Positions 1-64,000 of a stretch of 64,000 bases of DNA are shown here, in pieces. The notes beneath the pieces are model-generated. The model saw only the letters and a program-made list of their open reading frames with translations, was not told where the DNA came from and ran no database searches. Position 1 is the first letter of the stretch. The number at the start of each line of letters is the position of its first letter. The translations under genes were made by a program, and so were the position numbers. Origin of the DNA: Streptosporangium carneum (GTDB taxonomy: Bacteria > Actinomycetota > Actinomycetes > Streptosporangiales > Streptosporangiaceae); NCBI RefSeq assembly GCF_027922005.1, contig NZ_BSEV01000012.1:1-64000 (forward strand), given 5' to 3'.

Positions 1-377
1 GCGGGCTCGTCGCCCTCGTCGCGATGATCGCCTGGTACGTCGCCACCCGCGACTGGCGGGCCGGGGCCGTCCTGCTCGCCTACGCCGCCGGATGGCTGCC
101 CTGGTTCTATTGGGCCGTCGCCGACGACCGCACGATGTACTTGTTCTACGCCGTCGTCATGGTCCCGTTCATGATCCTGGCGCTCACCCTCGCCGCGGGA
201 CTCGTCATGGGGAAGGCGTCCGCCGCGCCCAACCGCAGGGCGGTCGGGGCCTCGCTGGTCGGCGCCTTCGCCCTCCTCGCGCTGGCCAACCTCTGGTGGC
301 TCCACCCGGTGCTCACCGCCGAGGTCATTCCGTACTCGCAGTGGTCTCTGCGGATGCTTCTGCGGCGGTGGATCTAG
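1..377 (+). CDS. pmt: Protein O-mannosyltransferase (PMT, GT39), C-terminal fragment
   Basis: Only the last ~125 residues are present; the frame is open from the window edge, so the gene starts outside. The fragment has three or four hydrophobic segments and ends with the aromatic motif WWLHPVLTAEVIPYSQW, typical of the C-terminus of actinobacterial dolichyl-phosphate-mannose-protein mannosyltransferases. The family is a multi-pass membrane enzyme that moves mannose from polyprenyl-phosphate-mannose to Ser/Thr of exported proteins. The catalytic N-terminal half is not visible, so activity cannot be judged. Its 3' end overlaps the 3' end of the convergent gene by about 53 bp. The position before metG/tatD fits the actinobacterial rsmI-pmt-metG-tatD order. 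Confidence 0.8.
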   Translation, partial: GLVALVAMIAWYVATRDWRAGAVLLAYAAGWLPWFYWAVADDRTMYLFYAVVMVPFMILALTLAAGLVMGKASAAPNRRAVGASLVGAFALLALANLWWLHPVLTAEVIPYSQWSLRMLLRRWI

Positions 378-1887
378 CGGCGGTGGATCCGGCGGGACGG
401 CGCCGCAGGGTGAGCCCGTGCCGCAACGAGATCGCGGCGGCGAGGCAGGCCAGCGGGACGGCGGGCAGGACGTAGCGGTAGTCGAACTCGGCCGTCGCGG
501 CCGGGGCCAGGATGAGCCCGAAGGCGCCCAGCCACGGCAGGAGGACCGGGCCGCCCAGCGCACGCCAGCGCACCACGACGCCGGCCAGGCCGATCAGGAG
601 CAGGACGCCGACCACGATGCCCGGCAGTCTGATCGTCTTCTGGTAGCCCTGCATGAACGCCGCCCACGGGTCGTGGACCTGGGTGCCGATGACACCGGGC
701 TTGCCGCGGATCTGCGCGGTCGGCAGGCTCGGGTCGTAGATCTGGGCGTCACGGTCGCTGGTGCCCCGGTAGGAGGGCCAGGTGGGCAGGACCTTGCCCT
801 CGGGCAGGAACTCGTACTGCCGGTAGGTGTTGGCGTCGGGGAACTGCGGCCGGTCCCAGCGGAAGGCGCGGAAGAAGTCTCCGGCCATGACACCGAGATA
901 GTCGAGCGGCTGGGCGAGGATGGCGCGCTTGGCGAACGTTCCCGCCGCCTGGTTGATGTCGGGGGTGAAGGCGCTGTCAGGGCCGAAAGCGTGGAAGCGC
1001 TGACCCGGCTGGGCCCACCAGAGGTACTTCTGCCCGGAGAAGTGACGCTCGCTCGGCGGGGCGCTGATGCACAGCAGCGCGAGCTCCAGCTCCTTGCGCG
1101 GGTCGATCTTCATCTTCGTGCAGTCGGCGAACAGCGCGGTCCGCATGTAGAGGATGGCGCCGTCGCTGGTGGTCATCGCGAAGTTGCCGTGCGCCGTGGC
1201 GAACCAGGCCATGTAGCCGATCACCGGGATCCCGCACGCGGTGACCATGGCCACGATCGGTTTCCAGCCGGTCCGCTTGACGAACATGTAGGCCACGACC
1301 AGCGCCAGGATCGGCAGTCCGATCGACCTGGTCAGCGCGGTGAGCGCCAGCAGCAGCCCGATCACGGCGCCGAGCCGCCACGACATCTTCCTGTGCCACA
1401 GCACCAGCGTCACGACGCCGACGACGAGCAGCATGAACATCGTGTCCGACATGACCAGGTGCTCGAGCTGGATCTGGTAGGCGTCGAACAGCACCGGCAG
1501 CGCGGCCAGCGTCGCCCCCCAGCCGGGCAGGCCGAACTTCCTGCGCAGCAGCGCGTAGACCAGCGTCGCGATGCCCAGGCCCATCAGGTGCTGGGTGAAG
1601 ACCAGGAGGGCGAAGCTGTGCAGCGGCCTCAGCAACAGCATCCAGAAGGAGTAGCCGTTGGGGCGCAGGGCATTGGGTCTGTCGGGGTTGACCGCCCCTG
1701 AGACGTACCCGAAGGAGTCGTTGAACCACAGTGCCGGGCCGTAGCCGAGCATGGTGACGACACGCAGCACGAATGCCAGCACCACGGCGGCGACGAACAG
1801 CCGGTGGCGCCCGAGGAACTCCCACACGCGTGTGGCCACGCCCGTCGCGGGCGCGTCCAGGCGCGGTGGTTCGGTGACGGTCACCAT
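325..1887 (-). CDS. Multi-pass membrane protein, GT-C (ArnT/PMT-like) glycosyltransferase candidate
   Basis: The 520-aa protein has about ten hydrophobic segments. A long extracytoplasmic stretch (about residues 240-400) lies between the last two TM groups, and the basic/Ser-Ala C-tail is cytoplasmic-like. An acidic residue follows TM1 in the motif WFNDSFGY, in the position of the catalytic Asp of GT-C enzymes; ALTRSIGLP is another GT-C-like motif. It is divergent from a polyprenol-phosphate-type GT2, which could make its lipid-linked donor, and convergent with the pmt gene. This suggests a sugar transferase working outside the membrane, but acceptor and sugar are unknown. The ATG start at 1887 gives a charged N-terminus before the first TM. 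Confidence 0.6.
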   Translation of the reverse strand: MVTVTEPPRLDAPATGVATRVWEFLGRHRLFVAAVVLAFVLRVVTMLGYGPALWFNDSFGYVSGAVNPDRPNALRPNGYSFWMLLLRPLHSFALLVFTQHLMGLGIATLVYALLRRKFGLPGWGATLAALPVLFDAYQIQLEHLVMSDTMFMLLVVGVVTLVLWHRKMSWRLGAVIGLLLALTALTRSIGLPILALVVAYMFVKRTGWKPIVAMVTACGIPVIGYMAWFATAHGNFAMTTSDGAILYMRTALFADCTKMKIDPRKELELALLCISAPPSERHFSGQKYLWWAQPGQRFHAFGPDSAFTPDINQAAGTFAKRAILAQPLDYLGVMAGDFFRAFRWDRPQFPDANTYRQYEFLPEGKVLPTWPSYRGTSDRDAQIYDPSLPTAQIRGKPGVIGTQVHDPWAAFMQGYQKTIRLPGIVVGVLLLIGLAGVVVRWRALGGPVLLPWLGAFGLILAPAATAEFDYRYVLPAVPLACLAAAISLRHGLTLRRRPAGSTAARSTAAEASAETTASTE

Positions 1888-1988
1888 GCATTACAGGATG
1901 CCAGTCGTTTCACGGAGTTGACCCGGACGGTAGACGATAGAGGGCATCATGATGAGGTTGGGCTGTGCCGTAACTGAAAGGTTGAGAC

Positions 1989-3245
1989 GTGGAACTGACC
2001 GTGGTCATGCCTTGTTTGAACGAGGCGGAGACCGTGGAGACCTGCGTACGCAAGGCACTGGCCTGCATGCGGGAGCACGGGATCGACGGAGAAGTCCTGA
2101 TAGCCGACAACGGCAGCACGGACGGCTCCCAGCAGCTCGCACGCGACGCGGGAGCCCGTGTCGTGCACGTGGACGCCAAGGGGTACGGAAACGCCCTCAT
2201 GGGCGGAATCAGGGCCGCCCGTGGCAAGTACGTCATCATGGGCGACGCCGACGACTCCTATGACTTCACCGCGCTGCTGCCCTTCGTCGAGCAGCTGCGC
2301 GACGGAGCCGACCTGGTGATGGGCAACCGGTTCAAGGGCGGCATCGCCCCCGGCGCCATGCCCCCGCTCCACCGCTACCTCGGCAACCCGGTGCTCTCCT
2401 TCATCGGCCGCCTGTTCTTCCCCAGCGCCATCGGCGACTTCCACTGCGGGCTGCGCGGTTTCCGGCGCGACTCGATCCTCAAGCTGGGCCTGCAGACCGG
2501 CGGCATGGAGTTCGCCAGCGAGATGGTGGTGCGCTCGACGCTGTCGGGCCTCGACGTGCGCGAGGTGGCGACCACGCTGTCGCCCGACGGCCGCTCCCGC
2601 CCGCCGCACCTGCGCTCCTGGCGCGACGGCTGGCGTCACCTGCGCTTCCTGCTGCTGTACAGCCCGCGCTGGCTGTTCTTCATCCCCGGCCTGATCCTGA
2701 TGACCCTCGGCCTGGTCGCGGGCGCCGCCCTCACCTTCGGCCCGGTCTACATCGGCAACCTCGCCTTCGACGTCGACACCCTGGTGGGCGCGTCGGCGGC
2801 GGTGGTGATCGGTTTCCAGGCGGCGCTCTTCGCCCTGTTCACCAAGGTGTACGCCGCGGAGGAGGGCTTCCTGCCGGAGGACAGGCGGGTGCGCAAGCTC
2901 GTCGACATCGTGACCCTGGAGAAGGGCCTGATCGCCGGAGGCCTGCTGGCCCTGGCCGGTCTCGCCGGTCTGGTCGCGTCTCTGGTCCACTGGCAGACCC
3001 GCAGCTTCGGTCCGCTGATCCCGTCGGAGTCGCTGCGCCTGGTCGTTCCCTCGGCCACCGCGCTGATCATGAGCTTCCAGACCATCTTCGCCGCGCTGTT
3101 CATCAGCATCCTGGGCATCCGTCGTACGAAGGAGACGCCGATCGACGTGGCCGCCTCCGCCGCAGAGGAGGCTGCCCAAGCCGTCAGCCTGGACGGTGGC
3201 GAGGAGGAGCCGCAATCCGTCCCGAGGGAGAGCACCAAGGCCTGA
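1989..3245 (+). CDS. GT2 glycosyltransferase, polyprenol-phosphate sugar synthase type, with membrane domain
   Basis: The 418-aa protein has a GT-A domain in residues 1-220 ([18 protein letters not shown] at the start, ADNGSTDGS, and DADDSYDF as the metal-binding DxD region) followed by about four TM segments. This is the DPM1/DPG-synthase architecture that loads a nucleotide-sugar onto polyprenol phosphate at the cytoplasmic face. The GTG start at 1989 is supported by GAAAGG seven bases upstream. The gene is divergent from the GT-C-like gene and lies 35 bp before metG. With that neighbour it may form a lipid-donor/transferase pair. The C-terminal ~35 residues are acidic and low complexity. 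Confidence 0.8.
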
Positions 3246-3280
3246 GCCGCACCCCCTGGGCGTCCCTTAGGCTTGGCATC

Positions 3281-5062
3281 ATGTCCCAGCACATCCTGAC
3301 CGCGGTCGCGTGGCCCTACGCCAACGGCCCCCGCCACATCGGGCACGTCTCCGGATTCGGCGTGCCGTCCGACATCTTCAGCCGCTACCAGCGGATGGCG
3401 GGCAACAAGGTCCTGATGGTGAGCGGGACCGACGAGCACGGCACGCCCATCCAGGTGCAGGCCGACAAGGAGGGGCTGACCGCCCGCCAACTCGCCGACC
3501 GTTACAACCGGGTGATCGCCGAGGACCTCCAGGCTCTCGGGCTGTCCTACGACCTGTTCACCCGGACCACGACGGACAGCCACTACGCCGTGGCCCAGGA
3601 GATCTTCAAGGGCCTCTACGACAACGGCTACGTCTTCCCCAAGACCACGATGGGCGCCATCTCGCCCTCCACGGGGCGCACCCTGCCCGACCGCTACATC
3701 GAGGGCACCTGCCCGATCTGCGGCTACGACGGCGCGCGCGGCGACCAGTGTGACAACTGCGGCAACCAGCTCGACCCGATCCAGCTGATCAACCCGGTCA
3801 GCAGGATCAACGGCGAGACCCCGGTCTTCGTCGAGACCGAGCACTTCATGCTCGACCTGCCCGCCTTCGCCGAGGTCCTCGGCGGCTGGCTGCAGTCCAA
3901 GCAGGGCGACTGGCGGCCCAACGTGCTGAAGTTCGCCCTCAACCTGCTGGGCGACCTGCAGCCCCGCGCGATCACCCGCGACCTCGACTGGGGCGTGCCG
4001 ATCCCGCTGGACGGCTGGCGCGACCAGCCGAACAAGCGGCTCTACGTCTGGTTCGACGCCGTCATCGGCTACCTCAGCGCCTCCATCGAGTGGGCCCGCC
4101 GCTCCGGCGACCCCGACGCGTGGCGGCAGTGGTGGCAGAACCCCGACGCCCGTGGCTACTACTTCATGGGCAAGGACAACATCGTCTTCCACGCCGAGAT
4201 CTGGCCCGCGCTGCTGCTGGGCTACAACGGCCAGGGCGCGAGGGACGGCCGTCCCGGGGCACTCGGCGCGCTGAACCTCCCGTCCGAGGTCGTCTCCAGC
4301 GAGTTCCTGACCATGGAGGGACGCAAGTTCTCCTCCTCCCGCCAGGTCGTCATCTACGTCCGCGACTTCCTGGCCCGCTACGACGCCGACGCGCTGCGCT
4401 ACTACATCGCGGTCGCGGGCCCCGAGAACCAGGACACCGACTTCACCTGGTCGGAGTTCCTCAACCGCAACAACGGCGAGCTGGTCGCGGCGTGGGGCAA
4501 CCTGGTCAACCGTTCGATCTCGATGGCCGCGAAGAACTTCGGCGCCATCCCCGAGGCGGGCGACCTCACCGACGCCGACCGCGCCATGCTGCTGCGCAGC
4601 CGCGAGGCCTTCCCGAAGGTCGGCGCCGAGCTCGAACGCTCCCGGTTCAAGAACGCCACGAACGAGGCGTTCGACGTCATCCGTGAGGCCAACAAGTACC
4701 TCGCGGAGCAGGAGCCCTGGAAGATCAAGGACGACCCCGAGCGGGTCAAGTCGATCCTCCACGTGGCCCTGCAGGTCGTCGACGACGCCAAGACCCTGCT
4801 CACCCCGATTCTGCCCTCCTCCTCCAACAAGATCCACGCGATGCTCGGCGGCACCGGCGTGTGGTCGGGAATGCCGGAGATCAAGGAGGTCGACGAGGAG
4901 AGCGGCAGGCAGTACCCCATCATCACCGGCTCCTACGAGGACGGCGCACGCTGGGAGCACACGCCGCTGCGGGTGGGAGCTCCGCTCGCGCCCCCGACCC
5001 CGCTGTTCGCGAAGCTCGACCCGAAGATCGTCGACGAGGAGCTCGCCCGCCTGGGCGAGTGA
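3281..5062 (+). CDS. metG: Methionyl-tRNA synthetase
   Basis: The 593-aa class I aminoacyl-tRNA synthetase charges tRNA-Met in the cytosol. The HIGH signature appears as RHIGHVSG near residue 20, the tRNA/Met region has GTDEHGTP, and a zinc knuckle has two Cys pairs (CPICGYD, CDNCGNQ). The KMSKS loop reads GRKFSSSR, a variant accepted in this subfamily. An anticodon-binding helical bundle fills the C-terminal third; there is no extra EMAP-like domain. No Shine-Dalgarno precedes the ATG, but TAGGCT lies seven bases before it, so the transcript may be leaderless. Two hairpins follow the stop. Confidence 0.96.
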
Positions 5063-5069
5063 GACGTCC

Positions 5070-5135
5070 GCGGCCCGCGTTCCGCGCGGGCCGCGCCGGG
5101 CCCGCTGTGGGCCCGCTGTGGGTTTCAGCGGGCCC
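5070..5135 (+). terminator. Two tandem GC hairpins after metG
   Basis: A 10-bp perfect stem (5070-5079 with 5085-5094) is followed by a second 10-bp stem (5109-5118 with 5126-5135). There is no U-tract, as is common for actinobacterial terminators. They separate metG from the promoter-like region of tatD. Confidence 0.6.
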
Positions 5136-5167
5136 GAGGCGTCGCGGGGTCTCGGTAGGTTGGTCGG

Positions 5168-6028
5168 GTGAGCACGACGAAGCTTCCCGCAGTCCCCGAG
5201 CCCCTGGCCGCCGAGGTGTTCGACAGCCACTGCCACCTCGACATCATGGTGGGCAACCGTCAGGCGTCCTCAGGAGACCCCGTCGCGCAGGCCGCCCAGG
5301 CGGCCCAGGCGAGCATCGAGGGCATCCTCGACCAGGCTCGCTCCGTGGGGGTGACCCGCCTGGTCACGATCGGCTACGACCTGCCGTCGTCCCGGTGGAA
5401 CGCCCGTACGGCCGAGCTGCACTCCGACGTCTACGCCGGAGTGGCGATCCACCCCAACGAGGCGCACGCCTCGACGCCGGAGGTCCTCGCCGAGATCGAG
5501 GAGCTGGCCCGCCTGCCGCACGTCAGGGCGGTCGGGGAGACGGGGCTCGACTACTACCGTGACTGGGCTTCCAAGGACGACCAGCACGCCAGCTTCAGGG
5601 CGCACATCGAGATCGCCAAAAGGACCGGCAAGGCCCTGGTGATCCACGACCGGGAGGCCCACGACGACGTGCTGCGCGTGCTCGCCGACCAGGGGGCTCC
5701 GGAGATCGTGGTCTTCCACAGCTTCTCCGGCGACGCCGAGATGGCGAAGAAGTGCGTGGACGCCGGTTACTTCATGTCCTTCTCCGGGCCGGTCACCTAC
5801 AAGAACGCGGGCTATCTCCGTGAGGCCGCCGCGGTCGCGCCGAAGGAGCTGATGCTCGTCGAGACCGACGCCCCCTACCTCCCGCCGACGCCGCACCGCG
5901 GCAAGCCGAACGCCCCCTACCTGATCCCTCTCACGCTGCGCTGTCTCGCCGAGGTCAAGCAGGCCGATCCCGCGGAGCTCGCCTCCGCCATCAGCGCGAA
6001 CGGGGAGGCCGTCTTCGGCGCCTGGTGA
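5168..6028 (+). CDS. tatD: TatD-family metal-dependent hydrolase (DNase)
   Basis: The 286-aa TIM-barrel amidohydrolase shows the family metal ligands: FDSHCHLD near residue 19, GETGLDYYRD with the conserved Glu, VIHDREAHDD, VFHSFSG and VETDAPYL. TatD proteins are Mg-dependent 3'-5' exonucleases/endonucleases implicated in DNA repair or degradation. The GTG start at 5168 lies six bases after TAGGTT with no Shine-Dalgarno, again suggesting leaderless initiation. It follows metG as in other actinobacteria. The resuscitation-factor gene found next in mycobacteria is absent here. The protein is full length and looks intact. Confidence 0.93.
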   Translation: MSTTKLPAVPEPLAAEVFDSHCHLDIMVGNRQASSGDPVAQAAQAAQASIEGILDQARSVGVTRLVTIGYDLPSSRWNARTAELHSDVYAGVAIHPNEAHASTPEVLAEIEELARLPHVRAVGETGLDYYRDWASKDDQHASFRAHIEIAKRTGKALVIHDREAHDDVLRVLADQGAPEIVVFHSFSGDAEMAKKCVDAGYFMSFSGPVTYKNAGYLREAAAVAPKELMLVETDAPYLPPTPHRGKPNAPYLIPLTLRCLAEVKQADPAELASAISANGEAVFGAW

Positions 6029-6131
6029 ACCGCCCCCGCACGGGGCGTCTCCGCCCACGGTTTCGCAGGGGGAGGACCCACGGTCCGCACGGGCTGTTCC
6101 CCTGTGGTTCCGCGGGTTCTCGGAGCGCGGT

Positions 6132-6164
6132 TCCGCGTGAGCGCCTCATCCGCGCTCACGCGGG
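6132..6164. terminator. Bidirectional hairpin between convergent tatD and FG-GAP genes
   Basis: A perfect 12-bp stem (CCGCGTGAGCGC at 6133-6144 with its complement at 6152-6163) and a 7-nt loop lie in the gap between the two convergent genes, close to the stop codon of the minus-strand gene. Confidence 0.7.
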
Positions 6165-6167
6165 TTC

Positions 6168-7553
6168 TCAGCCCACGGTGGCGCCGAAGTCGGCGGAGTC
6201 CCCCTCGCTCAGGGCGGGCACCTCACCGGTCCCCGGTGACAGCAGGGTGCCGGTGCCGTCGTTGCGGCCCAGCAGCGCCACCGCTCCCGACCGGCCGTGG
6301 TCCGGCGCGCCGACCACCAGGCGGTTGCCGCTGAAGGCCACCGACCAGCCGAAGTGGTCGCCCGCCCCGCCCAGGGCGACCAGCTGGGCCCTCGCCGGGT
6401 CCCGTACCGGCACCAGCCGCACGCCGCCCCGCTGGTCCGGCCCGTCGAACGGAACCCCCACGGCCAGCCGGGTCCCGCCCTCACCCGTGAAGGCCAGTGA
6501 GAAGCCGTAGCCCTCACCCGCCGCACCATCCGCCCCCTGGTCGAGGGTGGCAAGGGGCGCGACCTCCTCGGTTCCCGAGGCGCGGAAGAGCCGGACCAGC
6601 CCCGAGTCCTTCACCTGGCCGCCGTCGCCGAGCGGCGCGCTCACCGCGAGGTACCCCACGTCGCCCTCCTGGCCGTAGGCCATCGCGTAGCCGAGCCGGT
6701 CGCCCGCGTCGGTGGGCACGATCTCGTGGAGGTCCCAGTCTTTGGCGGCGTACTCCTGCTTCGGTTCGCGCACGTCGAAGAGCACGGCGATCGACCCGGC
6801 GTCCCGTTTCCCCTCCCCGCTCTGCCGTCCCCGCCCGTCGTCGTTGTCGTACGGCGCGCCGACCGCGAGATCCGGCTCGTCGAGGGCTCCGCCGAGCCTG
6901 CCTACCGCCAGGGACCAGCCGAACATGTCACCGACCTCGCTGCTGCCGGGCACCCCCTCCGTGTCCTGGGAGATCCGCCGTTCCCCGGCGAGCGAGCCGG
7001 AGTCGAACAGGTGGACCGCGCCCGCGTCCTCGACCCCGTCGGCGTCCTCGTGCGGGGCGCCGACGGCGATCACGGCGCCGTCGGAGGCCAGGGACCAGCC
7101 GAAGTGGGCGTCGGCCTCGGGGGTCGAGGAGACCAGACGCACCGGTTTCCGCTCCGCCCCGCCGTACACGGCGTAGACGGCGCCCGCGTCCCGCTGCCCC
7201 GCCACGTCCGCGTACGGCGCGCCGATCAGCAGGTCCGCGCAACGGTCGGCGTCGAGACGGGTCAGCTTCACCGACCAGCCGAACCCCTCGCCCGCCTCGG
7301 GTGAGGGCGCGCTCACGACCTTCCCGCGCTCGCCCTTGCCGAACAGCAGGTGCACGGCTCCCGCGCCCCCGTGCCCGCCCGGGGCGGCGAACGGGTCGCC
7401 GACGACCGTGTCGTCCACGCCGTCGCCGTCGAAGTCGTTCGAACCGGCCCCGGCGCAGTCGGCGGCAGGCGCGGCGGGAAACCCTGCGGAAAGGGGGGAG
7501 GCGAGGGGGGGAAGGAGCAGGGCCGACACCAGCAAGGAGATGGGAAGCCTCAT
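6168..7553 (-). CDS. Secreted FG-GAP (integrin-alpha-like) beta-propeller protein
   Basis: The protein is 461 aa from ATG at 7553. A signal peptide (MRLPISLLVSALLLPPLAS) is followed by a Cys and by seven blades. Each blade carries a repeat of the type DHFGWSV or a variant (EGFGWSV, AHFGWSL, DMFGWSL, DRLGYAM, EGYGFSL, and a final SADFGATV) plus GAP motifs such as VGAPHEDADG. The first blade has a calcium-loop sequence DFDGDGVDD. Seven blades would close one extracellular propeller, a protein- or glycan-binding fold. Its ATG shares one base with the stop of the upstream receptor kinase (TGATG), so the two are co-translated and may work together. A longer frame to 7853 is only the shadow of the kinase tail. 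Confidence 0.85.
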   Translation of the reverse strand: MRLPISLLVSALLLPPLASPLSAGFPAAPAADCAGAGSNDFDGDGVDDTVVGDPFAAPGGHGGAGAVHLLFGKGERGKVVSAPSPEAGEGFGWSVKLTRLDADRCADLLIGAPYADVAGQRDAGAVYAVYGGAERKPVRLVSSTPEADAHFGWSLASDGAVIAVGAPHEDADGVEDAGAVHLFDSGSLAGERRISQDTEGVPGSSEVGDMFGWSLAVGRLGGALDEPDLAVGAPYDNDDGRGRQSGEGKRDAGSIAVLFDVREPKQEYAAKDWDLHEIVPTDAGDRLGYAMAYGQEGDVGYLAVSAPLGDGGQVKDSGLVRLFRASGTEEVAPLATLDQGADGAAGEGYGFSLAFTGEGGTRLAVGVPFDGPDQRGGVRLVPVRDPARAQLVALGGAGDHFGWSVAFSGNRLVVGAPDHGRSGAVALLGRNDGTGTLLSPGTGEVPALSEGDSADFGATVG

Positions 7554-9112
7554 CACAACCTGACCTCGATCTTCCGCCCGCCCTCGGTCACCCGGCCGAC
7601 CAGCTTCGCCGGTCTGCGCCCCTGGGGCAGGTCGTAGACCAGGATCCCGTCCACCCTGCCGCCGGGAGCCAGACCGTCCGGCGAACCCGCCGGGGTGACC
7701 GCCGGGGCGTGGGAGGCGCCGAGGTCGTCGACCAGACTGAGCGGAACTCGGCTGAGAGGCGTCCGCTCGCCGCCGGTGTTGAGCACGGTCACTCCGATCA
7801 CGCACAGTTGGCCGCGTTTCGCGGCGGCGCCTTCGTAGGAGGTCAGCCCGCATCGAGGCGGGCGCGGGACGATCAGTTGCGGATCCCCGATCAGGGAGCC
7901 GGTCGCGATCCGCCTGCCCACGTCGGTGACGCCGTCGGCCACGGCGGTCCCGGGCCGCGCCTGGCCGCCGCCTCCCTCGCCCGTGCTGAGCAGCACCGCG
8001 ACCGTGACGGCCAGCGCCGCCGCCACGGCGAGGCCGGCGAGCAGCCAGCGCCGCCGGGCAGGGGCCGCGGAAGCCGTGGCGGGCGTGGGCGGAGGCTGGG
8101 TGTCAGGACGAGGCGGGGCGGGAGATCCGGAGGCCGCCGACGGGGTTCCTCGCCTCAGCACGCTGAGGACCTGCGTGGAGTCCGGTTCCACATTGGCCGG
8201 GGGGCTCCACGAGTCGCTGAGCACGCTGTCGGAGATCAGGGTCGGTGGGTCCGCCGGGGACGCGGCCGTGGCGGGCGCCGCGATGCCGCCGCCCACCAGG
8301 GCGATCAGCAGGTCCTGGGCCGTCGGCCGTGCCCGGGGGTCCATCGCGGTCGCCCTGCGGACCAGGTCGTCGAGCGGGGCGGGAAGCGTGCCCAGGTCGG
8401 GCCGGCTGTTCAGCAGCCGGGTCGCCATCGTGATCAGGTTGCCCGTGCCGTAGGGGTGGCGGCCGTTTCCCGCGTAGGCGATCATGCAGCCCCAGGCGAA
8501 GATGTCGGCGGCCGGGGTGACCTCGAGGCCGCGGACCTGCTCGGGAGCCCACCACCCCGGGCTGCCGAGCAGCTCGCCGGAGCGGGTGAAGCTGTGGGTG
8601 GAGTCCAGTGCCCTGGCGATGCCGAAGTCGATCACACGAGGCCCCGACAGGGACAGCACCACGTTGGCGGGCTTGAGGTCGCGGTGGACCAGCCCGGCGA
8701 CGTGGATGGCGGCCAGCGCGGCGGCCACCCCGAGGGCCACGCCGTGCAACTGGGCGGGTTCGAGCGCGCCGTACGTGCTTATCTGGCGCGACAGGGGCGT
8801 GCCCGCGATGTACTCGGTGACCATGTACGGCCTGCCGTCCTCGGCGTTGCCGTTGTCGAGCACCTGGGCGGTGCAGAACGACGCGACCCGCCTGGCGTTT
8901 CGCACCTCCGCGTGGAAGCGTGCGGCGAAGCCGTCCTCGATCGCGACCTCAGGCTTGATCACCTTCACCGCCACGGCCCGTCCGGCGGGGGCCGTCGCCA
9001 GATAGACGGTGCCCATGCCGCCCTCGCCCAGACGCCCGACGAGCCGGTAGTCCCCGATCCGCTCGGGGTCGCCGGGACGTAGCCCCTCGACACCGGGCTG
9101 GTTGACGTCCAT
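7553..9112 (-). CDS. Receptor-type Ser/Thr protein kinase (PknB family) with extracellular domain
   Basis: The protein is 519 aa from ATG at 9112 (GTG at 9115 is possible); GAGGAAGGAA upstream is a fair ribosome site. The Hanks kinase domain covers about residues 20-280: glycine loop LGEGGMGTVY, lysine in VAVKVIK, HRDLKPANV, DFGIA and WWAPEQ are all present, so it should be active. A Pro/Ala-rich linker, a TM helix (RRWLLAGLAVAAALAVTVAV) and an outer ~120-aa domain follow. That outer domain contains two Cys and resembles the DUF4352-type immunoglobulin-like fold (weak call). The stop codon overlaps the start of the FG-GAP gene, making a two-gene operon. The outer domain could sense a wall ligand or the propeller itself. 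Confidence 0.9.
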   Translation of the reverse strand: MDVNQPGVEGLRPGDPERIGDYRLVGRLGEGGMGTVYLATAPAGRAVAVKVIKPEVAIEDGFAARFHAEVRNARRVASFCTAQVLDNGNAEDGRPYMVTEYIAGTPLSRQISTYGALEPAQLHGVALGVAAALAAIHVAGLVHRDLKPANVVLSLSGPRVIDFGIARALDSTHSFTRSGELLGSPGWWAPEQVRGLEVTPAADIFAWGCMIAYAGNGRHPYGTGNLITMATRLLNSRPDLGTLPAPLDDLVRRATAMDPRARPTAQDLLIALVGGGIAAPATAASPADPPTLISDSVLSDSWSPPANVEPDSTQVLSVLRRGTPSAASGSPAPPRPDTQPPPTPATASAAPARRRWLLAGLAVAAALAVTVAVLLSTGEGGGGQARPGTAVADGVTDVGRRIATGSLIGDPQLIVPRPPRCGLTSYEGAAAKRGQLCVIGVTVLNTGGERTPLSRVPLSLVDDLGASHAPAVTPAGSPDGLAPGGRVDGILVYDLPQGRRPAKLVGRVTEGGRKIEVRL

Positions 9113-9984
9113 CACGGGGTGGATTCCTTCCTCGCCGACGATCCCCCGTACGGCCAACGGTATCGGGCTGGAACACGGCGGCTCGCCGCCGGGCGAACGG
9201 GTACTCCCATACTCCTGCCAGACGGCGGCTCCCGCTGCGAACCGCGAAACCCGTTTCCCGCTCAGGAAGGGGCTCGGTCCCTGTCCGGGAGAGGAGGATT
9301 TTCCCATCCGGGCAGAGCCCTCCGCTCGTCCAGGTGTAGGTCCTCCGCCCGGACGGGCGTGGCTCACGACGTCGGCCGCAGAGCGTCACGGTCCATCGAC
9401 CGCGAGCCGTCCGAGGGCCGCTTCGCTTTTTCGGTGACCGCGGCAATGGCTTCCGGATAAAAACGAAACCTTCGACAGGTGTGTTGTCTGTGGATTTTCT
9501 CGGGACGCATGCGCTATTTCTTTGTTGTACATATATGCGTGCAGTCGTCGAACATATATGTGCTGAGCCGTCGAACGTGACAATGCGGGAACGCCATGTC
9601 ATTTCAGGCGGTTGTCTTCCGCTCGGGGCAGGAACGGGCGGCGCTCGCCTTCGCGGCGTTCTCAAGGGCGTGTCCGTGTCCGCTCCGGGACTCCATGCCG
9701 AGCGGCGTCGGGGCGGCGAGCTCGGCGGCGGCCGAGGCGGTGCGGATCACCCCGGGTCTCCGGCGTCGTTGGTTCGCACGGAGGGCACTTGATCCGTTTT
9801 AATCATGGCAATGCTGGAATAGGTGTTTTATGAAGCGTTTTGGCCGAAGGGCGAGTAAAAAAACGCGCGTTTCTCGGCCAATGTGCGAACAATGTTTTGC
9901 GGCTACTGTTTCCAGAGGTCTTCTGGTGTCTCAAAAGGTTCGGTCCGGCGTTTTTCACATATGTCCTGGGGGAGAAAATCGCCC
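9113..9984. other. Long intergenic region with an AT-rich pocket
   Basis: This 870-bp divergent region separates the kinase from the collagen-like gene. I see no convincing gene: the short frames inside lack ribosome sites, family motifs or sensible composition. Positions 9440-9590 and 9790-9960 are clearly richer in A/T than the rest of the window. The first pocket holds an inverted repeat (separate entry). The second lies just upstream of the collagen-like gene and probably holds its promoter; it includes a small inverted repeat CCAGA-N5-TCTGG at 9912-9926. Confidence 0.6.
9527..9563. promoter_or_regulatory. 11-bp inverted repeat around CATATATG, operator candidate
   Basis: The left arm GTACATATATG (9527-9537) and right arm CATATATGTGC (9553-9563) are complementary at 10 of 11 positions across a 15-bp spacer. 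Each arm contains the self-complementary octamer CATATATG; the two octamers start 23 bp apart, about two helical turns. This is conspicuous in a ~70% GC window and sits between two divergent surface-protein genes. Confidence 0.45.
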
Positions 9985-12021
9985 GTGGCTACCTTTATGA
10001 AACGGACCCTGGTGGGTGGCGCTCTCGCCGGGGCCGTTCTTGTTTGTTCCCCTGCTCCAGCAGGAGCCGACACGACGTCGACCGGGCTCTCAGCTCAGCG
10101 GATCGCTCACTCCCAGGTGAGCGGCACCGCTCTGGGCAGGCCGGCCGGCGTTTCCTTCAAAGTGAAGCCCTTCCGGGCCTCCACCACATCCCGTTCCGTC
10201 TCGAAGAAGGCGCGCACCGACAAACCGGAACGCGCCAAGCCGGCGGCGGAGCTCCGCCAGGAGCCGGTCTACATCCCGCTGTGCAGGTGGCTCCACCTGC
10301 CGGTGTCCCTCTGTGAAGTTCCCGAGGGCCCCGCGGGACCCGCAGGCCCGAGGGGCCCCGCGGGCCCGACCGGCCCGACCGGCCCGAGGGGCCCCCAGGG
10401 CCCGGCGGGCGCTGACGGCGCCACCGGCCCCGTGGGTCCCGCCGGCCCGGTCGGCCCCACAGGCGCGAGGGGACCGGTCGGTCCGGTGGGCGCTGACGGC
10501 GCCCCCGGCGTCACCGGCCCGGCAGGCCCGGCAGGCCCGGCAGGCCCGCAGGGCCCCGCCGGGCCCACAGGCCCGGCAGGTCCTGAGGGTCCGGCGGGTG
10601 CCGACGGCGCCGACGGGCCCGCGGGTCCGGCAGGTCCCGCAGGTCCTGAGGGTCCGGCAGGCCCGGCCGGTCCGGCGGGCACCGACGGTGCTCCTGGTCC
10701 CGAGGGTCCGGCAGGCCCGGCCGGTCCGGCTGGTCCGGTTGGTCCGGCGGGTGCCGACGGTGCTGCCGGTCCCGAGGGTCCCGCTGGTCCGGTTGGTCCG
10801 GCGGGCGCCGACGGTCCGCAGGGTCCGGTCGGTCCGCAGGGTCCGATCGGCGACACCGGTCTGCAGGGTCCGGCGGGCGCCGACGGCGCCACCGGTCCCG
10901 AGGGTCCGGCTGGCCCGGCAGGTCCTGAGGGTCCGGCCGGCCCGGTCGGTCCGGCGGGCGCCGACGGCGCCACCGGTCCCGAGGGCCCCGCAGGCCCGGC
11001 AGGTCCGGTCGGTCCGGCGGGTGCCGACGGTGCTGCCGGTCCTGAGGGTCCCGCAGGCCCGGCTGGTCCTGAGGGTCCGACTGGTCCGCAGGGTCCGGTC
11101 GGTCCGCAGGGTCCGATCGGCGACACCGGTCTGCAGGGTCCGGCGGGTGCCGAGGGTCCCACTGGCCCGGCCGGTCCTGAGGGTCCGGCTGGTCCGCAGG
11201 GTCCGGTCGGTCCGCAGGGTCCGATCGGCACCACCGGTCCGCAGGGTCCGGTCGGTCCAGTGGGCGCCGACGGCGCCACCGGTCCCGAAGGTCCGGCAGG
11301 CCCGGCAGGTCCTGAGGGTCCGGCAGGTCCGCAGGGTCCGGCGGGCGCCGACGGCGCCACCGGTCCTGAGGGTCCGGCCGGCCCGGCCGGTCCGGCGGGC
11401 GCTGACGGCGCCACCGGTCCCGAGGGCCCCGCTGGTCCGGCGGGTCCGGCGGGTGCTGACGGTCCGCAGGGTCCGGTCGGTCCGCAGGGTCCGATCGGCA
11501 CCACCGGTCCTGAGGGTCCGGTCGGTCCGGCGGGCGCTGACGGCGCCACCGGTCCCGAGGGCCCCGCTGGTCCGGCTGGCCCGGTCGGTCCGGCGGGCGC
11601 TGACGGCGCCACCGGTCCTGAGGGTCCGGCCGGCCCGGCGGGTCCGGCGGGCGCGACCGGTCCGGCTGGTCCTGAGGGTCTGGTCGGCCCGGCGGGTCCG
11701 GCGGGCGCGACCGGCCCTGCTGGTCCCGAGGGTCCGGCTGGTCCCGAGGGCCCCGCGGGCGCGACCGGTCCGGCGGGCGCCGACGGCGCTGCCGGTCCGG
11801 CGGGGGCGACCGGCCCGGCCGGCGCCGACGGTCCCGCGGGTCCGGCAGGGCCCGAGGGCCCCGAAGGTCCGCAGGGCCCGGCAGGTCCCACCGGTCCCCA
11901 GGGTCCGGCAGGACCTCAGGGCCCGGTCGGTCCCGAAGGCCCCCAGGGCCCGGTCGGTCCCGAGGGCCCACAGGGTCCTCCCGGCCCGGCCGGTGGCGGT
12001 GTGGCGAGGTTCGCCGGGTGA
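9985..12021 (+). CDS. Secreted collagen-like protein, ~185 Gly-X-Y triplets
   Basis: The GTG start at 9985 is supported by GGGGGAG ten bases upstream and gives 678 aa; ATG at 9997 is the alternative. A signal peptide ([20 protein letters not shown]) is followed by a ~75-residue basic region and a CxxxxxxxxxC pair (about residues 100 and 110). From about residue 115 to 669 I read an uninterrupted series of Gly-X-Y triplets rich in [15 protein letters not shown] and GAT, then a short tail GGGVARFAG. No LPxTG or TM anchor is visible, so it is released or wall-associated by another route. Longer blocks ([13 protein letters not shown] followed by D/T-TG) recur, pointing to internal duplication. 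Bacterial collagen-like proteins form triple helices without hydroxyproline. Function here is unknown. Confidence 0.9.
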
Positions 12022-12136
12022 TCCCGGCGTCCGCTGCCGACTGTGACCGGCCTCCCGGGTCGTGACAGGCGTTTTGAGGGCTGAGACGCCAAGGTCTGGG
12101 AGGTCGGGCAGGCCGGACGGACAAGGATGAGACAGC

Positions 12137-12168
12137 AGGAGGTGCGGGCGGCGACGCCCGCACCTCCT
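12137..12168 (+). terminator. Hairpin terminator after the collagen-like gene
   Basis: A 14-bp perfect stem (12137-12150 with 12155-12168) and a GCGA tetraloop lie about 115 bp after the stop codon. The flanking region 12022-12459 holds no gene that I can support. Confidence 0.75.
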
Positions 12169-12459
12169 CGCGCTTTCCGGGTGCGATCCGCCGCATGCGG
12201 AACCTCTGATCCGATGATCAGACGGTTCGACGCCCTGTGCGCCGTGTGAGTGCCTTGGCCGGGTGAATGTCTTGGGTGCCCGCGAGTGCCCCGGGTTTCG
12301 CGCCGTGTGTGGGCGCCGGTCAGGTTTGCGTCACCGCTGGCCGTACCGGCGCCTTATGGGGGACGCTCCAGCGGGGTGCGGGGTGCGGGGGCGGGGTCGG
12401 GGCGTCGTCGCAGGGGGTTCTATGCGCGAAACTTGTCTGATGACGTGGGGAGTGCAGCC

Positions 12460-12543
12460 GTGAGCGAGCGCAGCGGACAAGTCGGCGGATACGGCCACCT
12501 GGTGGGCGCCGGGTTCCGGCCGCTGGAGGTGAAGCGGGCATGA
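12460..12543 (+). CDS. 27-residue mini-ORF (VSERS type) coupled to rsmA
   Basis: GTG at 12460 has GGGGAG eight bases upstream and opens a 28-codon frame starting [12 protein letters not shown] and ending EVKRA. Its TGA overlaps the rsmA ATG (ATGA), and the rsmA ribosome site GGAGGT (12525-12530) lies inside it. A second mini-ORF of exactly the same length, same first five codons' sense and same ATGA ending precedes prs. The peptide is glycine-rich and basic and matches no family I know. A role as a coupling leader is an inference. Confidence 0.5.
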
Positions 12544-13385
12544 GCCTTCTCGGGCCGGTGGAGATCCGGGAGCTGGCGGGCAGGCTCGACGTCCGCCCGA
12601 CCAAGAAACTCGGCCAGAACTTCGTGATCGACGGGGGCACGGTCCGCCGGATCGTCCGGGTCGCCGAGCTGCGTCCCGACGACGTCGTCATCGAGGTCGG
12701 CCCCGGTCTCGGCTCGCTCACCCTCGCGCTGCTTCCCGAGGTCCGCGGCGTGGTGGCGGTGGAGATCGACCCGGTTCTGGCGGCGCAGCTTCCGTTGACC
12801 GTCGCCGCGCACGCCCCCGAGTTCGCCGACCGCCTCACGGTCGTGCTCGCGGACGCCATGCGGGTCCTTCCCGGCGACCTGCCGGAGGAGAAGCCGACCG
12901 CCCTGGTCGCCAACCTTCCCTACAACGTGTCCGTTCCCGTGGTGCTGCACCTGCTGGAGACGTTGCCGTCCCTGCGCGGCATCCTGGTCATGGTCCAGTC
13001 GGAGGTCGCCGACCGGCTCGCCGCGACGCCGGGTTCCAAGATCTACGGCATTCCGTCGCTCAAGGCCGCGTGGTACGCCGACGTCCGCAGGGCGGGCCCT
13101 GTCGGGCGGACGGTCTTCTGGCCGGTGCCCAACGTGGACTCGGGGCTCGTCGCGATGACCCGCAGGGAGCCTCCCTCGACGAGCGCCTCCCGAGAGGAGG
13201 TCTTCGCGGTGATCGACGCCGCCTTCGCCCAGCGGCGCAAGACTCTGCGGGCCGCCCTGGCGTCATGGGCCGGTACGGCCGCCGCCGCGGAGCAGGCGCT
13301 CCGGGCCGCGGGAATCGATCCCACAGAACGCGGTGAACAGCTCTCTGTCGAAGATTTCGCACGAATCGCCGAAAACCGCGTATGA
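12540..13385 (+). CDS. rsmA: 16S rRNA dimethyladenosine transferase (KsgA/RsmA)
   Basis: The 281-aa class I SAM methyltransferase dimethylates the two adjacent adenosines in the 3' terminal hairpin of 16S rRNA during 30S maturation. [10 protein letters not shown] opens the domain, [10 protein letters not shown] is the SAM loop, VAVEIDP binds the ribose, and [11 protein letters not shown] is the N6-adenine catalytic motif. A small helical C-terminal domain with [12 protein letters not shown] completes the family pattern. GGAGGT lies nine bases before the ATG. The gene precedes ispE as in most actinobacteria. Confidence 0.96.
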
Positions 13386-13444
13386 GTCCATATGGTGGGG
13401 AGCCTGCACGGAGAGGGACGGAGACCCCGTTACGATCGGGGACC

Positions 13445-13480
13445 GTGACGAGTGAGCGAGCGCATATGAGGGACACATGA
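13445..13480 (+). CDS. 11-residue upstream ORF of ispE containing TSER
   Basis: GTG at 13445 opens VTSERAHMRDT, whose TGA overlaps the ispE ATG (ATGA). The sequence GTGAGCGAGCGCA, also seen at the 12460 mini-ORF, lies inside it but in another frame. TACGAT at 13431-13436 ends eight bases before the GTG, so this could be the first codon of a leaderless ispE transcript. It may be chance; confidence is low. Confidence 0.3.
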   Translation: MTSERAHMRDT

Positions 13481-14379
13481 ACTCCGTGACCGTCCGCGTG
13501 CCCGCCAAGGTCAACCTGCAACTGGCGGTCGGGCCGCTGCGTGACGACGGCTTCCACGACCTGGTCAACGTCTTCCACGCCGTGTCGATCTTCGACGAGG
13601 TGACGGCCGTCGCCGAGACCGGGATGCGCGTCAGGGTCGAGGGCGAGTCGGCCGACCAGGTTCCCGAGGACGCCGACAACCTCGCCATCCAGGCCGCCCT
13701 CGCGCTGGCCAGGCACGCGGGCAGGACGTACGGCGTCAGCCTGGTCATCCGCAAGTCGATCCCGGTCGCGGGGGGCATGGCGGGCGGCAGCGCGGACGCC
13801 GCCGCGGCGCTGGTCGCCTGCAACGAGCTGTGGGGGCTCGGCCTGCCCGCCGAGGACCTGATGGAGATCGCCGCCGATCTCGGCAGCGACGTCCCCTTCG
13901 CGCTGCTCGGCGGCACGGCCGTCGGCACCGGCAGGGGGGAACAGCTGACGCCCCTGCGGGCGGGTGGCACGTTCCACTGGGTGTTCGCCCTCGCGGACGG
14001 AGGCCTGTCGACGGCGAAGGTCTACGCCGAGTGCGACCGCATGCGTGAGGCGGTCGGGGAGAAGGTCGCCTGGCCCCGGGCCTCCGACCCGCTGCTGGCC
14101 GCGCTTCGCGAGGGGAACGCCAAGGCTCTGGGCGCGGAGCTGGCCAACGACCTGCAGCCCGCCGCCGTGCTGCTCCGCCGTTCTCTCGCCAGGACCCTCG
14201 ACGCGGGGCGCGAACACGGCGCCCTGGGCGCCGTCGTCTCGGGTTCCGGCCCCACCTGCGCCTTCCTCGCCGAGTCCGAGGCCCACGCCGCGGAGCTGGC
14301 CCTGTCGCTCAGGGGCGCGGGGGTGGCCCGCGACGTCATCACCGCCCACGGTCCCGTTCCCGGTCCGACGGTGGTGTAG
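13477..14379 (+). CDS. ispE: 4-diphosphocytidyl-2-C-methyl-D-erythritol kinase
   Basis: The 300-aa GHMP kinase phosphorylates CDP-ME at the 2-hydroxyl, the fourth step of the MEP isoprenoid pathway. VPAKVNLQLAVG is the N-terminal substrate motif, PVAGGMAGGSADAAAAL is the ATP-binding loop, and VSGSGPTCAF is the third GHMP motif. Length is normal. The start is ATG at 13477, overlapping a tiny upstream frame. It sits between rsmA and the ABC-F gene in the usual order. Confidence 0.95.
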   Translation: MNSVTVRVPAKVNLQLAVGPLRDDGFHDLVNVFHAVSIFDEVTAVAETGMRVRVEGESADQVPEDADNLAIQAALALARHAGRTYGVSLVIRKSIPVAGGMAGGSADAAAALVACNELWGLGLPAEDLMEIAADLGSDVPFALLGGTAVGTGRGEQLTPLRAGGTFHWVFALADGGLSTAKVYAECDRMREAVGEKVAWPRASDPLLAALREGNAKALGAELANDLQPAAVLLRRSLARTLDAGREHGALGAVVSGSGPTCAFLAESEAHAAELALSLRGAGVARDVITAHGPVPGPTVV

Positions 14380-14406
14380 GCCGGGACCGGATACGCTTGT
14401 GTCGCG

Positions 14407-16215
14407 ATGAATCTGGTCAATCTTGAGTCGGTCTCCCACTCCTACGGTCCCAAGCCGCTGCTCAGCGACGTCTCCCTCGGCATCGAGGCGGGCGACCGCA
14501 TCGGCGTCGTCGGCCGCAACGGCGGCGGCAAGACCACGCTCATCTCGGTGATCTCCGGCACGCTCAGGCCGAACGCCGGGCGGGTCACCCACAACCGGGG
14601 CCTGCACGTGGGGTCGCTGTCCCAGGGCGACGACCTCGACCCCGCGCGCTCGGTTCGCGACATCGTCCTCGGTGGCAAGGCGGAGCACGAGTGGGCGGGC
14701 GACGCGGGCATCCGCGAGATTCTCGCCAACCTGCTCGGCGACATCGACCTGGACGCGCTCGCCGGGAGCCTGTCAGGCGGCGAGCGGCGCCGTACGGCGC
14801 TGGCGAAGCTGCTCATCGACGAGCACGATCTGATCATCCTGGACGAGCCGACCAACCACCTGGACATCGAGGCCATCGACTGGCTGGCCAGGCACCTGTC
14901 AGGGCGCAGGACCGCGCTGCTCGTCGTCACCCACGACCGGTGGTTCCTGGACGCGGTCTCGACCAGGACGTGGGAGGTCGTCGACGGCTCCGTCGAGCGC
15001 TACGAGGGGGGCTACGCCGCCTACGTGCTGGCCAAGGCCGAGCGCGCCCGGATCGCCGCCGCCTCCGAGGCCCGCCGCCAGAACCTCATGCGCAAGGAGA
15101 TCGCCTGGCTGCGCCGGGGCCCGCCCGCGCGCACCTCGAAGCCCAAGTTCCGCATCGAGGCGGCCCAGGCGCTGATCGCGGACGAGCCTCCCGCCAGGGA
15201 GAGCGTCGAGCTGGTCAAGTTCGCCGCGGCCAGGCTCGGCCGTACGGTCTACGACCTCGAGGAGGTCACCCTGCACGCGGGCGGTCCCGGGCAGGGCCCG
15301 CTGGTCCTCGACCGCTCCACCTGGCAGTTCGGGCCCGGTGACCGGATCGGCCTGATCGGGGTGAACGGTTCGGGCAAGTCATCGGTGCTCCGTCTGCTCG
15401 CCGACACCGTCAAGCCCGACTCGGGGCGGGTCGTGCGGGGCAAGACGGTCCGCCTGGCCCACCTGTCCCAGGAGCTGGGCGAGCTCGACCCCACACGCAG
15501 GGTGCTGGAGACGGTCGAGGAGATCCGCAAGTTCATCCAGGTCGGCAAGAAGGAGTGGACCGCCTCCCAGCTGCTGGAGCGCCTCGGTTTCAAGGGCGAC
15601 GCCCAGTGGAAGGTGGTCGGCGACCTGTCCGGCGGCGAGCGCCGCCGTCTGCAGCTCCTGCGCCTGCTGATGGACGACCCCAACGTGCTGCTGCTCGACG
15701 AGCCGACCAACGACCTCGACATCGAGACGCTGAACGAGCTGGAGGACCTGCTCGACGGCTGGCCCGGCACGCTGATCGTGGTGAGTCACGACCGCTACTT
15801 CCTCGAGCGGGTCTCCGACAGGACCGTCGCCCTGCTGGGAGACGGCAGGCTGTCGATGCTTCCCGGCGGCGTCGACGAGTACCTCTCGCGGCGCGCCTCG
15901 GGCGGGGCTCTGTCGGCCAGGGCCGCCTCGGGAGCGGCGTCCTCGGACGGCGACCAGGCGGCCGCGGCTCCGGCGGTCGCGGAGCCGGGCCTGTCCGCGA
16001 AGGAGGAGCGCGAGCTTCGCAAGGAGCTCTCCCGCCTCGAGCGCCAGCTCGACAAGCTGAGCGCCCGCGAGGCGAAACTGCACGCCTCCATGGCGGACGC
16101 CGCCGCCGACTACGGCCGACTGGCCTCACTCGACGCCGAGCTCAAGGACGTCGTCGCGGAGAAGGAGGCCGTCGAGAGCGAGTGGCTCGAAGTGGCCGAC
16201 CGCCTCGGTGAGTGA
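14407..16215 (+). CDS. ABC-F family ATPase (Uup-like)
   Basis: The 602-aa soluble protein has two ABC domains and no TM segment. Walker A motifs are GRNGGGKTT and GVNGSGKSS, signatures are LSGGERRR in both halves, and Walker B regions are IILDEPTNHLDIE and LLLDEPTNDLDIE. A basic arm-like linker lies between them, and a C-terminal ~100-residue charged coiled coil follows an Ala/Ser-rich spacer, as in Uup. ABC-F proteins act on ribosomes or, for Uup, on branched DNA/ribosome assembly. The gene follows ispE at 27 bp with no clear Shine-Dalgarno; TACGCT nine bases upstream may be its -10. Confidence 0.9.
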   Translation: MNLVNLESVSHSYGPKPLLSDVSLGIEAGDRIGVVGRNGGGKTTLISVISGTLRPNAGRVTHNRGLHVGSLSQGDDLDPARSVRDIVLGGKAEHEWAGDAGIREILANLLGDIDLDALAGSLSGGERRRTALAKLLIDEHDLIILDEPTNHLDIEAIDWLARHLSGRRTALLVVTHDRWFLDAVSTRTWEVVDGSVERYEGGYAAYVLAKAERARIAAASEARRQNLMRKEIAWLRRGPPARTSKPKFRIEAAQALIADEPPARESVELVKFAAARLGRTVYDLEEVTLHAGGPGQGPLVLDRSTWQFGPGDRIGLIGVNGSGKSSVLRLLADTVKPDSGRVVRGKTVRLAHLSQELGELDPTRRVLETVEEIRKFIQVGKKEWTASQLLERLGFKGDAQWKVVGDLSGGERRRLQLLRLLMDDPNVLLLDEPTNDLDIETLNELEDLLDGWPGTLIVVSHDRYFLERVSDRTVALLGDGRLSMLPGGVDEYLSRRASGGALSARAASGAASSDGDQAAAAPAVAEPGLSAKEERELRKELSRLERQLDKLSAREAKLHASMADAAADYGRLASLDAELKDVVAEKEAVESEWLEVADRLGE

Positions 16216-16262
16216 AGATCGTCGCCCCTGATCGGTTTATCCCTCTCTGTCGGGGCAGACAA

Positions 16263-16805
16263 TCAGTGCGCTCCGGTGTCGGTCGCGTCAAAAGGGACGA
16301 GTAGCGTGCGCAGCAGGCCCGAAAGGGCCTGCTGTTCATGTTTTCCGAGACCAGCGAGCAGGTCGCGCTCACGGCGGAGCAGGTCGGCGAAGGCGTTGTC
16401 GACCCTGGCCCGCCCGGCGTCCGTCAGGGAGACCAGCACCCCGCGCCTGTCCTCGGGATCGGGACGGCGCCGCACCAGCCCGGCGGCGGTGAGCCTGTCG
16501 ATCCGGTTGGTCATCGTCCCCGAGGTCACCAGGGTCGCGCGCAGCAGGGCTCCCGGGCTCAGCTCGTACGGCTCGCCGGCCCGCCGCAGCGCGGTGAGGA
16601 CGTCGAACTCCCAGTTCTCGAGGTGGTGTTCGGCGAAGGCGGCCCGGCGGGCGCGGTCGAGATGACGGGCCAGCCGGGAGACCCGGCTCAGCACCTGGAG
16701 CGGCTCGACGTCCAGGTCGGGCCGTTCCTGGCGCCAGGCGGCGACCAGCCGATCCACCTCGTCGGAGGGTCGCTCGGCGTCGTTGTCCGCGTGGTGCAGG
16801 GTCAT
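16263..16805 (-). CDS. MarR-family transcriptional regulator
   Basis: The 180-aa winged-helix protein carries the MarR core: FDVLTALRRAGEPYELSPG, a recognition helix TSGTMTNRIDRLTAAGLV, the wing RRPDPEDRRGVLVSLT, and dimerisation helices on both sides. The ATG at 16805 has no Shine-Dalgarno; TAGACT lies six bases upstream, so it may be leaderless. An imperfect palindrome sits just behind that hexamer, a plausible autoregulatory site. The divergent Tam-like methyltransferase is a candidate target. It is convergent with the ABC-F gene, 47 bp away. Confidence 0.92.
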   Translation of the reverse strand: MTLHHADNDAERPSDEVDRLVAAWRQERPDLDVEPLQVLSRVSRLARHLDRARRAAFAEHHLENWEFDVLTALRRAGEPYELSPGALLRATLVTSGTMTNRIDRLTAAGLVRRRPDPEDRRGVLVSLTDAGRARVDNAFADLLRRERDLLAGLGKHEQQALSGLLRTLLVPFDATDTGAH

Positions 16806-16815
16806 GCCGCGAGTC

Positions 16816-16837
16816 TATCTGTCTTGACATCGAGATA
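16816..16837. promoter_or_regulatory. Palindromic MarR operator candidate and promoter
   Basis: TCTTGACATCGAGA (16822-16835) is an imperfect palindrome, flanked by TATCT and AGATA. It lies directly behind the -10-like TAGACT (minus strand, 16817-16812) of the MarR gene, where a bound dimer would block the polymerase. Short TTGACATC-centred palindromes are typical sites for this family. Confidence 0.5.
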
Positions 16838-17042
16838 CTGTGTGCACTGCCGGGCCGACGCCCGGCGGGCTCGGGCGCCACGGAGCCGGCGTCCTTCCTC
16901 GTCGCCCGGTCGCCGCGCTCCCTCGGTCCGGACACCGGCGCGTCCTCGCGGAAAGCCGGTCCGGGAGGCGCTTAGGAGGGCGACCCACTGTCGGGGAGGC
17001 CGCCGCCGCGTCGCGCCGAGAAGCGACTTCACAGGAGGATCG

Positions 17043-17822
17043 ATGTCACGGGACGTGTGGGATCCGGCGGTCTACGGCCGCCATGCGGGTGAGCGGTCGC
17101 GGGCCTTCTTCGATCTCGTCGCCAGGATAGCCGCGGAGCGGCCCCGGCGGGTGGTCGACGCGGGCTGCGGGACGGGTGAGCTCACCGCGGAGCTGGCCAG
17201 GCGCTGGCCCGGCGCCGACGTTCACGGGTTCGACTCCTCGCCCGCGATGATCGGCGGGGCGGTCGCGGGGGACAGGCTGACCTTCTCCGTCGAGGACGTC
17301 ACACGGTGGCGTCCCGAGGCCCCGGTCGACGTGATCGTGTCGAACGCCGTCCTGCAGTGGGTGCCCGGCCATCGTGAGGTGCTGTCGCGCTGGGTCGGGG
17401 CGCTCGCTCCCGGCGGCTGGCTCGCCTTCCAGGTTCCCGGCAACTTCGACGCCCCCAGTCACGCGCTGGTCCGCGGGCTGTGCCGTACCGAGAGATGGCG
17501 CGACCGGCTCGCGGACCTGGTCAGGGAGGCGCCGGTCGGCGACCCCGCGGAGTATCACGAACTGCTGGCGGGCGCGGGGTGCGAGGTGGACGCCTGGGAG
17601 ACCACCTACCTGCACGTGCTCACCGGCGACGACACCGTTCTCGGGTGGATCACGGGCGCGGCGCTGCGTCCCATGCTCGACCGGCTGGACTCCGCGGAGG
17701 CGGACGCCTTTCTCGGCGACTGCGCCGCCCTGCTCGACGAGGCCTATCCTCGCGGTCCGCACGGCACGCTGTTCCCCTTCCGGAGGGTCTTCGCGGTGGC
17801 TCGAAAAGTGACCGAAGAATGA
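17043..17822 (+). CDS. tam: Trans-aconitate 2-methyltransferase-like SAM methyltransferase
   Basis: The protein is 259 aa from ATG at 17043, with AGGAGG four bases upstream. Class I SAM fold: VVDAGCGTGELT loop, GFDSSPAM, VDVIVSNAVLQWVP, and the conserved WAxQVPGNFDAPSH-type segment (here LAFQVPGNFDAPSH) that marks the Tam family. C-terminal TTYLHVLTG and PFRRVF also fit. Tam methylates trans-aconitate, an inhibitor formed from cis-aconitate. The gene is divergent from MarR, which may control it. The longer frame upstream reads through the MarR promoter and is not coding. Confidence 0.85.
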   Translation: MSRDVWDPAVYGRHAGERSRAFFDLVARIAAERPRRVVDAGCGTGELTAELARRWPGADVHGFDSSPAMIGGAVAGDRLTFSVEDVTRWRPEAPVDVIVSNAVLQWVPGHREVLSRWVGALAPGGWLAFQVPGNFDAPSHALVRGLCRTERWRDRLADLVREAPVGDPAEYHELLAGAGCEVDAWETTYLHVLTGDDTVLGWITGAALRPMLDRLDSAEADAFLGDCAALLDEAYPRGPHGTLFPFRRVFAVARKVTEE

Positions 17823-17976
17823 ACGTCTCATGAACAAAAGAAGGGCTGGTGTGGCGGCAGCATCGCTGCTAGATGGGGGGTTACGGGGCAATCGTCCGGA
17901 GTTTCTGGACGAGTAACCGGGCATCAATAAATACTGCAAGGACGCGTAGATAACTGGGCAAGTCAGGGGATGGCCT

Positions 17977-19452
17977 GTGGCTATAGAAATAGAGGACAAG
18001 TTCGACGTCCCGGCGGACTACGAGCTTCCGGAACTGGCCGATCTGCCGGGGTGCTCGGAGGCCGTCGGCCCCAAGACCCACCAGCTCGTCGCGCTGTACT
18101 TCGACACCCCTGACCTGAGGCTGGCCGCTCGTGGGATCACTCTGCGGCGGCGCCGGGGCGGGACCGATCCAGGCTGGCACCTCAAGCTTCCCAAGGCCAA
18201 GGGCGTCCGGCAGGAGATCACCCACCCGCTGACCCGCAGCACGAAGATCGTCCCCTCCGAGCTGGCCGACCTCGTGCTCGCCTACACCCGTGGGGTCCCC
18301 CTCGCGCCCGTCGCCGAGCTGGACACCCGCCGCTCGGTGACCCAGCTGGTCAACGGCGCGGGGGTGCGGCTGGTGGAGATCGCCGACGACCGGGTCAAGG
18401 GCACCGTGCTCGGCGACCAGCCGCACGTCGAGCGCTGGCGCGAGGTCGAGGCCGAGCTGATCGAGGGCGACGAGAGACTGCTCGGCAAGGTCGGCAAGCG
18501 GCTGGTGAAGGCGGGCGCGTCCGCCGCCGACTCGGCCAGCAAGCTGTCCCGCGTGCTCAACGCCGTGGCCCCCGTCCCCGAGGTGCGGCTCGCCGAGACC
18601 AGGGCCGGGTCGGCGGGCGAGGTCGTCGTCGGCTATCTCAACGCCCAGGTGGCCGCCCTCCTGGCGCAGGACCCCCGGGTACGGCGTGCGGAGGAGGACG
18701 CGGTCCACCAGATGCGGGTCGCCTCCAGGCGGCTCCGCAGCGCGCTGAAGTCCTTCAAGACGATCGTCGAGGGGACCGAGGCCCTCCAGGAGGAGCTCAA
18801 GTGGCTGGCGGGCGTCCTCGGCGAGGCCCGTGACCTCGAGGTCATCAGGGAGCGCTTCGCCCACAGGCTGGAGACCCTCGACTCGGAGCTGATCGTCGGC
18901 CCGGTCGGCACCCGTCTCAGCTCCGACCTGCTGGACGCCGAGCACGAGGCCTACGACCGGATCAGGGAGGCGCTCGGCGGGGAGCGGTACTTCGCCCTGC
19001 TCGACGCCCTGGACGACCTGGTGGCGACCCCCGTGCTCACCAAGGCCGCGAAGAAGCCCGCCGACACCCTCGACGCCGTCGCGGCCAAGGGCTGGCGCCG
19101 GGTCACCCGGGCCTACGCCGTGGCGCAGGCGGTCGAGGGCGCCGACCGTGAGACCGCCATGCACGACGTGCGCAAGGCCGCCAAGCGGGCGCGTTACACG
19201 GCCGAGGTGCTCGGCATGAGCAAACTGGCCAAGCGTGCCGAGGCCGTGCAGGAGGTGCTGGGCACCCACCAGGACGGCGTCGTCGCCCAGGAGCGCCTGG
19301 CGGCCGAGGCGGCGAACGCCAGGCTCGCGGGGGAGGACACCTTCACCTACGGCGTGCTGACCGGCCTGGAGCGGGCGGGCGCGGAGCGGGCCTGGGAGGA
19401 GTTCCCCCGGGTCTGGGCCGAGACCGCGGAGGCGGTCGACGCGCTGCTGTGA
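17977..19452 (+). CDS. CYTH and CHAD domain protein
   Basis: The 491-aa protein begins (GTG, 17977) with a CYTH domain whose ExExK signature is E4, E6 and K8 (IEIEDK); basic strands such as LRRRRGG and HLKLPKAK line the phosphate tunnel. From about residue 210 a helical CHAD domain follows, with conserved His/Arg/Lys faces (VHQMRVASRRLRSAL, MHDVRKAAKRARY). CYTH proteins hydrolyse triphosphates such as inorganic tripolyphosphate; CHAD binds polyphosphate. It converges with the mutT1-like/ppk1 operon, which supports a polyphosphate-related job. Region 17823-17976 before it holds no gene. Confidence 0.9.
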   Translation: MAIEIEDKFDVPADYELPELADLPGCSEAVGPKTHQLVALYFDTPDLRLAARGITLRRRRGGTDPGWHLKLPKAKGVRQEITHPLTRSTKIVPSELADLVLAYTRGVPLAPVAELDTRRSVTQLVNGAGVRLVEIADDRVKGTVLGDQPHVERWREVEAELIEGDERLLGKVGKRLVKAGASAADSASKLSRVLNAVAPVPEVRLAETRAGSAGEVVVGYLNAQVAALLAQDPRVRRAEEDAVHQMRVASRRLRSALKSFKTIVEGTEALQEELKWLAGVLGEARDLEVIRERFAHRLETLDSELIVGPVGTRLSSDLLDAEHEAYDRIREALGGERYFALLDALDDLVATPVLTKAAKKPADTLDAVAAKGWRRVTRAYAVAQAVEGADRETAMHDVRKAAKRARYTAEVLGMSKLAKRAEAVQEVLGTHQDGVVAQERLAAEAANARLAGEDTFTYGVLTGLERAGAERAWEEFPRVWAETAEAVDALL

Positions 19453-19493
19453 GCCGACGCGCCGCCTGAGCGGTGAGTCGCGGTGAGGCGCGC

Positions 19494-20372
19494 TCAGGTG
19501 ATGTAGCGGTCCACACCGACGATCTTGCCGTCGGTGTGGTGCAGCACCATGAACGCGCCCTTGCGCAGCTGCACGTCCCCGGGCCGGTCGATGACTCCCG
19601 CGATCAGCTCGGGGAGCACCTTGCCGTGGCTGCACAGCACCGCGGACCGGTCGGAGGCGATGGCCTTGGAGACCAGTCGCAGAGCGGCCCGCGGGTCGTA
19701 GTGGGTCTCCGTCAGCAGCCGCTCCTGACGGATCTCCAGGCCGGAGCTCTCCGCGTACGGTTCGAGGGTCTCCACGCACCGCCTGCTCGTGGAGCTGATC
19801 AGCTCCACGGGACGGTAGCCCGCCAGGGCGTCCGCGAGGACCTCGGCCTGCGTCCTGCCGATCTCGTCCAGCGGACGCTCGTCGTCGTCGCCCTCCCAGT
19901 CCTGGCGCGAGCCCGCCAGGCCGTGCCTGACCAGGACCAGCGGAGTGGTCGCCAGCGGCACCGCGGTGAGCGCGCGCAGCAGGCCCGCGTCCCACTCGTA
20001 GGTCAGCCGCCGCTTCGCCTCCTTCAGCGGCAGCCAGACCACCTCGTCCACCTCCTCGACGTCGGTGTAGCTCTCCCCGGAGACCACCCTGGCCGCCCAG
20101 TAGTCGACGCGCTTGAGCCGCTTGCCCTTCAGGTAGTGGATCGGCGGCAGCGACCGGCCGAGCATCGCGGTGATCCCGGTCTCCTCCGCCACCTCGCGCA
20201 GCGCCCCGGCGATGACGTGCTCGCCGGGCTTCAGCTTCCCCTTGGGGAAGGTCCAGTCGTCGTACTTCGGCCGGTGGACGAGCGCGACCTCGGGCGCAGA
20301 CTCCGCCCCCCGCCACACCACCGCCCCTGCCGCTCGGATCATGTCTGTGGGATGGACGTCCAGTTCAGTCAT
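19494..20372 (-). CDS. mutT1: NUDIX hydrolase fused to histidine phosphatase (MutT1-like)
   Basis: The 292-aa protein has an N-terminal NUDIX domain with a perfect box (GKLKPGE-x7-REVAEETGI, about residues 45-67) and a C-terminal histidine-phosphatase domain starting [11 protein letters not shown]. This fusion matches mycobacterial MutT1, which converts 8-oxo-dGTP to 8-oxo-dGMP in two steps and also acts on diadenosine polyphosphates. It overlaps the 3' end of ppk1 by 8 bp, the same ppk-mutT1 neighbourhood as in mycobacteria, so the two are co-transcribed. Confidence 0.88.
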
Positions 20373-22428
20373 CGATCGTTCTCCACCGCCGAGTGCTGAC
20401 CAGATGGTTCTGCAGGTCCTCGCCGGGATGCCGGGCCCAGCTCCCGTCCGCGTTGAGCCACCAGGTGGAGGTCTCCTCCGACATCGCCCTGTCGAGGAGG
20501 GCGCTGAGGTAGACCCGCTGCTGCTGGCTGGTGACCTTTACCAGTGCCTCGACGCGGCGCTCGAGGTTGCGCCGCATCAGGTCGGCGCTGCCGATCCAGA
20601 CCTCCGGTCTGCGGCCGTGACCGAACTCGTAGATCCGTGAGTGCTCGAGGAAGCGGCCGAGGACGCTCCTGACCCTGATGTTCTCCGAAAGGCCGGGGAT
20701 CCCCGGCCGGAGCGTGCACACCCCGCGCACCCACAGGTCGACCGGGACACCCGCCTGCGAGGCGCGGTAGAGGGCGTCGATGACCAGCTCGTCCACCAGG
20801 GAGTTGGTCTTCATCCTGATGCTGGCCGGACGTCCCGCCTCCTGGTGGGAGATCTCCCGCTCGATCCTGGCCACGAGGCCGCCGCGCAGCGAGTGCGGGG
20901 CGACCAGCAGCCGCCGGTAGGCCGAGTGGTTGGAGTATCCGGTCAGGTGGATGAACAGGTCCGTGACGTCCTCGCCGACCAGCGGGTCCGCGGTCAGCAG
21001 GCCCAGGTCCTCGTAGTGCCTGGCCGTCTTGGGGTTGTAGTTGCCCGTGCCGATGTGGCAGTAGCTGCGCAGCTCGCCCGAGGGCTCCTGCCGTACGACG
21101 AGGGCGAGCTTGCAGTGGGTCTTGAGGCCGACCACCCCGTAGACCACGTGGCATCCGGCCCGCTCCAGCTTGCGCGCCCAGGTGATGTTGGCGTGCTCGT
21201 CGAACCGCGCCTTGATCTCCACGACCACGACGACCTGCTTGCCGGCCTCGGCCGCGTCGATCAACGCGTCCACGATCGGCGAGTCGCCGCTGGTCCGGTA
21301 GAGCGTCTGCTTGATGGCCAGCACGTTGGGGTCGGCCGCCGCCTGCTCGATGAAGCGCTGCACGCTCGTGGAGAACGAGTCGTACGGGTGGTGCAGCAGC
21401 ACGTCCCGCTCGCGGAGGACCGCGAAGATGTCGTCCTCGACGTGGACCACCTCGGCGGGGACGAAGGGGCGGAAGCCGAGCTCCCCCCGGTCCAGGTCGG
21501 CGATCGCGTGCAGGCCGGTCAGGTCCAGCGGGCCGGGCAGCCGGTAGATCTCGTGCTGGGCCACGCCGAGCTCGTCGACCAGCAGTTCGAGCACCTCGTG
21601 CGTGATGCTGTCCTCGACCTCGAGCCGCACCGGCGGGCCGAAGCGGCGCTTGAGCAGCTCCCGCTCCAACGCCTGCATGAGGTTCTCCGTGACGTCCTCG
21701 TCCACGTCCAGGTCCTCGTTGCGGGTCACCCGGAAGACGTGGTGTTCCACGACCTCCATGCCCTTGAAGAGCTGGCCCAGGTGGGCGGCGATCACGTCTT
21801 CCAGCGGGACGAAGCGGTCCTTGGACGCCGCGACGAAGCGGGGAAGCTGGCTGGGCACCTTCACCCTGGCGAACACGGTGTTGCCGCTCACGGGATTTCG
21901 GACGGTAACGGCAAGGTTGAGAGACAAGCCCGAAATATAGGGAAAAGGATGGGCGGGATCGACCGCAAGCGGCGTCAGGACGGGCCGAATCCGTTCCCGG
22001 AACAGCTTGCGCATCTCGGTGCGCTCATCCCTGCCGAGGTCGTCCCAGCGCACGATCTCGATGCCCTCCGCGGCCAGTTGCGGCCGCAGCCTCTCGTGGA
22101 AGCAGGTCGAGTGCCGCTGCGCGAGGTCGTCGGCGATCGCGGCGATCCTGGCCAGCTCCTCGCGGGGCTTCAGTCCGCTCTTGGTGCGAAGCAGCAGGCC
22201 GGTGGCCATCCGGCGCTTGAGACCGGCCACCCGGACCCGGAAGAACTCATCCAGGTTGCTGGCGAAGATGGCCAGGAACTTGACCCTCTCCAGCAGCGGC
22301 AGCGAAGGGTCTTCGGCAAGCTCCAGAACCCGCTGGTTGAACTGCAACCAGCTCTCCTCACGGTTGAGGAAGCGTTCTTGTGGAAGGGGGATTCCTTCGG
22401 AGGTGGGGTGCGCGGGTTCGGCGGACAT
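20365..22428 (-). CDS. ppk: Polyphosphate kinase 1
   Basis: The 687-aa enzyme makes long-chain polyphosphate from ATP reversibly. The N domain opens with [19 protein letters not shown], the head domain includes [12 protein letters not shown], and catalytic residues lie in [15 protein letters not shown] and [15 protein letters not shown] (the autophosphorylated His). The C-terminal [12 protein letters not shown] motif is intact. The upstream region carries two adjacent 11-mers resembling a PHO box. It heads an operon with the NUDIX/phosphatase gene. Confidence 0.96.
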
Positions 22429-22445
22429 ATGACCAGAATGCCCGC

Positions 22446-22467
22446 TTTGGTTGAACGGAACGTTAAT
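22446..22467 (-). promoter_or_regulatory. Possible PHO box upstream of ppk
   Basis: Reading the minus strand, ATTAACGTTCC is followed directly by GTTCAACCAAA. The second 11-mer resembles the GTTCACC-type direct-repeat unit of actinobacterial PhoP boxes and the first is a degenerate copy. It starts 18 bp upstream of the ppk ATG. ppk is known to be PhoP-controlled in Streptomyces; binding here is an inference. Confidence 0.35.
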
Positions 22468-22490
22468 TTAGGATCAACGGCCGCTGTTGC

Positions 22491-23564
22491 TTACTCGCTA
22501 GGTTCAAGTTTTCCCCGATCCTCACCGCTCCAACCGGACGGCTGGGCCTGTTGCACAGCCTGTCTGCCGGCGGTCCTGGCCTCCTTGGCGCGGATCTTCT
22601 CCTGTTCCTTGAGCTCCCGCTCGCGGATCCTCTCCTGCTCCTTGAGCAGTCGCTCCCGCTCGCGCTGCTCCCGCGCCCGCGCCTTCTCCTGCTCCCGCGC
22701 CAGCTTCTCCGCCTCGCGCCGCTCGCGTTCGCGGATCTTCTCCTGCTCCTTGAGCTCGCGTTCGCGGATCTTCTCCTGCTCCTTGAGCTCGCGTTCGCGG
22801 GCCTTCTCCTGTTCCTTGAGCTCCCGCTCGCGGGCCTTCTCCGCCTCGCGCGCCTCCTTGTCCGTCGGTCGCGCGGCAGGGGCAGGAGCAGGGGAGGGCG
22901 GGGGAGAGGGAGGGGTGAGGAGCGCGGCCTGACGCTGCTCCAGGAGGTGGGAGGAGGAGGTCAGGCGGGGGGTGGGGGCCAGGCCGGTGAGACCGTTCCA
23001 CGCCAGGTTGACCAGATGCGCGGCCACCTCCTCGCGTGAGGGCCTGCGCACGTCCAGCCACCACTGACCGGTCAGCGCCACCATGCCGACCAGCATCTGC
23101 GCGTACATCGGCGCGAGCTTCGGGTCGTAGCCCCGCTCGGCGAACTGGTCGACCATCACGTCCTCGACCTGGCTCGCGATGTCGTTGATCAGGCTGGCGA
23201 ACGTGCCCGTCCCCGAGGCCGCGTGGGAGTCGCGGACCAGGATGCGGAAGCCCTCGCTGTTCTCCTCCACGTAGGCCAGCAGGGCCAGGGCCGCCCGCTC
23301 CAGCTTGATCAGCGCGTGGGAGGCGGACAGGGCCTCGGTCACCATGCCGAGCAGCTTCTGCATCTCACGGTCGACGACGACCGCGTAGACGCCCTCCTTG
23401 CCGCCGAAGTGCTCGTAGACCACGGGTTTGGAGACGTTGGCGGTCGCCGCGATCTCCTCCACCGAGGTGCCGTCGAACCCTTTCTCCGCGAACAGGGTCC
23501 GGCTGATCTGGATCAGCTGCTCCCGGCGTTCCTTGCCTGACATGCGTCGTCGGGGTTCGCTCAC
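22491..23564 (-). CDS. TetR-family regulator with long charged helical C-terminal tail
   Basis: The protein is 357 aa from GTG at 23564 (ATG at 23543 also possible; neither has a strong ribosome site). Residues ~10-60 form the TetR HTH: ERREQLIQISRTLFAEKGF, TSVEEIAATANVSKPVVYEHF. A normal ligand/dimer domain runs to about residue 215. After a Pro-rich linker, ~120 residues consist of an 11-residue repeat of the type (A/I)RERELKEQEK. The repeat should form one continuous charged helix or coiled coil, which is rare in TetR proteins. The position before glmU matches the TetR gene Rv1019 of mycobacteria. The desaturase upstream has a TetR-type palindrome in its promoter and may be the target. Confidence 0.85.
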   Translation of the reverse strand: MSEPRRRMSGKERREQLIQISRTLFAEKGFDGTSVEEIAATANVSKPVVYEHFGGKEGVYAVVVDREMQKLLGMVTEALSASHALIKLERAALALLAYVEENSEGFRILVRDSHAASGTGTFASLINDIASQVEDVMVDQFAERGYDPKLAPMYAQMLVGMVALTGQWWLDVRRPSREEVAAHLVNLAWNGLTGLAPTPRLTSSSHLLEQRQAALLTPPSPPPSPAPAPAARPTDKEAREAEKARERELKEQEKARERELKEQEKIRERELKEQEKIRERERREAEKLAREQEKARAREQRERERLLKEQERIRERELKEQEKIRAKEARTAGRQAVQQAQPSGWSGEDRGKLEPSE

Positions 23565-23835
23565 GTCTCTAATAATGGCGCTCCCCGATCGCGAAACGGG
23601 AACCATATTCCGGCCCGCCCCCGTGACGGAGGCCCGGCCGACGGCCGCGGCGGAGGTGTTCGCCGAGGTGACGCCCACGCGGGGGCCGGACGGCTTCGTG
23701 GCCGCGCGGGCCGGGGAGACGGCGCCGCGGGGAGCGTCGGGGGGAGCGTCGGGGGAGGAGGCGGAAGAGGACGGCGAACGTGTCGTGGAAGGCGCCGTGA
23801 CCACGCGGGCCGCCGGGGCGGCCCTCGGGTGACTG

Positions 23836-24777
23836 TCAGGCGGCAATGCGCTTCGCCGCCAGTCGTTCCGGCGTCGGCCAGCGGACGTCGTGGACCCAGC
23901 CCGCCTTCTCGAACCAGCGGATGACGCCCGCGCTGAGGTCGATCTGACCCTTGAGCGCGCCGTGCCGGGCGCAGGTCGGGTCGGAGTGGTGCAGGTTGTG
24001 CCAGGACTCGCCGAAGGACGGGATGGCCAGCCACCACACGTTGCGTGACTTGTCACGCGACTCGAAGACCTCTTCGCCGAAGACGTGGCAGATGGAGTTG
24101 ATCGACCAGGTCACGTGGTGCAGCAGCCCGATGCGGACCAGCGTGCCCCAGAAGAACCCGGTGAGCATGCCCCACCACGACCACGACAGCAGGCCGCCCA
24201 GCACCGCGGGCAGCACCATGGAGGTGATCGCCATCACGGGGAAGAGCTTGTGGAGCTTGATGATGTCGGGGTCCTTGACGAGGTCGGGCGCGTACTTCTC
24301 GCGGTTCGCCCTGTCCGCCTCGAAGAGCCAGCCCATGTGCGCCCACAGCAACCCCTTGGTCACCGGCAGGAAACCGGTGCCGAACCGCCACGGCGAGTGC
24401 GGGTCACCCTCCTTGTCGGAGAACTTGTGGTGCTTGCGGTGGGTGGCCACCCAGTCGAGCACCGACATCTCCAGCGAGAGGCTGCCCGCGATGCCGAGCG
24501 CGATCTTCATCGGGCGCTTGGCCTTGAACGAGCCGTGGGTGAAGTAGCGGTGCAGGCCGACGGTCACGCCCAGCCCGGTGATCACGTAGAACACGGAGGC
24601 GATCACCACGTCGCTCCAGCCGAGCCCCCACCCCCAGGCGAACGGGACGGCGGCGATCAGGGCGATCAGCGGCGCGGCGACGACCACTCCGAAGGTGATG
24701 ATCTCGGGGGTCGTCTTCGGCTCGGGGTCGACGTCCGGTTTGGGGCCCGGAGCGGGGCGGTCTTCGATGACGGTCAT
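23836..24777 (-). CDS. Acyl-CoA/fatty acid delta-9 desaturase
   Basis: The 313-aa integral membrane di-iron enzyme has the three histidine boxes in order: HRYFTH (near residue 77), HRKHH, and HNLHH, with two pairs of TM segments between them. It introduces a double bond in saturated acyl chains and so tunes membrane fluidity. ATG at 24777. The promoter region carries a near-perfect 22-bp palindrome, suggesting control by a TetR regulator; the TetR gene 271 bp downstream is a candidate. The gap 23565-23835 holds no gene. Confidence 0.93.
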   Translation of the reverse strand: MTVIEDRPAPGPKPDVDPEPKTTPEIITFGVVVAAPLIALIAAVPFAWGWGLGWSDVVIASVFYVITGLGVTVGLHRYFTHGSFKAKRPMKIALGIAGSLSLEMSVLDWVATHRKHHKFSDKEGDPHSPWRFGTGFLPVTKGLLWAHMGWLFEADRANREKYAPDLVKDPDIIKLHKLFPVMAITSMVLPAVLGGLLSWSWWGMLTGFFWGTLVRIGLLHHVTWSINSICHVFGEEVFESRDKSRNVWWLAIPSFGESWHNLHHSDPTCARHGALKGQIDLSAGVIRWFEKAGWVHDVRWPTPERLAAKRIAA

Positions 24778-24832
24778 GCACTACCTCGCGTGGGCTTGGA
24801 GGGAGGTGGGCTTTTGTCTGGCTACGCAACCG

Positions 24833-24854
24833 TAACCTACGCCATCGTAAGTTA
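24833..24854. promoter_or_regulatory. Palindromic operator upstream of the desaturase
   Basis: TAACCTACG (24833-24841), spacer CCAT, CGTAAGTTA (24846-24854): arms match at 8 of 9 positions. It lies about 55 bp before the desaturase ATG in an AT-richer stretch, next to a second small inverted repeat TTAGG-N4-CCTAA (24852-24865). The form fits a TetR dimer site. Confidence 0.6.
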
Positions 24855-24865
24855 GGAATCCCTAA

Positions 24866-25099
24866 GCATCGAATGTGGGGAAGGTGACTCTCTGCGGCTG
24901 GACCCGTAGGGGTTTCATGACTTGTGTACCACCACCCTCACCTGCTAAACGACGTCCTCGGCGTGGCGCGCCCGTGTCCAGGGCGGAGAGAGGCGGGCCC
25001 CGTGCCCGACGAGGTCTCAAAACGAGGCGCGTTTGATATCAAGGGGTCGGTATCGTAGGGGGGCCGGGCGTTCGGATTGAGACCGAACCGCCAGGCTGA
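24866..25099. other. Intergenic spacer between desaturase operator and tRNA-Gln
   Basis: No gene is supported here. It must contain the tRNA promoter; TATCGT at 25051-25056 is a possible -10, but I see no well-spaced -35 element. Confidence 0.4.
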
Positions 25100-25171
25100 T
25101 CCGGCATTGGGTAATTGGCAGCCCGCAAGGTTTTGGTCCTTGTTGTCCAGGTTCGAGTCCTGGTGCCGGAG
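25100..25171 (+). tRNA. tRNA-Gln (anticodon TTG)
   Basis: The cloverleaf can be drawn by eye. The 7-bp acceptor stem pairs TCCGGCA (25100-25106) with TGCCGGA (25164-25170), discriminator G at 25171. The anticodon stem CAAGG/CCTTG encloses the loop TTTTGGT with anticodon TTG. The T arm is CCAGG-TTCGAGT-CCTGG. CCA is not encoded. Gln tRNA beside glmU is a common actinobacterial arrangement. Confidence 0.95.
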
Positions 25172-25337
25172 CTGTCTCTTCTGTCTTGTTTGGCAACTCG
25201 GCTGGTCGGCTGGGTGGATTCGCAGGCGGGCAGGTATCCTCACGTTGTCGAGTGGGTGACGGGACGGTTTCCAGGCGGTAGCCGTACCTCACTCCACTTC
25301 GTCATGTCTCAGCCGCGACGCCGAGGGAGCCTCGTCC

Positions 25338-26789
25338 GTGAGTGTGCCGCGCCCGGCCGCCGTCATCGTCCTCGCCGCAGGTGAGGGCACCCGGATGAAA
25401 TCGAAAACGCCCAAGATCTTGCACGAGCTGTGCGGCCGCACCCTGGTCGACCACATGCTCACAGCCGCCCGAGGACTCGAACCCGGGCGGCTCATTGTTG
25501 TCATCGGCCACGAACGAGATCGGGTCCAGGCGCACCTGTCGCGGACCAGCCCCGACGCCCAAGCCGTCGTGCAGACCGAGCAGAGGGGGACCGGTCACGC
25601 GGTCAGGGTCGTGCTGGAGCAGGTCGGCGCGATCGACGGCACCGTCCTGGTCACCTACGGGGACACCCCGCTGCTGCGCTCCGAGACCCTCGCCGGGCTC
25701 CTGGAGCAGCACGGCGCCGACGGCAACGCCGTCACCGTGCTCACCGCCGAGGTTCCCGACCCGTACGGCTACGGCCGGATCGTGCGCGACACCACTGGAG
25801 CGGTCCTGCAGATCGTCGAGGAGAAGGACGCCACTCCTCAGCAGCGGGCGATCAGGGAGATGAACTCCGGCGTCTACGCCTTCGACGGGGCCCTGCTGGC
25901 CGACGCGGTCAAGCGGGTCTCCACCTCCAACGCCCAGGGCGAGGAGTACCTCACCGACGTCCTGTCCATCCTGCGGGAGGACGGCCACCGGGTCGGCGCG
26001 CACGTCGCGGCCGACCACGTCGAGGTCGAGGGCGTCAACGACCGGGTGCAGCTCGCCTTCGCCCGCAAGGTCCTCAACGCCCGGTTGCTGGAGGCGCACA
26101 TGCGCGCGGGGGTCACCGTGATCGACCCCGACAGCACGTGGGTCGACGTGGACGTGACCCTGGAACAGGACGTGGTGATCCACCCCGGCACCCAGCTGCA
26201 CGGCCGTACGGCGGTCGCGGAGGGCGCGGAGATCGGCCCGGCCTCCACGCTGACCGACACGGTCGTCGGCGAGGGGGCGGTGGTGCGCAACGCGGTCTGC
26301 CTCGAGGCCGAGATCGGGCCCCAGGCGCTCGTCGGGCCGTACGCCTACCTGCGCCCCGGCACCGTGCTGGCCCGCAAGGCCAAGGCCGGGACCTACGTCG
26401 AGATGAAGAACGCGCGGGTCGGCGAGGGCGCCAAGGTGCCGCACCTCACCTATGTCGGCGACGCGGTCATCGGCGCGGGATCGAACATCGGCGCCTCGGC
26501 GATCTTCGTCAACTACGACGGGGTCGACAAGCACCAGACGACGATCGGCGAGCACGCCTTCGTCGGGTGCGACACCATGCTCGTCGCGCCGGTGAACATC
26601 GGCGACGGCGCATTCACTGCCGCGGGCTCGGTCATCACCAACGACGTCCCCCCGGGGGCGATCGGCGTGGCCCGTGGACAGCAGCGCAACATTGAAGGGT
26701 GGGTCGCGCGCAAGCGCGCGGGCACCAAGTCGGCCGACGCGGCGCTGCGGGCCGCCGAGGCCGAGAACCAGCAGGGGAGCAAGACGTGA
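25338..26789 (+). CDS. glmU: Bifunctional GlmU: glucosamine-1-P acetyltransferase / GlcNAc-1-P uridyltransferase
   Basis: The 483-aa enzyme makes UDP-GlcNAc for peptidoglycan and other glycans. The N-terminal pyrophosphorylase domain starts VIVLAAGEGTRMKS and has QRGTGHAV and YGDTPLL. The C-terminal left-handed beta-helix shows hexapeptide repeats and the acetyl-transfer segment VEMKNARVGEGAKVPHLTY, then GASAIFVNYDG. GTG start at 25338 with GAGGGAG upstream. Its stop overlaps the start of a 27-residue mini-ORF that leads to prs. Confidence 0.97.
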   Translation: MSVPRPAAVIVLAAGEGTRMKSKTPKILHELCGRTLVDHMLTAARGLEPGRLIVVIGHERDRVQAHLSRTSPDAQAVVQTEQRGTGHAVRVVLEQVGAIDGTVLVTYGDTPLLRSETLAGLLEQHGADGNAVTVLTAEVPDPYGYGRIVRDTTGAVLQIVEEKDATPQQRAIREMNSGVYAFDGALLADAVKRVSTSNAQGEEYLTDVLSILREDGHRVGAHVAADHVEVEGVNDRVQLAFARKVLNARLLEAHMRAGVTVIDPDSTWVDVDVTLEQDVVIHPGTQLHGRTAVAEGAEIGPASTLTDTVVGEGAVVRNAVCLEAEIGPQALVGPYAYLRPGTVLARKAKAGTYVEMKNARVGEGAKVPHLTYVGDAVIGAGSNIGASAIFVNYDGVDKHQTTIGEHAFVGCDTMLVAPVNIGDGAFTAAGSVITNDVPPGAIGVARGQQRNIEGWVARKRAGTKSADAALRAAEAENQQGSKT

Positions 26790-26869
26790 GCGAGCGAAGC
26801 GAGCGGGCCAGTGGGCGCGGCGGCGTCGCTAATGCAACGGTTGGCCGTCACAACGGGAGGACGGCATGA
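26786..26869 (+). CDS. 27-residue mini-ORF (VSERSER type) linking glmU and prs
   Basis: GTG at 26786 overlaps the glmU stop (GTGA), has GGGGAG six bases upstream, and opens a 28-codon frame starting VSERSERASGRGG. Its TGA overlaps the prs ATG (ATGA), and the prs ribosome site GGGAGG (26855-26860) lies inside it. Double overlap means ribosomes can pass from glmU through the mini-ORF into prs. It has the same length and start as the mini-ORF before rsmA. Confidence 0.5.
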   Translation: MSERSERASGRGGVANATVGRHNGRTA

Positions 26870-27843
26870 GCGGCATCAAGCAGACCGGTGAGAAGAACCT
26901 GATGTTCTTCTCCGGGCGCGCGTACCCGGAACTGGCCGAGGAGGTGGCCAGTCACCTCGGCGTCGACACGACGCCGACCACGCTGCGTGACTTCGCCAAC
27001 GGGGAGATCTACGCCCGCTACCGGGAGTCGGTGCGGGGTTGCGACGCCTTCGTGATCCAGAGTCACACCGGCCCCATCAACAAGTGGATCATGGAGCAGC
27101 TGATCATGGTGGACGCGCTCAAGCGCGCCTCCGCCAAGCGGATCACCGTGATCATGCCGTTCTTCGGCTACGCCCGCCAGGACAAGAAGGGGCGGGGGCG
27201 CGAGCCCATCACCGCCCGCCTGATGGCGGACCTGTTCAAGACCGCGGGCGCCGACCGGCTGATGTCGATCGACCTGCACACCTCCCAGATCCAGGGCTTC
27301 TTCGACGGTCCCGTCGACCACCTGTTCGCCATGCCCGTGCTGGTCAACTACCTCAAGGACAAGCTGGACCTGGAGAACACCACCATCGTCTCGCCCGACA
27401 CCGGCCGGGTGCGGCTGTCGGAGCGGTGGGCCGACACGCTGGGCACCCCGATGGCCTTCATCCACAAGCGCCGCGACCTCGACGTGGCCAACCAGGTGAA
27501 GGTCAACGAGGTCGTCGGCAAGGTGCGGGGCCGCACCTGCGTGCTGATCGACGACATGATCGACACCGCGGGCACGATCTGCAAGGCGGCCGACGCGCTG
27601 TACGAGCAGGGCGCGACCAACGTGCTCGTCGCCGCGACGCACGCGGTGTTCTCCGACCCCGCGGTCGACAGGCTGAAGAACTCCAAGATCTCCGAAGTGA
27701 TCGTCACCAACACGCTGCCGCTCGAAGAGGACAAGAGGTTCGACAAGCTCACCGTGCTGTCGATCGCCCCGCTGATCGCCCGCGCGATCACCGAGGTGTT
27801 CAGCGACGGCTCCGTGACGAGCCTGTTCGAGGGCGACAGCTGA
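26866..27843 (+). CDS. prs: Ribose-phosphate pyrophosphokinase (PRPP synthetase)
   Basis: The 325-aa cytosolic enzyme makes PRPP from ribose-5-P and ATP for nucleotide, His and Trp synthesis. Motifs: RDFANGEIYARY, the flexible-loop FFGYARQDKK, SIDLHTSQIQGFF, and the PRPP-binding VLIDDMIDTAGT. Length is normal. It is translationally linked through the mini-ORF to glmU, whose product also feeds nucleotide-sugar supply. Confidence 0.97.
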   Translation: MSGIKQTGEKNLMFFSGRAYPELAEEVASHLGVDTTPTTLRDFANGEIYARYRESVRGCDAFVIQSHTGPINKWIMEQLIMVDALKRASAKRITVIMPFFGYARQDKKGRGREPITARLMADLFKTAGADRLMSIDLHTSQIQGFFDGPVDHLFAMPVLVNYLKDKLDLENTTIVSPDTGRVRLSERWADTLGTPMAFIHKRRDLDVANQVKVNEVVGKVRGRTCVLIDDMIDTAGTICKAADALYEQGATNVLVAATHAVFSDPAVDRLKNSKISEVIVTNTLPLEEDKRFDKLTVLSIAPLIARAITEVFSDGSVTSLFEGDS

Positions 27844-27868
27844 CCTTCGAGGTCACACGCCACAACCC

Positions 27869-27904
27869 GGCCCGGTGGCCCGCACGGCTCACCGGGCCGT
27901 GCGG
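27869..27904 (+). terminator. Overlapping hairpins after prs
   Basis: Two 9-bp stems are possible: 27869-27877 with 27890-27898, and 27880-27888 with 27896-27904. They share bases, so only one can form at a time. They lie between the prs stop and rplY. A terminator is the simple reading; attenuation is possible but not supported further. Confidence 0.45.
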
Positions 27905-28010
27905 TCGCCACGCGCGATAAGCTGTACAGGTTCTGCACGCTCGTAACGCCTTCCGCTAGGGCGGGTGAGGGAGAGCGTGCCCTCCACCGAAGATCCCTAG
28001 GAGATCAGTC

Positions 28011-28628
28011 GTGTCCGAAGTAGTCATCAACGCCGAGTCCCGCTCCGACTTCGGCAAGGGCGCCGCCCGCAAGATCCGTCGCGAGCACAAGGTGCCCGTC
28101 GTCCTCTACGGCCACGGCACGGACCCCAGGCACCTGTCGCTGCCGGGCCACGAGCTCCTGCTCGCCCTGCGCACGCCGAACGTCCTGATCCGCCTCGAGG
28201 GCGCGGTCACCGAGCTGGCGCTGCCCAAGGGCGTCCAGCGTGACCCGATCAAGGGCTTCCTCGAGCACGTCGACCTCCTCCTCGTCAAGCGCGGCGAGAA
28301 GGTCACCGTCGACATCCCCGTCACCGTGACCGGCGAGGTCGCCGACGGCCTCCTCGACCAGCAGCTGGTCTCCGTCTCGGTCGAGGCCGAGGCCACCCAC
28401 ATCCCGACGGGCGTCGAGGTGGACGTCGAGGGCCTGGAGATCGGCGCCCAGATCACCGCGGGCGACCTGAAGCTTCCCAAGGGCACGACCCTGGTCGCCG
28501 ACCCCGAGACGCTGGTCCTGCACGTCACCGCCGCCCCGACCGCCGAGCCGGAGGCCGAGGCCGCCGAGGGCGAGCAGGCCGCTGAGGGCGAGGCCGCCGA
28601 GGCTGAGGCCGCCGAGGCCGCCGAGTAG
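28011..28628 (+). CDS. rplY: Ribosomal protein L25 (Ctc/TL5 form)
   Basis: The 205-aa protein binds 5S rRNA through its N-terminal domain (SRSDFGKGAARKIRR, HKVPVVLYG) and carries the C-terminal beta domain of the long Ctc form. The last ~30 residues are an Ala/Glu repeat tail (EAAEGEQAAEGEAAEAEAA). GTG at 28011 has AGGAGA seven bases upstream. The order prs-rplY-pth is the standard actinobacterial one. A strong hairpin follows. Confidence 0.96.
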   Translation: MSEVVINAESRSDFGKGAARKIRREHKVPVVLYGHGTDPRHLSLPGHELLLALRTPNVLIRLEGAVTELALPKGVQRDPIKGFLEHVDLLLVKRGEKVTVDIPVTVTGEVADGLLDQQLVSVSVEAEATHIPTGVEVDVEGLEIGAQITAGDLKLPKGTTLVADPETLVLHVTAAPTAEPEAEAAEGEQAAEGEAAEAEAAEAAE

Positions 28629-28646
28629 TCCTCTCCGCCACACCCT

Positions 28647-28678
28647 GTCAGGGCAGTCCGAGACCGGGCTGCCCTGAC
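28647..28678 (+). terminator. Hairpin terminator after rplY
   Basis: GTCAGGGCAG (28647-28656) pairs with CTGCCCTGAC (28669-28678); further pairs inside extend the stem to about 13 bp. No U-tract. Confidence 0.75.
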
Positions 28679-28705
28679 GCGCATCGGAGGGACCGTCAGG
28701 GACGG

Positions 28706-28918
28706 GTTCGGCTTGGGCGCGTCGGTGTCTGGCCTACGTGCTCAACCTCCCGTGTGGCCGGGACCGGTTGTCGGCTTGGGCGCGTCGGTGTCTGGACTGA
28801 GGAACGCAGGAGCGCAGCGACGGAGTGACGAGGGAAGACGCCGACCCGGAAGCGCCCAAGCCCGCGACGCCGCCAGGCGTCGCAAACAAGCAGGGCCCGC
28901 GACGCCGTCAGGCGTCGC
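28706..28918. repeat. Intergenic repeat cluster between rplY and pth
   Basis: The 316-bp gap carries no gene but several repeats. A ~24-bp word beginning CGGCTTGGGCGCGTCGG occurs twice on the plus strand (near 28707 and 28771), and a related copy with GGCTTGGGCGC appears inverted near 28843-28862. Two hairpins with identical arms follow: GCGACGCC/GGCGTCGC at 28864-28883 (loop GCCA) and 28899-28918 (loop GTCA), 35 bp apart. The composition suggests short interspersed palindromic elements. Confidence 0.6.
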
Positions 28919-28944
28919 AATAAACACGAGAAGGGAAGCCGACC

Positions 28945-29541
28945 GTGGACCGCTGGTTGGTCGTGGGCCTGGGGAATCCCGGCGCCGAGTACGCCGGGAA
29001 CCGGCACAACGCGGGCTTCATGGTGCTCGACGAGCTCGCCGCGCGGGCCGGCGGCAGGTTCAAGGCGCACAGATCGCGGGCCGAGGTGCTGGAGGGGCGG
29101 CTCGCGGGCGTCCCGGCCGTCCTGGCCAAGCCGCTGTCCTTCATGAACCTCTCCGGCGGCCCGGTGAAGGTCCTCACCGACTTCTACAAGGTGGACCCCG
29201 CCAGGGTGGTCGTCGTCCACGACGAGCTGGACATCCCGTACGGCGCGCTCAGGGCCAAGCTGGGCGGTGGCGACAACGGCCACAACGGGCTGAAGTCGAT
29301 CACCAAGTCCCTGGCGACCAAGGACTACCTGCGGGTGCGGTTCGGCATCGGCCGCCCGCCGGGCCGGATGGACGCCGCGACCTTCGTCCTGCGCGACTTC
29401 GCGACCGCCGAGCGCAAGGACCTGCCGTTCCTGGTCGACAGGGCGGCCGACGTCGTCGAGTCCCTCATCAGGGCGGGCCTGGAGGCGACGCAGAACGCCT
29501 TCCACACGGGAGACCTGAACATCTCGGGCCCGCCCAGATAG
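28945..29541 (+). CDS. pth: Peptidyl-tRNA hydrolase
   Basis: The 198-aa enzyme frees tRNA from peptidyl-tRNAs that drop off ribosomes. Motifs: [20 protein letters not shown] with the catalytic His, [22 protein letters not shown] with the catalytic Asp, and [14 protein letters not shown] start at 28945 follows GAGAAGGGA. It ends the conserved block; the accessory region begins after it. A short tandem repeat of CTGAGCGGGGC (three copies, 29568-29600) lies just downstream. Confidence 0.96.
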
Positions 29542-29616
29542 TCTCGCCGGGCTTCGCACGGAGCCTGAGCGGGGCCTGAGCGGGGCCTGAGCGGGGCCGA
29601 TCCTGACGCTCGGATC

Positions 29617-30222
29617 TCAGGACTCGCCGAAGACCATGAGATTCTGGAGCAGCTCGGCCTGCTCCATCGCGTCGTCGAGGGCGTTGTGGGTGTGCGGTCG
29701 CGTCGACAGCAGGTGCTTGGGCATCTGCCGTTTGGTCGCCCACCCGACGGGCACGCCCGCCTTCGCCGCGTACATCGTCTTCATGTCGACGCAGCGGGAG
29801 TGCCCGAACGGCGAGGCTCCGGCGAAACGCATGAAGTACCAGTACATCCACATCCAGTCGTAGGAGAGTGGATACGCCGCCAGCACCGGTGTGCTGTTGC
29901 CGCACACCTCGCGGATCCAGACGGCGGCGTTCCTCATCGCCTCGGCCGGGTCCAGTCCCTCGCGGACCAGCGTCTCCCGGTCGAGCCCGCTGACGGCGAG
30001 CGCCTCCGGCACGTGGTCGTCGCTGATGGGACGCAGCTCGGCGTAGAACGTGTGGGCCCGCGGGTCGATCGGCTGGAAGTCCCTACCGGTCATCCTCCCC
30101 GCCACGACCATGCCGAAGCTGGACATCGAGTACGGTCCGGGAATCGGGCCGTCGGCCTCGACGTCCACAGAGATGTACGTTTCGGTCTTCAAACCTCGGG
30201 CCCCTGTTCTTCCCGCTAGCAT
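29617..30222 (-). CDS. 3'-5' exonuclease of the DEDDh (DnaQ-like) family
   Basis: The protein is about 200 aa. Exo I motif YISVDVEADG supplies the DxE pair, and the C-terminal THNALDDAMEQAELL gives the H and final D of a DEDDh fold. The middle shows PVLAAYPLSYDWMWMYWYF, in the Exo II region. Such proteins trim DNA or RNA 3' ends. The start is uncertain: ATG at 30222 lacks a ribosome site, and TTG at 30192 (weak GAGG upstream) would remove ten residues. It is divergent from the polysaccharide initiating transferase. The long frame beyond 30222 is a shadow. Confidence 0.8.
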   Translation of the reverse strand: MLAGRTGARGLKTETYISVDVEADGPIPGPYSMSSFGMVVAGRMTGRDFQPIDPRAHTFYAELRPISDDHVPEALAVSGLDRETLVREGLDPAEAMRNAAVWIREVCGNSTPVLAAYPLSYDWMWMYWYFMRFAGASPFGHSRCVDMKTMYAAKAGVPVGWATKRQMPKHLLSTRPHTHNALDDAMEQAELLQNLMVFGES

Positions 30223-30264
30223 TCGGTAACTGTCCGTTGGCATCTGGTTACGCAGGGGGAGCGT

Positions 30265-31710
30265 GTGCGCGACGTGACCGTCGTCCAGGCGACGCCGAGG
30301 GCCGTGCCCGTGAGCCGTCCGAGCGTGCCCGGCTGGGTCCGCCGGCACAGGGCGCGGGCTGTCGCCGCCGACATCGGCTCCGCCTCTCTCGCCGGGGCGC
30401 TCGCCCTGTTCGTTCGATTCGGCGAGGTTACTCCCTATGTGACCCCCTACGTGATGTTGAGCGCCGCGCTTCCCCTCGTCTGGGTCTGCGCGATCAGGGT
30501 CAACCGCGCCTACGAGCCCCGCCTGATCGGTCTCGGGGCCGAGGAGTTCCAGCGGATCTTCCAGTGCGGGTTCACGCTCACCGCCGCGCTGGCCATCGGG
30601 GCCTACGTGACCAAGACCGACGTGGCCAGGGGTTACGTGGTGCTGGCCGTTCCGCTGGCGACGGTGGTCACCATCCTCGCGAGGTACGGCCTGCGGCGCT
30701 CCCTGCACCGCAGGCGGGCCGCGGGGGCGTGCATGCGCAGGGTCGTGGCGGTCGGCCACCGCGCCGCGATCGTCGACCTGGTCCGCCGTTTCCGCAGGGA
30801 GCCCTACCACGGCATGGAGGTCGTCGGCGTCTGCATGCCCTACGACGGCATGGGAGACGTGGAGGGCGTGCCCGTCCTGGGTGGCATGTCCGACGTCCCG
30901 CTCGTGGTCGCCCAGCTCTCCGCCGACACCGTGGCGGTGCTGGCCTGTCCGGAGATGGACGGGGTCGCGCTGCGGCGTCTCGCCTGGCGTCTTGAGCGGA
31001 CCGCGACCGACCTGGTGGTCGCCCCGGCGCTGATGGAGGTGGCGGGGCCCCGGATCACGATCCGTCCCGCGGCCGGGCTTCCGCTGCTGCACGTCGACCA
31101 TCCCGAGCTCGCGGGTCTGCGCCAGCTGCTCAAGAACCTCTTCGACCGCGTCGGGGCGGGGCTGCTGCTGGTCGCCCTGGCGCCGCTGTTCGCCGTGCTG
31201 GCCGTGGCCGTGCGCGCCTCGAGCCCGGGTCCGGTGTTCTTCCGCCAGAGGCGGGTCGGCAGGGACGGGGCCGAGTTCACGATCTACAAGTTCCGGACGA
31301 TGGCCGTCGACGCCGAGCGGCGCAGGGCCGACCTCGCCGGTGACGGGCGGAGCATGCTGTTCAAGATCCGGAATGACCCGCGCATCACTCCCCTGGGCGC
31401 CCGGCTGCGACGTCACTCCCTGGACGAGCTGCCGCAGCTGATCAACGTGGTGTTCGGTCAGATGTCGCTGGTCGGTCCGAGGCCGCCGCTGCCCGAGGAG
31501 GTCGCCAGATACGGTGACGATGTCCGGCGCAGGCTGTTGGTCAAGCCGGGCATGACAGGCCTGTGGCAAGTGAGTGGGCGGTCTGACCTCTCTTGGGAGG
31601 AATCTGTACGGTTAGACCTGCGTTATGTGGAGAACTGGTCCCTGACACTGGACCTGCAGATCCTGTGGAAGACCTGGTCGGCTGTCGCGCGAGGGGCTGG
31701 AGCATATTGA
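30265..31710 (+). CDS. Polyprenyl-phosphate sugar-1-P transferase (WbaP/CpsE-like), polysaccharide initiation
   Basis: The 481-aa protein has four or five N-terminal TM segments, a nucleotide-binding-like middle domain, another TM hairpin (LLLVALAPLFAVLAVAVRASS), and a C-terminal catalytic domain: GPVFFRQRRVGRDGAEFTIYKFRTM, RRHSLDELPQLINV, MSLVGPRPPLPEE, KPGMTGLWQVSGRS. This family transfers a sugar-1-phosphate (often Gal or Glc) to undecaprenyl phosphate to start an exopolysaccharide. GTG at 30265 has AGGGGGAG upstream. Its stop overlaps the cysQ start (TGATG), tying glycan initiation to PAPS turnover in one transcript. Confidence 0.93.
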   Translation: MRDVTVVQATPRAVPVSRPSVPGWVRRHRARAVAADIGSASLAGALALFVRFGEVTPYVTPYVMLSAALPLVWVCAIRVNRAYEPRLIGLGAEEFQRIFQCGFTLTAALAIGAYVTKTDVARGYVVLAVPLATVVTILARYGLRRSLHRRRAAGACMRRVVAVGHRAAIVDLVRRFRREPYHGMEVVGVCMPYDGMGDVEGVPVLGGMSDVPLVVAQLSADTVAVLACPEMDGVALRRLAWRLERTATDLVVAPALMEVAGPRITIRPAAGLPLLHVDHPELAGLRQLLKNLFDRVGAGLLLVALAPLFAVLAVAVRASSPGPVFFRQRRVGRDGAEFTIYKFRTMAVDAERRRADLAGDGRSMLFKIRNDPRITPLGARLRRHSLDELPQLINVVFGQMSLVGPRPPLPEEVARYGDDVRRRLLVKPGMTGLWQVSGRSDLSWEESVRLDLRYVENWSLTLDLQILWKTWSAVARGAGAY

Positions 31711-32477
31711 TGACGATTCGCGACGATCACATTCTCGCCGCGAACCTGGCGACCGAGGCGGGCGAAAGACTCCTCGCGCTGCGTGAGAAGACGGGGTTCG
31801 ACGACCCGTCCGCGCTCCGCGCCGAGGGCGACACCGCCTCCCACCTGTTTCTGATGGAGGCGCTGACGGCCTCACGCCCAGGTGACAGTGTGCTGTCCGA
31901 GGAGGCGACCCAGGCGGAGCGTCTCGATCCCCGCCGCCTCACGGCCGAGCGCGTGTGGATCGTCGACCCGCTGGACGGCACCCGCGAGTTCGCCGAGGAG
32001 GGGCGCGCCGACTGGGCGGTCCACGTGGCGCTCTGGGAGCGCGGCGCGCTGACCGCCGGAGCGGTCGCGCTGCCCGCCGCGGGCAGGACGCTCTCGACCC
32101 TCGAACCCCCCGTGTTGCCCGAGCTCAGGGCGGGCGCCAGGCCGCGGATCGCGGTCAGCAGGACCAGGCCGCCCGAGTTCGTCAGGGAACTGGCCGACCT
32201 CGTGGGCGCCGACCTGGTGCCGATCGGCTCGGCGGGCGCCAAGATCTCCGCTGTCCTCACCGGACAGGTCGAGGCCTACGTGCACGCGGGCGGCCAGTAC
32301 GAATGGGACTCCGCCGCCCCGGTGGCCGTCGCGCTCGCCTCCGGAGCCCATGCCAGCCGCGTCGACGGTTCTCCCCTGACCTACAACCAGGGCGACCCCT
32401 CGCTGCCGGATATCCTTGTTTCCCTACCGGGACTGGCGCCGACGTTGCTCGCCGGAATCCGGGATCTCCACCGATAA
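31710..32477 (+). CDS. cysQ: 3'(2'),5'-bisphosphate nucleotidase (CysQ)
   Basis: The protein is 255 aa from ATG at 31710. It belongs to the lithium-sensitive inositol-phosphatase superfamily: VLSEEA gives the first metal Glu, VDPLDGTREFAEE is the DPxDG(T/S) motif, and QYEWDSAAPVAVA has the last metal Asp. CysQ converts PAP, the by-product of sulfotransferases, to AMP (and can act on PAPS). It shares one base with the upstream sugar-transferase stop and is followed by cysD/cysN. The context supports recycling of PAP for the sulfotransferases nearby. Confidence 0.92.
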   Translation: MTIRDDHILAANLATEAGERLLALREKTGFDDPSALRAEGDTASHLFLMEALTASRPGDSVLSEEATQAERLDPRRLTAERVWIVDPLDGTREFAEEGRADWAVHVALWERGALTAGAVALPAAGRTLSTLEPPVLPELRAGARPRIAVSRTRPPEFVRELADLVGADLVPIGSAGAKISAVLTGQVEAYVHAGGQYEWDSAAPVAVALASGAHASRVDGSPLTYNQGDPSLPDILVSLPGLAPTLLAGIRDLHR

Positions 32478-32496
32478 TCCCCGCTAGGAGAGTCAG

Positions 32497-33411
32497 ATGC
32501 TTCAGCGCGACTACACCACGTCGCAGCTCGATGTCCTCGAGGCAGAGGCCATTCACATCATGCGTGAGGTCGCGGCTGAGTTCGAGCGCCCCTGTCTGCT
32601 CTTCTCCGGCGGGAAGGACTCCATCGTCATGCTCCGCATCGCGGAGAAGGCGTTCTGGCCCGCGCCGATCCCGTTCCCGCTGATGCACGTCGACACCGGG
32701 CACAACTTCGCCGAGGTCATCGAGTTCCGCGACCGCAGGGCGGCGGAGCTGGGCGCCCGTCTCGTCGTGGCGAGCGTGCAGGACTCCATCGACGCCGGGC
32801 GCGTGGTCGAGGAGACGGGGCGCAGGGCCTCCCGCAACCGGCTGCAGACCACCACCCTGCTGGACGCGATCGAGGACAACGAGTACGACGCCGTGTTCGG
32901 CGGAGCCCGCCGCGACGAGGAGAAGGCCCGCGCCAAGGAGCGGGTGTTCTCCTTCCGCGACGACTTCGGCCAGTGGGACCCGAAGAACCAGCGCCCCGAG
33001 CTGTGGAACCTCTACAACTCGCGGATCCGCAAGGGCGAGCACATCCGGGTGTTCCCGCTGTCCAACTGGACCGAGCTCGACATCTGGGACTACATCCGCC
33101 GCGAGGGCATCGAGATCCCGTCGATCTACTACGCCCACACGCGCAAGGTGTTCGAGCGCGACGGCATGCTGCTGGCCGACAGCGAGTTCATCACCCGCGA
33201 CGAGGACGAGCAGCTCGTGGAGATGACGGTCCGCTACCGCACGGTGGGCGACGTGACCTGCACGGGCGCGGTGCAGTCCGCCGCCGCGACGGTCGAGGAG
33301 ATCATCGACGAGATCGCCGCGACCCGGCTCACCGAACGCGGCGCGACCCGCGCCGACGACCGGGCCTCCGAGGCGTCGATGGAAGACCGCAAGCGGGAGG
33401 GATACTTCTAG
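32497..33411 (+). CDS. cysD: Sulfate adenylyltransferase subunit 2 (ATP sulfurylase, PP-loop)
   Basis: The 304-aa subunit forms APS from sulfate and ATP with CysN. The PP-loop FSGGKDSIVML lies near residue 33; HVDTGHNFAEVIEFRD, FGGARRDEEKARAKER and RVFPLSNWTELDIWDYI are family motifs. AGGAGAG lies upstream of the ATG. It follows cysQ by 19 bp and precedes cysN after an unusual 193-bp spacer. With no APS/PAPS reductase nearby, sulfation rather than reduction is the likely sink. Confidence 0.96.
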   Translation: MLQRDYTTSQLDVLEAEAIHIMREVAAEFERPCLLFSGGKDSIVMLRIAEKAFWPAPIPFPLMHVDTGHNFAEVIEFRDRRAAELGARLVVASVQDSIDAGRVVEETGRRASRNRLQTTTLLDAIEDNEYDAVFGGARRDEEKARAKERVFSFRDDFGQWDPKNQRPELWNLYNSRIRKGEHIRVFPLSNWTELDIWDYIRREGIEIPSIYYAHTRKVFERDGMLLADSEFITRDEDEQLVEMTVRYRTVGDVTCTGAVQSAAATVEEIIDEIAATRLTERGATRADDRASEASMEDRKREGYF

Positions 33412-33421
33412 TGCGTGACGT

Positions 33422-33570
33422 CCTGTCGCACCGGCCCGTCCCCTCGTGGGAGGGGGCACGCGTGGTCCGGGGGGCACTTCCCGCAGGCGTCGCCCTGTCG
33501 CGCCGGCCGTTCCCGCCGGTGCAAGCCCAACCGCGTGTGGTCCGGGGCACGCTCCCGGCACAGCCTTCCC
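33422..33570. repeat. Imperfect ~72-bp tandem duplication between cysD and cysN
   Basis: CCTGTCGC(A/G)CCGGCC starts at 33422 and again at 33494, and TGGTCCGGGG occurs at 33463 and 33538. The two units are roughly 72-75 bp long and imperfect. The spacer has no credible gene. A frame open into cysN from 33446 exists, but its residues look like repeat translation. Confidence 0.6.
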
Positions 33571-33604
33571 GCGAAAGCCGTACGACCTCTGGAGAGCAGT
33601 TCTG

Positions 33605-34867
33605 ATGGACATCCTTCGCTTTGCCACGGCGGGAAGCGTCGACGACGGAAAGTCGACCCTCATCGGGCGGCTGCTCTTCGACTCCAAGGCCATCTTCGAA
33701 GACCAGCTCGAGGCCGTCGAGCGCACCTCCCGCGACCGCGGCACCGACTACACCGACCTGTCGCTGCTCACCGACGGCCTGCGGGCCGAGCGGGAGCAGG
33801 GCATCACCATCGACGTGGCCTACCGCTACTTCGCCACGCCCAAGCGCAAGTTCATCATCGCCGACACCCCGGGGCACATCCAGTACACCCGGAACATGGT
33901 CACCGGCGCCTCCACCGCGGACCTGGCGATCGTCCTGATCGACGCGCGCAAGGGCGTGCTGGAGCAGTCGCGGCGGCACGCCTTCCTGACCACGCTGCTG
34001 CGGGTGCCGCACCTGGTGCTGGCGGTCAACAAGATGGACCTGGTCGACTACTCCCAGGAGCGGTTCGAGGAGATCCGTGAGGAGTTCACCGCGTTCGCCT
34101 CCAAGCTGAACGCCCCCGACCTGACGTTCATCCCGATCTCCGCGCTGCACGGCGACAACGTGGTCTCCCGTTCGGAGAACATGCCGTGGTACAACGGCTC
34201 CTCGCTGCTGCACCACCTCGAGCACCTGCACATCGCCTCCGACCGGAACCTGGTCGACGTCCGCTTCCCGGTGCAGTACGTCATCAGGCCGCAGCGGGCC
34301 ACCGACCCGGCCTTCCACGACTACCGCGGCTACGCGGGCCAGGTCGCGGGCGGCGTGCTGAAGCCCGGCGACGAGGTGATGCACCTGCCCTCGGGGCTGA
34401 CCACGCGCATCGCCTCGATCGACACCTACGACGGCCCGGTGGACGAGGCGTTCCCGCCGATGGCGGTGACCCTCCGCCTCGAGGACGACATCGACATCTC
34501 CCGCGGCGACATGATCTGCCGTCCGAACAACCAGCCGCACGCCGCCCAGGAACTCGAGGCGATGGTCTGCTGGATGACCGACGCGAGCAAGCTCAGCCCG
34601 CGCACCAAGCTGACCATCAAGCAGACCACCCGCACGGCCCGTGCGCTGGTCCGCGACCTGCACTACCGCCTTGACGTCAACACCCTGCACCGCGACGAGT
34701 CGGCCCAGTCGCTCAGCCTGAACGAGATCGGCCGCGTCTCGCTCCGCGTGACCCAGCCCCTGTTCGTGGACGACTACGCGAGAAACCGCCTCACCGGCGG
34801 CTTCATCCTCGTGGACGAGGCCACCAACAACACCGTCGGCGCCGGGATGATCGTCGAAGCGCGGTAG
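33605..34867 (+). CDS. cysN: Sulfate adenylyltransferase subunit 1 (GTPase)
   Basis: The protein is 420 aa from ATG at 33605. It is an EF-Tu-like GTPase that drives APS formation by CysD. G1 is GSVDDGKSTLIGRLL, the switch region is EREQGITIDVAYRYF, G3 DTPGH, G4 NKMD. Domains II and III follow, and there is no fused APS-kinase domain; the length matches stand-alone CysN. APS kinase is supplied by a separate gene at 48065. An extended hairpin follows, closing the transcript. Confidence 0.96.
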   Translation: MDILRFATAGSVDDGKSTLIGRLLFDSKAIFEDQLEAVERTSRDRGTDYTDLSLLTDGLRAEREQGITIDVAYRYFATPKRKFIIADTPGHIQYTRNMVTGASTADLAIVLIDARKGVLEQSRRHAFLTTLLRVPHLVLAVNKMDLVDYSQERFEEIREEFTAFASKLNAPDLTFIPISALHGDNVVSRSENMPWYNGSSLLHHLEHLHIASDRNLVDVRFPVQYVIRPQRATDPAFHDYRGYAGQVAGGVLKPGDEVMHLPSGLTTRIASIDTYDGPVDEAFPPMAVTLRLEDDIDISRGDMICRPNNQPHAAQELEAMVCWMTDASKLSPRTKLTIKQTTRTARALVRDLHYRLDVNTLHRDESAQSLSLNEIGRVSLRVTQPLFVDDYARNRLTGGFILVDEATNNTVGAGMIVEAR

Positions 34868-34944
34868 CCCCTCCCGAGAAGCCCCTGGCGGTGGATCGCG
34901 CGGCCGGTTCCGGCGGCCACCGCCGCACACCAGGTGAGTCTCAC

Positions 34945-34991
34945 ACGGTCTCCTCCGACGCCCGCCGTACGCGGGTGACGGAGGAGACCGT
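34945..34991 (+). terminator. Strong hairpin after the cysQDN operon
   Basis: A 13-bp perfect stem (ACGGTCTCCTCCG at 34945-34957 with its complement at 34979-34991) encloses a second small stem CCCGC/GCGGG (34961-34965 with 34971-34975). Confidence 0.8.
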
Positions 34992-35113
34992 CGTGTTGTG
35001 CGGGCATGCCGGGAGGATGACGTCTCCCAGGTAGATCCTTTGTCTGTTCTCCGTCCTTTCGGTAACTCTCCGCGCTAGCCTCGGCACGTTCCGTATCCAT
35101 CGGGTAAGGATTC

Positions 35114-36079
35114 GTGCCTGTGTCTGATAGTCCGTCCCCCGCCCGGGTCGTCTTCCTGGGGGGCCTCGGCCGTAGCGGGACCACGCTGCTGGAGCGGCTC
35201 CTCGGTGAGGTGCCCGGCGTCGCGCCGCTCGGCGAGGTCGTTCACCTCTGGGCCAGAGGCGTGCTGGCGGACGAGGACTGCGGATGTCACGAGCCGTTCG
35301 GCACATGTCCGTTCTGGCACAAGGTGGGGGAACGCGCCTTCGGCGGATGGTCGCCGGAGCTCGCCCACCGGGTCCTCGCGCTCGGGCGGAGGGTCGACCG
35401 CACCCGTCGGATCCTCACCCTGGCCCAACTCCTGGCCGAGGAGCGGATCGGCGCCGCCGGGTGGCCGTCGCCGCGGACCGCCGAGCTGGGCGAGTACGTC
35501 GCCGCGCACCGTCGCCTGTACGACGCGGCGGGCGAGGTCGCCGACTGCCCGGTCGTGGTGGACTCCAGCAAACACGCCTCCCTGGCCTTCTGCCTGGCGG
35601 CGGCCGGGGTCGACGTCCACGTCGTGCACGTCGTCCGTGACCCCAGGGCGGTCGCGCACTCCTGGGACAGGCGGGTCGTGCGCCCCGAGGACGGCTCCCC
35701 GATGACCCGCTGGTCACCGGCCCGCACCTCGCTGCACTGGGTGGCCCAGAACCTCAGCCTGGAGCTCCTGGCCCGCAGGGGCGTCCCCGTCACCAGGGTC
35801 CGCTACGAGGACCTCCTCCACGCCCCGGCGGACACCCTCAGAGGCCTGCTGGGCAGGATCGGCCTGCCTCCCCGCCTCGACTTCCTGGCCGACGGGCAGG
35901 CCCGCCTCTCCCGGACGCACACGGTCTCCGGCAATCCCATGCGTTTCACGGTCGGCACGGTCGGGCTGGTCTCCGACGACGCGTGGCGCACCGCGGCTCC
36001 GGCCAGGCACCGACGCCTGGTCACCACGATGACCTGGCCGCTGATGATCAAGTACGGCTATCGCGGGAGGCTCGCGTGA
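35114..36079 (+). CDS. PAPS-dependent sulfotransferase (first of three)
   Basis: The 321-aa cytosolic protein has the 5'-phosphosulfate loop FLGGLGRSGTTLLERLL near residue 13 and the 3'-phosphate motif HVVRDPRAVAHSWDR near residue 175, both required for PAPS binding. Several Cys (DCGCHEPFGTCPF) sit in the variable substrate region. The GTG start at 35114 has AAGGA upstream; GTG 35120 is possible. Its TGA overlaps the next GTG (GTGA), so it is coupled to a GT2 and a WecG-like transferase, pointing to a glycan or glycolipid acceptor. The acceptor itself cannot be read from the sequence. Confidence 0.9.
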   Translation: MPVSDSPSPARVVFLGGLGRSGTTLLERLLGEVPGVAPLGEVVHLWARGVLADEDCGCHEPFGTCPFWHKVGERAFGGWSPELAHRVLALGRRVDRTRRILTLAQLLAEERIGAAGWPSPRTAELGEYVAAHRRLYDAAGEVADCPVVVDSSKHASLAFCLAAAGVDVHVVHVVRDPRAVAHSWDRRVVRPEDGSPMTRWSPARTSLHWVAQNLSLELLARRGVPVTRVRYEDLLHAPADTLRGLLGRIGLPPRLDFLADGQARLSRTHTVSGNPMRFTVGTVGLVSDDAWRTAAPARHRRLVTTMTWPLMIKYGYRGRLA

Positions 36080-37017
36080 GTCCATCGGTGGGCGTGGTCA
36101 TTCCCACGAAGGGGCGACGGCCGGAACACCTGCGCGCCGCCGTGCTCGCCGCACTCGACCAGGACCACCCCGGCGCCGTCGAGGTCGTCGTCGTCGTGGA
36201 CGGCGCGGCCCTCGCCCCGGTCATCGACCAGGTGGCCGACCTGCTGGTCAGCGGGGCCATGGCGGCGGGCGAGACGCAGCCGCTCCCGCGTCGGGTCAGG
36301 GTGGTGGCCAACCGCCTCAGTCCCGGTCTGCCGGGCGCCCGCAACACGGGCATCGCGGCACTCGACACCGACCTGGTCGCCTTCTGCGACGACGACGACC
36401 TGTGGTCGCAGGGAAAGCTCGACGCCCAGATCGCGGCGCTGCTGGCCGAGCCGGGCGCGGAGTTCTCCAGCTGCGCCATCGAGGTCGAGTACGGCTCACG
36501 CCGCGTCCCGCGCCTGGCGGGCACCTCCGAGATCACCCGAGCCCACCTGTTGCGCTCGCGCATGGTGATGGCGCACTCCTCGACGTTCCTGTTCAGGCGT
36601 GGCGCGTTCTGGGTGGACGAGAGCGCGCCGAACGGCCAGAACGAGGACTGGGACCTGGCGCTGCGCGCCGCGGCCCGCCGTCCCATCGTGCACGTCGACC
36701 GCCCGCTGGCGCGCGTCCGCTGGGGCGGCTCGCTGTACAGCACCCGCTGGGCCGACCGGATCGCCGGGCTGGAGTGGATGCTCGCCCGGCACCCCGATCT
36801 GGCCGTGGATCCGCGCGGCGCGGCGCGGGTCTACGGTCAGCTCGCCTTCCACCACGCGGCCCTGGGCCGCAGGAGGGAGGCGGGGCGCTGGGCGTGGCGG
36901 GCGTTCGCCGCACGGCGCGGCGAGCCCCGCGCGCCCATCGCGCTCGCTGTGGCGGCGGGCCTGGTGTCGGCCCAGACGGTGCTCAGCGCCCTGCACCACC
37001 GTGGGCACGGCATCTGA
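36076..37017 (+). CDS. GT2-family glycosyltransferase
   Basis: The protein is 313 aa from GTG at 36076, overlapping the sulfotransferase stop by four bases. GT-A fold: VGVVIPTKGRRPEHLRAAV at the start, LPGARNTGIAALDTDLVAF, and the DxD region FCDDDDLWS; NGQNEDWDLALRAA is the usual acceptor-side ED motif. There is no TM segment, so it is a peripheral cytoplasmic enzyme adding a sugar to the lipid-linked repeat. Its stop shares one base with the next start (TGATG). Confidence 0.92.
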   Translation: MSPSVGVVIPTKGRRPEHLRAAVLAALDQDHPGAVEVVVVVDGAALAPVIDQVADLLVSGAMAAGETQPLPRRVRVVANRLSPGLPGARNTGIAALDTDLVAFCDDDDLWSQGKLDAQIAALLAEPGAEFSSCAIEVEYGSRRVPRLAGTSEITRAHLLRSRMVMAHSSTFLFRRGAFWVDESAPNGQNEDWDLALRAAARRPIVHVDRPLARVRWGGSLYSTRWADRIAGLEWMLARHPDLAVDPRGAARVYGQLAFHHAALGRRREAGRWAWRAFAARRGEPRAPIALAVAAGLVSAQTVLSALHHRGHGI

Positions 37018-37880
37018 TGGCGCTCAGAACCGCCAGGGAGGCCACCGACGCCACGCCCGGGACCCCACGTCCTGAACCGCGCCCTGAACCTCACCCTGAC
37101 AAGGCGACCCGCAGGAGGCTGCGCCGCAGGGTGCGGGTGGCCGGTCTCGCCGTCGACCCGATGACCGAGGGCGAGGTGGTCGACCACGTGGTCGCCGCGT
37201 TGAAGCGCGGTGAGGGCGGCCATCTGGTCACTCCGAACGTGGACATCTGCTGGGCCGCCGCCCGTGACCCCGAGGCACGCGAAATCATCGAGCGCGCCGA
37301 CCTCGTGGTCGCGGACGGCATGCCGCTGGTGTGGGCGGCGAAACTGCTCGGCACCCCCGTGCCGGGCCGTGTCACCGGCGCGGACCTGGTCTGGTCCCTG
37401 TCCGAGGCCGCCGCCTTCTACCACCATCCCGTCTATCTGCTGGGCGGTCCGCCGGGAGTGGCCAGGCAGGCGGCCGACAGGCTCAGGGAGCGCCATCCCC
37501 GCCTGCTCGTCGTGGGCGCGGACGCCCCGCCGCACGGGTTCGAGACCACCCAGGAGGGCTACGCGAGGGTCAAGGACGCCCTGCTGGCCGCCGCGCCCCG
37601 GCTGGTCTTCGTCGGCCTCGGCTTTCCCAAACAGGACCGCCTCATCGCACGCCTCCGAGAGGACCTGCCCACCACCTGGTTCGTCGGCTGCGGCGCGGCG
37701 ATCACGTTCGCGGCGGGCGCGGTGCGCAGAGCGCCGATGTGGATGCGGCGAGCCGGGCTGGAGTGGCTCTTCCGGCTGCTCAACGAGCCAGGCAGGCTGG
37801 CCCGCCGCTACCTGCTGCACGACCTGCCGTTCGCCCTCGTCCTGCTCACAACCTGCCTGTTCCGTCGCCTGTTCTCCTGA
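37017..37880 (+). CDS. WecG/TagA/CpsF-family glycosyltransferase (GT26)
   Basis: The protein is 287 aa from ATG at 37017. Family motifs: VTPNVDICWAAARDPEAR, ADLVVADGMPLVWAAKLLG with the catalytic Asp, PVYLLGGPPGVARQAA, and FVGLGFPKQDRLI followed by FVGCGAAITFAAG and a C-terminal membrane-anchoring helix RYLLHDLPFALVLL. The family adds ManNAc, ManNAcA or related sugars to a lipid-linked primer. A short Pro/Glu/Arg N-terminal extension (~35 residues) is unusual. It ends a four-gene run of overlapping genes. Confidence 0.93.
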   Translation: MALRTAREATDATPGTPRPEPRPEPHPDKATRRRLRRRVRVAGLAVDPMTEGEVVDHVVAALKRGEGGHLVTPNVDICWAAARDPEAREIIERADLVVADGMPLVWAAKLLGTPVPGRVTGADLVWSLSEAAAFYHHPVYLLGGPPGVARQAADRLRERHPRLLVVGADAPPHGFETTQEGYARVKDALLAAAPRLVFVGLGFPKQDRLIARLREDLPTTWFVGCGAAITFAAGAVRRAPMWMRRAGLEWLFRLLNEPGRLARRYLLHDLPFALVLLTTCLFRRLFS

Positions 37881-37951
37881 ACCCGCCCTGGGGCTCCAGG
37901 GTCCCGGAAAGGCAGGCCTGCCGGACGGTGGAAGACGAGGCGCCGGTGGGC

Positions 37952-38905
37952 CTACCGGAGGCCGGCCAGTCTTCTGACGCGGCCGGCATCCTCCGGGCTC
38001 AGCCGGTTGGCCGCCGTGGTCAGGGCCTGGCGGGAGTCCATGGGGCGATAGGCCGTACGGGACAGGCCGCTCCAGGCGAAGCCGCCTGCGCTTCCCGCGG
38101 ACGCGGTGCACGCCCTGGAAACCCGTTCCTGTGCGCGGGAGGACCAGGTCAGGCCGAGCAGGCCGTACAGCCGGCGGAAGCCCTCTCCGGGATCGGCGGC
38201 CAGGGCCTCGTAGTCGACCAGCAAGATCCCGGGGTGTCTGGCCGCCAGGTCGGCGGCGACGGTCCTGGCCGCCCGCCACAGGGCGACGGCTTTGGCGAGG
38301 CGGTCCTGGGAGCCGACGAGCCCGCGCAGCGCCTCCAGATGCGGATGATCCCTGACCAGCAACGGCTGTTCGAGCAGCTCGTGGAAGTAGACCGTCCAGC
38401 CGAGGCGCTGCCAGCTTCCCACGAACGCCACCGGGTCGCGCAGCAGAACGACCACCTGGCAGCCGAGCCGCTCGGCGAACCACCCGGCGGAGAACAGCGC
38501 GAACGGGTCGTCCAGCAGCGCCCTCCGTCCTGTCAGCCGCCCCAGCGTGAACGCCGTGCCGTACCTGACCATCCTCGCCAGGTCGTACGGCGAGCGGTTG
38601 CGCCGCAGCTCGGCCAGGAACCGGTAACGCAGGGCGACGGTGTCGGTGAAGGCGGGCAGCCAGGCTTCCTCGTTGTCCTGGCAGATGTACTGGAAGCGGT
38701 GGGTGACGTGGGCGTTCAGCACTCCGGGGCACCGTCCTGGCGGGTGCTGGGGGTTCAGCGGCTCGTTGACGTAGACCAGCCCGCCGCCCGCCGCCAGCAT
38801 CTTGCCCGTCCAGCTCGTCCCGCTCCTGGGCAGGCCGGTCACCAGGACGGGCCTGCCCGTGCCCGCCGCCGTGCCCGCCGCCGTGCCCGGCTCCGTGTCC
38901 CTCAC
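37952..38905 (-). CDS. Sulfotransferase-family protein (second of three)
   Basis: The 317-aa protein (GTG, 38905) has the PAPS loop LVTGLPRSGTSWTGKMLA near residue 22 and QVVVLLRDPVAFVGSWQRL as the 3'-phosphate site. The sequence between them is long and aromatic, unlike the first sulfotransferase, so a different acceptor position is likely. It is convergent with the WecG-like gene and lies 31 bp after the flippase in the same direction. The N-terminal AGTAAGTG reflects a short repeat. Confidence 0.88.
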   Translation of the reverse strand: MRDTEPGTAAGTAAGTGRPVLVTGLPRSGTSWTGKMLAAGGGLVYVNEPLNPQHPPGRCPGVLNAHVTHRFQYICQDNEEAWLPAFTDTVALRYRFLAELRRNRSPYDLARMVRYGTAFTLGRLTGRRALLDDPFALFSAGWFAERLGCQVVVLLRDPVAFVGSWQRLGWTVYFHELLEQPLLVRDHPHLEALRGLVGSQDRLAKAVALWRAARTVAADLAARHPGILLVDYEALAADPGEGFRRLYGLLGLTWSSRAQERVSRACTASAGSAGGFAWSGLSRTAYRPMDSRQALTTAANRLSPEDAGRVRRLAGLR

Positions 38906-38936
38906 CGGGCCCGTCCTCGTGTCCGCCCCACGTCGG

Positions 38937-40547
38937 TCACCGCGTCTGTCTCCCGGTCTCCTGCTCGGCTTCTCCCCGGGGGTGTGCTGCGGTCTCCTGC
39001 TCGGCTTCTCCCCGGGTGCGTCTTCTGGCCTCTTGTCCGGTCTCTTCCCGTGCGGGGCGACGGGTCCGCCACCATGTCAGGGCCGTCAGGCTGTGGGAGC
39101 CGAAGGGGCGCAGGCCGTAGCGGCGGTGGATCTGCCACAGCGGCAGCAGGTTCTTGACCAGCGTGCCCCCGGCCCAGCCGAGGGCGGCGCCGAGCGCTCC
39201 CCAGGAGGGGATCAACCACGCGCCCAGCGCCACGGTCACCGCGACGGCGGCGACCAGGTTGGCCAGGCTGGAGCCGGTGTGCCCCGCGGCGGTCAGCACC
39301 ACGTCGACCATGCCGCAGGCACAGGCGAGCATCATCGTCGCGGCGAGCACCAGTGCCACCGGGGTCCCTGAGGCGTAGCCCCCGCCGAAGAGGCCGAGCA
39401 ACCAGGGGGCGAAGACCGCGTATCCCAGCCAGACGGGCCAGGTCAGCAGGACCAGCCACACGGTCGCGGACTGGTACAGCTCGCGGGCGCGAGGCAGGTC
39501 GCGCGCGGCCAGTGCCGCGACCAGCCTCGGCTGCGCCGCCTGGGCCAGCCCTCGGTTGGCGAGCTGGCCGACCACCTTGAAACGGGTCGCCGCGGTGTAG
39601 ACCGCCGCCTCCGCCGGCCCCGCGAGCATCGCCACGATCATGATGTCGAGCCGCTGGAACACCGCCTGGACGGCGGCCGCCGCCGATCGGGGCCAGGTGT
39701 GACGCCACAGGTCTCCGGCGGTGCCGGAGACATACGGCGTGCGGGGCAGACGCCCGCGCAGCCAGAGCGCGGCCAGTGCCAGCACCGCGAGATGCGGCAG
39801 GGCCCACGCCGCCGCCAGGACCGGAACCGACCCGCCCCCCGCCAGCACCGCGAGCGTGACCAGGACGAGCTGGGCCGTCGGCAGCAGCACGCCTTCCAGC
39901 AGCACGGTGGGCGACATCGCGCCGAATCCGCGTGTCGCGGCCACCATGACCTCCGCGCACACCACCACCGGCAGCGCGGCTCCCAGCACCCGGAACACGG
40001 GATCGGGGACGCAGGTGACGACGACCGCCCCGACGGTCAGGGAAAGAGCCGCGACCGGTGTCAGCGCCGCGCGCATGTAGCCGCGGACACGGGCATGGGC
40101 ACAAGGGGTGGCACGGGCACAAGCACAGGCACAGTCGCGGGCACAGGCACAGGCACAGGCACAGTCGCGGGCATGGGCATGGGCATGGGCATGGACATGG
40201 GCAGAGGCGCAGGCACGGTGGCGGACGTGGACATGGGCCGGGGTGCGGTCGTGGGCGCAGGCGCGGCCGGACGCTCCTGCTCTGGCGATGACGTGGATCA
40301 GGCCGTTTCCCACGTCCATCCGCAGGATTCCGGCGACGGTCAGGCAGAGCGCCGTCGCGCCGAAGAAGACGCCGGCCGTCTGCTTGCCCGTCTCCCGGGT
40401 GACCAGCACGACCATCAGGAACTGCGCGCCGGCCCCCGCTCCCGCCCCGGCCAGCCCCGCGAGCCCGTCCCTGGCCACCCCGCTCATACCGAAGAGGCGA
40501 GACAGCACGGACAGGCGGGCCAGCTGCGCGGAGATGAGGGTCACCAT
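38937..40547 (-). CDS. Wzx-like lipopolysaccharide/exopolysaccharide flippase with His/Cys/Ala repeat insert
   Basis: The 536-aa protein has about twelve hydrophobic segments in the MATE/PST pattern (FLMVVLVTRETGKQTAG; LWRHTWPRSAAAAVQAVFQR; AAVYTAATRFKVVGQLANRG). It would flip the lipid-linked repeat across the membrane. Between the second and third segments (about residues 92-155) lies a low-complexity insert such as HVHAHAHAHARDCACACACA. That insert is coded by GGGCAT and GGCACA hexamer repeats at 40085-40270. The C-terminal tail contains a duplicated RGEAEQET unit coded by a 27-bp direct repeat. Both seem to be slippage products that stayed in frame, since the TM pattern on both sides is intact. 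ATG at 40547. Confidence 0.85.
   Translation of the reverse strand: MVTLISAQLARLSVLSRLFGMSGVARDGLAGLAGAGAGAGAQFLMVVLVTRETGKQTAGVFFGATALCLTVAGILRMDVGNGLIHVIARAGASGRACAHDRTPAHVHVRHRACASAHVHAHAHAHARDCACACACARDCACACARATPCAHARVRGYMRAALTPVAALSLTVGAVVVTCVPDPVFRVLGAALPVVVCAEVMVAATRGFGAMSPTVLLEGVLLPTAQLVLVTLAVLAGGGSVPVLAAAWALPHLAVLALAALWLRGRLPRTPYVSGTAGDLWRHTWPRSAAAAVQAVFQRLDIMIVAMLAGPAEAAVYTAATRFKVVGQLANRGLAQAAQPRLVAALAARDLPRARELYQSATVWLVLLTWPVWLGYAVFAPWLLGLFGGGYASGTPVALVLAATMMLACACGMVDVVLTAAGHTGSSLANLVAAVAVTVALGAWLIPSWGALGAALGWAGGTLVKNLLPLWQIHRRYGLRPFGSHSLTALTWWRTRRPAREETGQEARRRTRGEAEQETAAHPRGEAEQETGRQTR
38954..39016. repeat. 27-bp direct repeat in the flippase C-terminal tail
   Basis: Two identical 27-bp copies at 38954-38980 and 38990-39016 (36-bp period), each containing CTCCTGCTCGGCTTCTCC. 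They encode repeated RGEAEQET segments. Confidence 0.85.
40085..40270. repeat. Hexanucleotide repeat tract (GGGCAT / GGCACA) inside the flippase gene
   Basis: Runs of GGGCAT and GGCACA units fill ~185 bp, with a larger copied block around AGGCACAGTCGCGGGC occurring twice. On the coding strand this gives alternating Ala-His and Ala-Cys. Units of six keep the reading frame whatever the copy number, so length may vary between strains. Confidence 0.9.
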
Positions 40548-40920
40548 GGCGGTTTCCTTGGGCGAGATTCATGGGGCTGTGGCGTCGTGAGGGACACGGT
40601 GGGGGCCGCTGAGGCCACAGCGGGGGTCATGGTGGGGGAAAGGACGGGGAGGGAGTGTCACGGCGCTGGTTCTGTCCTGTGGGACGGAGGCGGGACGGTC
40701 AGGAAGTGGATGGGCGAGGGCGCTGTGGGACGGAGGCGGGACGATTGGGAGTAGATGGGGTGAGGGTGCTGTGGACGGGTGGGGTGAAGGGACTGGGGGC
40801 GGAGTGGGTGGGACGAGGGTGCTGTGGATGGATGGAGTGGCGGTGGACGGGAGGGAGGGAAGGGTCTGCGGGCGGGGAGGTCGGGGAGACGGCTCGGGGG
40901 GATGGCTCGGGCGGGGGTGG
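40548..40920 (-). promoter_or_regulatory. C-rich, G-poor transcribed spacer (Rho utilisation-like), with repeats
   Basis: No gene is supported in this 373-bp gap between the third sulfotransferase and the flippase. The plus strand is strongly G-rich, so an RNA made toward the flippase would be C-rich and G-poor, as in rut sites. Repeats include GGGACGGAGGCGGGACG (near 40682 and 40731) and GGGTGCTGTGGA-like words. The many overlapping open frames on both strands are composition artefacts. Confidence 0.45.
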
Positions 40921-41781
40921 TCAGCGTCGCCATGAGGGTTCCGTGCCGAGCCATCTGACCAGCAGGGCGTCGGACTCCTGGAAACGCTCGGCGAGCTCGC
41001 GGCGGAGCGATCGGGGCATCGGAGCCGGCCGGGGCTGGGCGTTGTGCTGTTCGAACACCGGATCGCCGATGTGCGGCAGCCCGAGGAACTCCAGCACGCG
41101 GTCATAGACGATCTCCGGCTCGCCGAAGAACCGTCCGCTGTCGAGCACGAGCATCCGGTCCCTGCCGACCAGAGGCTCGAGCCGGGTGAGCTGCTCGGCG
41201 TAGTGGCCCCTGGCCAGGTAGGCGTGGTGGCGGTGGGCGTGGCTCGTCGAATGGGGCGCGGCGCACAGGTCGTCCACGGTCCCAGTCAGCCGTTCCTCCT
41301 CGAGCTCGACCGCCCTGGCGAAGGAGCGTTCGGTCTCGAAGCCTCTGGCCAGCTCGTGGGCGTGCGCGGAGAGGGCGCGTTCGACCGGATCCCTCACAAG
41401 GACGATCAGCTTCACACCCGGCAGGTCCCAGGCGATCCGGGGACCGGCCAGCGGATGGAACAGGTAGTAGGGCGAGGACTCGAAGGCCTGGGGGCGGCAG
41501 CCGTACCGGCGGGCCAGCCTGGCCGCTCTCGTCCGCAGCGGGAAGTGCGCCCTGTACCAGGACAGGCCCCGGTCGTAGGCCACGTCGAAGTAGTGGACTC
41601 CCTTGTGGAGCACGGGTTTGAGGATCAACGGATGCTGTGACAGCGCGCGGTAGAGCGAGGTGGTGCCCGATCGCTGCGCCCCGACGATCAGGAAGGACGG
41701 CAGCACCCGGCCCCCGGCGGTGAGACGCCCGGCGGTTCGCGACACGGCGTGCACAGAACGCTTCAGCATGGGCTTCACCAC
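40921..41781 (-). CDS. Sulfotransferase, heparan-sulfate-type domain (third of three)
   Basis: The 286-aa protein has FLIVGAQRSGTTSLYRAL near residue 30 (PAPS loop), KGVHYFD and WYRAHFP as in carbohydrate N/O-sulfotransferases, KLIVLVRDPVERALSAHAHE (3'-phosphate site), and HHAYLARGHYAEQL near the C-terminal third, a segment also seen in heparan sulfotransferases. These features point to a sugar acceptor more clearly than for the other two. GTG at 41781 or 41778 follows GGAGGAAC. The 253-bp upstream gap contains no gene. Confidence 0.9.
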   Translation of the reverse strand: MVKPMLKRSVHAVSRTAGRLTAGGRVLPSFLIVGAQRSGTTSLYRALSQHPLILKPVLHKGVHYFDVAYDRGLSWYRAHFPLRTRAARLARRYGCRPQAFESSPYYLFHPLAGPRIAWDLPGVKLIVLVRDPVERALSAHAHELARGFETERSFARAVELEEERLTGTVDDLCAAPHSTSHAHRHHAYLARGHYAEQLTRLEPLVGRDRMLVLDSGRFFGEPEIVYDRVLEFLGLPHIGDPVFEQHNAQPRPAPMPRSLRRELAERFQESDALLVRWLGTEPSWRR

Positions 41782-42034
41782 GTTCCTCCAGCATGGATGC
41801 TCCGTCCTTCGGAGCGGGGAGGAAATGTGGAACGGTCCCTCATGATGTTCTCCGGATTTTCTCGGCGAGGCCTTGTTGCGGTGACGGGGTCGGCGACAAC
41901 CAAGCCGACGTGGCGTGACCGCCCCAGGGCATGGGGTGGCAGCGCGGGGAGCCCTCCAGCCGCTGGGCGGGGCTGTGAACCGCGAACCACCCGGCTTCGG
42001 CCGGGAATCCCGATCCTTTGGAGCCGGGAGGATG

Positions 42035-43099
42035 TCAAAGCAGGAGCTCCTGGGAGTCGACGACGGGGTTGAGCCAGTGCTCGGGCGGCCCGAGGGGAGT
42101 GTGCCCGTCGGCGGCGTGCCGGTCCGCCAGCGCGATCAGGTAGCGGATCGCGGTCGTTCTGGCCTCGGCGGCGGACAGCCCGAACGGGGCCAGCGTCCTC
42201 AGGGCCTGAGCCAGACAGGCCCTGGCCGCGACGGCGGGATCGGCGCGACGCAGGGCGCGCTGGAAGAAGTGGTGGACGGCGTCGAAGCCCAGCGGCACCC
42301 CGGTGGCGAACCGCTCCCAGTCCCACACCAGCAGCCTGCCGTCGGCCGCGCACGCGATGTTCCAGGGGGAGAAGTCCCCGTGCCAGGCGAATCCGCAGTC
42401 GGAGAAGCGGGCGGGCGCCCGGCGGGGGAGCCGGTGGGGGCCGTCGTCGGGGTGGGCGCCGGGAGTCGGGTCGGGGGTGCTGACGGGTGGGTGGCCGGGC
42501 GTCGGGGTGGGGGCGTCGTCAGGGTCGTCAGGGGGGATGGCGGGTGGGGGGCCGGGGATCCGGCTGATCTCGTCGATCGCGTCGGTGAGGAGACGATCGG
42601 GGACGGGGCCCCGCCGGATGCCTCGCCGTACGGGGAGAGGGGTCAGCGCGAGCACGGACAGGCCGCGCCATGACCCGTGGTGGAGCACGGCGGGCGGGAC
42701 GACGGTCTTCAGCGGGGTGTCGGCGAGCAGGTTGAGCGTCCGGGCCTCGTGCGCGACGAGTTCGCGGACCCGCGCGGTGTCGCCGATCTTCACGAAGGCG
42801 GTCAGCCCGTCGGGGGAGTGGGCCTCCAGGATCGGCTTGCGGTTGGCGCGCCCCGCGGGGCGGACGTGCAGCACGACCCGGATCGGGACGCCCAGCGCCT
42901 CGCTGAGGCAGGTCTCGATCGTCGCCTCCCCCGAGGGGACCATGACCCGCACGCCGGGATGCCACCACGCCCGGGGGGCCAGCCTGCGGGGAAGCGCGGG
43001 ATGGGGGAGCAGGGAGTAGGGGCGGGCCTCGCCGTCACCGGGGAACAGCAGGTCGACCGTCTGGGCGAGGTAGCGCAGCCGGGCGCGGGCGTCGTTCAT
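42035..43099 (-). CDS. Aminoglycoside phosphotransferase-fold (APH/choline kinase-like) protein
   Basis: The protein is 354 aa from ATG at 43099, overlapping the polymerase stop (ATGA). The kinase-like C-lobe has the Brenner motif AWHGDFSPWNIA near residue 265 and the metal motif LLVWDWERF. The N-lobe Lys region is TAFVKIGDTARVRELVAHE. A ~45-residue Pro/Asp/Thr insert (around DDPDDAPTPTPGHPP) precedes the catalytic loop. Being co-transcribed with polymerase and Wzz-like genes, it more likely phosphorylates a sugar or glycan component than an antibiotic. That assignment is inference. Confidence 0.8.
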   Translation of the reverse strand: MNDARARLRYLAQTVDLLFPGDGEARPYSLLPHPALPRRLAPRAWWHPGVRVMVPSGEATIETCLSEALGVPIRVVLHVRPAGRANRKPILEAHSPDGLTAFVKIGDTARVRELVAHEARTLNLLADTPLKTVVPPAVLHHGSWRGLSVLALTPLPVRRGIRRGPVPDRLLTDAIDEISRIPGPPPAIPPDDPDDAPTPTPGHPPVSTPDPTPGAHPDDGPHRLPRRAPARFSDCGFAWHGDFSPWNIACAADGRLLVWDWERFATGVPLGFDAVHHFFQRALRRADPAVAARACLAQALRTLAPFGLSAAEARTTAIRYLIALADRHAADGHTPLGPPEHWLNPVVDSQELLL

Positions 43100-44388
43100 G
43101 CGGTCCCGCTCACCATCGAGTTCCTCCACAGGAGCGCGAATGAGATCAGGTACAGGCTGAGCGGCGTGACCAGCCCGTCGTAGACGAACATGTAGAGCAG
43201 GGTCAGGATCATCACCAGGACTCCGGCCATGCCGATCGGGCTCCGGTCACGCCAGTGGCGGCGGATCGCCCCGATGAAGAACGCCACGTAGAGCCCGGCC
43301 CCGACGAAGCCCTGAGTGATCATCAGATGCCAGAGTTGGCCGTCGCTGCCCAGCGGAGGGTGGCCGCAGCCGTCGCACCAGTCGGTCCTGCCGGTGGTGA
43401 TCGTGCGGTGGTTGCCCGTCGCGTTGCGGGTGTTGCCGTAGCCGATGATCGGCGAGGTGCGCGCCGCCGCGACGGTCGCCGACACCGTGAAGGCGCGGAT
43501 GTCGTTGCTGTGTGGGTTGTCCAGCCGCTGGGCCACCATGGTCCGCAGCGGGCTGAGAAGGAACACCAGCGCCCCCGCGGCGACGGCGGAGCAGGCCAGG
43601 AGCCGGGCCCGTGTGCCCAGGCGCAGCAGGAGATAGACGGCGGCGACCCCGAGGCCGATCCACAGGCCCCTGTTCAGGGAGTAGACGACGGGGACCGAGG
43701 CCAGCGCGAGCAGCGGGGCCACGGCCAGGCGGCTGCGCCGCCCGCCGTACACCCACCAGCCGACCACGAACCAGACGAGCAGCACCGAGAGGTTGCCGCC
43801 CCAGGCGTTGGCCCACTCGAACGGGGCCTCGGGGCGCGGGGAGGCGTGGCCGAGGACCTTCTGCACCTGCGCGGAGGTCGGGTGGATCAGGTTGTGGACG
43901 AAGGCGTTCTCACTGACCCAGCGGGGCAGCAGCAGCTCGACCGGCGAGGTGAAACCGGCGTGCGGGGCGAGCACCCCCAGCAGGCCGCCCGCGACGGTCG
44001 TGACGAACAGCGCGCCGAGCATGCGCGTCAGGGTGAGCTGGGGAAGCTCTCGCTCGGTCAGATTGCCCAGGTAGAGCAGCATGATCGTCATCGAGACGTA
44101 GAGGAACAGGCGCATCAGGTAGCCGATCACCCGCCCCGCGCCGAAGTCGCCGTAGGTGTGCGGCGGCATCTCGCCGAGCATGGACGCGCTGACCAGGTAG
44201 CCCGCCAGCAGCAACAGCCAGAGCCCGAAGCCTCGGGGGGTCCGGACGGGCCGTCGCCGCCACAGGACCAGCGCCATCCACGGGGCCAGCACGATCACCG
44301 AGAGCCCGCCGAAGCCGAGCGCCCACCAGAACGGGTAACCCACGAGCAGCGCGGCGATCGGCCAGGCAGCCCGGTCCAGGCCTCTCAC
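43096..44388 (-). CDS. O-antigen ligase/polymerase (Wzy/WaaL-like) membrane protein
   Basis: The 430-aa protein has ten or more TM segments and a large outer loop (about residues 160-210 and 300-360) containing SLNRGLWIGLG, the Wzy_C-type motif, and conserved Arg/His such as RTDWCDGCGHPPLGSDGQLWHLMI. The family joins lipid-linked repeat units in the periplasm or outside the membrane. It overlaps both neighbours by four bases: GTGA with the Wzz-like gene and ATGA with the APH-like gene. Together they form a tight three-gene operon. Confidence 0.88.
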   Translation of the reverse strand: MRGLDRAAWPIAALLVGYPFWWALGFGGLSVIVLAPWMALVLWRRRPVRTPRGFGLWLLLLAGYLVSASMLGEMPPHTYGDFGAGRVIGYLMRLFLYVSMTIMLLYLGNLTERELPQLTLTRMLGALFVTTVAGGLLGVLAPHAGFTSPVELLLPRWVSENAFVHNLIHPTSAQVQKVLGHASPRPEAPFEWANAWGGNLSVLLVWFVVGWWVYGGRRSRLAVAPLLALASVPVVYSLNRGLWIGLGVAAVYLLLRLGTRARLLACSAVAAGALVFLLSPLRTMVAQRLDNPHSNDIRAFTVSATVAAARTSPIIGYGNTRNATGNHRTITTGRTDWCDGCGHPPLGSDGQLWHLMITQGFVGAGLYVAFFIGAIRRHWRDRSPIGMAGVLVMILTLLYMFVYDGLVTPLSLYLISFALLWRNSMVSGTA

Positions 44389-45617
44389 GGAGGGAAGACC
44401 CTCCTGCCGCCTGCCGGGGACGTCCCGCTGACCGGCGTGGCGGTCATGCCTCCGCCCACGACGGGCCCGCCGTTCTGGGGGGTGAGCGCCGAGCCGGGGA
44501 GAGCCCCGAAGGGCGGCTCGGGGAACCCCCGCTCTGCCGGAAGCCGGTTGTCTCCCTGTCTCTCCTCTTCCCGCGCACCCGTGGTCTGTGCTCCCTCCCG
44601 GGGCGTGAGAAGCGCGCCGATCACCGGGACCCCCTGCCGCTTGAGCTTGCGCACGGCCCGCGCCACCCCGCGCGACGACCTTCCCGGCACGCCGACCAGG
44701 AGCACCGCCCCCTGCCTGCCCGCCAGGGCGCCGGCTCCCTCGCCGCCGGGGATCGCGCGGACGGCTCCCGCGAGAGCGTCGATCGCGGTCACGAACCTCC
44801 TGTCCCGGGGCTCGCCGAGCGCGCGGGGGCGGTCGCGGAGCCAGGCGAGGCCCACTCCGGACAGGAGGCCGAGCATCAGGCCGCTGCCCAGGTAGAGGGG
44901 CGGGCTGGGGAGACTCGGCGCGGTGGGGACGGCGGCCTCGCTGATCACGGAGCCGGGGGTGACGGCGACGGTTCTCAGCGCGTCGTACTTGACGGTGAGG
45001 TTGTAGACCTGGCGGCTGAGAACGTTCTGCCGTTGCAGGGCCATGGTCCGTTCCGCCGTGCCTTTGGCCAGTCCCGGCAGCGCGGCGACGACGGTCGCCA
45101 GGCTCGCGTTGACCTGCTTCAGCTTGGTCAGGAGCGTCTTGAGCTGGATGTCCAGCGCCCGGGTCGTGGCCTCGCGCCGGTTGGCGAGGTAGGCCTGGGC
45201 GTAGGCGCCGGCGCCCGTCGCCGCCGACCTCGGGTCGGCGGCGGTGTAGGAGATCTCCAGGACCGAGGTGTTGGGCGGAACGGAGACCTCCGCGGGACCG
45301 GGAGCGCTCCCGAGCGCGACCCCGGCCTTTCTGGCGACGATCGCGGAGCGGGCGATCTGGGCCTCCGTGTCGAGGTTGAGCGCCTCACGCTGCCGGTTGG
45401 TGACCTGGTTGGTCTGCTCCTGCAGGCCTGTCGAGGTCACCAGCACCTGGGTCGAGGCGGTGTAGGCGGGCGGGGTGAGGCGGAGCGCGGCGGCGCCCGA
45501 GCCCACTCCGGCGGCGATGAGGAGCAGGACGGTCGGCCATCTGCGCCGGAGAAGGGACGCGTAATCCGTCAGGTCTCCGCCGGAGCGGCGGACGGGGATG
45601 TCCGGCGACGGGTTCAT
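44385..45617 (-). CDS. Wzz-type chain-length determinant with degenerate kinase-like tail
   Basis: The 410-aa protein begins with a Wzz domain: cytoplasmic DLTDYASLLRRRWPTVLLLI, first TM, an outer coiled-coil region (residues ~55-230, with LNLDTEAQIARSAIVA), then LPSPPLYLGSGLMLGLLSGVGLAWL as the second TM with the usual Pro-rich lead. The remaining ~150 residues resemble the cytoplasmic part of a BY-kinase (AVLLVGVPGRSSRGVARAV) but lack Walker A Gly-Lys-Ser/Thr and a tyrosine cluster. It should control glycan length without kinase activity. ATG at 45617 heads the operon. Confidence 0.88.
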   Translation of the reverse strand: MNPSPDIPVRRSGGDLTDYASLLRRRWPTVLLLIAAGVGSGAAALRLTPPAYTASTQVLVTSTGLQEQTNQVTNRQREALNLDTEAQIARSAIVARKAGVALGSAPGPAEVSVPPNTSVLEISYTAADPRSAATGAGAYAQAYLANRREATTRALDIQLKTLLTKLKQVNASLATVVAALPGLAKGTAERTMALQRQNVLSRQVYNLTVKYDALRTVAVTPGSVISEAAVPTAPSLPSPPLYLGSGLMLGLLSGVGLAWLRDRPRALGEPRDRRFVTAIDALAGAVRAIPGGEGAGALAGRQGAVLLVGVPGRSSRGVARAVRKLKRQGVPVIGALLTPREGAQTTGAREEERQGDNRLPAERGFPEPPFGALPGSALTPQNGGPVVGGGMTATPVSGTSPAGGRRVFPP

Positions 45618-45916
45618 GCGTTGTGGGTCCCTTTCGGGCGGTTTCGACGTGGGGGAGTAGGCGATTCCGAACCCTAGGAACTATAGATCTGCTCACCGTT
45701 TTCCCCATCCGATACGCAAGATTTTCATGAGAACCATGATGGCGATCATGGGGAAATATTTGCCATTTATCCGATATCTCACCTGTGGGGCGTCGGCGCT
45801 CGCGGGGAGTCCCCCGGTGAACCGGCGAAGTCCGTGACGCGGCACGTCCAGCCGATGGGAAGGTGGAGTCCGGTGAAGACGGACAGGCGTGCGAGTGGAC
45901 CATCTGGGGGGAATCA
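45618..45916. promoter_or_regulatory. Divergent regulatory region of the Wzz operon and the GH26-like gene
   Basis: This 299-bp gap has an AT-rich core at 45700-45785. CCATGAT (45734-45740) and ATCATGG (45745-45751) form a perfect 7-bp inverted repeat with spacer GGCG. Outside it, TTCCCCAT (45701-45708) and ATGGGGAA (45748-45755) are also complementary. ATCGGATAAA occurs near 45770 on the minus strand and at the start of the GH26-like gene on the plus strand. A shared operator is likely. Confidence 0.5.
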
Positions 45917-47098
45917 GTGCATCGGATAAACGTCGCAGAAAAGTGGATTTCCCGGAAGGTGACAATCGCCGTAACGGGTTTCGCCTTGGTGCTGGGAACG
46001 GGAGCGTGCGCTCGGTTTCACGGCGTTTCCCGTGATTTCCCCGGGCCTGCCGCTGACTCTCCCCGGCACGGCGCGGACTCCTCGGTCGGAGGAGGCGAAT
46101 CCCCCGGGCGGGGTGTGGATCCTCCCGGGCACACCGCGGGCTCCCGGGGGCGGGCGGTGAGCCCCTCCTGCGGGGTCGCCGCCAAACTCGTTCCCGTCTG
46201 CGGAGCCTGGTGGGGGATCGCTCCCGAGGTCTTCACGGGCAGGCCTCCCCGGCGGGCGCTGGCGCGCGCGGAGCGGCGCATGGGGCGCAGGGCGGACATC
46301 GTGCACCTCTACCACCGGGGATCGGAGCTCTTCCCGACCTCCGAGGAACGGCTGATCGCGCGCGACCCCGGCGGGCGCAGGCTCCTGCTGATCAACTGGA
46401 AGCCGTCCTTCGACCACACCTGGGCGGAGATCGCCGGGGGCGCGCTGGACGGGCGCATCGACCGGCTGGCCGCCCACATCGTCAGGAGCTTCCCCGAGAG
46501 GTTCTTCCTCACCGTGCACCACGAGCCCGAGGACGACGTACGGGAGAGCCCCGGCTCGGGGATGACCGCGGACGACTACGCCGCGATGTTCCGCCACGTG
46601 GTGCTCCGCCTGCGCCGCGGGGGTGTGGACAACGCGGTCACGGTCATGACCTACATGGGCGCGCCGAACTGGGCGGCCAGGCCCTGGTTCGACAGGCTCT
46701 ATCCCGGTGACGACGTGGTCGACTGGGTGGCCGCGGACCCCTACGTCGACGACAGGGTCCAGACCTTCGGCGGCCTGGTCGACAAGACCCGCGAGGAGTT
46801 CGCGGACTGGCCGGGGTTCTACAGCTGGGCGCGGTCGCGCCGCCCGGCCAAGCCCGTCATGGTCGCCGAGTGGGGCGTGTTCGAGCGTCCAGAAGGCCCA
46901 GGCTTCAAGGAGTCGTTCTTCTCCGCCGTGCGCGGGGAGATGCGCGCCTACCCCCGCATCAAGGCGCTGGTCTACTTCGACTCACCGCGGGCCCCTCGGG
47001 GGGACACCCGTTTCGACACCACTCCCGGTGGTCTGAAGGCCTTCGGGGACCTCGCCAGCGACCCCTACCTGAGCGCCGCCGCGGTTCCACAGCAGTGA
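45917..47098 (+). CDS. Secreted GH26-like (endo-mannanase-type) glycoside hydrolase
   Basis: The protein is 393 aa from GTG at 45917 with GGGGGGAA upstream. An N-terminal hydrophobic segment (KVTIAVTGFALVLGTGACA) is a signal peptide, perhaps with a non-standard lipobox. A ~60-residue Pro/Gly/Ser linker follows. The catalytic barrel shows FLTVHHEPEDD (acid/base Glu region) and MVAEWGVFE (nucleophile Glu), the spacing of GH26 and related clan A enzymes. DYAAMFRHVVLRLR is also GH26-like. It is divergent from the Wzz operon and may trim or release the glycan. Its 3' end overlaps the convergent permease gene by 117 bp. Confidence 0.78.
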   Translation: MHRINVAEKWISRKVTIAVTGFALVLGTGACARFHGVSRDFPGPAADSPRHGADSSVGGGESPGRGVDPPGHTAGSRGRAVSPSCGVAAKLVPVCGAWWGIAPEVFTGRPPRRALARAERRMGRRADIVHLYHRGSELFPTSEERLIARDPGGRRLLLINWKPSFDHTWAEIAGGALDGRIDRLAAHIVRSFPERFFLTVHHEPEDDVRESPGSGMTADDYAAMFRHVVLRLRRGGVDNAVTVMTYMGAPNWAARPWFDRLYPGDDVVDWVAADPYVDDRVQTFGGLVDKTREEFADWPGFYSWARSRRPAKPVMVAEWGVFERPEGPGFKESFFSAVRGEMRAYPRIKALVYFDSPRAPRGDTRFDTTPGGLKAFGDLASDPYLSAAAVPQQ

Positions 47099-47953
47099 CC
47101 ACGCCGCCACGCCCGCCGCGACCGCTCCGGCGAGGATCCAGAGCATGGCCGTGTTGCCGACCCCCAGGAGCTTCAGAGCCGAGGCCAGCAGCACCACCGC
47201 GAGCAGCACGCGGATGACGCCGCCGGGCGCCCACGCGGAGATCCGGGCGCCCAGGTAGACGCCGGGGATCGAGCCGACCAGCAGCGAGGTGGTGACGGCG
47301 AGTTGGAAGTCGCCGAACAGCAGGTGCCCCAGGGCCGCGGACGCGACCAGCGGCACGGCCTGCACCAGGTCGGTGCCGACGAGCTGGTTGGCCTTCAGCG
47401 CGGGGTAGAGCGCGAGCAGCGCCACGATGATGAGCGATCCCGAGCCGACGGACGAGATGCCGACGACCAGGCCGCCGATCATACCGACCAGTAAGGTCGG
47501 AATTGGGCGCACGACGATGTCGTCCAGACCCGCGGCGGCGACCTCCTGACGCCCGGCGGTCGCGTCCCCGCGCGACATCCAGGCCTTGGCTCCCAGCCCG
47601 GCCACGGCCAGCAGCAGGGCGACGCCCAGGGCGTACTTGATCGTCTCCTGGACCTGCTCGCCGTCCCCGAACGCCCTGGCGACGAACACCCCGCAGAAGG
47701 CCGCAGGCACCGACCCCGCGCACAGCCAGCCGACCAGCCGCAGGTTGACGGTGCCGCGCCGCAGGTGCACGAACCCGCCGACGGGCTTCATCACGGCGGA
47801 GGCGACGAGATCGCTGGAGACGGCCGCCAGGGGCGGCACGTTGAAGAACAGCATCATCATCGGCGTCATCAGCGCGCCGCCGCCCATGCCGGTCAGCCCG
47901 ACGATGATCGCGACGAAGAAGGATCCGGCGGCGAGGGGGATGTCGATGGCCAT
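46982..47953 (-). CDS. TauE/SafE-family sulfite/sulfate permease
   Basis: The 323-aa protein has eight to nine TM segments and the family's repeated glycine motifs (VGLTGMGGGALMTPMMM in the first half, VGISSVGSGSLIIVALLA in the second). Members move sulfite, organosulfonates or related anions. Placed beside APS kinase, it could bring in sulfate/sulfite or remove excess. The last ~35 residues are a hydrophilic tail translated antisense to the end of the GH26-like gene; the tail looks non-essential. ATG at 47953. Confidence 0.85.
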   Translation of the reverse strand: MAIDIPLAAGSFFVAIIVGLTGMGGGALMTPMMMLFFNVPPLAAVSSDLVASAVMKPVGGFVHLRRGTVNLRLVGWLCAGSVPAAFCGVFVARAFGDGEQVQETIKYALGVALLLAVAGLGAKAWMSRGDATAGRQEVAAAGLDDIVVRPIPTLLVGMIGGLVVGISSVGSGSLIIVALLALYPALKANQLVGTDLVQAVPLVASAALGHLLFGDFQLAVTTSLLVGSIPGVYLGARISAWAPGGVIRVLLAVVLLASALKLLGVGNTAMLWILAGAVAAGVAAWSLLWNRGGAQVGVAGEVPEGLQTTGSGVETGVPPRGPR

Positions 47954-48064
47954 CGGTCGTTCACCATTTCTCGAGCACTGCGTGGGCGGCGGACGTGCCT
48001 TGACGCCCCTTCGAACGAAAGCCGGCCCTTCCCGGCGCCGGCGGACCCGGTCTTCCGTTCCGGA

Positions 48065-49303
48065 TCAGCGGACCCAACCTCCCTGGACCAGCGGGTCCAG
48101 CACCTGGTGGACCGCCCGGTCCACGCTGATCGAGGTGGTGTCGATGACCAGGTCGGCGTCGTCCGGCTCCTCGTACGGGTCGGAGACGCCGGTGAACTCG
48201 GGGATGAGGCCCGCCCGCGCCTTGGCGTAGAGCCCCTTGCGGTCGCGGCGCTCGCACTCCTCGAGCGGTGTGGCCACGTGGACGAGCAGGAAGTCGGCTC
48301 CGACGGCCTCGACCATCGCCCTGACCTCGTCGCGGGTCGCGGCGTACGGCGCGATCGGCGCGCAGATCGCCAGCCCGCCGTGTCTGGCGGCCTCGGCGGC
48401 GACGAACCCGATCCGCCGGATGTTGAGGTCGCGGTCCTCCTTGGAGAAGGTCAGCCCCGCCGACAGCAGCCGCCGGACGACGTCGCCGTCGAGATAGGTG
48501 ACCGTACGGCTGCCGCGCTCGAGCAGCGCGTCGCGCAGCCCCCTGGCGACGGTCGACTTGCCCGAGCCGGACAGGCCGGTGAAGAAGACCACGAGGCCGC
48601 GCCGGTGCGGCGGCCCGGGAAGCGTCACGGGCTCGGGGCCCGCCAGGTGCTCCGTCGCGCCGTAGGCCCCGGCCACGTGCTCGCGCAACTCCAGGTCGAT
48701 GCTGGGGTCCTCTCGCGGCGCGAGCGGGACCACCGCCACGAGCGTGCCCTCGGGCAGCCGCTCACGCGCCCTGAGCGCGGCGCGCACCACCGCGGGACCC
48801 TCCTCCCCGAACGCCAGCGGCAGCAGCAGGATCGCGGCGTCCAGCTCCTCGGCGGTCGCCCTGACCTCGTCGAGGTCGTCCAGCGGCCCGCGCATGGTGA
48901 CCGCCAGGGTGTCGCGGCCCGCAAGCTCCTTGCGGATCTCGGCGGGGGTGAGACGGAGCCGGGCGAAGGGACCGTGCTCGGGGGCGTCGAGCCCCTCGAC
49001 GGGACCGGCGACGAAACCGTCGCGCCGATCGGTGACCGTGAGCACGGCCAGCGCGGCGCCCTCGGGGTCGCGCAGGGTGATCCGGTCGCCGGGGACGGCG
49101 GGGTGGTCGTCGGGCAGCGTGAAGGTGACGGGCGCCGGCCAGCGCGTGCCGTCGGCCAGGGCGCCGTGCGCGTCGACGGCGTGCGCGTCGGCCGAACTCA
49201 GGAAGCCGGTCAGCGGCTGGAAGGCGCCGGAGAGCAGCAACTCGAGGTCGGCCAGCTCACGGGCGTCGGGGGTCCACTCGAAAGAGGCCGTCATCTGCTC
49301 CAC
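48065..49303 (-). CDS. cysC: APS kinase fused to a degenerate ATP-sulfurylase domain
   Basis: The protein is 412 aa from GTG at 49303 (ATG 49294 possible). The C-terminal ~180 residues are a complete APS kinase: FFTGLSGSGKSTVARGL, LDGDVVRRLLSAGLTFSKEDRDLNIRRIGF, and ERRDRKGLYAKARAGLI. It converts APS to PAPS. The N-terminal ~215 residues resemble the PUA-like and start of the catalytic domain of Sat (SGAFQPLTGFLS), but the QxRNPxHRAHE nucleotide motif is absent. This half probably cannot make APS; CysDN would do so. The upstream gap contains the short palindrome CGACT-T-AGTCG (49313-49323). Confidence 0.88.
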   Translation of the reverse strand: MEQMTASFEWTPDARELADLELLLSGAFQPLTGFLSSADAHAVDAHGALADGTRWPAPVTFTLPDDHPAVPGDRITLRDPEGAALAVLTVTDRRDGFVAGPVEGLDAPEHGPFARLRLTPAEIRKELAGRDTLAVTMRGPLDDLDEVRATAEELDAAILLLPLAFGEEGPAVVRAALRARERLPEGTLVAVVPLAPREDPSIDLELREHVAGAYGATEHLAGPEPVTLPGPPHRRGLVVFFTGLSGSGKSTVARGLRDALLERGSRTVTYLDGDVVRRLLSAGLTFSKEDRDLNIRRIGFVAAEAARHGGLAICAPIAPYAATRDEVRAMVEAVGADFLLVHVATPLEECERRDRKGLYAKARAGLIPEFTGVSDPYEEPDDADLVIDTTSISVDRAVHQVLDPLVQGGWVR

Positions 49304-49372
49304 AATCCCGATCGACTTAGTCGGATTTCATTACCTTACCTACTCCAGTTCTCCCACACCAACCCCGGGGCC

Positions 49373-50101
49373 TCATATCAGACGGGCGAAATGGCTCTGC
49401 GGCTTGCGCACCACCATGATGATCTCGTCATGCGAGGCGGACCGTCGTCCCCTCGAGGCCGTCTCGACCGCCAGGCAGGCGAGGCGGGCGAGCCCGCCCC
49501 TCGGTCCGTGCAGCGCGGGCCCGCTCCTCGCCGACACGTCGTCGGTCACCATCAGGCCGCGCGTCAGGCAGAAGGAGTGCATCCCCTCACGAGAGGTGAG
49601 CTCCCCGTAGAAGGGGGTCAGCGGGCCGACGGCGCCCTCCGGCGCGAAGCCGTGCCACAGCAGCCGTCGCAGCGCGGGAGGCAGCAGGCGGTCGCACGTG
49701 CCGTACGCCGAGGCCCGGTCGCGCATCCGCAGCAGCAGCAGACCGCCGGGGCGCAACCCGGTGAGCAGACGGTCGAGCACCAGCTCCGCGTGCTCGATGC
49801 GCTCCAGCAGGAACGGCACGTGGACGATGTCGAACGCGCGGGGCGGCACCGGCACCGAGCGCAGGTCCCCCAGCGTCCAGGAGTCGAGATCCTTGCGCGC
49901 GGACGTGCTCGCCCGCAGCGCGGGGAGGTCCTCGTCGATGCCGGTGACCCGCGCCTCGATCCGCTCCAGGTCCAGCGGATCCGGCCATCCGCACCCGGCG
50001 ACCAGGATGTCGAGCCGCCGGCCCGACTGCCCCGTCCACTGCTCGCGGACCCGTCGGCTGAATATGTCGTCTCGCGAGACGACCGACCGTACCTCAGACA
50101 T
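49373..50101 (-). CDS. Class I SAM-dependent methyltransferase
   Basis: The protein is 242 aa from ATG at 50101. The SAM loop is DILVAGCGWPDPLDLE, followed by VTGIDED, LGDLRSVPVPPRAFDIVHVPFLLERIEH, and LRPGGLLLLRMRD. The substrate cannot be predicted; in this neighbourhood a sugar or glycolipid O-methyltransferase is possible. TACTGT ends seven bases before the ATG with no Shine-Dalgarno, so it may be leaderless. It is divergent from mfd and marks the edge of the accessory region. The longer frame beyond 50101 is not coding. Confidence 0.82.
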   Translation of the reverse strand: MSEVRSVVSRDDIFSRRVREQWTGQSGRRLDILVAGCGWPDPLDLERIEARVTGIDEDLPALRASTSARKDLDSWTLGDLRSVPVPPRAFDIVHVPFLLERIEHAELVLDRLLTGLRPGGLLLLRMRDRASAYGTCDRLLPPALRRLLWHGFAPEGAVGPLTPFYGELTSREGMHSFCLTRGLMVTDDVSARSGPALHGPRGGLARLACLAVETASRGRRSASHDEIIMVVRKPQSHFARLI

Positions 50102-50252
50102 GTGACTGACAGTAGTCAAGTCCGCACGATTCGTCGCGCATTTCCCACTCGCCGCCGACGACGGTCGCGGTGGAAGTAGCCTTGGGGGAACCCCCGTGCC
50201 GCGCCGGCCGGGGGCCTGTCGTGTTGCCGTCGTGGGGCTGTGGGCGAATCTG

Positions 50253-53783
<3,531 letters not shown>

Positions 53784-53809
53784 GCGCGTCTGTCGTGAAG
53801 GGATCGCAA

Positions 53810-54430
53810 GTGAAGTCGACTCGACTGCGTGTCATCCTGGCGGTCGCCGCCGCCGGGGCCGCGCTGACCGCCTGCTCTCCGGGGCAGGCAGGGACCGCCG
53901 CCATCGTCGGCGGCGACCGGATCAGTTCCAGCGAGCTGGAGAGCAGCGTGCGGGAGTACGAAGGCGCGCTGGCCAAGGCCAACGTCTCGGCCTCGCAGCT
54001 GCAGTTCCCCGGCAGCGTCCCGCAGGTCGTGCTGTTCCAGCTCGCCACCGCCAAGCAGTACACCCAGGCGGCCGAGCGCAAGGGCATCACGGTCACCGAC
54101 GGTGAGATCGACCAGGTGATCGCCGCCTCCGGCGGTGAGGCCCAGCACGAGCAGCAGATGCTCCAGCAGGCCGTCGCACCGTCGCACGCACGCGAGTTCA
54201 CCAAGGCGGGCCTGCTGCTCACCAAGCTCATGGCCCAGTACGGCGGCGGCAGCGACGAGGCCGCCCTCCAGCGCGGCCAGGCGCAGGCGATCAAGGACCT
54301 GCAGGCCGTGAAGGTCACCTGGAACCCGCGTTACGGCACGCTCAACACGCAGCGGAGCGAGCAGGCGCCGAGCCTGTTCGTCGACGCGGGCCGTTTCGGC
54401 GCGATCCCCGCCGCCGCGCAGGCCCAGTAA
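53810..54430 (+). CDS. SurA N-terminal-domain lipoprotein
   Basis: The protein is 206 aa from GTG at 53810, with AAGGGA six bases upstream. The lipobox LTAC ends a signal peptide (RLRVILAVAAAGAALTAC). The helical SurA-N-like region follows (AAIVGGDRISSSELESSV; KGITVTDGEIDQVI) without a rotamase domain. It is the counterpart of mycobacterial LpqU-position proteins between mfd/mazG and eno and probably a membrane-tethered chaperone. Job not proven. Confidence 0.82.
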   Translation: MKSTRLRVILAVAAAGAALTACSPGQAGTAAIVGGDRISSSELESSVREYEGALAKANVSASQLQFPGSVPQVVLFQLATAKQYTQAAERKGITVTDGEIDQVIAASGGEAQHEQQMLQQAVAPSHAREFTKAGLLLTKLMAQYGGGSDEAALQRGQAQAIKDLQAVKVTWNPRYGTLNTQRSEQAPSLFVDAGRFGAIPAAAQAQ

Positions 54431-54440
54431 CCTCGGGGGC

Positions 54441-55412
54441 ATGCCCCTGATCGTCGTCACCACCTCGCCCCGGGTCGCCCCGGGGCTGCTCAGCCGTCAC
54501 GCGTGGCGGGTCCTCGAGGAAGGGCCGGTGCGCACCGGGTCCGCGGACCATCCGCACCTGCCCTACCTCGCGGAGGCGGGGGTGGCCGTCGAGGTCGTCA
54601 CACCGGACCCGGCCGCCCTGGTCCGCGAGGCCCGCGACGGGACCGTCGTGTGGTTCGAGGCCGACGAGGCGCTGATGCGCGCCGTCGGCCACGCCGCGCT
54701 CGCGCTGGACGACCCGCCGGTGATCGAGGTCGTGCCGGGCTCGTACGACCTGCCGGGAGCGCGGGTGCTCGACCTCGTCGCGGTGATGGACCGTCTCAGG
54801 GTGAACTGCCCGTGGGACGCCCGGCAGACCCACGAGTCGCTGGCGCCGTACCTCATCGAAGAGGCCTACGAGGTGCTGGAGACCATCGAGGAGGGCGACC
54901 ACGCCGCCCTGCGCGAGGAGCTCGGCGACCTGCTCCTCCAGGTCGCCTTCCACGCCCGCGTCGCCCACGACCGCCCCGAGGACGCGGGCGGCTTCGACAT
55001 CGACGACGTGGCCGAGGGGATCGTCGCGAAGCTCGTCCGCCGCCACCCGCACGTGTTCGCCGACACCAGGGTCGAGGGCGCGGAGGAGGTCAGCGACAAC
55101 TGGGAGACGATCAAGGCCGCCGAGCGCGCGGCCAAGAACGGCGGCGACTCGGGCTCCGTCGTCGACGGGGTCCCGATGGGCCAGCCGGCCCTCTCCCTCG
55201 CCGCCCAGCTCATCAGGCGGGCCGAACGCGTCGGCGCACCCGCGGAGCTCCTGCCCGACCCTGAGGACACCGCCGATCTGGGCGTCCGGCTGCTCGCTCT
55301 CGTACGGCAGGCGCACGAGGCCGGCCTCGACCCCGAAGCGGAACTGCGCGCCGCCGCCCGCCGCTACCGCGACCGGGTCCGCGCCTGGGAGTCCGGCGGT
55401 CACGGCTCCTGA
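54441..55412 (+). CDS. mazG: Nucleoside triphosphate pyrophosphohydrolase MazG
   Basis: The 323-aa protein hydrolyses (d)NTPs to monophosphates plus PPi. The MazG core has CPWDARQTHESLAPYLIEEAYEVLE, EELGDLLLQVAFHARVA, and the EExxE-type metal ligands, with RRHPHVFADTRVEGAEEV and NWETIKAAER. An N-terminal ~110-residue extension, also in mycobacterial MazG, has no clear motif. TAACCT lies seven bases before the ATG with no Shine-Dalgarno, fitting leaderless initiation. Confidence 0.94.
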   Translation: MPLIVVTTSPRVAPGLLSRHAWRVLEEGPVRTGSADHPHLPYLAEAGVAVEVVTPDPAALVREARDGTVVWFEADEALMRAVGHAALALDDPPVIEVVPGSYDLPGARVLDLVAVMDRLRVNCPWDARQTHESLAPYLIEEAYEVLETIEEGDHAALREELGDLLLQVAFHARVAHDRPEDAGGFDIDDVAEGIVAKLVRRHPHVFADTRVEGAEEVSDNWETIKAAERAAKNGGDSGSVVDGVPMGQPALSLAAQLIRRAERVGAPAELLPDPEDTADLGVRLLALVRQAHEAGLDPEAELRAAARRYRDRVRAWESGGHGS

Positions 55413-55444
55413 GGGCGGCTGCCTGGTCCACAAGGGAACACGCC

Positions 55445-56203
55445 TCAGACCAGACGGCCGCCGATGAACTGCACGAGGCCGTAGGCACGGTGGCGGATTC
55501 CGGAGAAGCCGAGGCGGGCGAGGGCTTCGGTGACCTCCTCGTCGCCGAAGAGGCGGACTCCCGAGGCGGTGCCGACGAGGTCGTTGAGCGGGCCGCCGAG
55601 AGGCAGTCGCCGGGTCGTCATGACGGCGATTCGGCCGCCGGGCCTGAGCGCCCGCGCCATCCCCGCCAGGGCGTCGAAGGGGCGGTCGAAGAGGTAGAGC
55701 GCCGCCAGGCAGCACACCGCGTCGAACAGGCCGGGCAGGAAGGGCAGGTTCACGGCGTCGCCCCGAACGTACACGACGTTTCCCGACGCGGTGTCGCGCA
55801 CCGCGCGGGTGAGCATCGTCGCCGACGCGTCGATCCCGACCGCAAGCCCGTCCTCGCCGATCGCCTGGGCCAGTGTCCGCGTCACGTTGCCCGGCCCGCA
55901 GGCCACGTCCAGCACCAGGTCGCCGGGGCCGAGTTCGAGCATCCGCCGGACCAGCGCGGTCTCCTGCGCGGTGCTCGGCCCGAAGGGGCCCTTCAGCGTG
56001 CCGAGCACCGCGGGCCGCCACACCCGCTCGTAGATCCTCGGCAGGAACGACGAACGCATGAGCCACTGCACGGGAGACTCCTCGACGGGCTCGTCGTCGA
56101 GGAGGTCCAGGTAACCGTCTCCCGGAGGCCTCCGTCCCGCCAGGTCGAGCAGGGCGGGATCCAGTAGCTCACGGACCCGTTCGAGGGCCGCGGCATCACT
56201 CAT
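55445..56203 (-). CDS. Class I SAM-dependent methyltransferase (UbiE-like)
   Basis: The 252-aa protein has VLDVACGPGNVTRTLAQAI as the SAM loop, VGIDASATMLTRAV, VRGDAVNLPFLPGLFDAVCCLAAL and MARALRPGGRIAVMTTR. An N-terminal ~85-residue helical extension includes WRPAVLGTLKGP. Small-molecule or quinone/lipid methylation is possible; nothing in the context decides. It is convergent with mazG and divergent from eno. Confidence 0.85.
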   Translation of the reverse strand: MSDAAALERVRELLDPALLDLAGRRPPGDGYLDLLDDEPVEESPVQWLMRSSFLPRIYERVWRPAVLGTLKGPFGPSTAQETALVRRMLELGPGDLVLDVACGPGNVTRTLAQAIGEDGLAVGIDASATMLTRAVRDTASGNVVYVRGDAVNLPFLPGLFDAVCCLAALYLFDRPFDALAGMARALRPGGRIAVMTTRRLPLGGPLNDLVGTASGVRLFGDEEVTEALARLGFSGIRHRAYGLVQFIGGRLV

Positions 56204-56306
56204 GTCTTCGATTTGAACACACGCGTGACACCGAAGAGGAAGCCGCCCGCCGTACCGGGTGGTGGGCCTCGATAGGCTTCTGAGGCAAACTGTCCTGTGA
56301 CTTTAG

Positions 56307-57593
<1,287 letters not shown>

Positions 57594-57606
57594 TTTCGCA
57601 CGGTAC

Positions 57607-57637
57607 GGCTCGCGCCCGGCCAAATCGGGCGCGGGCC
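57607..57637 (+). terminator. Hairpin terminator after eno
   Basis: A 12-bp stem with one G-T pair (57607-57618 with 57626-57637) and loop GCCAAAT, 14 bp after the stop. Confidence 0.8.
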
Positions 57638-57758
57638 GCACCGCGGGGCAGGCGAACCGGGACCGCCGGGGATGCGGCCGGGATGCATGGGCATGTCACC
57701 CGGATGCCGGGAGCCCCCGCGGACGCGACGGGTCAGGAGCACGGACGGGGAGGCGCGC

Positions 57759-58193
57759 ATGGCGAAACAGCCGCAGCTGACGGGACGGGCCGCGGTCCTC
57801 GCGGTCGTGGTGTGCGCGATCGCCATGAGCCTCGCCTACCCGATCAGGGTCTATGTCGCCCAGCGTCGCGACATCGCCCAGCTCGAACAGCAGAAGGCCA
57901 GGGAACTCGCCGAGATCAAGAAGGAGGAGGACCGCTACCGTCAGCGCCTCGATCCCGGCTACATCAAGCGGATCGGCAGGGAGCGGCTCTTCTACTGCGA
58001 TCCCGGGCAGAAGTGTTACGTCGTCATGAGGGAGCGCCCGGCCCAGAGCAAGGGCGCGCCCGCGGAGAAGCAGGCCGCCAGGCCGCCGTGGTACCAGACG
58101 CTCTGGGAGTCGGTCGAGGCCGCCGACACCGGCAACGGCGCGAAGGTGGCCGAGCCGGGGAAGGCCGCGAAGGTGGCCGAGACCGGCAGATGA
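57759..58193 (+). CDS. ftsB: FtsB/DivIC-type septum formation initiator
   Basis: The protein is 144 aa from ATG at 57759, with GGGGAGG upstream. One TM helix (AAVLAVVVCAIAMSLAYPI), then a short coiled coil (RRDIAQLEQQKARELAEIKKEEDRYRQRL) and the conserved DPGYIKRIGRERLFYCDPGQ. This matches the bitopic division protein that bridges FtsL and FtsQ. A Lys/Ala-rich tail contains the repeat KVAEPGKAAKVAETG. The order eno-ftsB-DUF501-ppx is conserved in actinobacteria. Confidence 0.92.
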   Translation: MAKQPQLTGRAAVLAVVVCAIAMSLAYPIRVYVAQRRDIAQLEQQKARELAEIKKEEDRYRQRLDPGYIKRIGRERLFYCDPGQKCYVVMRERPAQSKGAPAEKQAARPPWYQTLWESVEAADTGNGAKVAEPGKAAKVAETGR

Positions 58194-58224
58194 CCCCGAT
58201 AACCTGGATGTCGTCTTTCAGGGG

Positions 58225-58935
58225 GTGTCACGGATGGTCGACGACCACGATGTGGCGGCGGTCGAGCGGCAGCTCGGCCGGACGCCGAGAGGGCTGCGGG
58301 CGGTGGCGCACCGCTGCCCGTGCGGCCTGCCCGACGTGGTGGAGACCGCGCCCAGGCTGCCGGACGGCTCGCCGTTCCCGACGCTGTTCTACCTGACCTG
58401 CCCGAAGGCCGCCTCGGCCATCGGCAGGCTGGAGACCTCCGGGATGATGCGGGCCATGCAGGCCAGGCTGGCGGAGGATCCCGACCTGGCGCGGGCCTAC
58501 CAGGCGGCTCACGACGACTATGTCGCGCGTCGTGACAAGGCCGCGGCGGAGGAGGGGCTTGAGCCGCTGCCCAGAGACATGCAGAGCACAGGGGGCATGC
58601 CCTCCAGGGTGAAGTGCCTGCACGCCCTGGTCGGGCACGAGCTCGCGGCGCCGGGAACCAACCCGTTCGGCCGCGAGGCCCTCGACGCGCTCGGCGAGTG
58701 GTGGGCGGGCGGGCCGTGCTGCTCGCCGGAGCCCGAGAACGCCGTGGCCGAGGGCGCCGTGCCCGAGAACGCCGTGGTCGAAAACGCCGTGGCCGAGGGC
58801 GCCGTGGCTGAGAACGTCGTGGTCGAGGGCGGCGCCTCCGGAGACGGGGTCGCCGGACACGACGGGGAGACGGACCTGGGCAGGCCAGGTTCCGCGGTGA
58901 AGCCGAGCACTACCACCCAAGAGGAGAGCACGTGA
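58225..58935 (+). CDS. DUF501 protein with Ala-Val-Glu repeat tail
   Basis: The 236-aa protein (GTG 58225; ATG 58234 possible) shows the DUF501 features HRCPCGLPDVVETAPRLPDG, PTLFYLTCPKA, RVKCLHALVGHELA and NPFG. A zinc- or metal-binding role of the Cys/His residues is possible; function is not established. The last ~70 residues are low complexity: segments of the type NAVAEGAVPENAVV repeat with a 45-bp period at the DNA level (58738 and 58783). Its stop overlaps the ppx start (GTGA), so the two are coupled. Confidence 0.88.
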   Translation: MSRMVDDHDVAAVERQLGRTPRGLRAVAHRCPCGLPDVVETAPRLPDGSPFPTLFYLTCPKAASAIGRLETSGMMRAMQARLAEDPDLARAYQAAHDDYVARRDKAAAEEGLEPLPRDMQSTGGMPSRVKCLHALVGHELAAPGTNPFGREALDALGEWWAGGPCCSPEPENAVAEGAVPENAVVENAVAEGAVAENVVVEGGASGDGVAGHDGETDLGRPGSAVKPSTTTQEEST

Positions 58936-59891
58936 CCCGTGTCGCCGCGATCGACTGTGGCACCAACTCCGTCCGCCTGCTCATCGCGGACGTTCACGCC
59001 GACACCCTGACCGACGTCGAACGGCGGATGGAGATCGTCAGGCTGGGCCAGGGCGTCGACAGGACGGGCAGGCTGGCCCCCGAGGCGCTGGAGCGCACGT
59101 TCACCGCGATGCGCGGCTACGCCGAGCTGATCGAGCGGCACGGCGCCTCCGCGGTGCGAGTGGTGGCCACCAGCGCGACCAGGGACGCCGCCAACCGCCA
59201 GGACTTCGTGGACGGTGTGCGGCGGATCTTCGGGGTCGAGCCCGAGGTGATCACCGGCGCCGAGGAGGCCGAGCTGTCCTTCGCCGGGGCCACCCGCGAC
59301 CTGGTGCGGCTCTCGCCGGAGACGGGCCTGCCGACCCCTGACGGCACCAGGCCGCCCTACCTCGTGTTCGACATCGGCGGCGGCTCGACCGAGTTCGTGA
59401 TCGGCTCGACGCACGTCGAGGCGGCGCTGTCGGTGGACATCGGCTGCGTCAGGCTGACCGAGCGGCACCTGCGGGGCTCGGCCGCCCCGCCTTCGCCCGA
59501 GGTGGTCGAGGCGATTGTCGCCGACATCGACGACGCGCTCGACCGGGTCTCGGAGAAGGTGCCCGTGGAGCGTGCGCTGACGTTGGTCGGACTCGCGGGA
59601 TCTGTCACAACCGTCGCGGGAATAGCGCTTGAGCTGCCCGAATATGACCCGGTGAAAATCCACCACTCGCGAATTCCGGCAAATCGGGCGCATGACATTT
59701 CTCGCCGTCTTCTGGAGATGACTCACGACGAGCGCGCCGCGATCGGAGTGATGCATCCGGGAAGGGTCGACGTCATCGGCGCGGGGGCTCTCATTCTGGA
59801 CCGGATCCTGCGCCGGTACGGTTTCACCGAGGTGATCGTCAGTGAACACGACATTTTGGATGGAATCGCCTGGTCGGCATCTAAACTTTAA
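58932..59891 (+). CDS. ppx: Ppx/GppA phosphatase (exopolyphosphatase)
   Basis: The 319-aa actin-fold enzyme shows AAIDCGTNSVRLLIADV (phosphate loop), VRVVATSATRDAANRQDFV, EVITGAEEAELSFAGA with the catalytic Glu, FDIGGGSTEFVIG, and GLAGSVTTVAGIAL. It lacks the C-terminal HD domain, like other short actinobacterial members. The family removes phosphate from polyphosphate ends or cleaves pppGpp. It is the fourth polyphosphate-related gene in the window besides ppk, the NUDIX fusion and CYTH-CHAD. Confidence 0.93.
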   Translation: MTRVAAIDCGTNSVRLLIADVHADTLTDVERRMEIVRLGQGVDRTGRLAPEALERTFTAMRGYAELIERHGASAVRVVATSATRDAANRQDFVDGVRRIFGVEPEVITGAEEAELSFAGATRDLVRLSPETGLPTPDGTRPPYLVFDIGGGSTEFVIGSTHVEAALSVDIGCVRLTERHLRGSAAPPSPEVVEAIVADIDDALDRVSEKVPVERALTLVGLAGSVTTVAGIALELPEYDPVKIHHSRIPANRAHDISRRLLEMTHDERAAIGVMHPGRVDVIGAGALILDRILRRYGFTEVIVSEHDILDGIAWSASKL

Positions 59892-60059
59892 TGAGATCTG
59901 GACATTTGTCTTGTTGATGGGGTATTGAGAGATCGTTCCGTTCATGGTTAGGTGAAGGGGCTTTAGCGAGGCTTTGCCGTGGGGCCCGGCACAGCTGGTG
60001 TCGGGGCGGCAACCGTCTCCGGAGCGCATTCGCTTCCTAACGAAACGGAGCATCCCCTC

Positions 60060-61445
60060 ATGAAGTCCGGACTAGCACGCAGGCTAGCCGCGGTGGGAGC
60101 CGGCACGGCCATGCTGGCGACGATGGCGATCGGCCTCGCGGCCTCGCCGGCAGCGGCGGCGGCGAGCGGATCCACCCAGACGGCCGCCTCGGCCGTCGCC
60201 AAGCCGAAGCCCGCGGTTTCGGTCGGCACCCCCAAGGCGTCCCCCGCCAACTACGAGGGCCGCTGTCCCGCCAAGGTGACCTTCTCCTCGACCGTCAAGG
60301 TGAAGACGGTCGCGAGCAGGACCACCGTCGCCTACCGCTGGCTGCGCGGCGACGGCTCCAAGAGCAAGGTCAAGACCCTTGTCCTGCGCGGCAAGGGCGC
60401 CAAGAGCGTCACCGTCAAGGAGTCGTCCACCTTCAAGGGCGACGTGAAGGGCTGGCAGGCCCTTCAGGTCCTGGCGCCGCGCGCCGCGACCTCCGGCAAG
60501 GGTCGCTTCAGCGTCTCCTGTGGCGGCGGCCAGGACGAGGGTGACGGCAAGCAGGTCATCCAGGTCGGCGTCGGCGCTCGGGCCTGGGTCGACGAGGGCA
60601 ACTGCGAGGCTGCCCTGATCGGCAAGATCACCGCCTCCAGCCCGACCTGGGTGCACTACCGCTGGGTGGTCAACGGCGACGTCGTCGACCGTGACTCCGT
60701 CCGCGTCGAGAGCTCCCGCAAGGTCGTCCACGTGATCAGGCCGCGTCACAACCTGAGCGGCTGGGCGGTCCTGGAGATCGTGGACCCGGTCCAGAACTCC
60801 TCGAACCGCGTCGGTTTCAGGATCCGGTGCAAGGACGAGACGCCGAAGGTCACCGCGTCCGTCAGCGCTCCGGACTCCTACACCGGCACCTGCCCGGTCA
60901 CCCGTAACTTCACCGGCACGATCGCCGTGTCCCACGGCCACGGCACCGTCAAGTACCGCTGGATCCGTGACGGCGTCGCCGGTGGCTGGCAGGACGTCTC
61001 CTTCGACGGCCGTGGCTACCAGAGCCGCACCGTGACCGACTCCTGGACCGCCTCGGCGTCCGGGACCAGCAAGCGCGCGATCGAGCTCTACAACGGTTCC
61101 ACCACCGGCACCGTCGAGGGCAAGGTCACCTGCCAGTCCGTTCCCACGATCAAGACCTGGATCGTGGGCGGCAGCGTCTCGGCCAAGCAGACCGCCGTCA
61201 ACTGCCCGACGTCCACCGTCGCCGGCAGCGGCAACATCTCCGCCACCGGCCCGGTCAAGGTCAAGTACGCCTGGACCGTCAACAACGTCGTCGTCGACTC
61301 CGGTGAGCTCGACTTCGCCGGGGCCGGCACCAAGACCGTCTCCTTCACCAAGGAGTCGAACGGCACCAGCGGCGGCACCGCCAAGCTGACGATCGGCGGC
61401 GGCGCCTTCGAGTCGGCGTCCTACAGCGCCTCCTGCCCCGCCTAG
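60060..61445 (+). CDS. Secreted protein with four Cys-paired Ig-like repeats
   Basis: The protein is 461 aa from ATG at 60060 with GGAG nine bases upstream. A signal peptide (LAAVGAGTAMLATMAIGLAA, cleaved after AAAA) is followed by four repeats of about 90-105 residues. Each begins with a Cys segment (NYEGRCPAKVTF; EGNCEAALIGKI; SYTGTCPVTRNF; AVNCPTSTVAGS), continues with a VxYRW/YAW strand, and ends with a second Cys (FSVSCGG; FRIRCKD; KVTCQS; SASCPA). One disulfide per repeat in a beta-sandwich is likely. I recognise no named family. No sorting signal or TM is present. A true U-tract terminator follows. Confidence 0.85.
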   Translation: MKSGLARRLAAVGAGTAMLATMAIGLAASPAAAAASGSTQTAASAVAKPKPAVSVGTPKASPANYEGRCPAKVTFSSTVKVKTVASRTTVAYRWLRGDGSKSKVKTLVLRGKGAKSVTVKESSTFKGDVKGWQALQVLAPRAATSGKGRFSVSCGGGQDEGDGKQVIQVGVGARAWVDEGNCEAALIGKITASSPTWVHYRWVVNGDVVDRDSVRVESSRKVVHVIRPRHNLSGWAVLEIVDPVQNSSNRVGFRIRCKDETPKVTASVSAPDSYTGTCPVTRNFTGTIAVSHGHGTVKYRWIRDGVAGGWQDVSFDGRGYQSRTVTDSWTASASGTSKRAIELYNGSTTGTVEGKVTCQSVPTIKTWIVGGSVSAKQTAVNCPTSTVAGSGNISATGPVKVKYAWTVNNVVVDSGELDFAGAGTKTVSFTKESNGTSGGTAKLTIGGGAFESASYSASCPA

Positions 61446-61500
61446 TACGGCCAGGAGGACCGGGGTCCGCGTCTGACGCGGGTTCCACCGGAACCACATC

Positions 61501-61533
61501 GGCGGCGTCCGCTTCCAGCGGGCGCCGCCTTTT
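61501..61533 (+). terminator. Intrinsic terminator with U-tract
   Basis: A 12-bp stem (61501-61512 with 61518-61529, one G-T pair), loop TTCCA, then TTTT. It ends the transcript of the four-repeat secreted protein. Confidence 0.9.
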
Positions 61534-61582
61534 CGTACCCCTTGTTTCCAGCAGGTTTCCGCGCCGCCGGGTTTCGCGCCGA

Positions 61583-61669
61583 CCGGTCCGTGACGAGTCA
61601 GCCGGTTCGTGACGAGTCAGCCGGTTCGTGACGAGTCAGCCGGTCCGTGGCGAGCGGGCCGGTCCACGG
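61583..61669. repeat. 19-bp tandem repeat, four units
   Basis: Units of the type CCGGTTCGTGACGAGTCAG start at 61583, 61602, 61621 and 61640; the first three differ at one position, the fourth is diverged, and a partial fifth follows. It lies in the 338-bp gap between the secreted protein and PadR. Confidence 0.9.
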
Positions 61670-61746
61670 CAAGGGAGGTCGGCGGCTCCCGGGTTCGCGG
61701 TGCGGGCCCCGGCGCCTCCGGGGGTTCGCGACATGGGATCTTCGTA

Positions 61747-61785
61747 TTGTCACTACTGTGTAATGCGTACTACTCTGCGATGCGT
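61747..61785 (+). promoter_or_regulatory. PadR promoter with 17-bp direct repeats, probably leaderless
   Basis: ACTACTGTGTAATGCGT (61752-61768) is followed directly by ACTACTCTGCGATGCGT (61769-61785), 14 of 17 identical. TTGTCA (61747-61752) and TACTCT (61771-61776) are spaced 18 bp as -35 and -10, and the GTG start codon lies seven bases after the -10. The repeats cover the promoter and start codon, where an autoregulator would bind. Confidence 0.5.
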
Positions 61786-62110
61786 GGACGGTAGTCAACT
61801 GCTCAAGGGCGTGCTCGACCTCGCCGTGCTGGCCGTGCTCGCCGAACGCGACAGCTACGGCTACGACGTCGTGCGCAGGCTGCGCGAGGCCGGTCTCACC
61901 GAGGTGGGCGACGCCTCGGTCTACGGAACGCTGCGCCGCCTGTTCAGGGCGGGAGCCCTCACCTCGTACGTGGTCGCCTCGGACGAGGGCCCCCATCGCA
62001 AGTACTACGGGCTCAACGACACCGGCAGGGCCCAGCTCGCCTCCTCGGCCAGGACCTGGGCCGCCTTCTCCGCCACCATGGACGATCTCCTCAAGGAGGG
62101 TCGCGCGTGA
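61784..62110 (+). CDS. PadR-family transcriptional regulator
   Basis: The protein is 108 aa from GTG at 61784. Family pattern: QLLKGVLDLAVLAVLAERDSYGYDVVRRL, DASVYGTLRRLFRAGALTSYV as recognition helix and wing, and PHRKYYGLNDTGRAQL. ATG at 61763 would add seven residues without family support. No Shine-Dalgarno is seen, while a promoter ends just before the GTG. It overlaps the next gene by four bases (GTGA), the usual PadR/membrane-partner arrangement. Confidence 0.92.
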   Translation: MDGSQLLKGVLDLAVLAVLAERDSYGYDVVRRLREAGLTEVGDASVYGTLRRLFRAGALTSYVVASDEGPHRKYYGLNDTGRAQLASSARTWAAFSATMDDLLKEGRA

Positions 62111-63171
62111 TCACCCCCGACCGCTACGCGCAAGCCGTACGAGACGCTCTGGCCGACCTGCCCGCGCGGGACAGGGAGGAGCTCCTGGAGGACCTGGACG
62201 ACCATCTCGCGGAGGTGGCGGCCGAGTCGGACGCGCCGCTGGAGGAACGGCTGGGGCCGCCGGAGGCGTACGCGGCCGAGCTGCGGGCCGCCTACGGGGA
62301 CAGGACGGTCGCCATGGGCAAGAAGGGGCGGAGCCTGCGGACGCGCCTGGCGGCGTCACGCGACGTGCTGTCGCGGCTGCCCGTCTACCGCCACGCGGAG
62401 GAGTTCGCGCCCGAGCTGCGGCCCGCCTGGTGGGTCCTGCGCGGCTACGTGCTCGCGTTGCTGCTGTCGGCCCTGAGCGGGACCCGGCACATCCTGCCGG
62501 GGAGCCCCGCCGAGTGGGTCGTCGTGGCGGCGTTCGTGGTCGTCTCCGTCTGGCTGGGCCGTACGGCTCGCGAGGGCAGACCCCCTCGCGCGGTGAGGGC
62601 CGGGATCGCGGCGATCAACGCGCTGGTCGCGATCGTCGCCATGGTGGTCGTGTTCACGGCGGGAGACTGGAACCCCCGCCGGGACGACCTGTTCTACGAG
62701 AGCGCGCGCGACGCCCCGGTGACGCAGAGGGTTGAGATGGTCCCCTCGGGATCACTGGGCGGGGACGTCCACAACATCTTCCCCTACTCCAAGGACGGCA
62801 GGCTGCTGGAGGGCGTGCGTCTCTACGACCAGGAGGGAAGGCCGATCACCCTCGACCTCGAGGCGTCCGACTACCGGATCAAGCCGGTCTGCTTCGGTGA
62901 GCCTCCCAGGACGAACGAGTTCCCGCTGCCGCTGGTCAGCGTGTACTCCCTCGACGGAGACGAGTGCCTGCCGTCCGGCCTGAACGTCCCCGACGGCGTT
63001 GCGCCCACCGCGCCTCCGGCTGTCCCTCCGGTCGAGCCGCCGGCACAGCAGCCATCACCTGGCACGTCCCCGTCCGTGTCCCCGTCCGGGTCCCCCTCCG
63101 CTTCCGGATCGCCTTCTCCGTCTTCCTCCGCGTCCGCCTCCCCGTCCCCGTCCCCGTCCAGGACCAGGTGA
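62107..63171 (+). CDS. PadR-associated membrane protein with HAAS-like N-terminus
   Basis: The 354-aa protein (GTG 62107) starts with a helical region typical of PadR partners (AVRDALADLPARDREELLEDLDDHLAEV), followed by three TM segments (about residues 115-190). An outer domain carries two Cys and GDVHNIFPYSKDGRLLEGVRLYD. The tail is ~50 residues of Pro/Ser repeats (PSPGTSPSVSPSGSPSASG). The gene is translationally coupled to PadR and probably under its control. Function is unknown. Confidence 0.82.
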   Translation: MITPDRYAQAVRDALADLPARDREELLEDLDDHLAEVAAESDAPLEERLGPPEAYAAELRAAYGDRTVAMGKKGRSLRTRLAASRDVLSRLPVYRHAEEFAPELRPAWWVLRGYVLALLLSALSGTRHILPGSPAEWVVVAAFVVVSVWLGRTAREGRPPRAVRAGIAAINALVAIVAMVVVFTAGDWNPRRDDLFYESARDAPVTQRVEMVPSGSLGGDVHNIFPYSKDGRLLEGVRLYDQEGRPITLDLEASDYRIKPVCFGEPPRTNEFPLPLVSVYSLDGDECLPSGLNVPDGVAPTAPPAVPPVEPPAQQPSPGTSPSVSPSGSPSASGSPSPSSSASASPSPSPSRTR

Positions 63172-63192
63172 GGTGATGGCACGATCGGGGGC

Positions 63193-63990
63193 ATGACCTT
63201 CGTTCCTCCTGGATCCGGCTGGCCTGGCGATCCGGCCAGGCCCGACACCCCCGTCGCCCATGACCCCGCCGAGGTCGAAGAGCTCGCGGAGACGAGCGGC
63301 ACGCTCGGCGAGCTCACGGCCAGGCAGTCCGTCTGCCGGGCCTGCCCGAGGCTGGTCGAGTGGCGCGAGGAGGTGGCGACGGTCAAGCGGAGGGCGTTCG
63401 CCGGGGAGACCTACTGGGGACGGCCCATCGCGGGATGGGGGGAGGACAGGCCCGAGGTCCTCATCGTCGGGCTGGCCCCGGCCGCGCACGGCGGCAACCG
63501 CACGGGGCGGATCTTCACCGGTGACCGCAGCGGGGACTGGCTGTTCGCCTCTCTCCACCGCACCGGCCTGGCCGTGCAGGAGACCAGCGTCCACGCGGGG
63601 GACGGACAGCGCCTCGTCGGCGCCCGGATGCTGGCGGCCGTACGGTGTGCCCCGCCCGCGAACAAGCCCGAGCCGTCCGAACGGACCAACTGCCTGCCGT
63701 GGCTGGCCAGGGAGGTGGAGCTGGTCGCCGACAGCGTGCGCGTGATCGTCGCGCTGGGCGGCTTCGCCTGGCAGGCGGTCTGGCCCGCGCTGCGGCAGGC
63801 CGGGTACGCCCTGCCGCGCCCGAGGCCGCCCTTCGGACACGGAGCCGAGGTCGAGATCTCCCGCGGCGGAACTCCGGCGCATCTTCTCGGGTGCTACCAC
63901 CCGAGCCAGCAGAACACCTTCACCGGGCGGGTCACCGCCGAGATGCTCGACACCCTCTTCACCAGGGCGAACGCGCTGCGGCGCTTGTGA
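63193..63990 (+). CDS. Family 5 uracil-DNA glycosylase (UdgB type)
   Basis: The 265-aa protein has [16 protein letters not shown] (first iron-sulfur Cys pair), [22 protein letters not shown] (active-site motif 1 of family 5, without the polar catalytic Asn of other families), and [14 protein letters not shown] (motif 2). Further Cys in [10 protein letters not shown] and TNCLPW complete a 4Fe-4S site. It removes uracil and other deaminated bases from DNA. ATG at 63193, just after the PadR partner. Complete before the window ends. Confidence 0.93.
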
Positions 63991-64000
63991 ACTCGATCAC

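Follow-up and report, generated by a model that had tools for sequence, protein, structure and literature searches.

Results

The window analysed here is a 64,000-nucleotide stretch of DNA from the soil bacterium Streptosporangium carneum. Between the housekeeping genes pth and mfd it carries a 17-gene locus (30265–50101), whose genes are the following.

30265–31710, + strand: wbaP, WbaP/EPS-type initiating sugar-1-phosphate transferase (Pfam Bac_transf, E 2.8e-67; TIGR03025 above cut-off)
31710–32477, + strand: cysQ, predicted CysQ-like PAP phosphatase (Inositol_P; best TIGR01331, below cut-off)
32497–33411, + strand: cysD, sulfate adenylyltransferase small subunit (NF003587/TIGR02039 above cut-off)
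33605–34867, + strand: cysN, sulfate adenylyltransferase GTPase subunit, no fused CysC (TIGR02034 above cut-off)
35114–36079, + strand: ST1 sulfotransferase, WpsB homologue (Sulfotransfer_3, E 1.2e-13)
36076–37017, + strand: GT2 glycosyltransferase, WpsA homologue (Glycos_transf_2, E 1.3e-15, longer frame)
37017–37880, + strand: WecG/TagA/CpsF glycosyltransferase, WpsC homologue (Glyco_tran_WecG, E 1.2e-55, longer frame)
37952–38905, − strand: ST2 sulfotransferase, no Actinoplanes counterpart at the locus (Sulfotransfer_3, E 4.7e-12)
38937–40547, − strand: Wzx-type flippase, WpsG homologue (Polysacc_synt_3, 25.2 bits, cut-off 23; MatE just under its own cut-off)
40921–41781, − strand: ST3 sulfotransferase, WpsH homologue (Sulfotransfer_3/_1; PDB matches)
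42035–43096, − strand: APH-like kinase, WpsI homologue, predicted active sugar/glycan kinase (invariant residues and fold model)
43096–44388, − strand: Wzy-type polymerase, WpsJ homologue (Wzy_C, E 1.7e-7, 31.6 bits, cut-off 31.7)
44385–45617, − strand: Wzz-type chain-length protein, WpsK homologue (Wzz, E 3e-8, above cut-off)
45863–47098, + strand: GH26-like hydrolase, lipobox-like N-terminus by eye (phmmer to CtLic26A, E 2.9e-13)
46982–47953, − strand: TauE/SafE permease, candidate sulfur-anion transporter (TauE, E 4.7e-38)
48065–49303, − strand: cysC, APS kinase with a degenerate ATP-sulfurylase-like N-terminal domain (APS_kinase, E 5e-56; PUA_2)
49373–50101, − strand: SAM-dependent methyltransferase adjoining mfd (Methyltransf_11, longer frame)

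Every family named in the original prediction was recovered in its place by profile search, or by phmmer for the GH26-like protein. The prediction had overlooked the APH-like kinase and the methyltransferase, and it listed the APS kinase without the fusion to its degenerate N-terminal domain. The overlapping stops and starts it described are readily seen: the wbaP stop and the cysQ ATG have one base in common (TGATG junction), the ST1 and GT2 genes overlap by 4 bases (GTGA), one base is common to the GT2 and wecG genes, the wzz and wzy genes overlap by 4 bases, the likely ATG of the kinase gene has one base in common with the wzy stop, and the permease gene overlaps the 3′ end of the GH26 gene. 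The likely ATG of cysN lies at 33605, the TIGR02034 match beginning at residue 57 of a longer frame. With an initiator (wbaP), a flippase (wzx), a polymerase (wzy) and a co-polymerase (wzz), the locus has the components of a Wzx/Wzy pathway.

CysD and the APS kinase CysC are each the only copy found in the genome. PAPS_reduct proteins number two (CysD and CysH), and no match to PF01747 (Sat-type sulfurylase) was found genome-wide. The CysQ-like protein scores 106 bits against TIGR01331 (cut-off 228.8). APS/PAPS and sulfite reductases, predicted to be absent, are indeed missing from the cluster, but the genome encodes CysH and a sulfite/nitrite-reductase-type gene on another contig (C19). CysH scores above the APS-reductase subfamily cut-off and carries CC...CxxC. 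Since these two genes use the only CysD and CysH is of the APS type, the APS kinase is probably needed for sulfation only. CysD, being the sole copy, is shared with assimilation, and the PAPS pathway is thus not dedicated to the cluster.

The cysC product aligns with the bifunctional ATP sulfurylase/APS kinase (PRK05537, PDB 3cr8) over the kinase domain as well as a portion of the sulfurylase domain. In contrast to that enzyme, its N-terminal domain is shortened and has lost the sulfurylase catalytic His motif, while the P-loop is intact; its score against PRK05537 (359.9 bits) is under the cut-off of 669, and it does not qualify as bifunctional. The same loss extends to its relatives: [QM]xRxPxHxxH occurs in 0 of 77 CysC-family ORFs, a bare HxxH anywhere in 8 of 77, and none of 18 aligned rows has HxxH at the sulfurylase site. 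APS kinases are widespread in any case: a match was obtained in 43 of the 44 genomes with the module and in 29 of the 36 without it, two of the latter being weak.

The PAPS 5′ motif is present in the three window sulfotransferases, which are unlike one another and without membrane anchors, and ST1 displays GxGRSGTT and RDPR motifs. Exact patterns, which we take to be those of PAPS binding, retrieved the 5′ motif in 122/136 ST1, 39/45 ST2 and 131/161 ST3 family ORFs, counted without deduplication. Heparan sulfate sulfotransferases make up 13 of the 14 PDB matches of ST3 (3-OST-3, E 1e-13; NDST, E 4e-11). As judged by sequence, ST3 is related to heparan sulfate 3-O- and N-sulfotransferases. WecG accompanies ST2 in 22 of 23 ST2-bearing loci, the exception (L089) having no WecG within the 7 kb examined. 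ST3 occurs without either ST1 or ST2 in 10 of 87 loci.

Although the APH-like kinase has no Pfam match in the profile search, Lys114, Glu128, HGD, Asn257, Asp270 and Glu272 are invariant in 34 sequences, and HGDxxxxN is found in 157 of 157 kinase-family ORFs, in keeping with the catalytic HxDxxxxN motif plus metal-binding Asp of the APH/kinase superfamily. Its model (pLDDT 83) resembles fructosamine-3-kinase, APH(3′) and WbdD at the level of fold only (TM about 0.2–0.55). The protein is predicted from these residues and this model to be an active sugar or glycan kinase. WbdD is an O-antigen chain-terminating kinase-methyltransferase. Its folds 4ax8 and 4azt rank 7 and 8, and both proteins belong to polysaccharide pathways, but the likeness seen is one of fold, with low TM-scores (0.23–0.30), and the window kinase has no fused methyltransferase. 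In the GH26-like protein, for which the profile search reported no Pfam family and a hydropathy scan showed no membrane-like segment, the catalytic pair Glu221 and Glu336 aligns with that of CtLic26A and is conserved (32/33 and 33/33 aligned rows, respectively). The Wzx flippase contains a low-complexity loop of about 55–60 residues with hexamer repeats.

All 15 core genes are at the locus in 15 of 16 genus genomes, and their order is identical in members whose locus lay on one stretch. Because of this retention, the cluster is more than a chance association. Among the 15 other members, wbaP is 80–88% identical in 13 and 68% identical in one (G006), with no close match in the last (G001). The methyltransferase was detected in 16/16 members, while the TauE permease went undetected in 4 of 16. 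Of 34 cases counted, 30 have wbaP and cysQ on one strand and no more than 150 bp from each other.

Beyond the genus, a class sample centred on Wzy placed ST3 within 12 kb in 58 of 58 places scoring at least 200 bits, 23 of them outside the family; this fell to 7/12 for Wzy matches of 110–200 bits and 0/6 below 110 bits. At the pth–mfd locus, all 36 genomes with wzx and wzy have at least one sulfotransferase and CysDN, and 35 have at least two sulfotransferases. Close homologues of the glycan genes without an accompanying sulfotransferase were sought as the one computable refutation of the original prediction, and none was found among these 58 places and 36 genomes. Conversely, 87 loci centred on ST3 contain the kinase (87), wzy (86), wzx (85), wzz (84), ST1 (76) and GT2 (72). 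ST3 is present in 67 of 394 class genomes, across many families, and its association with Wzy, Wzx and the kinase also holds in the 5 loci examined from other classes of the phylum (L071, L074–L077). The module also occurs in genera such as Blastococcus and Phycicoccus, which are not known to form sporangia, so that a role in sporangia cannot be general.

A related cluster, wps-1 of Actinoplanes missouriensis (AMIS_7280–7380 plus AMIS_7390), was described by Tezuka and Ohnishi (2026, AEM) and predicted to make a sulfated matrix polysaccharide, sulfation being raised by the authors only as a possibility (PMC13390465). We took locus L177 as wps-1 from its position and gene order. The eight homologues of WpsA, B, C, G, H, I, J and K are all 37–58% identical in L177: ST1 52%, GT2 51%, WecG 51%, ST3 58%, Wzx 46% (over 312 residues), Wzy 40% and Wzz 37% for those compared singly. 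The Wzy identity supports the polymerase assignment, for which the Wzy_C score is marginally under its cut-off. An APS kinase gene also lies beside that cluster, and the cysC kinase domain is 65% identical to it. The correspondence, in order as well as content, covers GT2, ST1/WpsB, WecG, Wzx, ST3/WpsH, kinase/WpsI, Wzy, Wzz, the APS kinase and GH26; the window GH26 is 41% identical to a gene beyond AMIS_7390 versus 26% to WpsE. Unlike wps-1, the window cluster sits between pth and mfd and adds WbaP, CysQ, CysDN, the TauE permease and ST2, which have no credible match in L177 (best for ST2, E 0.15); nor did the window methyltransferase match there; the methyltransferase of wps-1 is WpsF. DUF4262, the WpsD family, is not among the profile matches listed for the window. 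On these identities, the window cluster is homologous to wps-1 and is a fuller relative of it. What the present analysis adds is a third sulfotransferase that almost always comes with WecG, a PAPS supply built into the cluster, and the cluster's recurrence across many families.

Published wps-1 mutants, those in wpsH (sulfotransferase) and AMIS_7390 among them, show defects in sporangia and in the release of spores; the requirement for wpsH matches that for the polymerase gene, and the wpsB mutant forms normally shaped sporangia that release about tenfold fewer spores (PMC13390465). The harm caused by loss of AMIS_7390 was called unexpected by the authors (PMC13390465). A single APS kinase was found in the A. 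missouriensis genome; AMIS_7390 matches it and lacks the sulfurylase motif. Since no second one was found, loss of AMIS_7390 should starve the sulfotransferases, and PAPS supply can explain the phenotype.

Discussion

The locus very probably directs the synthesis of a surface polysaccharide, of cell or spore, that carries sulfate. The core of the original prediction, on-site production of PAPS for sulfating a glycan assembled by Wzx and Wzy, is supported by co-occurrence and by the published homologous putative cluster (PMC13390465). We further consider it likely, from gene content and comparison, that the 17 genes form one biosynthesis locus of the wps-1 kind for a sulfated Wzx/Wzy-dependent surface polysaccharide, with the following enzyme scheme. 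Sequence and comparison support a route in which CysDN, the only sulfate adenylyltransferase found in the genome, would produce APS, which would go either to cysteine through CysH elsewhere or to PAPS through CysC, while the CysQ-like enzyme would clear PAP. WbaP, GT2 and WecG could assemble a lipid-linked unit with some three sugars, whose predicted flippase and polymerase are accompanied by three putative sulfotransferases and a sugar-kinase-like protein. ST1 may sulfate the GT2-added sugar, since the two genes are adjacent, and ST2 the WecG-added sugar, since it occurs almost only with WecG; ST3 may act on the core unit. This assignment of ST1, ST2 and ST3 to sugars is based on co-occurrence. 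The kinase may phosphorylate or cap the unit. Sulfation would be cytosolic, before Wzx flips the unit, after which Wzy and Wzz would polymerise it outside and the GH26 protein would trim the polymer. Most likely this yields a polyanionic polymer in the envelope of aerial hyphae, spores or sporangia, given that Actinoplanes depends on its homologous cluster to form sporangia and release spores.

cysQ, cysD, cysN and cysC could instead be ordinary assimilation genes that stood historically beside mfd and around which the glycan cluster grew, the link being mostly positional. The sulfotransferases would then still modify the glycan, and on-site PAPS supply would be only partly right. Glycan and PAPS genes do occur apart: 7 genomes lacking wzx/wzy at the locus (G020, G021, G024, G030, G032, G054, G056) keep cysD/cysN next to mfd, and 21 Micromonospora loci with the glycan module (L097–L117) have neither cysC nor cysDN within the stretch examined. 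The only CysD copy must also feed CysH. However, a CysH that looks APS-type makes an APS kinase unnecessary for assimilation, the overlapping cysQ and wbaP remain a close pair in 30/34 cases, and in other Micromonosporaceae (e.g. L145, L177, L179) cysC lies within the module with no cysDN in the stretches examined. We regard this mostly positional link as rather unlikely.

Similar, low plausibility attaches to a product that is a wall-fixed sulfated glycopolymer or capsule, or a short sulfated glycolipid, rather than a free exopolysaccharide. Wzx/Wzy polymers can be capsules or wall polymers, the host is Gram-positive, the cluster has no release marker and its glycosyltransferases number only about three. 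Against this, Wzy in 86 and Wzz in 84 of the 87 ST3 loci favour a polymer, the window profile matches include no LCP-type wall ligase, and the Actinoplanes authors propose a sporangium matrix polymer as the wps-1 product (PMC13390465). Finally, it is very improbable that the sulfotransferases are mere neighbours acting on an unrelated small molecule or lipid: their family name does not fix the acceptor and the genome has 4 more sulfotransferase genes on other contigs, but the association of ST3 with Wzy, Wzx and the kinase holds throughout the class and in the 5 loci examined beyond it, its PDB matches are nearly all to heparan sulfate enzymes, and WpsH is as necessary in Actinoplanes as the polymerase (PMC13390465).

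Animals, algae and cyanobacteria are the best-known sources of sulfated polysaccharides. A few marine bacteria are also in print, among them Vibrio sp. KMM 8419 and Cobetia marina KMM 1449, for whose sulfated capsular polysaccharides genomic data exist and a sulfotransferase, Wzx and Wzy are mentioned (PMC11641403, PMC11766843); compared by description, these are Gram-negative marine bacteria, unlike the host of the window. The xss cluster for synechan in Synechocystis sp. PCC 6803 is likewise Wzx/Wzy-dependent and includes two unlike sulfotransferases, and sulfate was measured at about 2 per 8 sugars (PMC8205485). As described there, xss differs from the window in being cyanobacterial and in having eight glycosyltransferases and its own regulators; 'PAPS' and 'cysC' do not occur in the main text of that paper (PMC8205485).

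The present comparison shows that, in many families of actinobacteria, sulfotransferases are a constant component of a single polysaccharide machinery, and our reading of AMIS_7390 makes sulfation directly testable with existing A. missouriensis mutants. Tentatively, the module may represent an old family of sulfated, phosphorylated glycosaminoglycan-like envelope polymers in many Actinomycetota lineages, made by an invariable machinery with its own sulfotransferase for each repeat sugar and a glycan kinase acting on the lipid-linked unit. If so, filamentous genera would use these polymers as spore or sporangium matrices and other genera as capsules, and PAPS supply would be a control point of sporulation.

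Gene content and layout of the cluster

The cluster (window positions 30265-50101) is embedded in a run of housekeeping genes comprising an NTP-transferase/hexapeptide protein (interpreted as glmU), prs, L25, pth and mfd. Profile searches recovered every family named in the original prediction of a biosynthesis cluster for a sulfated extracellular polysaccharide; a kinase and a methyltransferase were missing from its list.

Genes at the locus (window positions; families from profile searches)
28945-29541: pth, housekeeping gene on one side of the cluster
plus strand: WbaP-like initiator, CysQ-like phosphatase, CysD, CysN, sulfotransferase ST1, GT2, WecG
minus strand: sulfotransferase ST2, Wzx, sulfotransferase ST3, APH-like kinase (42035-43096), Wzy, Wzz, then TauE, APS kinase, methyltransferase
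plus strand, between Wzz and TauE: GH26-like gene
50196-53783: mfd, housekeeping gene on the other side

The predicted overlap of stops and starts was borne out when the junctions were read directly in the sequence: wbaP/cysQ and GT2/wecG overlap by one base, ST1/GT2 and wzz/wzy by four, and the wzy stop and the likely kinase ATG have one base in common. A scan of the intergenic gaps of the cluster for WhiG-like promoters gave no site with less than 3 mismatches to the consensus, and one for sigma-70-like promoters gave none between 29500 and 49490 (0.6 expected). Within wzx, hexamer repeats (GGCACA, GGGCAT) at 40088-40264 encode a loop of low complexity, some 55-60 residues long; among 18 rows of relatives listed, 16 lack it and two, the loci L010 and L034, have unlike inserts at that site. 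Elsewhere in the window, a 712-codon ORF (9883-12021, plus strand; GC up to 80%) combines a signal-like start with a long collagen-like GPA/GPE/GPQ repeat, and adjoining genes for a CYTH/CHAD protein, a Nudix/phosphatase protein and polyphosphate kinase (17977-22428) apparently form a polyphosphate locus.

Relation to wps-1 of Actinoplanes missouriensis

In genome G943, which we take to be A. missouriensis 431, the ST3 match at 785 kb marks a locus (L177) with the order GT2, ST1, wecG, GH26, wzx, ST3, kinase, wzy, wzz, cysC, GH26. This order, which leaves WpsD and WpsF aside, fits that of the wps-1 cluster, described as GT2, sulfotransferase, WecG, DUF4262, GH26, methyltransferase, Wzx, heparan-sulfate-type sulfotransferase, kinase-like protein, Wzy, Wzz and then AMIS_7390 (PMC13390465). 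Identity between the window and L177 is 51% for GT2, 52% for ST1, 51% for WecG, 46% for Wzx (partial), 58% for ST3, 37% for the kinase, 40% for Wzy, 37% for Wzz and 65% for the APS kinase domain; L177 offers no credible match to the window's WbaP, CysQDN, ST2, TauE and methyltransferase. One cluster of this kind has been described already; that in the window is a fuller variant, and we consider it probable that it forms one locus for a sulfated Wzx/Wzy-dependent surface polysaccharide of the wps-1 kind.

The one APS kinase found in G943 (790,776-791,237) lies inside L177, has a degenerate sulfurylase motif, and was equated with AMIS_7390 by gene order. The simplest explanation of the AMIS_7390 mutant phenotype, which the authors called unexpected (PMC13390465), is likely that the two Wps sulfotransferases are deprived of PAPS. 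Against too strong a version of this reading, the mutant of wpsB (ST1 homologue) has sporangia of normal shape and releases about tenfold fewer spores, and that of wpsH (ST3 homologue) has squashed sporangia (PMC13390465).

Conservation at the pth-mfd locus

Intervals for comparison of the locus were chosen by searching 100 relatives for WbaP and Mfd. The resulting count covers 53 genomes, namely 52 out of 61 from the window's family plus G061; G025, G028, G031, G033, G043, G049, G050, G055 and G060 were left out as fragmented drafts. All 15 core genes (a count that leaves pth, mfd, tauE and GH26 aside) are at the locus in 15 of 16 Streptosporangium genomes, the exception being S. pseudovulgare (G001), with a weak wbaP match. 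TauE was undetected in 4/16 of these genomes and GH26 in 1/16. The wbaP match of G001 (119 bits) lies in its pth-cysQ interval (L189), with the other core genes present, and wbaP of S. sandarakinum (G006) is unusually divergent (67-68%); both sequences hint that the initiator has been replaced or is decaying.

Both wzx and wzy are at the locus in 36/53 genomes. All 36 carry at least one sulfotransferase and 35 at least two; cysD and cysN are present in 36/36, and cysC was found in the stretch compared in 30/36. Seven genomes (G020, G021, G024, G030, G032, G054, G056) have cysD and cysN at the locus without wzx and wzy, and two of these, G024 and G056, retain ST3 with the kinase. Within the window's family the dependence thus looks one-way: the glycan genes bring the sulfation genes, not the reverse. 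ST3 and the kinase stand between mfd and cysN, with no Wzx/Wzy match, at L064 (7763-8591), L067 (15385-16216) and L154 (9998-10829). Locus L021 (G053; 6274-11918) retains wbaP, ST1, ST3, the kinase and GH26, with no wzx, wzy or GT2 match, and 5.6 kb separates its ST3 and ST1.

Association of Wzy with ST3

Related genomes with the glycan genes and no sulfation genes were named in the original prediction as evidence against it. A Wzy-centred search, not selected for sulfotransferases, covered 394 genomes of the class, 73 of them with a match; ST3 matches were compared from apparently the same sample (specified identically, and the listed handles agree). An ST3 match lies within 12 kb of the Wzy place in 58/58 cases at 200 bits or more, 23 of which are outside the window's family, in 7/12 at 110-200 bits and in 0/6 below 110 bits. 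Across this sample of related genomes, for which we claim no p-value because a Fisher test assumes independence, close relatives of this Wzy always lie beside ST3 and distant ones do not. Taken from the other side, a Wzy match lies no more than 12 kb from 65 of 76 ST3 places; among the remaining 11, one is on a 6.6-kb contig (G567), one has no Wzy in the stretch compared (G056) and nine score below 260 bits.

Distribution across the phylum

The ST3-centred cluster family is wide but patchy. ST3 relatives occur in 67/394 class genomes, 24/396 phylum genomes and, at E 1e-30, 130/150 Micromonosporaceae genomes, where many are weaker paralogues near 40% identity. A genome-collection search with an ST3 query alignment gave 539 candidate stretches, 513 of which code for relatives; the best 80 were retained, among them Micromonospora, Geodermatophilus, Modestobacter, Blastococcus, Actinomadura, Nocardiopsis, Dactylosporangium, Catellatospora and Planomonospora.

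From 152 ST3 places of at least 380 bits, 130 remained after removal of near-identical ones, and 87 had 8 kb on both sides. These 87 loci are selected for ST3, which is not the case for the Wzy-centred class test and the 53-genome count. They contain the kinase in 87, wzy in 86, wzx in 85, wzz in 84, ST1 in 76, GH26 in 74, GT2 in 72, WecG in 43, cysC in 38, cysN in 30, cysD in 27, wbaP in 27, cysQ in 24 and ST2 in 23; the initiator and PAPS genes are therefore a minority addition. ST1 and GT2 lie at most 150 bp apart in 75/94 cases. A one-to-one dependence between WecG and ST2 is ruled out, since WecG occurs without ST2 in 21/87 loci; the two are nested (both in 22, ST2 only in 1, L089, neither in 43). 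Outside the class, 5/5 loci compared from elsewhere in the phylum (L071, L074-L077) combine ST3 and the kinase with wzx and wzy. In an Actinomycetota MAG (L168), the kinase gene is followed by three ST3-type genes.

A broader reading, which we offer tentatively and hold to be rather doubtful, is an old recurrent Actinomycetota family of sulfated, phosphorylated envelope polymers with one sulfotransferase per sugar and a glycan kinase. Confidence in this reading and in that of a single wps-1-like locus is tempered by Micromonospora loci that show no PAPS genes in the stretch compared and by the 10/87 loci with ST3 and neither ST1 nor ST2.

Sulfur flow and the fused APS kinase

In the 9.84-Mb host genome, whose contig C12 carries the window, we found one APS kinase, no match to a Sat-type sulfurylase, and two PAPS_reduct proteins, the cluster's CysD and a CysH on contig C19. 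A sulfite/nitrite-reductase-family gene, named by no NCBIfam model above its cut-off, adjoins cysH. The claim that APS/PAPS and sulfite reductases are absent thus holds for the cluster but not for the genome. CysH scores narrowly above the APS-reductase subfamily cut-off (236.3 vs 235.3 bits), below that for PAPS reductase (172.2 vs 254.2 bits), and above those of two general models named phosphoadenylyl-sulfate reductase. It carries the CC...CxxC cysteines, a mark of iron-sulfur APS reductases; its typing as an APS reductase is good but not decisive. On the likely map, CysDN would supply APS, which CysH would reduce for cysteine and CysC convert to PAPS for sulfation. A private PAPS factory is ruled out by the shared CysD and by other sulfotransferases in the genome, which has four more Sulfotransfer_3 genes spread over three other contigs. 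A tandem pair of strong Sulfotransfer_3 genes (G000:C13:177208-178850; L190, L191) is a possible further PAPS user.

The C-terminal part of CysC is a normal APS kinase, and its N-terminal part is ATP-sulfurylase-like, shortened relative to PDB 3cr8. The window has RGPLDDLDE at the position of the catalytic His motif, and HxxH is found there in 0/18 aligned rows; every row retains the P-loop and the DGD motif. As judged from this alignment, the lost motif rules out ATP-sulfurylase activity of the fused domain. The layout of PDB 23vk (500 residues, named adenylyl-sulfate kinase) may resemble that of CysC. A co-occurrence test for APS kinase, on 40 of the 65 class genomes with Wzy and ST3 plus 4 Micromonosporaceae genomes, is weak because most genomes tested carry one.

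Protein features and proposed role

A simple hydropathy scan gave 9 membrane-like segments in Wzx, 8 in Wzy, 8 in TauE and 4 in WbaP, one internal stretch in ST1, and none in ST2, ST3 and the kinase. Because PAPS is cytosolic, sulfation would most likely precede flipping. In the PDB, the matches of ST3 include heparan sulfate 3-O- and N-sulfotransferases (E 1e-13 to 2e-9), and its best match is 3rnl (E 5e-17), named only sulfotransferase; phmmer returned nothing at E 0.1 for ST1 and ST2, and chance-level matches only for the kinase. Lys114, Glu128, HGD, Asn257, Asp270 and Glu272 are invariant in 34 sequences of the kinase family, and the predicted kinase structure (pLDDT 83) resembles fructosamine-3-kinase, APH(3') and the O-antigen kinase WbdD with low TM-score. 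The GH26 protein is closest to CtLic26A and retains both catalytic Glu; its start looks lipobox-like by eye, though without a hydrophobic segment in the scan.

Assignment of the cluster as a sulfated-glycan locus has good comparative support; sulfation of the polymer itself is a prediction. Literature searches gave no sulfated polysaccharide of Streptosporangium among the matches listed; the abstract of one study reports sulfate in a Streptomyces exopolysaccharide (PMC9911575). By analogy with Actinoplanes, the polymer may have a role for spores or sporangia in Streptosporangium.
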